In this document: positions 1-64,000 of the stretch, piece by piece
Position numbering within the stretch: position 1 is the first letter of the stretch
Layout: the number at the start of each line of letters is the position of its first letter
Source: Heterotrichella gracilis
Lineage: Eukaryota; Sar; Xanthophyceae; Tribonematales; Xanthonemataceae
NCBI GenBank assembly: GCA_032358255.1
Contig: JAULBX010001336.1
Span: 62,001 to 126,000 of the forward strand
Direction: 5' to 3'
DNA: 64,000 bases
Program-made: the position numbers and the translations under genes
Notes under the pieces: model-generated
Database searches by the model: none
What the model was told of the DNA's origin: nothing
What the model saw: only the letters and a program-made list of their open reading frames with translations

Positions 1-159
1 TCAAACCCCATCCGATCAACTTGCATCGGCCGCATCTTCTTCTGTACCCTGTGATCACTCCTGGCCGAGCATTTGGATAAAGTGACAAACTTTCGTTCAC
101 AACGGCCATTTGCATCAGACCCCAACCCTAACAACCGCTAACCATGCATCACTCCCGCC

Positions 160-268
160 GCAGGCATGTTTGTGCCTGAGATTGCCATTACATCGGCTCT
201 GATCACCATTGCATCGGCGCTGATCACCTTGCATCCCTCCCACCGCAGGCATGTTTGTGCCTGCGATC
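160..268 (+). repeat. Intronic echo of CLC exon start (acceptor side)
   Basis: The acceptor and first codons of the exon at 249 (CCGCAGGCATGTTTGTGCCT) occur almost unchanged 83 bases upstream (about 162-186), followed by sequence that drifts away from the exon. A second usable AG is therefore present, but reading on from the upstream copy does not continue the CLC protein. Confidence 0.8.
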
Positions 269-3080
269 GCTGTGGGAGCCACCGGGGGCCGCCTGGTTGG
301 CCGATTAGTGGCCCTGATCGTGTACCAGATCGACCCAACCGTGGTCATCTCCCTCCCCTCCTATGCGGTGGTTGGCGCTACTGTGTTCCTCGGGGGCGCC
401 ACCCGCATGACCCTGACTGCTACCATCATGATCATGGAGACCACTGGATCGGTGCAGCTGATCATCCCATCCATGCTGGCTGTGTTTGTGGCCAAGATTG
501 TGGGCGACAGGTGATTGCTTGAACACAAATGCTGTCCACATCCATCAAATGGGAGCTGCCTGTGGCTACATAAAAATTGCATTAATTTGCACCTCTGAGT
601 GAAGAGGTAATCAAATGCAATATGACGGTATTGGGTATGATGCTGTATAATAACCACATAGATTATTAGTACCTCCCCCAACCATGTGGTACCTCCCATC
701 ATACTTCTCAGCAAGCGGTGGATGGAGTGGGCAAGTGAAGTTATTCTTCACCCCACATTACATTACATATGTGCCCGTAGAGGGATGCATCCACCGCCAG
801 TATTATTTACCTCGCCAACCACCATCCCTCCAGGTTTGGCCACGGCCTCGACGACACACACATCAAGCTGCGGGGGGCACCCCTGCTTGAGGAGCCTGGC
901 ATCGACCCTTACCAGAAGATGGTGGCGGACAAGGTGGAGGTGTCTGAGGTGGCTGTGGCGCACCTGCTGGCGCTGCCGCCGGTGGTGGGGGTGGTGGCGG
1001 CGGTGGACGCCCTGCGCGGGTCGGCGCATCAGGTGTTCCCCGTCACGCACCAGGTCAAGCAGGTGGGGTCTTAGGGTGTAGGCTTTAGGGTATCGTATGT
1101 ACGAGGGCTCTGGCTGCAGCCCTTGGCCCCTGCACATGACACCACGCCTGCCAACAAGCACTGATTCAAATTTATAAACTGATTTTGGATCAAACATTGG
1201 AATGGTTCAAAGGCAAATCCCCTATCATGGCGGCGCTGGGTGGCAAGACCTTGCAGCTACACGGTCATGTCACCCTCGGGAGCATGCAACGAATTAACAA
1301 CACCGATGCACCCAAATGACCAATCTCAGGATCGATTGCTAACTACATTCCACCCCGTCCACAGGCCTTTGACGGCGAGCCCTTCCAGCTGCACGGCGTC
1401 ATCACCAGGGTGCAGCTGCTGCGCATGCTGAGGTACAAGATCGGCCTGGTGGTGCCCGACCTGGGGGGCCACTTCCCGCGGCCAGAGAGCCTGCTGCCCA
1501 CCACGCAGGACAAGCGCGGGTACATTGTGGGCAAGATGGAGCAGATCCCGCTCAAGATTAGGCCAAAGGAGGACATGGAGAAGGTGTTCGGGTGAGTGTT
1601 CATGCAGTGCTTGTTGGTATATAAAAAAGATATATAATAGGCCCTAGGATTTTCAATGTCCTTCCCAGGGAACGCATGTGGCTTGACCGGGGCCCTTTCA
1701 TGCAGCCGCAGACATCCATCGGAAACCCATGGTGACAAACCGCCGTTGACAGTCACTGCAACACAACCTGGAGCCGCACCACCTCCTCCTGTAGCTGGAC
1801 CTCACTAACCCTGACCCAACCCCTGTCCCGCAGGACCCTCGAGCCCCACCACTGCGACATGTGGCTGGACCTCACCAACCCTCACATAACCCTAACCTTG
1901 CCCCCACCCCTGCCCTGCAGGACCCTTGAGCCCCACCACTACGACATGTGGCTGGACCTTCGCCCCTTCATGCAGCGGGAGCCATTTGTGGTCCAGCAGG
2001 GCAGCACCCTGTCCCGGGCCTACCGGTTGTTCAGGACCATGGGGCTGCACCACATGTTTGTGGCTCCAAACAACCCTACGGTAGGGTGTAGGGCTTACGC
2101 AATCCCCTTGCGAGGCACTTCTGTACCCCTTAACAGCAGCAGCACGTGGTCAGCAGCACATCTGTACCCTTAAATACTTTTCAAGCATGCTAGGATCCTG
2201 GTGCACTAGGATCCTAGTGCTTTGGCCCACCACCTTGAATCCCAGCTGCCTTACCCCTCGGCACCTGGCAAACACATGCACACATGTGCCACCCCATAAT
2301 GCCTGAATTAGCGCCCTCCCTGTTGCTCAGCCAATCGATGGTGGCCCACAAGCAGCTACTGTAGCTCCAGGATTGACCCCTTGCAATCCCTCCTCCCTTG
2401 CCGCAACCGTGCCACCACGCAGCGCGGTATCACTGGTGGTTGACACCCACCCACCCCCCAACAAGCTGATCCCCAACCCCCCCCTGCGCAGGTGGTAGGC
2501 CTGGTCACCCGCAAGGACGTGACGGTGGAGAACGCGCGCCTGGCCCTGGGCCGCAAGGCGCAGGCAAGGGGGTCGCAATCCGAGGGGGGGGAAGGGTCCA
2601 ATGACACCGAGTTGCTTCGTGAGCAGCTGCCGTTCATCCCCTACGCTGCGGATGATGTTTTCTCCCTTGTGCCTCACGGGGAGGGGAGGGTGCTGCCGGG
2701 GTCGCTCCACATAGACGACGAGGTGGGTGGCGCAAACCCTTTATTAAAGCAGCAGTGTGCGAGGGGTGGCATAAACCCTTCATTAGGGTTGAGTGTTTTG
2801 GAGGGCGAGGGGGGAATCCTGCCAGGCTCCATGTGGGTTGCAGAAACCCTCCGTTGGGGTTGGGATATGCAGGGTGCGGGGTGGATTTCCTCTAATGGAC
2901 TGCCTGCTGGGCATCCTTTTCACGCCGCTTCATTTGTTTGCCACTAGATCCCTTCCTCCTCCTCACACTCCTCCTCAACCGCACCCAAAACCGTTGCTTA
3001 CCCTCCTCCCCTCCCCACACGTGCAGCTGCTGCAAGATCCTTCATCGGAGGAGTCCTTTGGGGGCCCCACCCAGGTATGA
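249..3080 (+). CDS. CLC-type chloride channel/transporter with CBS pair (5' end outside window)
   Basis: Membrane anion channel or Cl-/H+ exchanger of the CLC family; only the C-terminal part (about 383 residues) is here. Exons by phase: 249-510, 834-1053 (or to 1062), 1365-1591, 1921-2080, 2492-2722, 3027-3080, stop TGA. The first exon carries the anion-site motif GMFVP followed by GATGG, then LGGATRMTLTATIMIMETTG and a last hydrophobic helix ending AKIVGD, all typical of the second half of a CLC pore. Two cytosolic CBS domains follow; the first contains GVITRVQLLRML, the second MQREPFVVQQGSTLSRAYRL to VVGLVTRKDV. A poorly conserved acidic tail ends EESFGGPTQV. Oddity: after the last helix the protein reads FGHGLDDTHIKL, where CLC proteins usually have Tyr (GLYD). 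Introns at both sides of several exons hold decayed exon copies. Channel versus exchanger cannot be told, because the GxGIP and gating-glutamate parts lie upstream. Confidence 0.9.
1671..1960 (+). repeat. Four-copy echo array before CLC exon 4
   Basis: The start of the exon at 1921 (acceptor, then codons for TLEPHHYDMWLDL) is preceded by a near-perfect copy at about 1829-1881, a weaker one at about 1763-1812 and a trace of the next part of the exon (ATGTGGCT..CCTTTCATGCAGC) at about 1676-1712. Divergence grows with distance from the true exon. The copies are separated by words such as ACCCTAACC. Only the last copy continues the CBS domain. Confidence 0.85.
2683..2850 (+). repeat. Donor-side echo of CLC exon 5
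   Basis: The 3' part of the exon ending at 2722 (gagggtgctgccggggtcgc, 2685-2704) recurs in weaker form about 120 bases downstream in the intron (about 2802-2833), with AAACCC..TTAGGGTT words between the copies. Confidence 0.55.
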
Positions 3081-4855
3081 GCCACAGCCAAGCAATAGGA
3101 CAGGCAATCCCCGTCCACTCGGGACCGCAGCATGTGGCATCCAGTGCTAGTTGAAGCACGGCAGCTGGCCTGCATCCCGGGCACGTGGGAGCTCAAGTGG
3201 TATAGATGGACACATACATGCTCAAGGGGTGAATATTGCAAAGCCTTTGTTTTTTTTTAATCTCCGATCGTTCAATTGGAAATAAGCGACAGAATGTCAA
3301 ATGTGCATAGCAGTAAATTCTTTTGGGATATCATTAGGAGCCATATGGGACATCCTCTTGACCAAGTCTTGCCAATGACAAAACTTCAAAGTAGTAGCAG
3401 CAACAACAAGGCTCAACAACATGAAGGCTCAGCCTGGCCCAGTCCGGGACTACCACCTATTTTAGAAGCTTTATAAGTTGCAGGCAGCACCGTGTAGCAT
3501 GTGGCTAGCAATCCTACTAGGAGCAATCCTAGTAGGAGCTCTTGCTGCTAAAGCATTAAGTTTAGAAGTAATGGGCCAACCACCGTGCAATCTGGCAGTG
3601 CCTCTCTCAAGTCGAATGCCAATTGCTGCAATGCCATGGCCAATTGCTGCAATTTGGTAGGAGCTAGCCCCAAGCCCTCTGTACATAGCGCTGTCACACT
3701 GTGTTGTTGTCAGTGAGTCTTAGAAAGATTCAGAAAGTCTGGAAGAAAGAAAGGGGACACACAAAGGCGTGGTTGGGAGGCCACTCAGTGGTCTGGCGCC
3801 CTGCCAGAACGGCTGGTCAAGCACGTGGCATTGCCTTCCAAATGCTAGCCTAGGGCCCCTGCCTGTGGCAGGCAGGGCATGGAAGCCTCTGAGGGTATTG
3901 CGTTTGGTCATCAATTGTCAATGAGCATGGCGCCATTGGATAGTATCATACAGTTGGTTGGAATTGTTTTGCAATTAATTGGATTATAAAATGTGCTGTA
4001 CAGTGGCTTGCACTATCCCAGAATCGGTAAATCCCCGTTAGTGACCCAGGCGGCGCCTCTATTCCCATTCTTGATGCATCCATGTATCCCACAGTGAGTA
4101 AGCCTTTGAGATGGTGATGAAAAGAAAGAAAGGGGATGCACAGAGGTGGAGTTAGATACCTTAGGCAGCAAAGGTACCCCGACAGCACCAGTGCCGTGGC
4201 ATGCATAGGGGCCTCCTACTTTGTGGCATGGTGACAGACTGTGGTGACCTTTGTGGACCGTCCACAATGCCGCATGAATCATGTGGCACAGTGGCAGCAT
4301 GCCAGTGGCGTGGAGTGGTCAGGAGCGGAGTCCATGTGCAACTTGCTTACAGGAAACAGTGACATGTTGAAACGTGACTGATGCCATTGGCCCCCAAGAT
4401 TGGCAATGCTGTAAGCAGACTGCGCGCCCGTGTACAACCCAAGTGGCCACTGCACATGTCACGCGGCATGCTGCCATCAGAAGATGTGATACCGCTGATT
4501 GCTAATGTTGGCGAGGCAACATTAGTTGATGACCTAGCCGGGTCCCATTGGCAAAAATACTGGTGCTGTGGCACACAAATAGGTCCATAGCTACTGGCGC
4601 CACGCTGGGCCAGGCAGAACATCTTGCATACCCACCAGCACCCCACTGAACACCCGCACGATCCACAAATAGGCGCATAATCCATGTGCGCCCTGTGATC
4701 GTCACACTAGGAAAAAACTCACATTTGCCACTAGGAATCCATACAAAACTGGTTCCCCGCCTCCCTCTCTTCCCACTCAAATCCCTTCCCTACCATCCAG
4801 CTGCAGCCAGTGTCACCTGACTCTGCCTACGCCCTACTCTACCCTAGGGTCTTGT
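3081..4855. other. Intergenic region between convergent genes
   Basis: About 1.8 kb between the CLC stop and the stop of the minus-strand PBP gene. No gene was recognised. A diverged direct repeat (agaaagaaaggggacacac at about 3744 and aaagaaagaaaggggatgca at about 4121) suggests an old duplicated or dispersed element. The rest shows nothing I can name. Confidence 0.5.
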
Positions 4856-7800
4856 TTAGGCGGTGGCCGCGGCGGCCTTTTGTGACGGCATGTCGAATGC
4901 GCACACCAGCTTGTTCCTTTGCAGCACCTGGGCCACCTGGGCGAAGGGGGTTGCACCCAGGGCGGTGGACACCACACCGCCGAACGCGGGGTTGACAAGG
5001 TCGCACACGTAGTTGAGGGTCTGCGGGAGGGGAGGAAAGGGGGGTCAGGAGTCTGGGAGTTAGGCACGGGTTTGTGACACAAGGCTTGAGGTCATTGATC
5101 AAAGTATGATTCACCGTTTAAACGTCATTCACAACATATGCAAAATAGCACCAATAGCATGCCAAAAGCACTTGGCCACCAGCTGCCACGCCTGCTAGCG
5201 GCATAAAGCCGTTTAACATTTCCTAAGAGTAACAAGAAAGGAAGTAATTTTCTGTATATTTTAGATGGATGGATAAGTGAGTGAATACGCAATATAGCAG
5301 TTCCCACAACAATCCCCACCAGCTCTAGATCAGACAGCAAGGCTATATACCATCCATGTTGATGTTGATATATACAGGGTATATATATAAATAAACTAGA
5401 TACGCAATATATACTCGAATACCCAGTATATAAAGTCAAATACCCAGTACATTCTCATGCTGTGGTGCATGGGCGCTCACCACTCTGTCCAGGTAAAGGG
5501 TTCAGGGTTTAAGTTTTGCTCACCACTCTGTCCAGGAAGCGGGGGACGGAGTCGTAGTATGCGAACAGGTTCTTGCCTCCCTGGGATGCAATCACCACGT
5601 TCTTGGGGACCCTGCCGTTGCATGGGGTAACAGCGTTTCCGGAGGTGGGGTTCACGCCGTTGGCGGGGCAGGAGTAGCGGGTGTAGTCCTGCGATATAGG
5701 GGGGAGGTGTGCATGAGAAGGGGTGTGAGGGGAGGGAAAGGGGCATGTGCACACCCATGTGGTGGTAGTATGATTGAATTGTTAAGGGGAGGGACGTTAA
5801 GGTGGGAGGCGCATGAGGTACAGGGGCGACGAAAGTGGTTGGATCCACCAACTACTAGCCAGGCTTTGCTACAGGGTTGGTGTGACAATCTGCATACACT
5901 TGGGAGGCATGCACCACCCAATCCAAGCAGTAAGGGCCGTACAACACCTGTAGGTATACAAGGCCCTTTGATGTAGGGTTTAGGGGTTAAGGTTTTTTTT
6001 CCCACCTGCCCGGTGAGCAGGCGCCCTACCACCGCCACGTCAGCAGCCCCAGACAGGAACGCCTGGATGGCCACGTTGTCGCTGGTGACGTTGCCCACGT
6101 AGACTGCAACAAAGGGGTCGCGATTGTACTGGGCGGCGGTGGAGGCGATGTTGGCGCCGGTGGCGGCAATGGCAACCACCCTCCACGCATCCTGCAGGGG
6201 GGGGAAGGGTTACAACTGAAACTTGTAATCAGGGACCAGGCATTGAGGTGGCAGGTCGGAACTGGGATGAGGTAGGATTTAGACAAAAGGGTTGAATTTG
6301 TACTGTGCGGCGGCGGAGGTGAAGCGCAGGACATACCTAGTGGATCCCTAAAGAGGGTTATTCTAGTGTAAAAACTTGCATCAGGGGGACCCAGGTAAAA
6401 GCAGTGGTCAACAGGTTGTGGAGGGTGGGGTGCAGCACTTGCAGAATCCTTTGACAAACCCTAGCATGCGGGCTGCAAGATTGGCATTCACTGTCCTCTC
6501 AAACCCTTGGCCTTCAACCTAGGGTTAGTCCCCACTTCTGTACCTAGCATCCAAGTCCCCATCACCCAATCCCCACCTTGCAGAACAGGAATTGCTGGGG
6601 TCCGCCGACAAAGGTGGGTCCCGAGTAAGTGCTCAGGGATCCGCAGCCTGCAGCGGTCTGGGATGCAGTTGCGTCGGCCAATGGGAAGCCACCGCCATCC
6701 TTCACCACTGCCTGGCCAGCTGCAGGGGGGGGAAGGATGGGGAGGGGGTCAGCATGGGAGGGAAGCGGGGCGGGTGCGCACACAATTGGGAGAGAATGTG
6801 GGCAGGAGTGACTAGAGGTTGGGACAGGCGAATGGAAGGATGATGGTCCTCTCTGGGATTGGGAGCCAATCCATGGGCAGGGCCATTAATTCAAATAAGC
6901 TGCGGTGGCCATGTGTCAATCGCATGGCATTGCATTCAATAGGGAGGGAATTGGAGGATGTGGGCAAACACACATCTACGTCAGGTACCAATCCCTCAAC
7001 CCAACCTGGATCCCGCCAGCCATGCAAACAGCCCTAGGCTGGTGTTTGTTCAAACTCTTACTTGTTGGCTGCACACGAGTCACCACCAATCATACAAGCC
7101 TAAACACCCCCGTGCATGAGTCGATACGGCAAACATGACACCTCTTTGCTCTTTGTGGGTGCGCCCCCTGGGAAAACCCCCTAGGGCTTTGCCCAGGGTT
7201 TGTTAGACTTTCTGCCCGCACCTGGCGTCAGCAGCCCGCACACAGCGCGTTGGCCCAGGTCGTTTGTTGTGTCCACGTATGCGTAGACTGTGCGGTACAG
7301 GGGGTAGGCGGCGGTGGCCTCAAGGGGGTTCACGCCATCCAGGGTCACGGGCTGTGGGGGGGGGGGGAGGCGGGGGGTTAAAGGCAGGTAATTTGTGACA
7401 AGGTCTCAAGAAACATTAAAGTAGCATTACAACTGTGATTACTAGCTTTACAATGAAAGCTCATAAACTGCATCCACGTACGTGGACAGCTGCTGCCAGG
7501 CATGTTGAGCACATGCTTGATGAAGAGCAGAGACCCCCGACAGATTCCACAACAACTGCCAAGAAGCCTAATGCTTCACGCCATGAATGGCCACAAAAAG
7601 CCCCCACTTCCCACACCCCACACAACTAGCCCACACACCTTGATGGCGGAGGCATCCTCAGCGCCGTTGATGCGGGCGGTGGAAATAAACCCTGCGGCGT
7701 TAGGGTTTCCAGCCACGGCAGCCAGCAGGGAGTCCTCATCTGCATAGGAGGTGGTGGATGGGCCCTTGGGTGCGGTGATGCCCAGCTTGTTGATCACGGT

Positions 7801-10391
7801 GTTGTAGGTGCCGGACAGGGGGTCGGGGAATGCAATGTCTGGGAGCTTGTCCTTGATGTTGGAGGGTGCGGAGGGGAACACGTCGCCCCAGGTCTTGGTG
7901 CCAGAGAACAGGTCCTGGGGAGGGGGGAAGGGTTGGCTTAGGGTTTACGGTTTAGAGTTTAGGGCTGGTCTCTTGTCTTCCCGGTGGAGGGTGGATGTCG
8001 TCCCAGGTCTTAGTGCCCAAGAACTTGTCTTACGGAGCAGGGTGGGGTGGTCAGTATAATGCTGTATGAGGCAGGCCCTTGCCCGGACCCGTTAAATGAT
8101 TACCGCACAGATCAGGTCAAGTCTCAAGGTTAGTTAGTTAGTTACATGCATTCCAGCAATACAGCCAGATTAGCAGGTCAAGTCTCAAGGTACATTCAAG
8201 GAAACCCTAGCCCTTACCTTGATCTGTGCGGTGGTTGCTGTCCCTGCCCAGCTGCTGTAGGCGGTGCTCACCACGGCAGCCACTGCGTCGGTGGCGATGG
8301 GCACCTGGGTGGGGGTCACACCCTGCAGGGGGGGGACACAGCATTAGGTTGGAGGGTTCAGGGGGGAAGCACAGCTTTGGGGTTTAGGGTTCAGGGCCAA
8401 TGGTGAAGTGAACTGGGTGGAGGTGGAGGTGGGGATCTGGGATCAAGAAGGCGACCAGGAATGAGACAGGGGCGGTGGCTGGGAGTTGCCAGGCAAGGTT
8501 TGGGGCGTGCTTCCCAGAGTTGCGGTCTCAAAGGGACCATGCAGAAACCTTGCTGGCTGTGTTGTGCGGTTTCACACATGTGCGCTTTGGGGACAAGGCA
8601 AGGGATTACAGCAAGTGCTTAGTGCATCAATCTGAAAACACATTCACCGCCGAGGGGTGTGGCAATAGGGATTGAGGGCAGCCAAGGGGTTTTCCTCAGA
8701 GTTTCTAGGGTTTCTTCTGCGTACGTTGCATGGTGCGGTTGCCTTGCCGCCAGACACAGCGGAGGCATCGCAGCCAGAGTTGGTGTAGTCCTGTACAGGA
8801 TAAGCGGGATCCTGTTTAGAACCATGAAATCCACCGCCACTGGATTTAATTTAAGTGTCTCCAACTCAATGGATCATCTTGATTGTCATGTACACCCCCA
8901 GCTGGGTTGTGAATGGCATATTAAAGTGAAATTAATGCCTATTGCCTTAGGCATGTAGGGCGCTATTTTTTCGGCGTTCCAGTGCCATGTGTGCCTTGTA
9001 AGGTGACACATCGTCACAGCTACGGCCATAACTGGTTGATTGCTCTGATCTAATGCAGCGGCTGTCAACTTCTTACGTACGGTGCATGGTGGCAGAGGTA
9101 GCAGGCGCATTGGTACCGTCAAACAAGGTGAGAGGCATGACTGCAGTGAAGCCATAAGGGACAAGAAACATCCAGTTGCCTAAGGGGGGAGGCCTCCTGT
9201 GGCAACACATCAGTCCCCCTCAGTCCTCTGGCAAGCAGGCCCCATAGTGGCTAGTGAATCCGCACAGTAAGCAGCCTCACACTATGTAACGATGAACCGT
9301 TAGATATGCACATTCCACATAACTCCTTGTGCAGCATGGCATTGCTCGACCCTAGCCTAGGGTCTCACCACCGCCTGCAGTGGCCGTGTTGAGATGGCCA
9401 CATGAGCACCCCCCTGAAGGAAGGTAGCCAGGGCAACATCGGAGCCGGAACCCCTCACAATGGGCAAGGCATCAAAGTCCTTGAACTGCCTGCATTACAC
9501 CGCAAAGAAAGGTTTCTGACCACTGCTGCATCCTGGTAGGGTATCTTGGGTGACGTTAGTGCGGCAGGGCGCTACTTGTAGCAGGGCGTTGTTGGGATGA
9601 TTATAATGAGTGTAAAAGAAAACTCGAGAGGGCAGTTGGCATGTGCAGTTGTTGGGGCTGCTGATTGTTGTGGCGGCCCAGCACAAGCCAAGCAGCTGGG
9701 AGCAGTGGAGGAAGCCGCGTGTATGTGTGTGTGTGTGTGCGTGTGTGCGTGTGTGCGTGTGTGTGTGACCCAGTCTGCACACGGTTTGGTGTGCAGGTGC
9801 TGCTGGTAAGAGGTTGCCCCCAGGGGCCCGAAGGGGCCTGCTGTGGCCAGCTACATGCAGGGCTATGTAGCCACCACCCAGTGCAGGCTGCGTGGCAGGT
9901 ATTGGTACTGCATGGCCAGACAGCAGCCAGGGTCAGGGAGCACGTGGTGTGCATGCATGCCGGGCGGTGCTTGCAGCGAGGGCTTACCTAGAGAACAGGC
10001 GTGTGTAGGGAATCGCCTGCGGGAGGAGGAGGGAGGGCATGGGTTAGCAACCAATGACAACATAAGGATAGGCATTCGGAACGCTTAGCGCTTTGAAGGC
10101 AAAACGCCAACGCGAGGGGTCACTGGGGGCAGGCACTGCCGGCGTGGGTGTGTGCGAATTTAGCCAACAGGTTTCCAGGGGCGGTGTTGTCTCAGGTGGG
10201 CATTACGGCAAACTACCGGTAGTGAAGTTGAGGCACACGGGCGATGGTGGGTGGGTGATAGTTCGAATGGTACGCACGCTGGAGGCTGTTGCAAGGAAGA
10301 TGGCTGGGGCATCAGCGCAGTACTTGAAGCTCTGTGCTGCCACGCCGTGCACGGCCAGCAGTGCTGCCAGGGCGAAGAGTGCGGTCCTCAT
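4856..10391 (-). CDS. Secreted protein with two PstS-like PBP domains
   Basis: Probable secreted or cell-surface ligand-binding protein of the periplasmic-binding-protein (phosphate-binding PstS-like) superfamily; the ligand is inferred only. Starts at 10391 with MRTALFALAALLAVHGVAAQ, a clear signal peptide. Exons by phase (high to low): 10391-10278, probably 10016-9988, 9485-9369, 8790-8725, 8322-8218, 7914-7639, 7351-7222, 6719-6577, 6191-6006, 5688-5524, 5020-4856 (TAA). The join between the second and third exons is unresolved and an exon may be missing. Domain 1 includes GSGSDVALATFLQGGAHVAI and TTAQIKDLFSGTKTWGDVF, like the PstS 'IFsGkitnWgd' segment, then GNPNAAGFIST. Domain 2 repeats the pattern: NVTSDNVAIQAFLSGAADVA, DYTRYSCPANG, PCNGRVPKNVV. 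It is a diverged paralogue of the gene at 11390-19017, head to head with it. Several introns contain exon echoes. Confidence 0.8.
5478..5537 (-). repeat. Donor-side echo in minus PBP gene
   Basis: The exon end and donor at 5518-5537 (plus-strand gctcaccactctgtccagg) is repeated exactly at about 5475-5493, with ggttcagggttt between the copies. It gives two equivalent donors about 43 bases apart. Confidence 0.85.
7880..8040 (-). repeat. Acceptor-side echo in minus PBP gene
   Basis: The 5' part of the exon 7639-7914 (plus-strand gtcgccccaggtcttggtgc) recurs as gtcgtcccaggtcttagtgc at about 7998-8017, in the intron before it. TTAGGGTTTACGG-type words lie between the two copies. Confidence 0.8.
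8102..8232. repeat. Short inverted copy of exon edge
   Basis: The 13-base string accgcacagatca (8102-8114) is the exact reverse complement of 8220-8232, inside the 3' end of the exon 8218-8322. The phrase caggtcaagtctcaaggt also occurs twice between them (about 8113 and 8174). This intron has been rearranged locally more than once. Confidence 0.55.
8712..9100 (-). repeat. Echo of exon 8725-8790 in upstream intron
   Basis: The exon end and donor around 8713-8740 (plus-strand cttctgcgtacgttgcatgg) recurs as cttcttacgtacggtgcatgg at about 9070-9092. Because the copy contains the donor end but lies upstream of the exon, the whole exon was probably duplicated and the extra copy then decayed. Confidence 0.65.
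9720..9768. repeat. (GT)n microsatellite
   Basis: A TG/GC-interrupted dinucleotide run inside the poorly resolved 5' part of the minus-strand PBP gene. The reading frames through it are low-complexity and not coding. Confidence 0.9.
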
Positions 10392-11389
10392 GGCGGCGAA
10401 TCGAACCGACGACAGCCCCACAAACACTGCCCGCTGAAATCACCCACTTGAGTGGCGTGGAGTACGGCTCAACGCTGGATGGTTTGGTATAGGGGCGAGT
10501 GTCTAGCGCTGCCAATAGCCAGAGCACACACTTAGGGGGCTTTGGTGCAGTGGCGTAGAGGTTACGGCTGCCGCTACTGAGGCCAACTGCAGTCGGGAGC
10601 CAAGGGAGCGTGGGTGCAGGGGTGGGCCTGGGGTGAGGGGCTGGGTGCCTGGGAGCCCACTTTGGTTCTGCAGCCTGCGGAGTGCCGAATCGGTGTGTCG
10701 GGGAGGGGAGGGAGGCCTCGCCGGCGGCAGCATATGCTGCAGGACTCGCATGCCCGCGGGCACGTTGGACATGCAGGCTGATATCCGGAAGGAAATGTCC
10801 GAGAGAGCTCGGTCGCGGTTCAACCGCAGAGAATCGGCGGTCCGCGCCGCCGGAGAAATTCCGTGGGCCAAAATTCGGGTCGGTCAAAAGATGCGTTGTT
10901 GACAACGCAGCTGCGGCGCTGACGCCCGGCGGCGGTGCTGCGCGGCGGGACACAGCGACCTCTCCGCCAGCTTGCCCTCCCAGGCGACCCTTTTCGCAGG
11001 ATTCCCTCTGGGCGAAACTGGCTGTGATGCCGTTTCAGAGCCGTCAGGCTTGGCCGCTGGCGACTGAAAATCCCTTCGAGACCGGCTGCGGCCTCCCGCT
11101 GACCCACCGACGCCCCGCAGGGTCGCCCCCCCTGCAGCTCTCGCCTGTGCGTGCCTGCACTTGGGCTCACCCCCTCCCCCTCGCCCAGCCGTCACCCATA
11201 CGCTTGCGAGGAAAACACCTTGCCGTACAGCCCAACAACTAGGCCTTTGCAAACTTGCACCCCATTGCCTGGCACTGTGATACCATCGGCACCACATGCC
11301 GTAGGCCTTTCACCCCAGGGCACCCAGCTTATCATTAGTATCACGCCATCCATAGGGGACTTAGCTGTGGGAATAGACAGGGTAGCACG
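10392..11389. promoter_or_regulatory. Shared upstream region of the two PBP genes
   Basis: About 1 kb separates the start codons of the two divergent PBP paralogues, so it should hold both promoters. It is GC-rich in the middle. The open frames across it (up to 213 codons) are overlapping, compositionally biased and match nothing I know. No specific operator could be identified. Confidence 0.55.
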
Positions 11390-14300
11390 ATGGCTGGGTC
11401 TCTCACTCGCGCAGCGCTGCTGCTGGCACTGGTAGCCGTTGCTGCCAGCCAAGCAGACTACTCCTCCATCACGGTAGGCATGCTTCGAACCTGGGCCCAC
11501 CCTGGGACCAACCGAGCTGCGGCTCTCATACTTGTTACCACAGCGCCGGCTCTATCATGTCGGCAGCTGGCCTTTGTCTTGTCTGTACGCCACCAGTACA
11601 CCGCCGTATCTCTCGTACGCTTGCGCCTTTGGGGCCCTTCGAAGTGCCCTTGCATTGCCCCTTCGAAACACCACACTACACCACCTCCTCGCCTCACCGC
11701 TTGCTGTGTGCCTCCCGCAGAGCTCCCCCAAGGACAACGCTGCTATGAAGTGCGTCGACCAGGTGGGTGCACTGGCAACGCTCGCCCTTCCTGCCCTTAC
11801 TGGGCTGCAGCGACATAAACCCCGTTCGCAAATTGAGTCCTAACAACAATCAGCCCACAAAGCCCATATGTATGATGCATACCAAGTGTCAGCAGCCATG
11901 ACACCCAGTGCAGGATTGAGACTTTCTTTGGTAGTTAGGTAGGCTGGAATGGTGACGAACACTAAGTCTCCTTGCCTAGGCCTAGGCATAGCATGGTCTT
12001 GCCAACTTGTGCTACAGTTTCCACTAAGGTGATTCAGCTCACCGTTACAACCATCAGGCCTGGGCTTTTTGTAAGCCAGGTGGTATTATTGCGCCCTGAG
12101 TAGCGATATAGCAATAAGCCAGCCAGCTTATGCAGATTCTGTGATTGGGATGTGTCACGCTCTTTGCCAGGCGTGCAGCTGCGTCCAAGGCCACTCCTCT
12201 CTATGAGTAGGGTTGTCGTTAGGGTTAACGTGAGTATGAGGTACAGTTTAGGGCTTCAACTGTCAGGTGGTCACAGCTGTCAGCGGACGGCTGGGGATAA
12301 TGACCTGTGGCTGTGGTCCCCGGGACAGCAGCACACCTGCTTTGTCCATTTTCAAAGCCACCGGGTGCACCTGCGAACAGTGACAGTGGAGTGTTGTGCA
12401 TAAGCAGATGCTGCGGGCTTTGGCAACGGGCACGTGCATCACTTGCAACAAGTGCATCAAAATTGGAGGAAATGACCCAGTTTAGGAACTGGTAGCCCAT
12501 TCGCTCCCATGCAATTAAGTCCTGAATCCCTCTTCCTCCTCTACCCACACACGCTGGAGTACTAACCCCTCCTCCCCTTCCCTCCCCTGCAGAACAACAT
12601 TGTGCAGATCGGCTCCTCCACTGTGTTTGCCGCTTCCCAGGCAGCATCCATCAAGTACCCCAACCCACTGCTGGCGCCACAGGCCATCCAGACCGGCACC
12701 ACCCTAGGGTTCCAGGTGCGCTGCAAGAAACCCTAGCAGGACCCTTACCAGGTTTGCCATGAACCAGGTGCTCTTGTTACAAGGGCTTTTCCCAATGTCA
12801 GATGCAACTGAAGTGGCCTACCCAGAAAGTAAGGCCCGGGCAGGTGCGACCATTCTTATTATTGTCACACAGCTGCAGCTTATCCCCACTTTAGCCACGT
12901 GCTTGCGCTGCTCGCCAGGTGTCACACACCCTACTCCCCACCCCACCAAACCTGTCTTTGCTCAGTCCAGCAATATTGCCACCACCTCACTATCCCCCAC
13001 TGCCTCGCCCACAGCCTCACCAGATTATACAACCCTTATTGCGCCCCGTTCCCAATCTCCGCTGAAAGCATTTCCTAAGGCCCTGATGCCACACATAATC
13101 TGCCAGCGCTGGCACCAATTTGCCATCCCTGACGTGCTCCATCCCACAGAGCTTCCCTGGTTACTCTACGAAATCTTCCATCCCTGTGCCTCTTTCCAAT
13201 CCCCACCCTGCAGACCTTCTTCCCTTACTCCACAAAAACCTGCCATCCCTGATGTGCCTTATCCCACATCCCCGCAGAACTTCTTTGGCTACTCCAGTGA
13301 CATCGCTACCGCCTCCCGCCAGCTCAACCAGGCCGACTACAATGCCTCCGACTGCAACCCCTCGTTTGTGTCAAGCGCGGGAGTGACAGGGCCATGCCAG
13401 GGCAGGTTCCCGGTGGGCGTGCAGGTGCGCGGGGAAACCCTAAACCATATACCCTATGTTCTTGTGTGACAGGGCCTTGCCAGGGTAGGAGAACGCTGAG
13501 GTAGCCTTGATCAAACTCTGGGACATTCCTTGTCAGGTGAACCACACCAAGCAGGACACGGTGGGGGTTGGGATACCTGAAAAGGAGGATAAGCCTGTGC
13601 GGACATTGGCAGTGGGGAAAATACGATGTGTGCAGGCAGGCTTTAATCCTCATTGTCAACTTTAAGTACCCAAACTACAACCCAATTTGCAACCCTGTGG
13701 TGGCTTGGGGCCTTGCCAAAACCCACTTTACCGCCCTCCCAAGCGCAGGTGGGCTATAACCCGCTGACCTTCATCGCCAACCCCATCCAAAACCCTCATT
13801 AAAACCCTAGGCAACACCCCCGTCCCCTGTGTGCAGGTGGGCTATGACCTGCTGACCGTCATCGCCAACCCCCAGGCCACATGGGTGCCAGACTCCGTCT
13901 CACAGGACCAGCTCAAGCAGATCTTCTCGGTAAGGAGAAAAACCCTCGGCCAGTGTCTGAGCCAGACGTTAAAACCCAGTGGACACAACGCCATTGGTTA
14001 GCAATGACTTGGTGATTTGGGGGGTTGGCGTACGCCTGGGGCAGATTTGTATTGTACCGTGGTCAGCAAAATGCGGTGTGTATCTTGCACTCCTGGCTGC
14101 AAAATTGGGGAAGTGATACAGGGCTGTGCAGTGCAGCGTTTGGTTTGGAAAGTGTCAAGTTTGAAGCACTGCCCTAAGCTAATCTCCCATGCAGCCCAGT
14201 TGGCCCTGTGCAGGGTGTATCGTGCTGGCCCTAAAGGGATTTTTCTTTTAAAATGTGTGCAGGGCAACTACCTGCATAGGGTGTATGGTGCTGGCCCTAA

Positions 14301-17300
14301 AGGGACTTGTCTTCTAAATGTGTGCAGGGCAACTACTTGTGGGGCGGCATCTTCAAGGGTGCACAGAACGTGCCCATCATCTTCTACATCCCAGACGCCC
14401 AGTCAGGGTAAGCCCAAAACCCTTAACCTCCCAGACGGACAGTCAGGAGGCCCATACCTGACCTCAGCGGTGCACCCTTCACCCTACACCCTCGGCAATG
14501 TACCCTTATGCAGGGTTTGTGACGTGTTGGGTAACTACCCCTGGGGCCATTGTCTGCCCACCACAGTACAAGTACACCTTTTCATGATATACTTTGGCTT
14601 GCTTGTGTGTGAACCATAACCTGGACATGGCTACATGTGTGCCAAGTGCTTGTGATACTACTCACCTCCCCCCTTGCAACATTTGGAAAGGTGCCAACGG
14701 GCAAAAGCCCACCCCAAAGACCTTGAACGCATCCACACAGCCTCAGAAACACAAACAAAATCCTTTTCACCTCAGCCTGCCCCCCCCTGCAGTGTGGATG
14801 ACTACTCACAAGCCCTCATCACCCACTAGCTAACCCTAAAGACGTCCACAAAAACCTAACACCCCCTCCTCCTCCTGCAGTGTGATTGACTACTTCCAGC
14901 AGGCCACCGGCACCATGCTGCCCACAACCCTAGGGTACTCCGATGAGCGCTCCATCGTGGACGGTGTGGCCAACGACCCCAACGGCATTGGCCTGGTCAG
15001 CAGGGGTACCGCAATGAACGCAGGTAATAAATGTTAGCTGATTAGAGTTCAAACTCAGGGTTTATGGTTTGAGATTTGAAGCAACGGCATTGGCCTGGTC
15101 AGCAGGGGCACCGCAATGAACGCCAGTAACAATTGATGGCCGAGTATGGCTTATGGTTTAGGAGATGAGCCAGCGGTGTTGGCCTGATATGCAGGGTACC
15201 GCAATGAACTCAAGCAGACAATTGTTGGTTGTTCCGGTAAAGTTCTGTGGTTTAAAGTTAGACCCCAAGAGTATTGGCCTGACCAGCAGGGAACCATAAC
15301 GGACACAGGTAACAAAGGTTGGAAAGGGTAGCGACGTGGTTAACCTAAGGTCAACCTCATGACCATGCGTAGGTTAATTTGCGGGGTCAAGCCGGTTTCC
15401 AACAAGGAGTCCTCCTTGGCAATGTCACCTACAACACAGCCGCCACCAAAACCCAAGCATAGGGAAATTTCATTGGAGAGCAACACAGGGAAACCTTGAG
15501 AAGTCCTTTCAACCCTAGCCCGCTTCATAACCCTGACACCGCCTTGGAAAACCCTAACGTAGGTTGTTTTCTTCACTGCAGGCTCCGTGGTGAAGGTTGT
15601 GTCCATCGATGGCTTCTCCCCAATCAACGCCACCTCAGACACCGCCGCCACCTACATGCTGACCCGCCCCCTGCTCAAGTACTTTGACAAGTCAGCAGCA
15701 TACGCTTCCAAGGTCTACGGGGTAGGTGCCGCACCGGGAAACCCTATACCCTAATCACAAAGCCTAAGAAGTCAGCGAGCTACGCACCAAAGATCTACGC
15801 GACAAACTCTTATCCCCAGAGGGGTGCTGCAAACAGTGGGCCTTGATTGCGTTCATTATTCCTGCAAGGTCCAAATATCCCAGGTGTTCCGCGTTCATGT
15901 GTGGTATCCTGACCATCAAGGGCTGGAGCTTTGGCTACAAATACTACCTTTATATGCCTGTAGTTAATGCGCATTTCCTTATCTCCCAGGTGTTGGAGTT
16001 TATCTGCGGTATCCTGACCGCTGAGGGCCAGAAGGTGACTGCCTCAGCGGGCTACATCGCCCTCAACGCAGCCGACCTCAAGACCAACAACGACCTCATC
16101 AAGTGCGCCGACCGCATCGGTACCTTCAAGGACATCGCACTCACCGGCACCATGGCCGAGATGGTGCGCAAAACCCTTAAACCCTAAACGACCTGCTCAA
16201 GTGCTGTGTCCGCAAAGGAGCCTGGAAAGGGCGCTTCATGAAGTCCATGGCCGGTGAGCAAACCCCCGGGGGAAATCCTCTAAACTCATAACACTGACCG
16301 GCACCATGATTGACTGTGCCCACCTGGGGTGTGTGCAAAACACTTATAAACCCTGCTCTAGGTTCTTCTTGACCAATATGCCTGTCGCGCCTCGCCACCG
16401 CCCCACACACGGTGACAATACCCTGTCACGCACCCGCCTAGTGCGTATCCCTGCTAATGAACATCTTGTGTGGTGGATCACCTGAAATACCCTTATCCAA
16501 ACCCTAACCAAACCCTGATTTCATCCTCATGAAACCCTCCTCCCCCCACAGGCCACCTGCCGCGCCTCCCAGCTGGTGAATATCATCCCAAAAACCCTAT
16601 CAAAACCCTAATCAAAACCCTCCTCCCCCCACAGGCCACCTTCCGCGCCTCCCAGCTGGTGAACATCATCCTGACAACCCTATCCAAACCCTAATCAAAA
16701 CCCTCGTCCCCCGCAGGCCACCTGCCGCGCATCCCAGCTGGTGAACATCATTTCCGAGGCCGCCATCGACCCAGTGGCCCAACGCCTGTCCCGGGTGCAG
16801 CCCAACCCCCTGCTCAAGGTCATTGCCCGCCCAGGGACCAGCACGGTGGCTTTCAGGGATTTGATTGTGGGCGCCATCCCCATCATCATGACCAACAGGG
16901 AGCTCACGTGAGTGGCGGGGGATCCGCTGGGGGGAGGGGGGTTGGGGTCCTGCGGAATTGTTTGGGGGGGTACGACCAGGGTGCAAAGCAATGAGAGTGG
17001 CAGAGCCCACCATATTCAAGCCCTCACATCCAAGTGTTGCCAACAGCATAGTATTTTAAAATTAGCCAATAGTTCCTTGTGCCGGCAGGTGATCACCAAC
17101 GCCACACCACCCACTCCTCCCCCATCCATGTAACCCCCCCCCTCCCCCCCCCTTGCAGCACCGACGACTACAACTCCTTCTCTTGCTCCGGTGAGAGCGG
17201 CGTGGTGCCCTCCGGTGACGGCCTCGAGTCATACGCCTCCCAGCCTTGCCAGGGGGTGCTACCAGTGGGCATCAAGGTGTGCTAAAACCCTAGCAAAACC

Positions 17301-19017
17301 CTGGATGAAGGGTGTTGGCAATGTCTGACAATCAGACTAGTTGCCTGTAGCTGTGGATGAGGTGATGGTGCTATCCTGCGGGGGAACATCGGCATCATGC
17401 TCACACATCTTGCCCCTTTGGCACATGCTTATAGTTTTAACTTCAAGACATAAAACATGGCTACAGCCAACCCCCTTTACAGGGTTTGAATTTACTCTAA
17501 ACCCTGACCTCCTCCCCCCTCCCCCTTGCAGCTTGGCCATGACCTGGTCATCTTTGTTGCCAGCGCCGAGAACCCCTACTTCACCTTAAGCCATGGACCC
17601 TAAACCCCAACCCCAGCTCCTCCCCCCTTCAGCTTGGCTACGACCTGATCACCCTTGTCGCCAGTGCCAAGAACTCCTACTTCACCCTGAACGCTCTCCC
17701 CCCCCCTGCAGCTTGGCTACGACCTGATCACCTTTGTGGCCAGCGCCAAGAACCCCTACTTCACCAAGGGCACCAACCTGGACATCCAGTCCATCTTCGA
17801 CCTCTTTGTGTTCCCCAAGCTGGCCAACCAGATTGGCATCTTCAACGGCACCAGCGGCAACACAAAGACGCCACCCGCGCAGCAGTTCAACCTCTATGTG
17901 CCAGCAAGGTGAGGGGGCGGTACACCAAAAAGCCTGCAATGGTCTGCAAGTAACCACATGGGGATTTCCCACTTTAGACTATGGCCTAGCATTTGCTAAG
18001 GGAGACAATCAACCTAGCCAGCACTCCAGCTCTCATAGTTTCTGCAGGGCCACCGCCCAGAACATACCCTAATCAAAACCCTAATCCCCATACCTCTAAC
18101 TCAATCCCCTCCACCCCCGCAGCACCACCGGTACCGCCCAGAAGTTCCTGCAGGCCACCGCCCAGAACGGTCTCAAGGGCTACACCGATGTGCAGCAGCA
18201 GCTGGATGACCTGTACGCAGACCCCATGGGTGTGGGCTATGTGTCCCTGGGACAGGTCGACCCAGCAAGGGTGAGTGGGGATCATAAAACTAAAGGGACT
18301 ATTTGCGCTACTGTGTAGTGAAAATGGGTCGAGGTCCTGATGCTGACCCACCATCGTGGGTTATATATGTCCATGGGGCATGTGGAACCCAACAAGGAGA
18401 CAGCCAATACATTAACAAAAATGCATATAAATCCATTTGAGATCATGATAATACCTGATATAATTCTGCGCCTGCAATCCTCGTCCTTCCCTTCACCCCC
18501 TCCCCTGACCCCTCCCTCCCCCCCCCCCAGGTCACCCCCCTTTCCTTCAACGGCTTCAACCCCTACTACCCCTCCGCCAACTACGACCTCACCAACTACA
18601 ACTTCAAGACCTACGTGTGGTCGTGGTTCGACAACTACAAGTACACACGCGCACAGAACGACCTGCTGTGCTACATGCTCAGCGCAGATGGACAGAGGCT
18701 GGTGGAGTACAGTGGGTACATCAGTATGAGCCAGGTACGGTATAAGAACAGTAAGAATAATAAATGTACCCGTCATGCTGGGACAGGGGCGGCATCCTGC
18801 AGCGTACGGTTTCTGTCCTCATATTAATTATATCTTATATAGCGCCGGGATGACATGTATTCCATTTGTTAAAGTGAACTGTTGGTGGCATGCTGCTTCA
18901 TTTATGACCCTCCAGAATGCAACCCTTCACTTGCTGAGTTGTTTTGCAATTGCTCCACAGGTGTCCGGCGCTGGCAGTGATGTGCTCAAGTCGCAGAGGA
19001 GCCAACTCCTGTGCTAG
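11390..19017 (+). CDS. Secreted protein with two PstS-like PBP domains (646 aa)
   Basis: Signal peptide MAGSLTRAALLLALVAVAAS, then two PBP-like domains (about residues 40-342 and 343-646); probable extracellular or periplasm-like binding protein, with phosphate or another anion as a guess. Fifteen exons, all phases closing: 11390-11473, 11721-11762, 12593-12715, 13278-13424, 13837-13929, 14328-14407, 14881-15023, 15582-15721, 15990-16163, 16717-16907, 17159-17276, 17712-17908, 18123-18270, 18531-18734, 18961-19017 (TAG). Domain 1 has QIGSSTVFAASQAASIKY, FFGYSSDIATASRQLNQADY, QDQLKQIFSGNYLWGGIF and NDPNGIGLVSRGTAMNAG; domain 2 mirrors it with GTSTVAFRDLIVGAIPI, GYDLITFVASAKNPYF and DPMGVGYVSL. 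Each domain has a Cys-bounded loop (ASDC..GPCQG; SFSC..QPCQG), perhaps disulphide-linked. It is the clearest host of exon echoes in the window: nearly every intron from exon 3 onward has at least one. Paralogous to the gene at 4856-10391. Confidence 0.88.
12953..13300 (+). repeat. Multi-copy acceptor echo before exon 4 of PBP gene
   Basis: The start of the exon at 13278 (acceptor, NFFGYSSD..) has weaker copies at about 13145-13170 and 13208-13236, plus a trace of the following exon part (cagcaatattgccaccacct, 12970-12989). The 5' flank tgccatccctga is copied with them (about 13121 and 13242), so the duplicated unit is about 120 bases of intron plus exon. Confidence 0.75.
13746..13880 (+). repeat. 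Acceptor echo before exon 5 of PBP gene
   Basis: The acceptor plus about 33 exon bases at 13833-13872 (caggtgggctatgacctgct) are preceded by a close copy at 13746-13785 (caggtgggctataacccgct). Words such as ACCCTCATTAAAACCCTAGG lie between the copies. Confidence 0.85.
14210..14345 (+). repeat. Tandem echo before exon 6 of PBP gene
   Basis: A unit of about 65 bases (gtgtatcgtgctggccctaa to tgtgcagggcaactac) occurs twice in direct order; the second copy runs into the true exon at 14328. The first copy also contains acceptor and exon start, so two acceptors 65 bases apart precede the same codons. Confidence 0.85.
14386..14905 (+). repeat. Donor echo after exon 6 and acceptor echo before exon 7
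   Basis: Exon 6 ends tcccagacgcccagtcagg (to 14407); a near copy tcccagacggacagtcagg follows at about 14430-14448. The start of exon 7 (ctgcagtgtgattgactact, from 14875) has an upstream copy ctgcagtgtggatgactact at about 14787. Both ends of the same intron carry copies of their own neighbouring exon. Confidence 0.85.
14981..15312 (+). repeat. Four-copy donor echo after exon 7 of PBP gene
   Basis: The end of exon 7 (ggcattggcctggtcagcag, then the donor, 14981-15023) is followed by copies at about 15082-15130, 15171-15215 and 15269-15312. The first is nearly identical, the second and third increasingly diverged, yet the fourth still has AGGTAACA like the functional AGGTAATA. Spacing is about 90-100 bases. 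Words such as TTTATGGTTTGAG separate the copies. Confidence 0.9.
15690..16031 (+). repeat. Echoes on both sides of the intron after exon 8
   Basis: The donor-side exon end (gcatacgcttccaaggtcta, 15699-15718) recurs as gctacgcaccaaagatctac about 75 bases downstream. The acceptor-side exon start at 15981-16031 (cccaggtgttggagtttatc) recurs upstream at about 15879-15928, with ggtatcctgacc conserved in both. Confidence 0.8.
16088..16333 (+). repeat. Donor-side echoes of exon 9
   Basis: Two parts of exon 9 recur in order in the following intron: aacgacctcatcaagtgc (16088) as aacgacctgctcaagtgc (16187), and ctcaccggcaccatggccga (16141) as ctgaccggcaccatgattga (about 16285). The copied unit is therefore longer than the exon edge. 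An ACCCTTAAACCCTAAACG string sits at the junction. Confidence 0.8.
16425..16752 (+). repeat. Triplicated acceptor before exon 10 (second PBP domain)
   Basis: The true exon start (gccacctgccgcgcatccca, from 16717) is preceded by two copies with acceptors of their own at about 16552 and 16634, each ending gtgaa(c/t)atcatcc and followed by AAACCCTAATCAAAACCCT. A fainter trace lies near 16425-16470. The two close copies differ from the exon at only a few sites, so they look young. Confidence 0.9.
17520..17766 (+). repeat. Triplicated acceptor before exon 12
   Basis: Acceptor plus about 55 exon bases (encoding LGYDLITFVASAKNPYFT) occur at about 17527-17588, 17632-17691 and 17706-17766. The first two differ at several sites and run into stops or frame loss; only the third continues. 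GACCCTAAACCCC lies between copies one and two. Confidence 0.92.
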
Positions 19018-20598
19018 AGCACCCAAACCCTAATATAGGGTGTCGGAGGCGCGCAATACCAGCCGCAAGTGCCACAGCACGCACGGTTTGCCTGCCAAGG
19101 GGGAGAGATTGAGGGGAATGCAGTGGGCATGCGCATGTGGGTTTTGAAGCCCCGCCACATGTGAAGCCCTCTGCCAGGGAGAGATAATCAGACTGAAGAT
19201 GGAAACAGGCGTGGGTGACTGGTGCATCCGTGGATTGGGGCACGTGTGGCATTTGATGACTGCGGCAGCTCTGTTCAGTTTTGAGTACTGCGAAGACTCG
19301 CCCATGGCCTGCAAAAGGGCATGTCATTTTTGCGAATGCCCAGATTCCAATGCCTGGGGTGGGCCTTCATGTCTTGCTGCTTGATTGCAATGTGACGGGA
19401 TGTTGGCTAGTCTGCCAGTGAGCGCGCCTTGCGATGCAGCGTTGCCAGGGCTTTGGGTACATCGGCATACCCTACAATCATGTAGGAATAGTCGTGTAGG
19501 GCGGCGACGGCTGCATGCTTTCTTGCCCATAATGGGTGTGTAATCCACACAATCTGACAATATGGAACCATCACTGTCATGATGATCATCGCGGCTGTCC
19601 ATGCTGCCTACGGGTCTGACAGAGTTGACACAGTGTGTCCAAGTTTTAAACACAGTGTCACCATTCAGCTCGATGCCCTGCCCGCCAGTGACTGCTCAAC
19701 TAAGTGTGAAAGACTATTCATCGAGCTTCAAAGCGCGTCAGAAGAACCAACACTCACCCCCGCCGGGGTGTCCATCACAGGGCCTAGGGTTTGAACGAAA
19801 CAAATGGTCCCATCCCTCGCTCTCGTTGTGATTTAGGTCAATTTGCCCCCTGGCTACTGCACCTGCGCGGAAATTGCACCTGGTTCGAATTGGACAACTG
19901 TGGGTTCTCGACGTGTTTCAGAGCCAGGAACGCAGGCCACATAAAACGGCCGACGTTGAAAAGGTTCTTTTCTCCACCAGGTCCTTCTTGTGGTCGACAG
20001 CGCTGTGCAAGGATAAGTGAACCTCGTCGAGACCGTCTCGGTGTGCAAGCGAAGCCCTGCCAGGCTATGGTTGCAAAACCATTTGTCAATGATATCCTCT
20101 TTCACAGCTATTCGGTGACAGGCAAGGAAGGCTGGGTCCTACCACAACCCTTCAAGTTTTCGCTGGCAATGCGCTGACAGGCAAATAGTTTTGCTGCAGC
20201 TCCAGGACCTGCACAAGCAAGCCTAGTTTTGTATGTAGACTGGCCACAGACTCTGGCTCCAGTGCTGTGGACGTTCAAAGGGGCTGGCAGCAGTGCTTTT
20301 CAAGGCTTGCAGCTTTGTCAAATGAGCCTGAGCTCCATTCCACACCAACTGTGTGGTTAAAGTAGCTGTACCAATTTTGTGGGCGCCCATAATTCAACTT
20401 AATATTGAGCCAAGTATCTCGCCTAAGGCTTGAGCACAACTGAAGGCTGAGCACAGCTGTAAGTACCATTGCGCAGCAGCTCTTTGCTTCACTGAAAGGA
20501 TTGTGTGATACTGGTGGTGCCAGAGGGCTCCTGCCTGGGTCCCAGCAGCTGCGCCCTGGGACGCCAGCTGATTCAAGGGTTGATTACATATCTTTTGC
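19018..20598. other. Intergenic region
   Basis: About 1.6 kb between the PBP stop and the start of the Rieske gene. It should hold the PBP 3' end and the Rieske promoter. Open frames here (up to 128 codons) have no recognisable similarity. Nothing else seen. Confidence 0.5.
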
Positions 20599-23500
20599 AT
20601 GACACAGCCCAGCACAATGACTTCCACCTTCCTCGCCATGACACCCTCCTCCACCCGCCATTCCACCCCCCGACACCTGGTTGGAAACAGCACCCCACGC
20701 CTCCCCTTCCCAATCTCCTCCTACTCCAGAACCTCCACATCATGGGGCCCAATTCAGGCATCCCCGCCCCTACGCCAGGCCCTTCCCAGACCCCGTGTGG
20801 TGCGGTGCATGGCGGGCAATCCCAGGCGAGGCAGTGAGGAGCAGCAACCGGACCTCGCCCCTGTGGCAGTGCCACACTCGCTGGAGTACAAGGCAAGTGT
20901 AGCAATTGCCATTAAAATGCTGCATCTTCACAGAGTTGGTGGGGTAAGAGTTTAATGCTGATCAGAGTCAGGTGGCAGTGTCTCCTACTCCCTCCCATGT
21001 CCCTCCCTCTGATCCAATCGGATTAACATGTGCATCGTTGAGTCACGTGATGATCAACCATGTCCCTCCCTCTGATCCAATTGGATAACATGTGCATCCT
21101 TGAGTCACGTGATGATCAATGCTCATGATTGCTCTCATGTTACATTCTCCCCCCATTCCAGGTTGTGTCTGAGGACCCCTCCCCCTACTTTGACTCCTTC
21201 CTGCGCACCTTCCTGCTGGGGCTGGGGGCAGGGGCGGTGCTGGAGGCGCTGCACCTGACAGTCACAAAGGTGGGGTGCGTGTGGGAGTGGGAGGGCTCCG
21301 CATGTGGCATGTGTGGGGTACCATGTGGACGGTTCTAGCCCCACAGCCATGTGTGCAGCGCTGCATGGCAATGCGGGAGTGCACATAGAGGGGTACTATG
21401 TGGATGATTTAAGCCAGATCATGGGACTGTGGTCTCTGTAGATGATGGTGGTGACACGGGCTGGCGTACATGGCCACACAATGATGTTGCTGGGGTGCGC
21501 TGGGTGTGTACACATGCATGTGGGGGGCATGTGAGGGCATGTCATCCCGCCAGTGGCGGGGGTATGTGGTGGCATGTGCATGTGGCGGCAATGGTGGTGG
21601 TGGGTGGCCATTATCTTTTGTCAACCAGTCATGGGTAAACTTTACACCTCGTTGCATCATGTGGCCCCCCTTTGTAACGCACCTACAGTACGCCCCTCCT
21701 ACCCCCCCCTTTTGCTTTGACAGTATCCCCCTTACCCCGCAGGTGCTTGGCCCCTCCCCTGCCCTGCCCTCCCTGCCAGGGGTGTACGACATGCTGGTCC
21801 GCGCCCTGGCACAGCCAGCACCACTGTACTTTGCAGACCATGCGCTGGCCATGTGAGTAAGGGAAGGGGGGGTTATATACTATACTTTGAGCCTTAAGTC
21901 GGTATTAATCCTTGTGATTATCATCTATATAGGTATGAATGCTCCTGTCAAGGGGTTATTAACAAGGGTTATTAACAGGAACCGTCTCATCTGTCAATAC
22001 AAATTAAGTTGATCATCATGCACATGCTGTACATCATTCTCCATTTTAAGTACAAGTTTCTGACAAAGAAGGTTCCGCCTGTCAATGATCATACTCCGTT
22101 GCGCCTTCTGTGCAGTGGCCTGTGGGCAGTGCTTTTCCTGGTTGATGCGCTGGCTGTGAAGCGGGTGGTGGACAGGCATGTGGGGGACAAGGGCGGGGCG
22201 GTGAGTGGCCTTGGCAACCATTACAGTCACCCTTGATGCTGCTGTGGAACCTGGACTTGCGCACAAGCAGTGACTATGCTGATCGTCATGCACAAGGGAA
22301 TACATATGCTTGCGAGTGCCCTTGAACTTGACAACCCTTAGCTTTACCCTAAACCCCTACACAATGAACCAGGTAGCGGGCATACAGTCGTTGAGTGGTG
22401 ACTGTTTGCGCATTGACAGCAACCAGTCAGCCTGGTGGGCAGCAGATGGGCACTGCATGGCACCATTCGAGGCCTTGAAACCCTGTGTTTAGTAGGGAAG
22501 CACGCCACTGTCTCTGAAAACCAAGAATCAGCGCCTTGAGAGGCTTGGCCCCGGGGACTTCTGGCAATCCTTACCCCCACCTTCACTCCCACCCCCACCT
22601 GCAACCTCACCCTCCCCTGTGCCCCATCCCGCAGGTGCAGGAGCTGAAGCAGCTTGACACCCCCTCACGCCGCATCCTCCCCTTCCCCCTCCAAGGCCTG
22701 AAAAAACTCCTCCTGTCGGGGACCAGCCCAGCCACCGTCATGCGCAACGGGGACGGCGTCGCATCCCAGCCAAGTCTCAAAACTATTCCAGACCTGTCCC
22801 CAGCCAGTGGCACCACACAGGAGCTGTTGGCTGGCGCTGCTGCTCTGCCTGTGGTGGGGCCTGTCCCAGCTAGGGGTGGGGGGGGGATTGCGGGGGGTGC
22901 AAGGGGAAAGAAGGAGGTGGATGGCACGCTGAGCTTTCGCGACAAGGAGCTGAGGGATAGGATGGGCTACTTGAAGAACTTTTGGTATGCAGCAGGTGAG
23001 TGATAGGACAAAAGCAGATAGATAGGGCAGTGACTCCACCTGAGGATAGAAGCAAAGAGAAGAGAGGCAGGATCAAGCTGATTGAAGCAGTGCCCGCGTG
23101 GGGTTGGGCAAAATTGAAAAAACACACTGCATTTAGAGCATTTGCCTCCACCGGGGCGCCCCCCTCCTTCTAAGCAAAGACCTCATCCACCCCACACAAT
23201 GCACGCACCACATCCCCTCCTGAACCCACATTGCTCCACTTCCCGCAGCCCTCTCCTCTAACGTCACCGACAAGCCCTTGGGGGTGGAGCTCCTCTCCAT
23301 GCGGGTGGTGCTTTTCCGCGGCAAAGACGGGAAAATCCATTGCATCAATGATGTGTGTCCCCACCGAGGCGCCCCTCTGTCCCTGGGATGGGTGAATACT
23401 GTGGGGGGCAGGGACTGCGTGGTGTGCCCCTACCATGGGTGGGCGTTTGACGAGGGGGGGGTGCTGCGGGATGTGCCATCCGACACTGAGCACAACTGGC

Positions 23501-26085
23501 CCAAGAGGTGGGTGGTGGCTGTGGCTGCGGCTGTGGCCGAGGCTGTGTTGTTGTTGTTGTTGGTGGTGGTGGGACGTGTGTGCATAATGCTTTCACTGAA
23601 ATAGTGTCACCCCTCGTTTTTCTAGGTCATTGACTGTGGCATATGTTGCGCACCTCCACATGCCAAAACCACAACATGACTGTGGCATATGACTGTGGAC
23701 AGCTAGGCACCCTACAGATGAAGGTATTTAATTTGTTGGATTTAAACCCCTTATCCGTCCCCATCCCCCCAGGCCCCTGGTTGAGGCATACGATGTGGTT
23801 GAGAAGGGTGGATTCGTGTGGCTGTTCTACGGGTCCCGCAGCATGCCCTGGGATGAGCGCCCCCCCGTGCCCTGGATACCGGAGCTGCAGGAGGGGGGCG
23901 CGTGGAAGGCGGTGTACGCTGAGATGGAGTTCAACTGCAACCACATGCAGGTGGGGTGTGTGGAGTATGTCTGTGGTGGGTGATGTACGGGAGACGAGGT
24001 GTGCCTTGCGGCACTTTCAACGATGGGATGTTTTTTCATGGTGATGGTGACACACATGTTGGCATGTGTGGGAGCGGCTCATAATGTAAACACTGCTTAG
24101 AAGAACTACTGTGTCACGTGCATATTCCTATACTGTGTGAAAATTTTTGAAGAGCAATTATTTCTTTCATTTATCTTCCTTGCAGGTGTTTGAGAATGCA
24201 ATTGACATGGCGCACATCCATTACCTGCACTCAGGCAGCTTTGGTGAGTGTGGGGGGTGGCGGTGGGGACAGGGTGGGGGACACTGCCTTTGAGCGCTTT
24301 TGACTGTAGGCAGGGTATTGTGGGTTTGAGATTGATTTTAGGTTTTAGAATACGGCGTGCGGCACATCCTTCATGTGTATCTGCATCTGGCGGCTGGTGA
24401 GCAGTCCAAGAGGGTGGGAATGACATGGGGATGAAGGGTGCTTCACCGATAGTCACCTGGCTGTTAGGCTGTGGGAAATGAAGTGTGTGTAGAAGGTGGA
24501 CAAGGTGCTCACAAATGTGCAGCTGTGGTCACCTGGTCCACACGGTGTGGTGATGTGCCAGGCGCATCCTGGATTTGTGCTTAAGGTAATATACTCTTTC
24601 AGATAATTCACAATCTGTGGCGTCACGAGGAAATGGATCAATCTGACAACATGAAAATACATGAATGTTATTAATTTGCATGATGTGCGCATATAGCGCA
24701 TATCCGAACCCGGCCGTGCCCGATAGCTACTGTCACTTTTTGTAGTCCCTCCATTGTTGCAGGAACTTTGTATTCTGGTGTGATTTGTATGGCGGTTATT
24801 CTTCTGACGCGTGACCGCCAAACGATTCAGACCAGAATACAAAGTCCCTGCACCAGTGGAAGTACTACAAGAAGTGTCAGTATCTATAGGGCTATGACTT
24901 CCAAGGTGCGCTGGAACAACACTGTAATTGGATGAAATTTGTGAAATATCCATACCGCAGGCAACCAGGACCACCCCGAGATCCGCAACATGCGCGCCAC
25001 CACCGACGCCTACTCCGTCACCACCACCTTCCAGCTGCAGAACAAGGCGGTGAACAAGCTGTGGGAGTGGAGCCAGGTGCCGCAGGTGTCGGTCACCGCC
25101 AAGGCGCTCCTCCCCTCCTCATCGGTGGTGGGATTCACCCTGGGCAATGGGCTCAGCTTCATCACCTTTGTGAACACTGTGCCCATCGACCAGCACAGGA
25201 GCATCAACCGGTGAGGGCGGGGTGGTGTTGAGGACGGGGGTGGGGAAAGGTCGGGATGGGATGGTGGGGAGGTGGTGGGTGCCAAGTGCGGCAGTTAGTG
25301 TGGGCGTGGACGCTTAGCTTACAGTTGTACCCCATTAACATGAGTATTGTGCGCTTCCATGTCCACCCTTGGTTATAATGCAGTGTGAGACTTGTATCTC
25401 AAACCCTTTCCCTGCCCTGGGTGTAGCTTTGCCCTCATCCGCAACCTGTCCTGGGACGAGGTGGGTGTGTTCAACACGCGGGCGTGGGACCCTATGGCAT
25501 AGGATGCAATGCTCAAGATCTTGACAGAAGACAGGGAGATGGTGGAGAAGCTGCGCCCGGACCTGCTGGAAAGGGAGGTAAGGGAAACATGATCAGCTCA
25601 AGCGCTAAGTCAATCTTGTAAAAACATTTCTTCTAATTAATGCAAAATAAACAACCAATATTAATTCTGGCATGAAGGCTCTGGCCTGAGCCAGTTTCCG
25701 GGGTTTTGAATGTTTAATATCCCTGCCTTTCCTTCCTGTCTCCCATGTAGCTTCCCTTTCCCTTGTAGCTGAGATCATGTGAGTCTATTCTGCTGGGCAC
25801 TCTGAAGTGTAGCTTTCCAGGCTGCTCAATTTTCTTGTGTGTCATGTACATGTGCTGCCATCACCAGGGGGACTAGAATAGGGCTACCCTAGTTCCCCTA
25901 CCATCACCCCCAATTCCCTCCCCTTTACTGACGTCACCCCCATTTCCCTCCCCTTGCAGCTGTCCTTGCGCCCCGACCTGCCTCAAATCGAGTTCCGCAA
26001 ACTGCGCCAGTCCTTTGTGGACATGGGTTATGGGGTGGACCCAACGGATGTGGCCATGCGCAGGGTGGGGCCACTAGGGATGTGA
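20599..26085 (+). CDS. Plastid Rieske non-haem-iron oxygenase, CAO/PAO superfamily, with in-frame TAG
   Basis: Oxygenase of the family containing chlorophyllide a oxygenase, pheophorbide a oxygenase and TIC55-like proteins; plastid location inferred from a Ser/Thr/Arg-rich N-terminus (start 20599, or 20617). Exons: 20599-20892, 21162-21269, 21743-21852, 22116-22200, 22635-22995, 23249-23507, 23773-23950, 24186-24243, 24961-25210, 25427-25577, 25960-26085 (TGA); phases all close, about 659 codons. Rieske cluster ligands: CPHRG (Cys356, His358) and CPYHGW (Cys379, His382). Mononuclear iron motif: ENAIDMAHIHYLH (Asp472, His475, His480). The C-terminus IEFRKLRQSFVDMGYGV is family-typical. A hydrophobic stretch lies near residues 170-195. 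No C-terminal CxxC of PAO/TIC55 is seen, so the substrate is unknown. The first intron needs a GC donor (AAG|GCAAGT). A TAG at 25500-25502 (codon 593) interrupts an otherwise well-conserved region; it could be removed by a 42-base in-phase GT..TAG intron (25461-25502), be an allele defect, or a base error. Confidence 0.85.
20996..21120 (+). repeat. 62-base tandem duplication with paired CACGTG boxes
   Basis: Two adjacent copies in the first intron of the Rieske gene, beginning catgtccctccctctgatcc at 20996 and 21059. Each contains ttgagtcacgtgatgatca, so the palindrome TCACGTGA (G-box core, bound by bHLH/bZIP factors in plants) occurs twice. It may be an intronic control element; that is inference. 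Confidence 0.8.
24721..24888 (+). repeat. Long imperfect hairpin in Rieske intron
   Basis: Left arm 24722-24796 and right arm 24814-24887 are reverse complements over about 74 bases with roughly 13 mismatches and no obvious gaps, separated by a 17-base loop. The central stem cagaatacaaagt is perfect. Could be a MITE-like foldback element or an intronic small-RNA precursor; no target-site duplication was identified. Confidence 0.8.
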
Positions 26086-28293
26086 AAATGCAGATTTGCA
26101 CTCGCCCCAATCCCCCGCCCATGGGAAATGTTGGGCTTTGTGGTCAAGTACTTTTTGGCTCTTGGGGTAGACCCAGGTACTTTTGTCGGCGCGCAGGTTG
26201 GGACATGTACATTATTGTTGGCCCCACCTCACTGGCCCCAGCCCCCCCATTTAAAAGGGGAGTGGTAGTGTTGGCCCAGGATATGGGTTGTTCGTTGTCA
26301 GTTTTAATTACCTTGTGGGGCATGCGTGTGGGGAGTGGGGGTGTCATAAAGATACCTCCTCCGCCTGTTTAGGGTGTAGCTATAGGGTTTAGGGTTTGGG
26401 GCCCTTTGAATTGTTGTGCTAGTAGTCCGGTGCTCGGGCAATATTGATGGTGAGACGTTGTCGTCAATAAGAGACTTGCAAGGGTAGCTCTCGCTGGGGT
26501 AAAGATATCGATTCTTATTATGGTTGGTATTAACGTTGTTTTCGGGTTGACTCTTAGAGCCTACGAAGGCCTACATTGGGTTGAACTGTTGAAGTTCCTC
26601 AGCCTTTGGAATGAAACAGTTTTGGAGAGTGGTTGGCGTATACATGCAGAGAACTGAGTTAACAAGGTGCACAAGAGTTCATGGTTTCGCAAGTCATGTT
26701 CCATGTTTGATGTACTTGTTGACTTCATGTGTAGAGCAACATATAGCTTGCCGGCGAACACAGCAATAGGGATGTAGGCTGCAATATCAGCAGCGTCAAG
26801 CTCTACACAATTTGGGTAAATTTTGCTCGGCTGGTTACTTTACAAGGTAGGCCAATGTACCCACCACATGGTATAATGCATTGCAATACCCACCATTGTG
26901 GTGGGTACATTGTAACTGTTGGGTGGATTGTAATGTGCTGCTCATCCTGCAAGTCCCGAAGGAAGTCCTATTCAATAGGCTATTGAGTATTTTCAAAGGC
27001 CTATTGTTATTTTCGAGTTACTGAAATAAATATGTGGCATGCAAAGCATGCCATACGAATGCATGACCCAATAGGCCTTGCTAACACAAGGCTCTTATGC
27101 CCACGTAAACGCAGCACTCGTTGCTTCACAGCAAATGTATTGTGCTGCAACAAGTGTTGGCTCTAGTTTCCCGCCATTGCCGTTTCCTTTGGCCCTTCGG
27201 AATGAAGCTGGAAGAAATGCTGTGTTAGATCTGATAATACAAATACAGCCACACAGAAGTACTTGCACAAACCTTTTCTGCAGTGATGCAATATGCACCC
27301 ATAATGCATAAGCACTCTGTGTGCATTCCCACCCACTGCTCTCTGCACAAATTGTTTGAAGCGTCGCTGGTTTCAAGGAGGTCTGCAGTACTTTTGCGAA
27401 GGGAAGCACAGTAGCGTAACCCACCTTGAAGGTAACGTTCCCACAATACTCTACTCTCCACCTACTCTCTGCTACCCTTAGTGCCCGGAGCATCCTTACG
27501 CCCCGTGCACTTCTGATGGGATAGTGGGTGGTAAATCATGTCGGAGCACGGCAGTTGTAGTTGCTTTCTTTTTGTGCAAGCTGTAGCCCCGGTTATGATG
27601 TAGCCCCTTCCTTCCACGAGTATCAATGTGTTCCCACTCCAACTTGCTGCAGCAGTGGCAGGCTGACCCGCTTTTGCAGACACCTTGCTCTCAACCCTCC
27701 CTGCCTCAGTACTACACAGCTCACGTATGAACAAGCTGGTGCCTTTGAAAATGTTACTGCTTTGGGGACTGGAAGGTACCCTGTGACGTCTACTGACGGC
27801 CTGCTGTGAACGCTTCCAGGCTGCCAGGACAACCGCAACTGCTGGCAGTGCGCTCAGCACCACACACAACCCTGGAAGCGGCATAGCATTGAAATCCACC
27901 CAGGCCATCAGGCTACGACCTGCCAGTGCAGCGCGTTCCTCTCACTGCGTGCCCACCGCACAAGGGCTGCTTGTGGGCTGCATTTCCCTGTGAACCCTAG
28001 CATAGGGTCTAACCACAGACTTCCCTGCAACCCTGGGGTAGGGTCTGGGCTGTGCAGCGTTGCCAACCCTCACACAGCCTAGGCAGCAGCGCCTCCAAAG
28101 GCAGTAGCCACCATTGCAGCGTGGCAACCCTAGCGTAGGGTCTGGAAACAGCAGCGTTGGCACCCCACCCAAAGGAGGGCAGCGCCTCCACCACCACTGG
28201 CAGTACGAAGGTTGATCTTATGGGACTGGCCAGCATCCTCCCATGAGTAATGGCCTCGCCACCATGGGCGGTGCACAGCGCCATCCAAGGAAC
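26086..28293. other. Intergenic region before GT61 pair
   Basis: About 2.2 kb with no recognised gene. Contains a small hairpin (26853-26912), the palindrome ggcatgcaaagcatgcc near 27035, and a TAGGGTTTAGGGTTTGGGG string near 26383. From about 27820 onward it resembles the upstream region of the second GT61 copy and so belongs to the duplicated unit. Open frames of up to 148 codons match nothing known. Confidence 0.55.
26853..26912. repeat. Perfect 15-base inverted repeat
   Basis: caatgtacccaccac at 26853-26867 and its exact reverse complement at 26898-26912, with a 30-base loop that itself contains caatacccaccat. A small foldback; function unknown. Confidence 0.85.
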
Positions 28294-30754
28294 ATGCACC
28301 TGAGCGCATACCCACCCCTCCTCCGCATACACCAAGCCCCACCAACGGGGCCCCCCTTGCCTCTCCATTTGCGGGCGCTTGCCCACATCGCCCTCGTCCT
28401 CCTCCTATCCGCCACCGGTGTTGTGTCAGCACAACCTGGCCCACATGGACCGCATCCCCACCTTCCAAACGACACCTCAGCAGTGTTAGATGCCAGCTCA
28501 GCATTGCATGAAGCCAGATCAGGGGCATATGATGCCAGGTCAACATCGCATGCTGCCAGCCCAGCGCCGCATGGCACCAGCTCAGCGCCACATGACGCCA
28601 GGTCAGCACCACATGACGCCAGGTCATCCCGCCACATGGGTTCCAGGCAACAGCTGCGGGATGGAGGGGTAGAGGGTGTTGAGGTGACCATCATTTGGGG
28701 GGTCACGCTGCCCACCAACTGTAAAACACCCGAGGGGACGCCTGGCTGGCTGTACGGTACGCGGGTAGGGTTTAGGGTATGAATTCCTTGCTTGAAAACA
28801 GCCGATACCCACTCACAAATTGTACACTCACCCCCATGAAATGGCCTTCCACCTGCCCTCACACGTTCATGCACTACTTCCCATGGCCTGCACATGGGGA
28901 TTCGTAGATGTCCCCTGTTCTTGTCCCCCTGCCTGCGACCACCAGTCACCTCTCCTGGGACAGCACACGCACTTGCACTGCCCTGCATATTTGTGTACAC
29001 CACACCCCTGGCATGCAAGGAGGTCAGGGGTCAGGCAGCCTCCCCTCCCCTTGCCTTCACCCCCTGCCACTACATCATCCCAATGTGGTGTCATGCACTT
29101 AATGGCGCACTGCCACAGCATCAAATCAACCTTTCCTCCTGACCCCTCCTGAAGATTACCACAATATTTTGGTAATCATGCAGATCCCATAACTGTTACC
29201 ACCTCTACCCCTCGTGTAGCCACCTACCACCCTTCTTCCCCGCTCGCAGGGAATTACTGCACCCCCTACACCCACATGTACGCCTCCACCCTGGTTGACC
29301 GCCAGGCTGGCGTGGCCCTGCCCCAATCAGGGCCAGGCAGGGGCACTGGGAGGATAGAGATGGCCCCCGACCGGGCATGCATTCACGGCTATGATGACCT
29401 GCTGCACACCTGCTTCCTGGTGGCGCCAGGGGGGGCGTGCTACTGGCCGGATGAGGGGGTGTCCATCTGCGACGTGCCGGCCAATGAGGTGAGGGCCAAA
29501 GCAGAGTACCATGTCATTGTCTCTGCTTACCGGACCTTCACCTGGCAAAACCCATAGATGGATAGGATCAGTGGCAGGATGGAGTGGTGCCAGGTTCTCA
29601 AGGGCCCTCACTCTGGCTCTGAAACACTTCGGTCGCCACCAAACTCCATCAGATTATGACAACCCTGGCACACGCACCATACAGCCTCTGAACCACCTGC
29701 ATCTCCAATCCTCCTTCCCACTTACCTCCCCAAACCCCATTCCTCCCAGCACCTCAAGCCCCTGCGCCCCAGTGCCCACATGCGCACCGCCGGCCTGGTC
29801 GCCCACGGCAATTCCCGCCCCTACGACTTTGCCCCCTGCCCCTCCACCCTCCCCTGGCGCCCTGGCCCCTCCCTGGTCTATGACGGCCGCCACTGGCCTA
29901 ATAATGTGTTCCACTATCTGGAGAAGATGCTGCGCATTGCGGTGCTGCGAGACGGGCCGGGGGGCAACGCCAGCCTGCCAGTGCACGCGCTGGGCAACTT
30001 TTCCGCCACGCACAGCTGGGGAGAGGCCTTCAGGGAGGTGTTTTATGGGGGAGGGGAGGCGCCGGGCCAGGTGGAGACTGCGCCCGTGTGCTTCCAACAC
30101 CCCACGCTACTTGATGCATTGGCGCCTGGGAGTGCGGAGAAGGGGAGGGGGCTGGTAGTCCCCGGGGAGGAGTTTTCAACCTGGTTCCAGGGGAAGATGT
30201 TGGGATATTGCCACATGGCGCCGCCACAGCCTGCCAAGCTGGACCTCCGGAAAGGGGAGGCGCATGTGGTGGTGCTTGACCGACCCCCAGCAGCGGGGCG
30301 CACCATCGCCAACGTGGACGCCATCCGGGAGTACTTTGCCTGCTGCTCGCCCTTTAGGGTTTCCCAGGTGGAGCAACGCGCCCTAGGCGAGGGTTCCCTG
30401 TGCAATCAGGCAGCAGCGGTCAACTCCGGTGACGTCTTCATCGCGCCACATGGCTCCCAGCTGGTCAACCTCCTGTTTGCGCCACCCCAGTCGCTGTGGA
30501 TCGAAGTCATGCCCTTCATGTTTGTCAACAATGTGCACCAGATTATGGGGGTGACCATGGGGACGGGGATGCGCTACTACACCTCAATGGGCTTCCCAGC
30601 GGGCGTGCCCTTCCCCCGGGCCCTCAGATACGGCTTTGACACCGCCAGGTGTGATCAGGACTTCCGCTGCACATGGCTTGCACGCAGGCAGGATGTGTCT
30701 GTGGACCTGCAGGACATCAACAGGACGCTGCACAACCACCTGCTAGCTGTGTAG
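28294..30754 (+). CDS. GT61-family glycosyltransferase, copy A (568 aa)
   Basis: Glycosyltransferase family 61 (DUF563) protein, expected in the secretory pathway on glycoproteins or wall polysaccharides; donor and acceptor sugars unknown. Exons 28294-28756, 29250-29488, 29750-30754 (TAG), phases 1 and 0. The start MHLSAYPP was chosen because the aligned ATG is conserved in copy B; an upstream in-frame ATG (28243) is not. N-terminal hydrophobic segment ALAHIALVLLLSATGVVSA is a signal peptide or signal anchor. A degenerate Ala/His/Asp/Ser repeat follows, then a Cys-containing region (NYCTPYTHMY, LLHTCFLVAPGG, ACYWP). The catalytic part in exon 3 has RPYDFAPCPS, YDGRHWPNNVFHYLEKMLRI and the family hallmark SGDVFIAPHGSQLVNLLFAP followed by WIEVMPF. 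Tandem paralogue of the gene at 32607. Confidence 0.88.
28459..28640 (+). repeat. Coding minisatellite in GT61 copy A
   Basis: About eight degenerate copies of a 21- to 30-base unit (cagctcagcgccacatgacgc) encode a stalk of APHDARSA-type repeats. Copy B has only about two to three units (near 32787-32850). Repeat number change accounts for most of the length difference between the two proteins (568 versus 534). Confidence 0.8.
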
Positions 30755-32606
30755 CGTAGCAGAGATGCCTGTGTGTACCATGTACATTCTACAGCCGCAT
30801 CCTGCTGACTTTTGGGATAAGTGACAAATTTTCTTAGTAACTCTGCAGGAGGTTAGGCTGCTATTACCGCTTTTCCACGCAAAACTGCTTTCATTTTCTG
30901 TTTTTCTCCCCCCCTCCCCCAGTTGCTATTTTTAACGACTGTAGCGCAGACCATTCCACTTGCATATTGTGACTATCGTTGAAAAGGGTTCCAGACACCG
31001 TATCAAGTCAGCTGATCAGGGCTGACTTGCACAAAGGGCTCAGTTGAGAGAGCATTCGATGACCTACCGCATGCACCACCCTTTACTTGCCTGAACAGCC
31101 CTGACACCTGCCACAGACTTTGAGGTAAACCACAGGTATGTTCGTGGCATGATCAATACGCCGTCACTGTACTTTTGAAAGGCTTGTTTGGAGGTAATAA
31201 CACCTTGACGTGCTTGAGAAGAACTCGTGGCATGTCGTGGCATTGAAAGCATGCCACAGGCAACCCTAGTGGCAAGGGCATGCATGCGGTTCCCATTGGG
31301 CGAGTTGCCAGAGTGCCCACCTTCTCTATACGCGCACATAACTTCCCACCCAGCGCCCACCAGCGACACACAGTTGTTACTTTTTTACTCTCCTAGTACC
31401 TCATTCCGTTGACGAGTGATGATTATCACCCGGGACATCTGCGGGAGAAGCCAGCGAGAAGCAACGTCCAAGTCTAGAGCTAAGGTGGAAGCTGATGCAC
31501 AACACATTGCAGTCACACAGCGCCGTCCAAAAAGCTGGCACAAAGCCCAAAACAAGGCGGATAGTCGGTCTTGGTTACCCAAACTGCTACGCTTCTTACT
31601 GTTTCTGTTGGTGTTGACCTCACACGCATACGTCGCCTACCCTTCGTGGCGTGCCAGTGTTGTGTCCCCACATTGCTCTACACATACCGCCTGGTGAGTT
31701 TGCTGGATTCACAGCTGCGAGGGTGTGAAGCCAAGAGGATATGCTTTTCTCCTAGGCGCAGAGTTACCTACCAACTCCTTGTACAAGGTAACCCTTCCCA
31801 CCCCCACCATACAACTCGAGCCCACGTCGATACAACTCGAGCCCACGCCTTGGACTTCTGAACTACTTACCTCAGAGCTGGTCTATTTTATCAGAGCGTT
31901 GTTGGGTTATTTGTTCCAGGCAGACGTGTTGCGAAGATCAGGCGTATAGTGGGCAGTGCGATCAGTACTCCACTTGGGGCTCCAGTGGGCGCCCAGCTTT
32001 TTAAACAGGGCTGTTTTTGGTGGCTGCTGTCGTTTGAACCAACAGCACATGGGTTGTGAACTTTGAATCCAACCACCTGCAGCAGTTGCCCTGGCAGCCA
32101 TGGTTCTGTGCTGGGTCTAGCTGTGGAACCCCACAGCCTGCCTATTTGAGAACCCATTAGCACCCGAGAACAAACACTGCGGCAAATCCTATTCATCCTT
32201 GTGAAACTTGTAGGTACATAGGGATGTGGTGTGTGCTGACCTGCTGTACATGCTCACAGGCTGCCAGGACAACCACCCGCTGTCGCTTCAAAGCAGTCCA
32301 CGCATAACGCACCCCCCACCACCTGAGCAGGACTGCCTCGGGACCCGAATAGTACCAAGGCCAGCACCTGCCAGTGGAACGCATACCATTCACGCCACTG
32401 CAACCGCTAAGGAACAGCACTGACAACCCTAGCCTGGGGTTTGGCTCCAGCAGCTTTGGCAGCCCCCGCACCGGCAGCAGCACCTCTATCACCACACCAA
32501 TGGGCCACAGCAGCGCTCCCTGAGCTACAACACACCCGTTCACACACCACACACGTGCATCGATCCACTGAGCGCCACCCGTGGCAGACAGCGCCATCCT
32601 ATGAGC
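30755..32606. other. Intergenic region between GT61 copies
   Basis: About 1.85 kb. The last 400 bases resemble the upstream region of copy A (ctgccaggacaacc at 32262 and 27820; caaccctagc near 32424 and 28124), so promoter sequence was duplicated with the gene. A tandem 18-base pair of acaactcgagcccacg lies near 31808-31842. No other gene recognised. Confidence 0.6.
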
Positions 32607-34862
32607 ATGCGACCGAGTGCGCACCCGCAATATTTTGACACCCCCAGAGCCGCGCCCAAGCTCCTTCTCCATTCTTGCACGCTTTGCCACCTTATCCTCA
32701 CCTTCTTGTTGTCGGCCACCTGCGCTGTGTCAGCACTGCCTGGGCTTCAGGCACACCCACTATCCATCACATCATCAGTATATGACCCCAGTCCAGCGCC
32801 GCATGACGCCAGCTCAGCGCCGCATGACGCCAGCTCAGCCCGCCACATAGGTGCCAGGCGCCACCTGCGGGATGGAGATGTGCATGGTGATGAGGTGACC
32901 ATCACCGCTGGAGTCAAACTGCCCACCAACTGCAAAACCGCTGATGGGACACCTGGCTGGCTGTACGGTACGTGGGGCAGGGTCTAGGGTGTAGGATTGG
33001 TTGACCTTGCACACAAACGGCCCATGGGCGATGCACCCATACACACACTGCACTATCACCTTGTATGCTTGCCTTGCGCCAGAAAGTTGCACTGTGATCA
33101 CATCAATGGGTAATGCCTCATTCCAATTCCTCCCTGCCTGTGTATTGCCAGTGTCAAATCCCCCACTTGTACCCACCCATCCTCCCCGCCCGCAGAGAAG
33201 CAGTGCACCCCCTACACCCACCTCTTCTCCTCCCCCCTGCTGGACCACCAGGCGGGCATGGCCCTGCGCCAGGCGGGGCCCGGCAGGTGCACCGGGAGCG
33301 TTGAGCTGGGCCCCAACAGCACATGCATCAAGGGCTGCGGCGGGCTGCTGCACACCTGCTTCCTGGTGGCGCCAGGGGGGGCGTGCTACTGGCCGGGGCA
33401 GGGGGTGTCCATCTGCGACACGCCGGCCAACGTGGTAAGGGGTCGGCGGTTGTGGTGCAAGGGGGAATGCCTGGCGTGGGTAAACAAAGTGAGAGGGCTA
33501 TGTGCATGCTGTTGCAGGCATTCCGGCTATATTCGCTATTATTGCAGACATGGCGCCAAGCAGATTTATCCTTCCTGTTTATATCAACTTGTTAATCCTG
33601 TCGGCTCGCTACCAGGGAATTTTTTATGAATTGTATGGAATGGTACCCCCATCACACTAGCACTATCGGTAGCAGGCCGCGCCATGCACCAATAACAACC
33701 ATCACCTCCATGCACACATATGTGGGCCTCCTAACGCTCGCACACGCCATGCGCATCCACAACCCCGCACACACACCTCCCCTTCTCCATCCAGCGCCTG
33801 CACCACCCCACTCCCTCCTCCCCACCCACCCTCCCCAGCCCCCACCCCCCACCACAGCACCTGAAGCCCCTCCGCCCCAGAGCCCACTTGCGGGCCGCCG
33901 GCCTATCCGCCCCCAACACCGCGCGCCCCTACAACTTTGCCCACTGCCCTTCCAACCTCCCCTGGCGCCCTGGCCCCTCCTTGATCTATGACGGCCGCCA
34001 CTGGCCCCTCAACGTGTACCACTACTTGGAGAAGATGCTGCGCATTGTGGTGCTGCGGGACGGCCCGGGGGGCAACGCCAGCCTGCCAGTGCACGCGCTT
34101 GGCGACATCTCGGTGTCCCACGGGTGGGGGGAGGCCTTCAAGGAGCTGTTTTACAGGGGGGGCAAGGCGCCCGGGGGGGTGGAGACAGCGCCCGTGTGCT
34201 TCCAGCGGCCCACGTTGCTGGATGCCATGGATCCCGGGAGTGCGGGGGAGGGGAGGGCGCTGGTGGTACCAGGGGAGGGGTTCACCAATTGGTTCCAGGG
34301 CAAGGTGTTTGGGTACTGCAAAATGGCGCCGCCACAGCCCGCCAGGCTGGATCTGCGGGGGGGGCAAGCACATGTGGTGGTGCTTGACCGACCCCCATCG
34401 GCGGGGCGCCACATCGCCAATGTGGATGCCATCCGGGAGTACTTTGCCTGCTGTGCACCCTTCAAGGTTGCCAAAGTGGAGCTCCGCGCCCTAGGCGAGG
34501 GTTCCCTGTGCGACCAGGCTGCCACGGTGCACTCGGGTGACATCTTCATCGCGCCACATGGCTCCCAACTGGTCAACCTCCTCTTCGCCCCCCCTCAATC
34601 TGTGTGGATCGAGGTCATGCCCTTCATGTTTGTGAACAACGTGCACCAGATCATGGGGGTAACCATGGGGACAGGGATGCACTACTACACCTCAATGGGA
34701 TTCCCAGCGGGGGTGCCCTTCCCTAAGTCGCTCAAGTATGCCTTTGACATCGCCAAGTGCGGGCAGGACTTCCCGTGCACGTGGGATGCCAGGGCCCAGA
34801 ATGTCTCGGTTGACCTGCAGGACATCAACAGGATCCTGTATGACCACCTGCTGTTTGTGTAG
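32607..34862 (+). CDS. GT61-family glycosyltransferase, copy B (534 aa)
   Basis: Second GT61 gene, 4.3 kb downstream of copy A in the same direction with identical intron positions and phases: exons 32607-32967, 33196-33434, 33858-34862 (TAG). Exons 2 and 3 have exactly the same lengths as in copy A (239 and 1005 bases), and the proteins are highly similar (shared YFACC, GDIFIAPHGSQLVNLLFAP, PFMFVNNVHQIMGVTMGTGM). The N-terminal hydrophobic segment HLILTFLLSATCAVSA suggests signal peptide or anchor. Exon 1 is the most diverged part, with a shorter His/Asp/Ser stalk. Another in-frame ATG six bases upstream (32601) could be used. Substrate unknown. Confidence 0.88.
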
Positions 34863-36509
34863 CCGCTGTGCGTCCCCTTTTCTTTTTGCTTTCTTTCTAG
34901 CGCAGCAGTAGATTGTGCATGTCTGTGTGATTAGCGAGCTGTTGGCCCTGTCCTGCCACTGCGTATGCCACCTTCACAGGAAACGCAAAAAAGGGGTGAA
35001 TAAGCAAGCTGCTGATTCTAGGGTTTGGCTAGGGTTTGTCGACGCCATACGGATGCACTGCAGTCTGGGCTGGTGCTTGGCTTTGTTGGACTTTCTGCCA
35101 GGGCATGCAGTTGACCCTGCAGATATGTATAATAGGTAGCAAAGTTTGTTTGTTGCACTCCGGTTGAATGCCTAACCCTGCGGGGAACACTCTTGGTATT
35201 TATTTGCGCGCGTAAGCCAAGCCCTGTTTCTGATAGAGTTTGCACAACTGCCCGTGTGCGGCAGCGTTGTTTTCTGATAGAGTTTAGGGTTTGGGGTAGG
35301 GTTCTGGGGCAGCCACCACATTCTTCAAGACTCTTGTAGATACTGATAGGGGGAAGCCGCATGTGGTTAACTGGCGTTTAGTGAGACTGACGTATGGTAT
35401 GTCACATTGTTTAGCATTTCAACTAGTTATTAAGGTGGCAGCCAACCTGCACACCTGCCCTGTTCTGCAACGCTTGTGCCATGTGCCATGTGGTTGCCAC
35501 GTGCGCCTGCAGTCGCTGTGGCTGCCTTGCACAGGTGCAGCGCCAGCGGCCTGACTAGCCTGGAGAATTACGTGTAAGGTGCACATGTGCTTGGCAATAC
35601 CAACCCCTTAGCATGGCCGGTCCAAACTGGGTTCACTCCAATTTGGCGTGGATGGCTTTGTGCACCAGTGCAGTATCTGGGGGCAACACAATCTACACCC
35701 TAGTCCCTGACAAGTACGACCACAGCCCAAGCAGCTGGGTATGGCTTCAAGCCCAGTGGGCATAGCAAGGAAAGCAGTTCCTGCAGCACTGGGTGCAATG
35801 GTGGTGGGTGAGCCAACTGCAGCTGCAGCACCAGCGCCCCACATGCGAACCCACGTGATGCAAACCTTGTGTCAGGTTGATGCACACTGTGGCATATGCT
35901 GGTCTAGTAGCGCTCCGTGTTGCCTGCCCGATCCCCACCCCCCAGCCGTGTGCAGATGTGCACTGCCAGTGCCAGTCCTTGCCACACATTGTATGCCTCT
36001 GTGCTCGTGGGTGTGCTCGCCGTGCATATGAGGTGCACTGTGGTGTGACCATGCATATGAGGTGGGCTGTGCACGCCGAGTGGTCCCTGCGTATCAAATG
36101 CACTGATCCCCGCTGGTCAGCGTGCAGCCTGTGTGCAGCGCCAGCTCAAACAGTGTCAAACAGGGGAGGGTGGTGGGTGTGTTGGGCTGTGCTCTGCGGA
36201 CCACGCATGCATGGCAGAGGCGCCTATGCAAATTCGTGCAATGGTGGCCGTTACTGTTGCTCCCTAATGCATGCATATACCCTGTATTGCAGCCGCCAGA
36301 ATGGAATGCAGACCCCTGCTGGCGTGGCAGGCAACTGCAGTGAGACGCAACGAGTGTGTTGTGGTGAGTCAATACGTTACAGCATATGTGGAACGTCTGG
36401 TACCGTGTCTGTACTGACAAACTGTCTGCATCCTTTCACCAACAACAACCGTAACACCCTTCACCACCCGCCACCCATCACAACACCACCCATGCCACCA
36501 TCGCCCAGC
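34863..36509. other. Intergenic region
   Basis: About 1.6 kb between convergent GT61-B and RPL6. A TTTAGGGTTTGGGG string occurs near 35283. The frame at 35877-36587 (236 codons) is Cys-rich, non-repetitive and overlaps the end of RPL6 antisense; it matches nothing known. Nothing else supported. Confidence 0.5.
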
Positions 36510-37169
36510 CTAGAACTTGAGCAGGTGAGGCCTGTCCCCGTCCTTGAGGGTGAACCTGGCACCCAGGTAGGCCTTGAGCTCAGCTGATAGGGAGCCCAGG
36601 ATGGCCTTGTCCACGCTCTTCTGCAGCTCTATCCTCTCGGCATCGATGGGCTTCTTGGCAGCCTCAGTCTCGAAGAACTGGTCCTCGCCCTTGCTCTTCT
36701 GCTTCTTCTCAGCGGACTTGAACAGCCCGTCCTCCACCTTTGACACATCCACCCCGCTGATATCCACGCTGGTGCTGGTGGCGATCACGTAGGCCTGGTT
36801 CACGCGCCTGACTGGGACACCATTCACCTTGAAGGGTCCGGTCACCAGGAGCAACCCGGAGGGCAGCTGCTTGAGGAACACCACCCGCTTGCCCTTGAAC
36901 CTGCCTGCCAGCAGGATGAGCACTGAGCCGGGGGTGATGCTTGCGCGCAGCTTGGTGGGGTTCCTGACGAACTTGCGAGGCACGGGCTTGGGTGCGTCCT
37001 CTGCGGGGTAGAACTTGGGGGCCTTGGTGGCAGCTGCGGCTGGCTTGTCTGCCTTGGCGTGGGTGGGGAACACGCCACCGTTCTTCTTCTTGATGGCCCA
37101 CAGCCCCCGCCGGTGGTACGACTTGGAGCGACCCTGGGCGGTCACGCCCCGGACCAGTTCCTTGGCCAT
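36510..37169 (-). CDS. RPL6: 60S ribosomal protein L6 (eL6, 219 aa)
   Basis: Cytosolic large-subunit ribosomal protein eL6. Single uninterrupted exon, start [20 protein letters not shown] at 37169, stop TAG. The upstream in-frame ATG (MSLPLYT..) is rejected because MAKELV fits family N-termini. Diagnostic segments: [60 protein letters not shown], and the C-terminal KVDGRHL-like end seen here as [18 protein letters not shown]. Length is close to the plant protein. It is the only intronless gene of the window. Confidence 0.95.
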
Positions 37170-38686
37170 GGTGTACAGTGGGAGGGACACGCGCGAGGGG
37201 CGTGGGGAAAGAGGGCGATGCTGCCTGGCTCGTACAACTTGAAGCAGCCACTTTTGGTGACGGCGCGAAGGAAGGGCTGGATTGGGAATGGTGGAGAAGC
37301 GAGGATGGGAGGCGGCTCAGCCCGCCGTTGTGGGTGGCATTCGGCGGCGCCACCTGTGGGGCTTTCCTGTGTATTTGGGAAATGCGCTGGATAATTCCGG
37401 GGTTGTAATTCATGGTTAGCCGCGTATACAGTCGGGCACCTTGCATGTGAATGTATTCCCAGTGAAATGCGAGGGTGCCCATTTATCGCAGCCAAATTCG
37501 ATTTTCAAAAAATCAATCCTCGGCTCGCAAAGATAAGCTTTTCAGCGCTTGAAAGGGGCTCGTTCTCGACAAGCTGTAGTGCCCAAACGCTGGTGAGGAG
37601 CTAATAAAGTGTGCTGCGTGTTCTTTCGTTGGAGCCCTTTTGCAACTCCTACGTCCACATCCTTTGCAACAGCTCTGGAAGTGGGCACACCAGGAGCAAC
37701 CCAATAACTGGCACTCTGCACGGCGACCTGCACTATCAGGTGCGTCAAAGGCGGTGCCTTTCTGCACCTGCAATGCGTGATTACCGTAGAGGTAGCGTGT
37801 CGCCACGGTAGGATCGCCGTTGCTTGGTGAGACCCCTCTCACACCCTATCTTTCCCCATGCTTGGGTGGCATCTTGGGCGGTGACAAACTTTGACACACA
37901 GTACCTGACCCGTAAGCTGTGCGGGCAACAAGGGCCAACCCACAAACAACCGCTGTATGCACACCTTGATCAGGAGGTCGATACTGCACGCCATAAAAAG
38001 CATATGGGTTTTTAGGCCTGTTTCTTCTGTGCTTCTGGTTATATTGCCCGGGTTGTGCCCACATGTTTTGGACCCGCCCCAATGATATCGTATGCCCCAC
38101 TGATATCGTATGTCCATGGTATGCATATTCTTTGTCTATGGGGAAGAAAGCAGCTGTCTTTCACTGTTTCTTCCTCACTCTAAAGCGCGCCGGATCAGGC
38201 AGGGGTCAGGGGACATTAGGCATGCTGTCGAAAGTTTTGGATAGCTTCTCACAGGTTTACGTCACCAGCCAACCCCGTGCACCCGCAGTCGATGACAGCC
38301 CGTTGGGACATTGAATGCAGTACCCGCCGCGCCGTGGTAGCTTACTCCTCACTCGCCGTTTGGGGGGGTACACTTGTCACATGCCTTCCACCCACCTAGT
38401 ACGCCCCCATCCATGCCAGAGCGCATGCAACCCCTGGCATAGCTCCAGGCTGGCGGGCCCTCGACACGCACGAACATATACGTCCAGCACACTCGTCTAC
38501 CACTGTTGCTTGCCCTGCAAAGCTCCACTCCACCCCAGTGTGTTGTTTCGCAGGCCACCAAGTCACCCCTACCACGCCTCTGCTCGCGTAGCACCGCAGG
38601 GGTCCCTACCTACCACCCCTGCGTCCCTACCACCCCTCCGCCCCCTACCACGCGCGTCTTGGTTCGTCGCCACACCCGCCAGCACC
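37170..38686. promoter_or_regulatory. Divergent upstream region RPL6 / acidic-protein gene
   Basis: About 1.5 kb between the two start codons. A frame at 38315-38902 runs in phase into the downstream gene's first exon, but its upstream part looks like leader sequence. No defined motif recognised. Confidence 0.4.
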
Positions 38687-41628
38687 ATGTTCAGCTGCTT
38701 TAGCTGCTTCTCGGACCCCAAACCCGCCCCTGCCAAACCCGCTGCACCCGCCACTGCACCCGCCACTGCACCCGCCACTGCCACCGATGCCACGGTGGCG
38801 GTGGACAACCAGGCGGCGGTGAAGGCGGTGGCAGAGGTAGGCAAAGCAACCCCTGCACCCATCATGTCCACGTTTTTGGTGCACACCTCGATTTGTTCCT
38901 AGTGAGTTTGCAAGCATCCCACGGAGTGGGGGGACCCAGCCTTCCCACCCACACCAAGCGCTGCCAGTTGCACTGCACCCATCGCCTCCACCAGCCACAG
39001 CAAGGACTGCCATTGCAACCACCCTGGCAAGGGGGCCACCGCCCCACAGCTTGTGGCCAGTGCACCATCCTTTGGTATGCCCTAAACCCTATAGGGTCTC
39101 CGCCCACGTGATATAGGGTTTTGCCACGGCACATGCTTGACGTTGAGTCTAGCATATCCCACCGATCAGGTCCTCACGAAAAAACCCCTCCCGCAGGCTG
39201 CCGCCAAGAAGCCCTCAGGGGAGCAGCTCAAGGTGGCCGCACTCACAGGTGGGGGGTGGGGGTGGGGTGTGTTGGCGTTGGGGGGGTTGGGGGGAAGGGG
39301 TGCGGAAGGGCCAATTTAAGCTGTGGTGGTACCGAGTGGTGAGTGGTGGTGTGGGGGTACTCGCCCCCACTATGCCTTGGCCCTGTGGTCGTCCCTCAAC
39401 CCGCGCCGCCTCCAGGGTTGGAGGTGCGAAGTTCGGGCTACAATGCCACTGTACCAGTGTAACGCCATGTTGCCAAAGCGTGGGCAAGCTCTGCCCCACG
39501 CAATCCCCTCCCTCTGCTCCGCAACCACACCCGTTTACCCTGCGCTGCTTACTCCCCCTTCCCCAGGCGTGGCCAGCTTCAAGGTCACTGATGACTCGGT
39601 GGATGGGCCCGCAGGCTCGTTCACTGAACCTAAAACCGTGAACGGGGATGCGGAGGCGCCCTCCAACGGGGCGGCGGAGGGCGTGGTGGAAGGGTTGGTG
39701 GTGCCGGAGGTGGGGATGCAGGTGGGTGGTGGGGGTGGGTGAGCGCGTGTGGTGGGGCCTGGTGCAAGTGTGGGTGGGTGGGTGGTGGGTGGGCAGGAAG
39801 GCGGATGTGTTGGGGTTTTGTGGCTGTGCATGGGTGGAGCAGGTGGGTGGTACAATAGGGGCATGAGGGATGGGGAGATGGCCGGGGGGGTTGGGCCCGG
39901 CAATGCGTACAACAATGACATGCGTGGCCGTTGCAAGCCCCCCGCCATGACAACAGCAATTGCATACGAGTAGGAACCAAACAGTATCCCACAGCCTCGG
40001 CCGGGCATCGGCCACCACCCATCATCCACTCCTCCATCCCATGCCGCAGGATGCCAAGGTGGATGCACCGGATGCCGATGTCCCCATCCCTCCCCTTGCT
40101 CCGCCCCCTCCCCCCGCCCCCACCATCCCCACTACCCCCATCGACGCCACCCCCTCCGCCCCCCCCCGTGTGCCCTCCCTGGGTGCCAAGATCGCCAAGC
40201 TGCCCTCCCTCATACTGGCCAACCAGGAATCCATGCCGGAGCTGCAAAGGCAGCTGAGCGCCAGGCCAATCAGGGTGAGCCGGGGCAAAACACAAACCCT
40301 CAGTTGCTGACCCTAAACCCTGAACACAGAGCTCTCCAGAAACAGCTCAGCGCCATGCCAATCACGGTGAGCATGGCCAGATCCTAATTAGTTGCACGGC
40401 CTTCCAGCAGGACAGCCAGACCAGCACTCAGCCGTGCACAAGGTCATGCCACCCAACTCTGTCCTGGCATTGCATATACCCATTTCTGAATGCTGCAGTC
40501 CTTGGTGGCCTGGCTGTCCAGACTGCTACTCGCTCGTGCGGCACCTGCTAAAATACCCTGAACCTCACCCACCAACCCTAAAGCCTCATGGTCACACCCT
40601 GCGTGGTGCCGCAGGTCCAGAATGACTCTGACGAGGAGGAGGATGGCGAGTTTGAGTCGCCCACGGCGGCGCTGGCCACAGATGGGCAGGCAACCAAGGT
40701 AAGCAAGCCCATGGGTTCGCATGAGTGCTCACTTGGAATAGCAGCCTGTGGCGTGAGACTGCCACTGCGAGCATGTGGGTAGGTTCAGCGGCAATCCTGA
40801 ACGGCACTGCAAAGCACAGGCATTGAAGGGCACTTACTGGCACGCGCCTAGGCGCGCCTGGGGTTTGCTAGCGTTCTTTCACATTGACCACATCTTCAGC
40901 CTGGTCCTTACACCCATGCTCACCCCCACCGTGCCTGCAGGACGCCTCCCCACCCCTCCCCCCCCAGAGCAACGGCGCTGTCCCCACCCACCTGCCCCCC
41001 CGCGTGCCCTCCCTGGGTGCCAAGATCGCCAAGCTGCCCTCGCTCATACTTGCCTCCCAGGAGATGCTGCCGGAGCTCCAGAAGCAGCTGAGCGCCAGGC
41101 CAATCAGGGTGAGCCGGGGCAAACCCCAAACCCTACGTGCAATGCATGTGGGCCACACGTAACCCTACAGTGCACGTGCCAGGCGGGACGTCCATGTGGG
41201 GCACACACAGCGCGTGGTACCCTAAACCATGCAGCGTAACATGCCGCAGCACGTTTCCGGGCGTTGCACCATGCAAGGCCCTTGATGGCAGCAGGTGTGA
41301 TGCTGCTCTGGATGCGGCCCCGCCAACATGTATCCTGGCGGTTGGCATCAGGATCAGGGTGCCTTCCCATACCTGATGCCGAATGTGTCGTTGTGTGCAT
41401 TGTGTACAATGGAGTGTGGTGGCCATTGTTTGCATATGTACTGTCGCTGTACCTGTGGTCATTGCCTGGCTGATTTTGTTCTGCTGGGGCTGCCAGGTAC
41501 AAAGTGAGTCTGAGGAATCGGACGATGAGTATGAGTCACCCAAGGCAGGGGTGGCAGAGGCAGCGGTGGCAACAGACTCAGCTGAGGACCAGTCGTTCAC
41601 ATTTGCCAAGGTAACATCTGCACCCTGA
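38687..41628 (+). CDS. Disordered acidic protein with duplicated module (321 aa)
   Basis: Not recognised as a known family. Start MFSCFSCFSDPKPAPAK; exons 38687-38836, 39197-39248, 39567-39721, 40050-40274, 40615-40698, 40941-41108, 41497-41628 (TGA), phases closing. Low-complexity Ala/Pro/Glu-rich, so likely disordered. Exons 4+5 and 6+7 encode the same two-part module: a basic/hydrophobic piece with VPSLGAKIAKLPSLILA and PELQ(R/K)QLSARPIR, followed by an acidic piece V-Q-(N/S)-x-S-(D/E)-E..(F/Y)ESP. The acidic serines look like casein-kinase-2 type sites (inference). The Cys pair at the N-terminus could be lipidated, but there is no Gly2. If AAG|GTAACA at 41610 is used as a donor, the protein would continue into an unidentified exon. 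Confidence 0.7.
40236..40375 (+). repeat. Donor echo after exon 4 of acidic-protein gene
   Basis: The exon end and donor (gctgagcgccaggccaatca, then gggtgagc) at 40253-40280 recurs as gctcagcgccatgccaatca then cggtgagc at about 40346-40374, after GACCCTAAACCCTGAACAC. Two donors of equal strength result. Confidence 0.85.
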
Positions 41629-43260
41629 CATTTGCAAGGACTGCCCGCCTAGCAGAGCGTGGACATTACACAAAATTGACAATTTACCATCCTTTATGAT
41701 GTCCAAATTACAACATAAAAGATGGTAAATTTAACCATTGTCAAAGGCGTATGTTGGCGCAGGTGACAACAGCGCTCATATCATGCACGCCCACACACAC
41801 GTACTCCTCCTTGCCTGGCTAGCCATGGGTTGTTGCAAGGGACCAGGGGTGGGGGGGGATCTGGTGTGCAGCATGAGTGTGACGGCGGGTGTGTGTGATT
41901 TGCAGGTGGGCTGAGGTGATGGGCAGCCAGAGAGGGGCCAATGGGGCAGATACGTACATGGGGAGGGGGGAATGGGGGGATTCAGCCATGGAAAGGGGGA
42001 AATGTGGGGATTTAGCTATGGGGAGAGGGGGGGAGTGCTTTTGTTGATTATGCATACGCGCAGTGGCTGACCTGCAGCGGGGAGATGCTGGCAGTAGCAT
42101 ACCGCTTCCGGTACGAGGGGGTGGGTGCCAGGCAGGAGTTGTTGCTTAAAGTCCTGATGTGTCTTTTATATCCATTTGTTATCTTGTGTGTGGCTGCACA
42201 GGTGGTGCTCTTCCCCCGTTTGTGACAGTTGTTCCGGCGAGTTGAAAATTTGCAATATTTTCAGATGTATGCGGGGGGCGGGTGAGGGTTTGCCACCTTG
42301 AGATAGGCGAGTTAGCAGTAGGTGAATTTACCACCCCAACAGGCTTAGGAAGTTTTGTGAACGTTGTTCTTTCAAGCGTTTTTTAGCTGGGTGAGTGGTT
42401 GACAGTTGGTTATAACCCGCTGATGGTGTTTATATTCTTCTTCATGGGTGATGTCCATTTACAGGTTGCATACCCGCCGATTGTATGTGTGCCTTGCAGA
42501 GTGAAGGCTGGCAGGGGCATGTTTCTCATGTGCACTTGCGCGTGATCTTCTTGACCAAGGCGCGGTTGTGTGCTTGTACAACACCTTTTTGTCTGGTAGT
42601 ACTGCACAGGGAAGGCGGACCAGGTTGTATGTGCTGCCAATATTGCATCAGCGGGGTTTCATATGGTCTTTGAAGCTATTCACATGGATGCCAATGCAAC
42701 CAGCAGTACCATATTCTCTCTGCTTGTTCCTCAAAAGGTTGGGGTATGGACCGATTTGACGTGTTCTGAGCAGCTGCTGTGGTGGCAAGGCTTGTTGATG
42801 CTGTGCAACTGTTACAAGGCAGCAACAAGTTGATCAAATGTTTCAGGTTATGTAGGCCAGCTGGCTTGTTGTGGTGGGTAGTGGCGTGAAAACGGCTGTA
42901 AGAACTGGGTGTAAACCATGGATTTTTGAGACCCTTACCTAGGGCTTACGGTTTAGGGTTTTGCCTACCTGGTCGATCGATCTTGCTGCAGCAAGCTAAC
43001 TTAGCTGCTTAGTGGGCGATATCCATATAACCACGCCGGCTCAAATGCTTTGCTTGCGCAACCTCTATAACACAGCACTGCTGTCAGCGGCCTTTGTGAC
43101 ACAACCACAGCCTTTCGTAAACAGGGCGAACAGGGCGCACTGGTGGATTCCCGCAGCCCTCAACTTCCGTGCAGGGTGCAAAAAAGCTTGTTCGGCTTTT
43201 CCTTTGAACCTGCAGATTTTCAACCTCGTGTTCCTCCTCCTACTGCGCACGGTGCCCTAG
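41629..43260. other. Intergenic region
   Basis: About 1.6 kb upstream of the E2 gene. Contains a small hairpin at 41676-41744 and a frame at 42058-42226 that could be a further exon of the gene upstream, but without support. A TTACGGTTTAGGGTTTTG string lies near 42948. Confidence 0.5.
41676..41744. repeat. Imperfect 69-base hairpin
   Basis: ttgacaatttaccatccttt (41676-41695) pairs with aaaagatggtaaatttaacc..attgtcaa (to 41744), with one bulge. It is AT-rich against a GC-rich background. Looks like a MITE remnant or a 3'-UTR hairpin of the gene upstream. Confidence 0.7.
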
Positions 43261-44384
43261 ATGACCACGCCAGCTATTCTACGGTTGATGTCAGACCTCA
43301 GAGCTATCAAACAGGAGCCCCCAGAAGGAGTGTCCGCGTCTCCCACCTCGGAGGACAATCTGTTTGTGTGGGGTGCGACGATCTTCGGCCCTGATGAAAC
43401 TCCTTGGGAGGGCGGTATCTTCTCGCTGAGGTCAGTTACCAACCTGTGTTTTACACGTCGTTGTAGGAGGTGATTGGTGGTGCAGTGGTGGTGCGATGCC
43501 ATGTAGCCATGTGCAGCACAAAGGTGCCACCAGGGCGTTACCCGTGCTTGTTAAATAAGGTGGGCGTATGACCTGTTGTCTTGTCAGCCTTTTCACTTGA
43601 TACAGAGTATGGCGCAGCTTTGTGCGTGTGTACGAGGTCAAAAATCCAACTGTGGAAAGTGGTGCCAGCCTTCTGGTTTGCCATGGGTGCCAGCCTTCTG
43701 GGGCCTTTTGCTAGTATCTCTTGTACAGTGTTGAAACGCTTCACTGTTTGAGGTTGAATTGTGGTTTATGCTCTGTATGTTACGCTACAGTTAGTTTTAG
43801 TTGGAATACTCTTGTGACATATCTCTGTGATGGGGGTCTAACCCATGGCCCCATTGCCCTAGTTGCCAGTTGTTGTGTGCTGACGCTAGACTGGCTTGTT
43901 CCTTGCATTCATCCTGAATCTTGTGGTTTGTAGGATCACCTTTGGCGAGCAGTACCCAGAAAAGCCTCCTCGTGTGCGGTTCACGAGCGAAATGTTCCAC
44001 CCCAATGTGTACAACGACGGGACGCTATGTATGGATATCATCCAGGACCAGTGGTCTCCCTGCCACAACGTGTGCACGCTGCTGACTTCCATCCAGAGCT
44101 TGCTCACTGACCCAAACTGTGCAAGCCCTGCAAACCCGGAGGCGGCGCAGGTGTACCAAAACCACCGGCCCGACTACAACAGGTAGGCTTGCACTGAAAA
44201 TACCAACAGCAGTTGCAGTTACTGTGCGTTGCTTGTACCCAGAGGCCTCTTGGCAGCACTGGATGGTGCTCAATATGTTGGATATGCATATTGCACGGGA
44301 GGCGGTCAATGGCATTTGCTTGACACTTGACTTCACCTATGCAGGCGGGTGCGAAGGCTTTCACAGAAGAGCGTGGAGTGCTGA
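43261..44384 (+). CDS. RAD6/UBC2-type ubiquitin-conjugating enzyme E2 (152 aa)
   Basis: Accepts ubiquitin from E1 on a cysteine and passes it to lysines, with E3 ligases; RAD6/UBC2 proteins act in post-replication DNA repair and histone H2B ubiquitination. Exons 43261-43430, 43934-44182, 44345-44384 (TGA); phases 2 and 0/2 close exactly, giving 152 residues, the usual RAD6 length. Starts [20 protein letters not shown], close to plant UBC1/2. HPN motif at 79-81 and catalytic Cys89 in [27 protein letters not shown] and [16 protein letters not shown] at the end. One residue longer than plant UBC2 before the active site, and more diverged than usual ([12 protein letters not shown]), so a RAD6-like paralogue is possible. 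No yeast-type acidic tail. Confidence 0.9.
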
Positions 44385-45476
44385 CCTGCTGGAACAACCG
44401 CCTTGTTCTCTTTCCCATTGTACAGTATACGCAAGTGATTTGTTTTGTATCAACAGCTAATGCGGTTCAGTGATGGGCAGTGTTTGCAAGGCAATTTTGC
44501 AGACAGGGCCCCGCTGCTTCTGGGCAGTGTTTTGCACTGTCACACCGTGCATGGAATAATGGAAGCGGTGTTTTTTCCTCTTGGATCAAGATACTGTTAT
44601 CATCGTTGTTTGTTTGTTTGTTACTTCTTTCAGTTGCCGTCTCCAGCCTGGAGTCCAGGTGAGAGCAAATTGTTTCGCATAAAGAGAGCGATAACCTTTG
44701 TGACTTTCCATGGAAGCAGTATTACTGCCCGCCACAACTTTCTGCTCCAGTGGGCCAAGGACGGTGTGATTTTCGTGTTTCTATAGCTATTGCATTTGTG
44801 CTCTGTGGAAACTGCCGTTGGAACGCGTTGTCAACCTGGAGAATTGTTGAAAGTGAGTTGGACGACCCAACAGTATAATTATGCCTCCAAACCAGAAACA
44901 GCACAACGCAGTGAGTTCTACCCAGTACCCTATCAATGTACTTCTTTCAAAATGGCAAAAAGGATCAGCAGGATTGTGCTTTTACATAGGTCCTTGTGGA
45001 CAACTGGCCTTGCCCGTGGGCTGGCGATGGACCCTGGTTCATTCTATGGGCTCGTGTGGGTCAAGTGAGTGTTGTTGCACACACTTTCCCCTATCCTAGC
45101 CAGGAAGTGCTGAGGCAAAACCTGAGAACCAACTTGCATTCCATCTTTGGCTGGAAACCCTGGTAGGGTTTGCCAAAGACCCTTATCCATACTCCACTGC
45201 CATCAGCTCATGTGACCAGGTTACCCAATGAACAGTCGGACAAGTCTATCCTTCCAAGCAACTGTGAGCAGTCTTCGGGGAATATACACAGGTGCGCACG
45301 ATGCAAGCGCTGTGTAGAGTTGATGCGCTTTCTTTCTATTCCCGGGAAGGCTGCTGCGTGTGGCATAAACCTTGCTATCCATCGGTGGCACGGAACCTTC
45401 GAGTTGTCGCAGCTACTGCCGAAACTACATCCCTGCAACATCTGTCGCTTGACGTTCTCTTGAAAACTTGCCCACA
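44385..45476. other. Intergenic region
   Basis: About 1.1 kb between the E2 stop and the rhodanese start, in the same direction. No gene, repeat or motif that I can support. Confidence 0.5.
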
Positions 45477-47981
45477 ATGGCGTCAGCTCAACTCCTCTCC
45501 AGCAGCGTGGTTGCCCCTCGGTCTTCCATCAACGTGTCAGGTATTGCCCTGCTACCTTCAGCAAGATGGCGTTACGAAACTACCCATCATGATTCGCACC
45601 CAACCCCGCCCACCTGGTACTCTGTCCGTGACAGTGTGAACACCACGCTCCTGCAGGTGCTAGGCGGTCCAGTGCCTCCCTCCGTGCCAGTGCGAGGCGC
45701 CCCGGTGTCGCCCGTGTGAGCGTTGTCACCAGGGCCGTGCAGCAAAAAGACCCAACCATGGCACTCAACGCAGCGCAGCAGCGCTGGGAAACTTCGGTGC
45801 GCTGCCCAAAATGCTGAACCTACCCTGGGGTTCATTTGAATCCTGATACTTCTGTTGTATCTGTTGCCAGGGCACAGGAAGCGGTTGTTGGTTTGTTTGG
45901 AATGGGCCGCATCTTTGTCAATAGAGTCAATCTTTCCTGTGCTAGGACATGCCTGGTTGGTGAACCCCTTTGCTGCCGCGGGATTCTAGCCCTCTGCATC
46001 TGGTTTTTAACAAGCTCTTGCTGTTCCTTGCAGATCAGGTCTGGGAAGATAAAGAGCGTGCCTGCCAAGGATGCTGCACAGATGGTGGAGGTCAGTCAGA
46101 CGGCCACCCGCATGGATGCACTGTTGTTAGCATCCCACTGTACGCCTGTGAGCAAGGTGCATCCGTTGCTCCCTCCGTGTAATATGTTTACGCTTTGTGG
46201 TTGTGCAGGATGGCTGGACCCTGCTGGACGTGCGGCCACCAAACGAGATTGCAAAGGTGAGGGCAGGAGCCTGGTTGCAAGAACGCTGCTGCACCCCCTT
46301 GCTCACACTGCCAGGCGCTTGTTCATTTCCTGTAACTGCACCACATTGGGTCGTGTTTGGAACTTTGATATGGCCCGATCCTGTTGCCAGCTGCAGTGGC
46401 ATAACAGCCCTTGCGGGAAACAGGGGGAAAAAGTGGTATTCTCCGCACGACACACCCCTTGACCTCCCCTCCCCTGCTGCCCCAGGTCGGTATCACATCC
46501 GCTGTGACTGTCCCCCTGTTTGTGGTCGATGATGACCCCTCCCCTGCCACGCTGCTCAAGCAGGCCACCGCCTTTGGCATGGGCGGGTGGTGGCTGGGGG
46601 GGGCGCACATGAAGCCCAACCAGGAGTTCCTGGGCCAGGTGCAGGCCAAGATCCCTAAGGACGCCAAGGTGGTGGTGGGGTGCCAGAAGGGTTTGAGGTG
46701 CGCGGCGGTGGTGGTGGGGGAGATTGCCTGCTAGGTGGGAGTTGATGGCGAGCAGGCACTTGGCGGTGGCTATTGGTAGATGGGAGTGTTGGTGGCAGGT
46801 GCCACCTGCACGTGATGGCTGCTTCATGAATGGTGGTACACACGGTGTGCTTGGGTTTGACAGTGGATTGTTTTTATGCCAATTGCAAATTCATGTATCT
46901 ATAAATCATTTTTTTTATAATTTTTATAATATACTACCGTAGTACATTGCCGGCTACTCAAGCTCTTGGGGATAGATGCTGGATTCCAGCAAAGCAGGTT
47001 TCACAAATTGCAGCACCATGCCCGCAATTCCAGCCAAAACCCCAGCACTAAAATGCCACCCATCCACCGCACAGGTCCCTGGCGGCCTGCGAAGGCCTGT
47101 CCCGCGCCGGATACGAGTCCATCGCCTGGGTCAACGGGGGCTTTGACACCGCCAAGGGGGGCGAGTTCAAGACCGACAACGGGAAGGACATACGATTTGC
47201 CGGCATTGGCGGCCTGTCGGAGCTGCTTGGGTGGACCGAGGTGCAGCAAACCGAGGCCGCAGGCTTTGCCGGAGGGTTCCAGAACATCATCAAAGTGGTG
47301 CGTGTAGGGTTTGATCAGGGTTTGGGGACACCTTGGGCGTGGTGCGCACAGGGTTTGCCAAGGGGTCATAGGACATCATCAAGGCATCGGAGGAGGGTTT
47401 GGGGTTGGTGCATGCTGCTGGGACGGTGGTGTAGAGAGGTGGGCAGGATGGGTGTGCGTAATGATGCACCGCCACCCGTTTCATTGCAGATCAAAATTCA
47501 ATCTCAGGAATTGTCATACATGTCTCTCTGCTCGTGGCAGATGACATGCATGGCAATGTCCATACTAGGAGCTTGAGCGGCGTTGCATACTCATACCAGG
47601 GATCGGGGACATTGCTCCAATTGTTGTGGTAGACACGCATGCATCACAATGACAAAGTATATCGTGCCGCATATGTTATGCCTGTGTGGTTGAGGTATTG
47701 TTCGCAATATACAGAAAAGCATGCTGCAGTGATCATAAGCGTACGGTATTCTGATTGCCAAACGGTAGTGCCAGAAGTCAAGTGCAGCTTGTGCAAGGCT
47801 GCCTGCTGGTCTCATAGGCTGCTGCATACTCATGAGGCTGCATTGCTGCATGTAAAGCCGCCGCATACTTACCCTTGCTGGCGCCCCTCCCCTCCTGCAG
47901 CTGATTGTGGTGGTCATCCTGGACGGAGCTCTGTTTGCATACGAGATGTTCCAGTCGATGTCAAACGCACCCCCAAAGTAG
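45477..47981 (+). CDS. Plastid rhodanese-domain protein with C-terminal membrane anchor (274 aa)
   Basis: Sulfurtransferase-fold protein predicted in the plastid, probably thylakoid- or envelope-anchored. Exons 45477-45540, 45657-45796, 46034-46090, 46209-46256, 46486-46697, 47075-47297, 47901-47981 (TAG), phases closing. N-terminus MASAQLLSSSVVAPRSSINV plus Arg/Ser/Ala-rich second exon is a transit peptide. Rhodanese domain about residues 80-235: DGWTLLDVRPPNEIAKV, FGMGGWWLGGAHMKPN, active-site loop VVVGCQKGLRSLAACE (Cys169), and YESIAWVNGGFDTA. The last exon encodes LIVVVILDGALFAYEMFQSM, a single membrane segment. The layout resembles plant STR-type single-domain plastid rhodaneses. The substrate is unknown; many relatives are thought to be non-enzymatic scaffolds. 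The 3' end of exon 6 may be at 47294 or 47297. Confidence 0.88.
47277..47395 (+). repeat. Donor echo after rhodanese exon 6
   Basis: agaacatcatcaaagtggtg (47281-47300) recurs as aggacatcatcaaggcatcg about 90 bases downstream, and each copy is followed within 15 bases by GGGTTTGATCAGGG or GGGTTTGGGG. Confidence 0.65.
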
Positions 47982-50009
47982 AGCCGGGCAGGGCAGGGCC
48001 TGGCGCGGCAGCGAGGGTGGAGCCTGGCCCGACCAAGGTCTGGCCTGAAGGTGTGCCCCAGGAGGGTAGGGCCTGGCGCGGCAGCGTCGGCATCTGTTTA
48101 TGCTGTTTAGCGCTAGGGCATGGGAGCGGCACAGCCTTCCAGGCAGCCCGTCTCAAGGCGCTGCAGGCAAGGGGAGCTTGGGGGACTAGGTGCGCAGCAG
48201 GGGGTGGGGGGCATGGGCGGCGCGTGGGCCTACCACTGCTTCTTGCCAAGGCACAGGAGGGCTTGGTTAGCACCACGGTCTGAGGGCTGGAGGCGCAAGA
48301 CGATGAATGCACCAGGGCCGCGGGCGCAGTGCGGGTGATATTACTGGGGCAAAGTGCATTGCGGGTGGATTGCCCTGGGCCAAGAGCTGTACCAATTTGT
48401 TCCAGGGCAGGCAGAGTGTGTGTTTGTATGGTGAATTTAAGCCACGTTGGGTGGGAGCAACTGGGCCGTGTGGGGATCATGTGGTCCATAGAGTGGAACA
48501 GATGCAGGGTAATGGTGGATGGCTGACTTGACACCATTGGCAGCTTGCCTGCCAAATTTTTATGCGAAGAGTATTTTTACTGTGATTTGTTGATGGTGGT
48601 TGCGTTCTGTAGCCGCACAACAGCCTGTACGCGGCGTGGCTAGTTTTGGATGCCATTGGGCCAGGAAAGTGCCGATGCCTTGCTCCATTGTACGCAAATG
48701 CCCTGTTTAATTTAGTGTTTTACCTTCATCAAAAGTTGAAGATGCAAGCCTTACTATTCACCCAACTTCACGATCATTGGCATGTTGTTGTCTTACGAGC
48801 CGCTGCAGTGGCTGACCTGTTAACAATGCCACATGTACCAGCTGGCAATGCATGGCCATTTTGTGAAGGTGATTACCTGGCAGTGCGTATGCCAGCACTT
48901 GATTTGACCTTGCTGGATCCCAGTCTGAAACTCTCAACATTCTTAGATTGTAACACCATACATATATGCCACTGAGTGGCATGGGCCATGCAGACCTGGG
49001 CCATCCCACTCACCGCTGATGGTGTCAATGACACAGAGTTACAATCTTCTATCGCAATCTTACAAACCTGCTAATAGCATAGTATGCTGGCAGCTCTGCT
49101 TCATCCCGCATTAGCAGCTGCTGGAAAGTGACATACAATACTTGGAGGGAGAGATGCCCGACGACGCTGGCAGCAAGTGACTGCCCCTGAAATTCCAGAA
49201 GTCCCTGGACACTCCGGTAGTACCTAAAGATTCTGATCAATGTCTTGATATCTATCTATCATGCTTTAGTTGCCTACAGATTTGCCAAATGGCTGTAAGT
49301 GAAGAAAATAACTAGCCATCAAACTCTGTAAACTGGACAAACTAGGGGGAAATAGTGGAGTAGTGCGTCCTACTGAAGCATTTTTTGCGGTTGCTAGCAA
49401 GCTTACTTGAGGGCCAACTAAGAAGTTGACCCTTACTATCATCTCCATCACCATAATCGATGTGGAGAATGTCAAGGAAAATGGCAGCCGATATGCGCAA
49501 ACCGCAGGCTAACAAGGTAGTATGCTAAAAAAGCAATTCTACTGGCTACACATGGTGTGAAGAACTTGAGCGAAAGGAAGCAAATGCAGGCTTGAAACGT
49601 TGTTGACCAACAGTTTTCATTGAATGGCAGTACACAGGTGTGTCACAGGGTACACATGGGCAGTGGGCATGCCCTGTAGGCAAGCCCATATCGGCGCCAA
49701 CCCCCTAAATTTACTTGTATCAGTAACCAGCACACAGAGAGCTGTTGATGACATGTCTGGGACTGACTGGCATAAAATATGGCATGTAACCTAGGCTCTT
49801 GGCAATGGGCCACGCCAGGCGAGGTTCCACCTCTGAACATCTATTGCAATATAGTCTGAGCAGTTGAGCGCGAAAACAACAAATGCCTAGGTCTGATCAA
49901 GTACGAAAACATTGCCATAGTTATGCTGCATTTTGTAGACAGGAGGCTCGCACTACATTAAACACTGTGCCCACCTCCAACCACCCTCCAAGCAGGAGAG
50001 GTGGCCTGC
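47982..50009. other. Intergenic region
   Basis: About 2 kb between convergent genes. Direct repeat agggcctggcgcggcagcg at about 47994 and 48068. From about 48540 the composition becomes AT-rich. No gene recognised. Confidence 0.5.
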
Positions 50010-51255
50010 CTATGCAGGCTTTGGCGCCCTTGCCAGCTGCGCCACCAGCAGCACCATGGCCAGCGAGGCGCCCCTGCGCCACAGCTTGGCCTCATCGTGC
50101 GACTGCCGCAGCGCCAGGCGGATGTCGTCAATCTCCTTGCGCAGCGTCACGCCGACGCCATCGGGCGCCGCTGTGGCCTCAGCAGCGCTCGGCAGCATGA
50201 CCGCGGCGGGCAGGCTGGGCAGCACTGGTGCCACTGCAGCTGGCTGGGGGTGTAGGAGCGCCTTCTTGGCACTGCGAGGCTTCTCCAGCCCTGTCGCGCG
50301 GTGCACCCAGCCCAGTCCAGCCCCGATGACCGCAACCCCCAGCACCGTTGTCACTCCCCACAGCCACCAGCCCAGGCCAAACCCCGCGTCGGTCATCAGC
50401 TCCTGGAGCAGGAGTAGCGTGGGGTCGTCCAGCACGTCCAAACCCTGTACAAAAAGGGACCATGGTCAGCCACAACCCAAAGGGTTTAAGTAAATAAAAA
50501 AACGTGCATGGCGCATGGCCAGTAACTATCCGAGGGGCAAATTTCATAGCTGTGAAGGGCGCACAACGGATCGAGTGCACATAGCCACAGTGAACCGTAT
50601 TACACAGGGGGCACTGTGCCACCCAAGTCACTTGTGTTGGCAAGCCAAGACGGTACTGACATTGGAAATGCAAAGATGCAGGAACCCTAAACTTTAAACC
50701 CTTACCTTTGGGGGCTCGTCCCGGGTGGCATGGAGAGGGGCGGGGTTTGCTGGGGGGGGTGGGTTTCCAGAGTCGTTGCTGGGGGGCAGAGGTTGCTTTT
50801 GGGAGGGTTGGTTGAAGCGCTGTGAGGGTGGTGCTGCCACTGCCACTGCCTTGGTTGACTGGGAAGAGCGGTGGCCAGCCTGAGACTGTGGGCTGTTGCC
50901 AGCGGGTGGGAAGGGGGGGTTGTAGGACACTGAGCAGCGAGCACACCTCCCCTGCATAGGTGACCTGGCAGGCTGCCTTGCTGGGTGCACCTGCGAGGGG
51001 GACAATGCAAGGAGTTAGTAAGCATGAGCTGAAATATACTACCAGTGCAGGAAGTTGAATGAGAAGCTGGAATATGGTAGACGGAGGATCTCAATCAATC
51101 ATCCTTTATTACTCATCTAGGTGAGCGATGCCATCTGAAGACGAGTATGATTGCACAGCAGCTCTGTTCTGTTACTAGCCTGTGCAGCTTACCTTGGGTG
51201 TATCAAGGCCAGCAAGGGTCGGCTGGTGCGCCAGGGACATTGTTGAGTGCTTCAT
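50010..51255 (-). CDS. Unknown membrane protein, possibly plastid-targeted (about 260 aa)
   Basis: Not recognised. Exons 51255-51193, 50990-50706, 50444-50010 (TAG), all in phase 0 with good donors (AAG|GTAAGC, AAG|GTAAGG). Start taken at MKHSTMSLAHQPTLAGL; an in-frame ATG at 51441 (MGSIAAHAGAL..) would add 62 residues. Residues 1-50 are basic and Ser/Ala-rich with few acids (organelle-targeting-like), then a Pro/Ser/Gln-rich linker, then DDPTLLLLQELMTDAGFGLG, a clear membrane helix GWWLWGVTTVLGVAVIGAGL, a basic/Ala-rich loop, a short helical segment LRKEIDDIRLALRQSHDEAK and a second weak hydrophobic segment GASLAMVLLVAQLA at the C-terminus. Function not assigned. Confidence 0.65.
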
Positions 51256-53189
51256 CGCCGCTGAGCGATGCAGAGGTGGGCTGACTGATGGGAGCCGATG
51301 CACCCCCACGCTTTGGTTAGCCACCGATTGCTGGATGTTTCGGAAGCTGACGTTCTTCCGACACCGGCTGAGTTCCCAAGGGTGAGACGGACGGTAGGGA
51401 GAAGGTGATAATGCACCAGCGTGCGCTGCAATGCTGCCCACCAGACCACACCAAAGGTGCTGACTTTGGGCAAGCGCGCACTGAAGTCAAGTCACCAGGC
51501 CACAAACGAGCTAGGAAGGGATTCACTTGCGCTACTGGCTGCTTTGCGTCGAAAGAGGCGAATAAAAGGGAGGTGACGGCCGTGGTTGATATCCAATATT
51601 TTTGGCCCCAATGGCGCTGTTGCAAGTGGACGTCGGTCGTGGGTGGCAGCAGATTGCAACAGGTAACGGCTCAGATGGCACTAGGGATGAAAGGTCGAAA
51701 CGGTTTGCTGCAACGACGACACCAGGGATAGTATATATCTGCAGCGCAGGCGTCTGCTGCTCAAGGCTGCAGCGCAAGTCTACCACGTTTTGGGCCTCGA
51801 CAGGCACGAGGTGCGCTGGTTGGCACACTTTCCTGACCCCGAGGGTGGTAGGCTCAAACCTCTACAACACGTTTTTGGACTGCTACAACGCAATTGAGGT
51901 CAGAGCCCGTCACGACCTGGATATCCACGGTGCACGACAGTTTACGTACGGTCCTTCAACAGTAGGGCGAAGCTGTAGCTGTGGCGAAATGGCACTCTGC
52001 ACCCCGCTCCAAGACTCCCTACCCTCTGCCACCTGGTGGCATGCAAGACCAAGTGCCCACATGCCGTTACTTTTAATCCGGAGTATCAACCCCAGAAAGT
52101 ACTTGTACCGCTACCCACGCTTCACCTGCGCTATTGGGGTTGACGCTATGCGCTTACATGCTACCTGCTATCCACCTTAAAAAGTTGCGGGGTAGCATCG
52201 CGACATGACCTTGGTGACTCAAGATGGCGCGAAGGGGCCAAAACACAACCACGCCCTTGACCACGCCTGCACTTTCGGCTTTGCGTGGCACTTTCCGTGC
52301 ACTTTTTCCACGGAAAGGGCACCAGCGAACCTTCTATTTGTCATTTTCAGCCGTTTTGGCTCGCCACGGTGGCACAGCCTGGCAGGCCCCTCACCTCAGG
52401 TGTAGTGAGTCTTGACCAAGAGTCCTGAGTTGGCGTGCCCATGATTAAATGTCTGAGTTTACTCACCACACTCAAGGAAAGTGCCCAGCAAGCTGGCATT
52501 CACCTCCAACACCTTGGTAACAATGCCCAGAAAAGGGCCCCCCATAAATATACTGCCGCAGTTGTTGGTGACACCCACAATTGGGACGACTCCGCTTTGT
52601 AACCAAAGATGTTACCCACTCCTTGTTCCACAAGCTGCTGCCCCGCCTGTCTGTGTTTATCAACATTGCTGGCTGGTGATGTGCCGCTGTGTTTGGAACC
52701 TTTTTCTTTCTTTTGGGTGGAGTGCAGTGTGGACACAACATAAGTGTGGCAGTGGCATAATGTTCAAGCATATTGATGCGCAAAATAGTTACAGCCTTCA
52801 GTCACGTGCACCAGGCAGTGCGGTGCACAGCAAATAATTGTATCGCCGTTCTGGATGTCTGATGTGTGACACCCCGCCACTGTTGGGACCAGTGGTCGCG
52901 CCACACCTGCGCAATACCAGTGTACTGAGCGGGGAGGGTCACAGCATAGCAAAACACCGCAGTGCACAGCAGTACACAGCATACCACCCATTATCCTGAC
53001 CCCCACTCGCCGGCGCCCCCACCCCACCCCACCCACCCACCCTCTCCCTCCCACCTCAGCCCAGTTGGCGATTGCAAGCCCCCGTGCATAGCGCATCACC
53101 CAACAGCAGTACAGCAGTACTCCTCAGTACTACTCCCCCCCACACCTGCGGGGCCCAAGTGCACCCTAAGCCCTTAAAAGGTTTCAGCC
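51256..53189. other. Intergenic region
   Basis: About 1.9 kb upstream of the unknown membrane-protein gene and downstream of AlaRS (both on the minus strand). A plus-strand frame of 192 codons (51602-52180) has no recognised domain. No repeats of note. Confidence 0.5.
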
Positions 53190-60909
<7,720 letters not shown>

Positions 60910-61354
60910 GGCGGGCGGCGGTTGGAACAAAATTTCGTGCCAGGTACTGCACCCGCGGCAGCGTACGCTGCGAAGGAAAGCGAGGCTGCTTGCGCCGTCC
61001 AAAGCCAGCCTAAGTGCGGCCAAGTGTGGCTTCAACCTTTGCCAAAAGAGTTTATCGGGGGGGTTTTCCCCACTGCCTGGCAGTGGACACTGTGCGCACT
61101 GTGAAACAGGCTCGCAGGCGTTAAAAGCAGGGCAACACAAGCCCCCCACTATGTAGCACTGCCTTTGTTGTTGAATTGGTTCCCATATGCTGTTGAACTT
61201 CGTGCTGGTTTCTTTGTTATGGTCAAGTTGACACCGTACTGGTTTGGGTTCAAGTGCCATAGGCGCAACCAGCGACACTCACAGGCAACAGCCCCTTACT
61301 CTATCGGTGCTACCTAAATTTTCACTCAGCAATAGGACCGCTGTAAGCTTCGCA
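60910..61354. promoter_or_regulatory. Bidirectional promoter region AlaRS / RPB6
   Basis: Only 445 bases separate the start codons of the two divergent household genes, so they must share it. No TATA box is evident. Specific factor sites could not be assigned. Confidence 0.65.
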
Positions 61355-63033
61355 ATGGCAGACGAGGACGAGTATGCTGGGTAGGTATATGCATGCATGC
61401 GGCTTTGTTTTGCGTCGCTCGCTGTCTGATGCAGCAGGTAGAGCCGTGCAAAGGAAATATGCAGTTAACATGAGCCTACTTTTGCTCCTCAGGTATGCAG
61501 AGGAGATGATAGAGGAGCAAGAAGAGGTGAGGGGCGGCAGGACCCACGCATTGCGCCACCAGATGCATGCACGCACATTCTCCCTGCCCGAGAAAGTTTA
61601 GGTCGTACCTGTTCGTACTACGCTGGTTTCTTACAGCCTTAGTGCTTTTTAATCGTTTGGTTATTGCCCTGTTGGCGTGTTTGGGTCGGCGATGTCATGC
61701 TGATATGCATGCATATGGCTACCATGCATGCACATATGCGTGAACTCCAGGTGTCGCTTTTTTCGCTTTAGCTAACCCGGTTGATGACTTGTCTTGGCAT
61801 TTCTAGTTTCGGTGCATATTATAGAGCCTGCACTTGGTGACACTTTTCTCCGCGCTGCTGCTGTCAGTCAACCTGGGTGCTGCTGGGGGATCCTGCCTTT
61901 GGCGCAGAACACCCCACCCACAATTAATCTAAGCTTGCATTTCAAATGGTTTATGGTTACCTGAAACAAGCATCACATAAATCCTGGATAGTATGCCCCT
62001 CATGTGGGCATAACAAAGTCACGACCGTCTCTCACATCCTTAGCTGCACTGGCGTGAACTGTCAGGTGATACATAACTCGGCAGTTATTGGCATGTGGGT
62101 GATCCATTGGTGCATGGAGGTTTAGGAGTTCCATAGGGTGTGAGGATAAGGGTAAAGGGTTTGGCGCCTAAACCCTACACCCTTATTTTGCACGCAACAA
62201 AAATACCCGGCAACACCAATAGAATCGGCTGTTCACATCACGCACGTCGTCCATTGCCCCATTCCACAAGTTGCCAGTCATTTCACCTCCGTCATCCGTT
62301 GCCCCAGTTCATGGAGGAGGGTTTCAAAGGGGAGGGTGGATTAGGGTTTACCATTTGGTGTCTAAACCCTAACCACAGCATCCCTGGCCCCAGTTCATGG
62401 AGGAGGACTTCCAAGGGGAGGGAGGGGAGGGCGAGGAGCGGGTGGAGGTGCTGGACCAGCAGCCGCGCCCATCCCAGGGACCACGCATCACCACACGCTA
62501 CATGACAAAGTATGAGCGGGCCAGGGTGCTGGGCACGCGGGCGCTGCAAATAAGGTACGCATCAATTAGGGTGTAGAGTGCTGGGCGTGCGGGCGCTGCA
62601 AGTAAGGTATTCTAAAATGCCACCTGGGCATGGCGTCATGCATGGATTGATCATGGGTGGTGGGCGCATGCGCTGACGGGGACAACAGTCCATCATAGCC
62701 ACGTTCCATGGCGTCCTTTGGCTGAGGACATACATGATAGTATCGTGTGCTTCATCACAAGGGTGATGGTTGAGGCACATCACACCACCCACAGCCTCTC
62801 AGCCGGCCTCGCACCCACCCGTATATTTTCCAACCCACCCACCCCACCCCTCCAACCCCCTGTGCAGCATGAACGCCCCTGTGATGGTTGAGCTGGAGGG
62901 CGAGACTGACCCGCTGGAGATTGCCATGAAGGAGCTGCGCGAGAAGAAGATACCGTTCACCATCAGAAGGTACCTGCCAGACGGGTCGTATGAGGACTGG
63001 GGGGTGGATGAGCTCATTGTCACGGAGCGGTGA
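61355..63033 (+). CDS. RPB6: RNA polymerase subunit RPB6/RPABC2 (128 aa)
   Basis: Shared small subunit of RNA polymerases I, II and III that steadies the clamp. Exons 61355-61380, 61493-61526, 62394-62554, 62868-63033 (TGA); phases close to 128 residues, matching the family. Acidic N-terminal tail ([20 protein letters not shown]) followed by the conserved core [60 protein letters not shown] and [13 protein letters not shown]. The third exon and the gene end have echo copies on both sides, although the protein itself is under strong constraint. Head to head with AlaRS. Confidence 0.96.
62299..62428 (+). repeat. Acceptor echo before RPB6 exon 3
   Basis: ccccagttcatggaggaggg (62303) and ccccagttcatggaggagga (62389) are the acceptor and first codons of exon 3, in two copies 87 bases apart, followed by tttcaaaggggaggg and cttccaaggggaggg. 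GATTAGGGTTTACC and CTAAACCCTAACC lie between. Either AG keeps reading for a few codons, but the upstream copy does not lead in frame to the core. Confidence 0.9.
62520..62612 (+). repeat. Donor echo after RPB6 exon 3
   Basis: gtgctgggcacgcgggcgct with gcaaataaggtac (to 62557) recurs as gtgctgggcgtgcgggcgct with gcaagtaaggtat about 51 bases later. Two nearly identical donors; ATTAGGGTGTAG lies between them. Confidence 0.92.
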
Positions 63034-63165
63034 CCCTAACCTAGGGTCCGGGAATAGGGGGGGGGAGGTGATGCCATGCTAGGGTTTTGGGGGGAGAGCG
63101 CTGCCAACGGGATCTGGGGAACAGAGAAGCTCATGGTATGGAGCGGTGATCCTAGCTAGGGTCAA
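63009..63165 (+). repeat. Echo of RPB6 gene end beyond the stop
   Basis: gagctcattgtcacggagcg plus gtgaccctaacctagggtc, spanning the TGA (63011-63049), recurs as aagctcatggtatggagcgg plus tgatcctagctagggtc at about 63128-63163. It shows that the duplication process is not limited to introns. Confidence 0.8.
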
Positions 63166-64000
63166 CTGTGAGTGGCTGGCCGCGGCTGAGGGTTTGCGCA
63201 TCGCTTGTGGGCAATGCACCCAGTTGCCAGGCCAGGGTAGTCACCCACAGCCTTCAAGTGGCTGGGCCCGCAAAACCCTAGCAAGGGGCACTTTAGATTG
63301 GCTGGGTCCCTAACGGCAGCTACCTGGGCGTGGGTGTGGGGGGGGGAGTAGGGAGGGTGGGCCACCCCGCTCTGGTGGATGCGTGGTTTTTCATGGGGAG
63401 TGGGAGGAGGGGCACCCCGGGGAGAAGTGTGTTTGGATGTAGGGGGGGGGTCATTGGGGTATTTTACGAGAAGCGGTTTTAAACTTCAACGTTTACGATT
63501 ACAATCAGAGCACCTTGCCAGAAAAGGTGTTGTGGTCGGTGTCGGTGTCCGGGCATGTGCGGATGACAGTCTGTGTACCTGCGGCAAGCTGCCTCAGGTT
63601 CTCGCTGACACCCTTGTGACACACAGCTGGTAAGCATCGTATATTGCAGTAACTTTTGTGATCATCCCAGATTGGCAAGCTGCAGCATTTATTCTCCACT
63701 TATTCACTGTAGAAATGTACGCGTCCATATGCGTTGAACTCCAGTCAATATGGGTCCCGGACCGCCTTCAATTTGATGTGCACAGTGTGATTGAATAGCT
63801 CGAGAGCTCTGATCAGAGCCTACGCTGCAGATCGCACCGATAAGACTATTAGCTTATAGTATTATAGTGATCGATGTCACAGACGGGATCGACCTCAGGC
63901 TGATTCATGAACCTCATTACAACACGACTCGGCGAGTAGTACTATCAATATTACTTGATCCGATCATCGCTAGCAATCACTGATTATATAATATATGCCA
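63034..64000. other. 3' flank of RPB6 to window end
   Basis: Holds the echo of the RPB6 end and then about 0.8 kb in which no gene or repeat could be identified. The last 300 bases are AT-rich. Confidence 0.5.

Follow-up and report, generated by a model that had tools for sequence, protein, structure and literature searches.

When complementary 3′ overhangs at a DNA break are filled in by CST-Pol alpha-primase and the ends are then joined, small tandem duplications result (PMC8355091). These resemble the repeats described here in being local and tens of bp long, and the fill-in machine at those breaks is the one that serves telomeres; the account given there describes them without telomere repeats between the copies, whereas most fillers here are telomere-like and the enzymes putative. 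In mammals, interstitial telomeric sequences are inserted at double-strand breaks, telomerase being the proposed agent, and the table of that study lists duplication of the flank in 6 of 130 rodent and 4 of 25 primate cases (PMC2246262). The likeness lies in telomere repeats at repaired breaks with a flank that is sometimes duplicated, but duplication is the minority outcome in mammals, while here the telomere repeats are commonly accompanied by a duplication of about 50 bp, in events that concentrate at coding borders. The telo boxes of plants are likewise short telomere motifs in genes, for which telomerase has been suggested to act on 3′ ends freed by transcription; they peak in 5′ UTRs, have an intronic density of 150.7 per Mb in Arabidopsis and 72 per Mb in rice, and are described, in that account, without flanking duplication (PMC3022908). 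The corresponding density here is 1504 AAACCCTA per Mb of intron, counted on both strands in a sample partly picked from a telomere listing (the plant counts may treat strands differently), against 422 per Mb in intergenic DNA. A duplication crossing an intron-exon border made a new intron in the potato RdRp case (PMC4974935), whereas the border-crossing duplications here enlarge an old one. Finally, Rogers and Bendich 2025 reported direct repeats of 4-30 bp (mean 11.4) at or near intron/exon borders (PMC11782384); the comparison there is between the surroundings of 5′ and 3′ borders, whereas here the repeat of a border lies inside the intron to which that border belongs, is longer and has telomere-like filler. 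We found no description of duplication combined with telomere filler; each ingredient is already known.

The sample of 314 kb, or 0.46% of the genome, comprised the window (the whole 64-kb stretch of DNA that was analysed) and 25 stretches of 10 kb each. We scored as an echo any match of an exon border inside its own intron, with a main threshold of at least 34 and a looser one of at least 30, for 305 introns across the sample; controls were the introns of other genes (3050 pairings per edge type) and the reverse complement of the own intron (305). Introns with a flanking exon shorter than 30 bp were dropped, as happened to the array at 16499-16751, and 75 of the 84 introns predicted in the window were tested. 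At the main threshold, a copy of the own exon border is present in 47 of 305 introns, with 28 donor and 25 acceptor edges echoed (of 305 each), against 0/3050 for each edge type in other genes' introns and 0/305 for each in the reverse complement. At the looser threshold the counts rise to 36 donor and 28 acceptor edges of 305 each, against 3 and 0 of 3050 in other genes' introns and 0 and 1 of 305 in the reverse complement, and whole-genome pattern counts agree with the sample. Hence the excess of similarity between introns and adjacent exons that a sequence-only reading of this DNA had anticipated is present. That reading had also counted more than fifteen such borders in at least six genes, and the window indeed holds 19 echoed edges (score at least 30), spread over 17 of the 75 tested introns, within the CLC, both PBP, acidic-protein, rhodanese, alanyl-tRNA-synthetase-like and RPB6 genes. 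Its one to three copies per border also stand (one echo at 54, two at 14 and three at 3 of 71 edges); that more distant copies are more diverged is weakly borne out, the nearest echo scoring higher at 11 and lower at 6 of the 17 edges with at least two. Local direct repeats no more than 1000 bp apart number 25 in the window, while three local dinucleotide shuffles contain none; direct copies tens of bp long are thus far above chance, as in the small tandem duplications of break repair.

An artefact of assembly or gene modelling is scarcely credible as the cause. The assembly is in 903 contigs and the gene models are our own, predicted without RNA under strict gene finder settings (a looser run had over-split introns), but divergence between copies ranges from 4% to about 30%, so that they are not read errors. 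Moreover, splice motifs are sharp in the predicted models, six window models translate with a single terminal stop, and the result is obtained separately in the window with L029-L033 and in L009-L028. A search for protein homologues by which to check the exon models returned none at E <= 0.001, and the genome contains no allele or paralogue of window positions 11390-19017 that could serve as a before-and-after comparison.

In the CLC gene (Voltage_CLC and CBS domains; plus strand), two pairs add to the 19 edges: an acceptor-side pair at 141..270 (141-185 and 226-270, 89% identical) and a duplicated acceptor with exon start at 1805..1959 (1805-1872 and 1892-1959, 90%), which has ACATAACCCTAACC at the border between the copies; we took 1921 as the exon start and the gene finder took 1834, so that either copy may be the translated one. 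Both PBP genes carry PF12849. In the first, on the minus strand, a donor-side echo at 5475..5536 has 19-bp copies (5475-5493 and 5518-5536) around telomere-like filler at 5494-5517, and an acceptor-side echo at 7882..8048 (7882-7933 and 7997-8048, 75%) also has telomere-like filler. The second, on the plus strand, has an acceptor-side echo at 13745..13872 (13745-13784 and 13833-13872, 92%; filler with AAAACCCT) and a tandem copy of intron end plus exon start at 14212..14339 (90%, 3-nt spacer). Further along, an exon end with its donor is followed by three decaying echoes at 14980..15320 (94, 82 and 76%), and a donor-side echo lies at 15689..15801 (about 15689-15721 and 15769-15801; filler AAACCCTATACCCTAATC). 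At 16499..16751 a CCCTAA tract, acceptor and exon start occur three times; the last copy is taken as real, with the exon from 16717, and the gene finder kept 24-bp mini-exons in both earlier copies. Acceptor and exon start are again present three times at 17501..17765 (exon copy from 17712), and a short acceptor-side echo follows at 18037..18168 (18037-18063 and 18143-18168; filler ACCCTAATCAAAACCCTAATC).

Elsewhere on the plus strand, the acidic-protein gene (38315-41628) has a donor-side echo at 40251..40372 (40251-40280 and 40343-40372; filler with ACCCTAAACCCT), and a rhodanese gene intron has a weak one at 47298..47900 (score 31, filler GTAGGGTTTGATCAGGGTTTG), within a model (43288-48338) in which the gene finder fused the rhodanese part with a ubiquitin-conjugating enzyme. 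The RPB6 gene, identified by its Rpb6 domain match, shows an acceptor-side echo at 62293..62425 (62293-62339 and 62379-62425; filler TTAGGGTTT then CTAAACCCTAA) and a donor-side echo in an intron at 62555..62867 (score 50), with a 17-nt filler containing TTAGGGT. On the minus strand, the gene at 53190-60909, which we take from its sequence to be alanyl-tRNA-synthetase-like, has a donor-side echo at 56591..56744 (56591-56621 and 56714-56744, 87%). The Rieske-oxygenase gene contains an intronic 63-bp tandem duplication at 20995..21119 (plus strand, 95%) with neither spacer nor telomere word.

Across the sample these events take the form X, filler, X, in which X is about 48 bp long and the copies lie about 100 bp apart. 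Among fillers of at least 10 nt, 34 of 58 are telomere-like, against 161 of 2747 (6%) random intron segments, and 9 of 58 reach an equal score with the reversed word; the CCCTAAA-like words reported between copies are therefore a genuine enrichment. Telomere words number 19.2 per kb in spacers, 12-14 in copies and 2.6-4.3 in 100-bp flanks (sample mean 3.9), and the identity of X correlates with the telomere score of the filler (rho 0.43, p=0.003, n=45), which we take as support for duplication and filler belonging to the same event. If segments already containing telomere-like tracts had undergone ordinary tandem duplication locally, through replication slippage or unequal exchange, words that are simply common in introns would have been carried along; this would fit the arrays that lack a spacer and have the tract inside the unit (L031:3535/3637 and the window array at 16499) as well as the 6.0 words per kb in echo-free introns. 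We nonetheless judge it unlikely, given that correlation, the richness of spacers relative to copies, and the position of the tract between the copies in young pairs (L031:4814, L031:5531, L028:8893). Against the explanation that we prefer, repair of staggered breaks, 24 of 58 fillers are non-telomeric by the score used. A recognisable duplication (score at least 36) flanks 10 of 33 telomere clusters with perfect runs of 14-20 bp and 2 of 10 with runs of at least 21 bp; since most clusters have none, either telomere DNA is also inserted with no long duplication or the two are less tightly linked than we propose. Throughout the genome, dimers of the telomere word, which is assumed to be the species' telomere repeat, number 2784 + 2845 against 3 + 2 for the reversed word, and telomere-like repeats occupy many non-telomeric sites, far above chance, as with interstitial telomere insertion.

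X-insert-X is formally also a target-site duplication, and telomere-associated retroelements exist in algae; X could then be the target site of tiny retroelement or transposon insertions, the telomere repeat being the tail of a 5′-truncated element (for example Penelope or non-LTR). This is improbable, as 0/1321 pairs of fillers from different introns are alike (score at least 34, telomere words masked), target-site duplications are usually shorter than the copies of about 50 bp found here, and only 25 repeat pairs are separated by more than 500 bp (138 lie closer together) with no size peak, the 10-kb stretches themselves limiting long inserts. The same dissimilarity of fillers, together with the lack of an intron-creating geometry, led us to reject introner elements.

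We think it probable, on the structure of the copies and the content of their fillers, that the echoes are scars of DNA-break repair rather than designed elements. A break in or near an exon would leave single-stranded overhangs of about 50 nt; fill-in of both would duplicate the overhang sequence X, and telomere-type DNA, most simply from telomerase acting on an exposed 3′ end, would be added before joining, giving X - (telomere repeats plus some other bases) - X. An insert inside an exon would break the reading frame or add a stop and be removed by selection, so that inserts would persist where the additional copy escapes translation: downstream of a donor, upstream of an acceptor or beyond a stop codon. 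One copy would remain as conserved exon while the other decayed neutrally, the intron gaining about 100 bp per event, and some longer arrays may have arisen through later homology-driven expansion of the X-plus-filler unit. The genome encodes Ku matches and two of telomerase type, which share a single place on C626. More tentatively, and with considerable doubt, exon breaks may be treated routinely as chromosome ends, telomerase extending the 3′ overhang and telomere fill-in copying the other strand before joining; such repair would then be a main cause of intron lengthening, its scars mapping exon breakage.

Both tract orientations occur in the donor half of introns (78 C-rich, 73 G-rich), whereas the acceptor half is biased (104 C-rich, 37 G-rich), and whole-genome counts are 104:123 beside CAGGTG and 144:55 beside TGCAGG. 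Orientation is free where splicing is indifferent and biased where it would care, presumably because TTTAG followed by G would create false acceptors. The junction-side comparison predicted by telomerase priming gave 17 versus 13 of 31 cases with one tie, a difference short of significance (p=0.27), and neighbours of mixed orientation are C-then-G in 21 cases and G-then-C in 14, so the latter order (both ends extended) is not favoured. Tract density is 7.1 per kb over the first 25 nt downstream of donors, 0.8-2.9 farther into the donor half and 1.3 in the 100 bp before coding starts; telo boxes, as promoter elements, were rejected for want of any concentration upstream of the start.

Mismatches between exon and echo at codon positions 1, 2 and 3 number 45/574, 43/571 and 78/564 (7.8, 7.5 and 13.8%), that is u, u and about 2u, and the frame is shifted in all 11 of the 53 alignments that bear indels: the intron copy decays neutrally and the exon copy is conserved. 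Retention of echoes as decoy splice sites, intronic enhancers or alternative exons would agree with the density of tracts within 25 nt of donors and with the GT kept in 26/36 donor and the AG in 17/28 acceptor echoes, but it is contradicted by this neutral pattern and by echoes at stop codons, which need no splice site; we consider it very improbable. The 'arrays of competing splice sites' of the sequence-only reading look like by-products in the course of decay. Introns with an echo are longer, at a median of 419 bp versus 273 bp for those without (p=1.6e-9), in line with the suggestion that recurrent local duplication with telomere-type filler lengthens introns. The companion suggestion, that it makes new ones, is not supported: among 305 introns no echo convincingly places donor onto acceptor in register, the sole near-register row (L025:2449-2716) being a C-rich low-complexity match, and in-register donor/acceptor identity equals that of permuted pairs (256 introns). 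Rogers-type gain was accordingly rejected, as the donor region does not repeat the acceptor region in register. That echoes are remnants of intron birth by duplication of AGGT pieces, a reading tested negative for recent events, is highly improbable: tracts are indeed more frequent in the 60 bp next to each end than at a distance of 60-120 bp, even in the 242 echo-free introns, but among the 41 introns below 180 bp only 4 hold any telomere word and none an echo.

If the echoes are repair scars, they form a readable record of break repair in genes, with the telomere filler as the mark of each event and the neutrally decaying echo as its date; they also show one concrete route of intron lengthening and a reason why changes that gene bodies cannot bear are tolerated at gene edges. 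The scars suggest that telomere-making enzymes, with telomerase as the inferred member, help to mend breaks inside genes, and they make this genome a natural setting in which to ask whether telomerase joins repair away from telomeres. Stop-codon edges are echoed as often as splice edges (8/58, against 2/3306 for the same queries in other genes' downstream DNA), so splicing is not the cause and duplication is not tied to splice sites; start-codon edges are echoed in 2/56 cases. The GC or CpG content of edges with and without an echo does not differ significantly. Arrays spanning coding and non-coding DNA are about three-fold above random placement, and the bias of decay toward edge pairs (1.27-fold in simulation, at most about two-fold by reasoning) is too small for this excess. 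The excess beyond detection bias raises the question of why exons, which may be the preferred site of breakage, should be involved.

Copies of exon borders, here called echoes, occur within their own introns in excess of control searches, as the sequence-only reading had supposed. With a score of at least 34, echoes were found at 28 donor and 25 acceptor edges, in 47 of 305 introns, against 0/3050 donor and 0/3050 acceptor edges in the introns of other genes and 0/305 of each edge type in the reverse complement of the same intron; at a score of at least 30 these controls gave 3 and 0 of 3050, and 0 and 1 of 305. Genes with an echo numbered 26 of 64. The query was the last 45 exon bases with 6 intron bases (mirrored at the acceptor), and the 305 introns, from 339 predicted, were those with both flanking exons of at least 30 bp in genes whose coding sequence totals 300 bp or more. 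Our sample of the 68.5 Mb genome (903 contigs), in which the genes present point to a green alga, comprised the 64-kb window and 25 stretches of 10 kb, L009–L033, of which L009–L028 were picked largely close to listed telomere dimers and L029–L033 by position only. Its subsets agree on echo frequency, both for the window and the other stretches (12/75 and 35/230 introns) and for the window with L029–L033 and L009–L028 (16/108 and 31/197). A semi-Markov HMM gene finder, trained on the DNA under study, predicted 417 exons in the sample with sharp splice motifs (donor MAG/GTRAG-like, acceptor GCAG/G). Translations of six window gene models, some with hand-set borders, have a single terminal stop, and PBP, CLC, RPB6, rhodanese/UBC and Rieske domains were found by Pfam in six submitted window proteins. 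The adjoining genes at 28243–30754 and 32607–34862 are paralogous, their predicted proteins closely alike by eye. Elsewhere in the whole-genome assembly (G000), close-paired pattern matches at C163:40927/41023, C263:56276/56346, C325:44967/45131, C427:13597/13652 and C695:118965/119034 look like further echo arrays.

The scar takes the form X, filler, X', where X is the duplicated piece and X' its other copy. Over 64 edges scoring at least 30, the medians were 48 bp for X, 53 for filler and 104 for both together, and the median distance of the echo boundary into the intron was 99 bp from the donor (36 edges) and 109 bp from the acceptor (28 edges). Telomere words are of plant type, with 2784+2845 dimers genome-wide against 3+2 for the reversed word, and the suggestion that they lie between copies is borne out: 34/58 fillers of at least 10 nt are telomeric against 161/2747 random intron segments, the reversed-word control giving 9/58. 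In young cases the telomere tract sits between the copies, as at L031:4814–4863/4892–4941 (96% identical, filler atgcgcgaccctaaacccgaaaccctaa) and the pair at L031:5531/5599 (filler ataagtaaaccctaaaccctaaaca). The telomere score of the filler falls as X diverges (rho 0.43, p=0.003, n=45), as expected if duplication and telomere tract arose together. With telomere words masked, 0/1321 filler pairs from different introns were alike, which rules out a transposon family. Two other repeats were seen in the window. A 141-bp repeat (40161–40300/40995–41134, 91% identical, 834 bp apart, mostly exonic) is an internal protein repeat of the acidic-protein gene, and intronic 17018–17136 has one 120-bp copy, 95% identical, at C134:320101–320220 of the assembly, where no exon is predicted; among the matches listed the sequence occurs only in these two places, and the intron stretch looks like an ectopic templated insertion.

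Mismatches in 53 edge alignments fell at codon positions 1, 2 and 3 in 45/574, 43/571 and 78/564 cases, and the frame was shifted in 11/11 indel-bearing alignments, as expected of a neutral echo, changing equally at every position, beside a conserved exon that changes mostly at position 3. Judged by this pattern, the echoes are collectively non-functional as exons. The proposal that duplication lengthens introns or makes new ones held for its first part. Echo introns have a median length of 419 bp against 273 bp for others (p=1.6e-9), no convincing case of intron-creating geometry was seen among 305 introns, and in-register identity of donor and acceptor equalled that of permuted pairs (256 introns); the process is therefore one of intron growth. 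Earlier work includes that on intron gain in Daphnia, on introner elements and on patch-mediated repair in plants, the last reportedly described by Schiml and others in 2016. Among the matches listed in open-access full text, none described exon-border duplication together with telomere filler.

Three papers bear on mechanism. CST-Pol alpha-primase, the telomere fill-in complex, fills complementary 3' overhangs in mammalian cells to give small tandem duplications (PMC8355091); repeats at mammalian breaks are proposed to be added by telomerase, with flank duplications at 6/130 rodent and 4/25 primate insertions (PMC2246262); and for plant telo boxes telomerase is proposed to act on transcription-freed 3' ends (PMC3022908). 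Combined, these predict an X-telomere-X scar: fill-in of a 3' overhang would duplicate X, and telomerase would add repeats between the copies. Telomerase-type and Ku matches are present in the genome. Counted against a tight link between telomere and duplication are the few telomere clusters with recognisable duplicated flanks (10/33 for 14–20-bp perfect runs and 2/10 for longer runs; reversed word 11/182), the 24/58 non-telomeric fillers, and two tests of telomerase priming, by junction side and by tract order with both ends extended, that gave no support. Telomerase is the likeliest candidate source of the telomere filler, and captured telomere fragments are a possible one.

Echoes also arise at other coding edges: 8/58 genes carry a copy of their stop-codon edge in the 3' flank (2/3306 with other genes' flanks), and 2/56 a copy of their start-codon edge in the 5' flank. 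Exon segments farther from the edge scarcely match the intron at a score of at least 34 (3/253 and 1/258 at offset 51, 0/180 and 1/187 at 102, 0/105 and 0/113 at 153). Local repetition also exists away from edges, in intron-interior segments matching the rest of their intron (12/274, 9/303, 14/272), intergenic segments matching their surroundings (14/1398) and exon segments matching the remainder of their exon (30/797). Together these results imply an edge rule whereby the extra copy must stay untranslated. Tract orientation fits such a filter, being free in the donor half (C-rich:G-rich 78:73) and biased in the acceptor half (104:37), with genome-wide ratios of 104:123 beside CAGGTG against 144:55 beside TGCAGG; G-rich tracts ahead of an acceptor would yield TTTAG/G false acceptors. 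In the first 200 bp past stop codons (window and L009–L033), sense-strand tracts were 18 G-rich to 1 C-rich, opposite to the acceptor side, and at L018:2668 the stop codon TAG continues directly into a telomere-like tract.

Direct-repeat pairs in the sample numbered 138 at no more than 500 bp and 25 farther apart; 131 of the 138 were kept, 7 being removed for short distance or low complexity, and merging of overlapping pairs left 93 arrays, for which expectation was random placement with the same geometry. Across the full sample, observed and random counts were 57 and 19.8 for coding edge-intron arrays, 10 and 4.3 for coding edge-intergenic, 7 and 17.7 for intron-intron, 7 and 30.3 for intergenic and 12 and 20.0 for coding-coding; for the 21 arrays of the window with L029–L033 they were, in the same order, 15 and 3.7, 1 and 0.8, 2 and 4.2, 1 and 7.2, and 2 and 4.9. 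Edge pairs are easier to detect because the exon copy is conserved, a bias put at 1.27-fold by simulation; after this correction edge arrays are about 7-fold enriched over purely non-coding ones, and a two-fold bias would still leave them about 5-fold enriched. Neither GC nor CpG at the edge accounts for which edges carry echoes. The simplest reading is that breaks begin preferentially in exons and most are then lost to selection. Telomere tracts thin out with distance from coding sequence past donors, ahead of acceptors and past stops.
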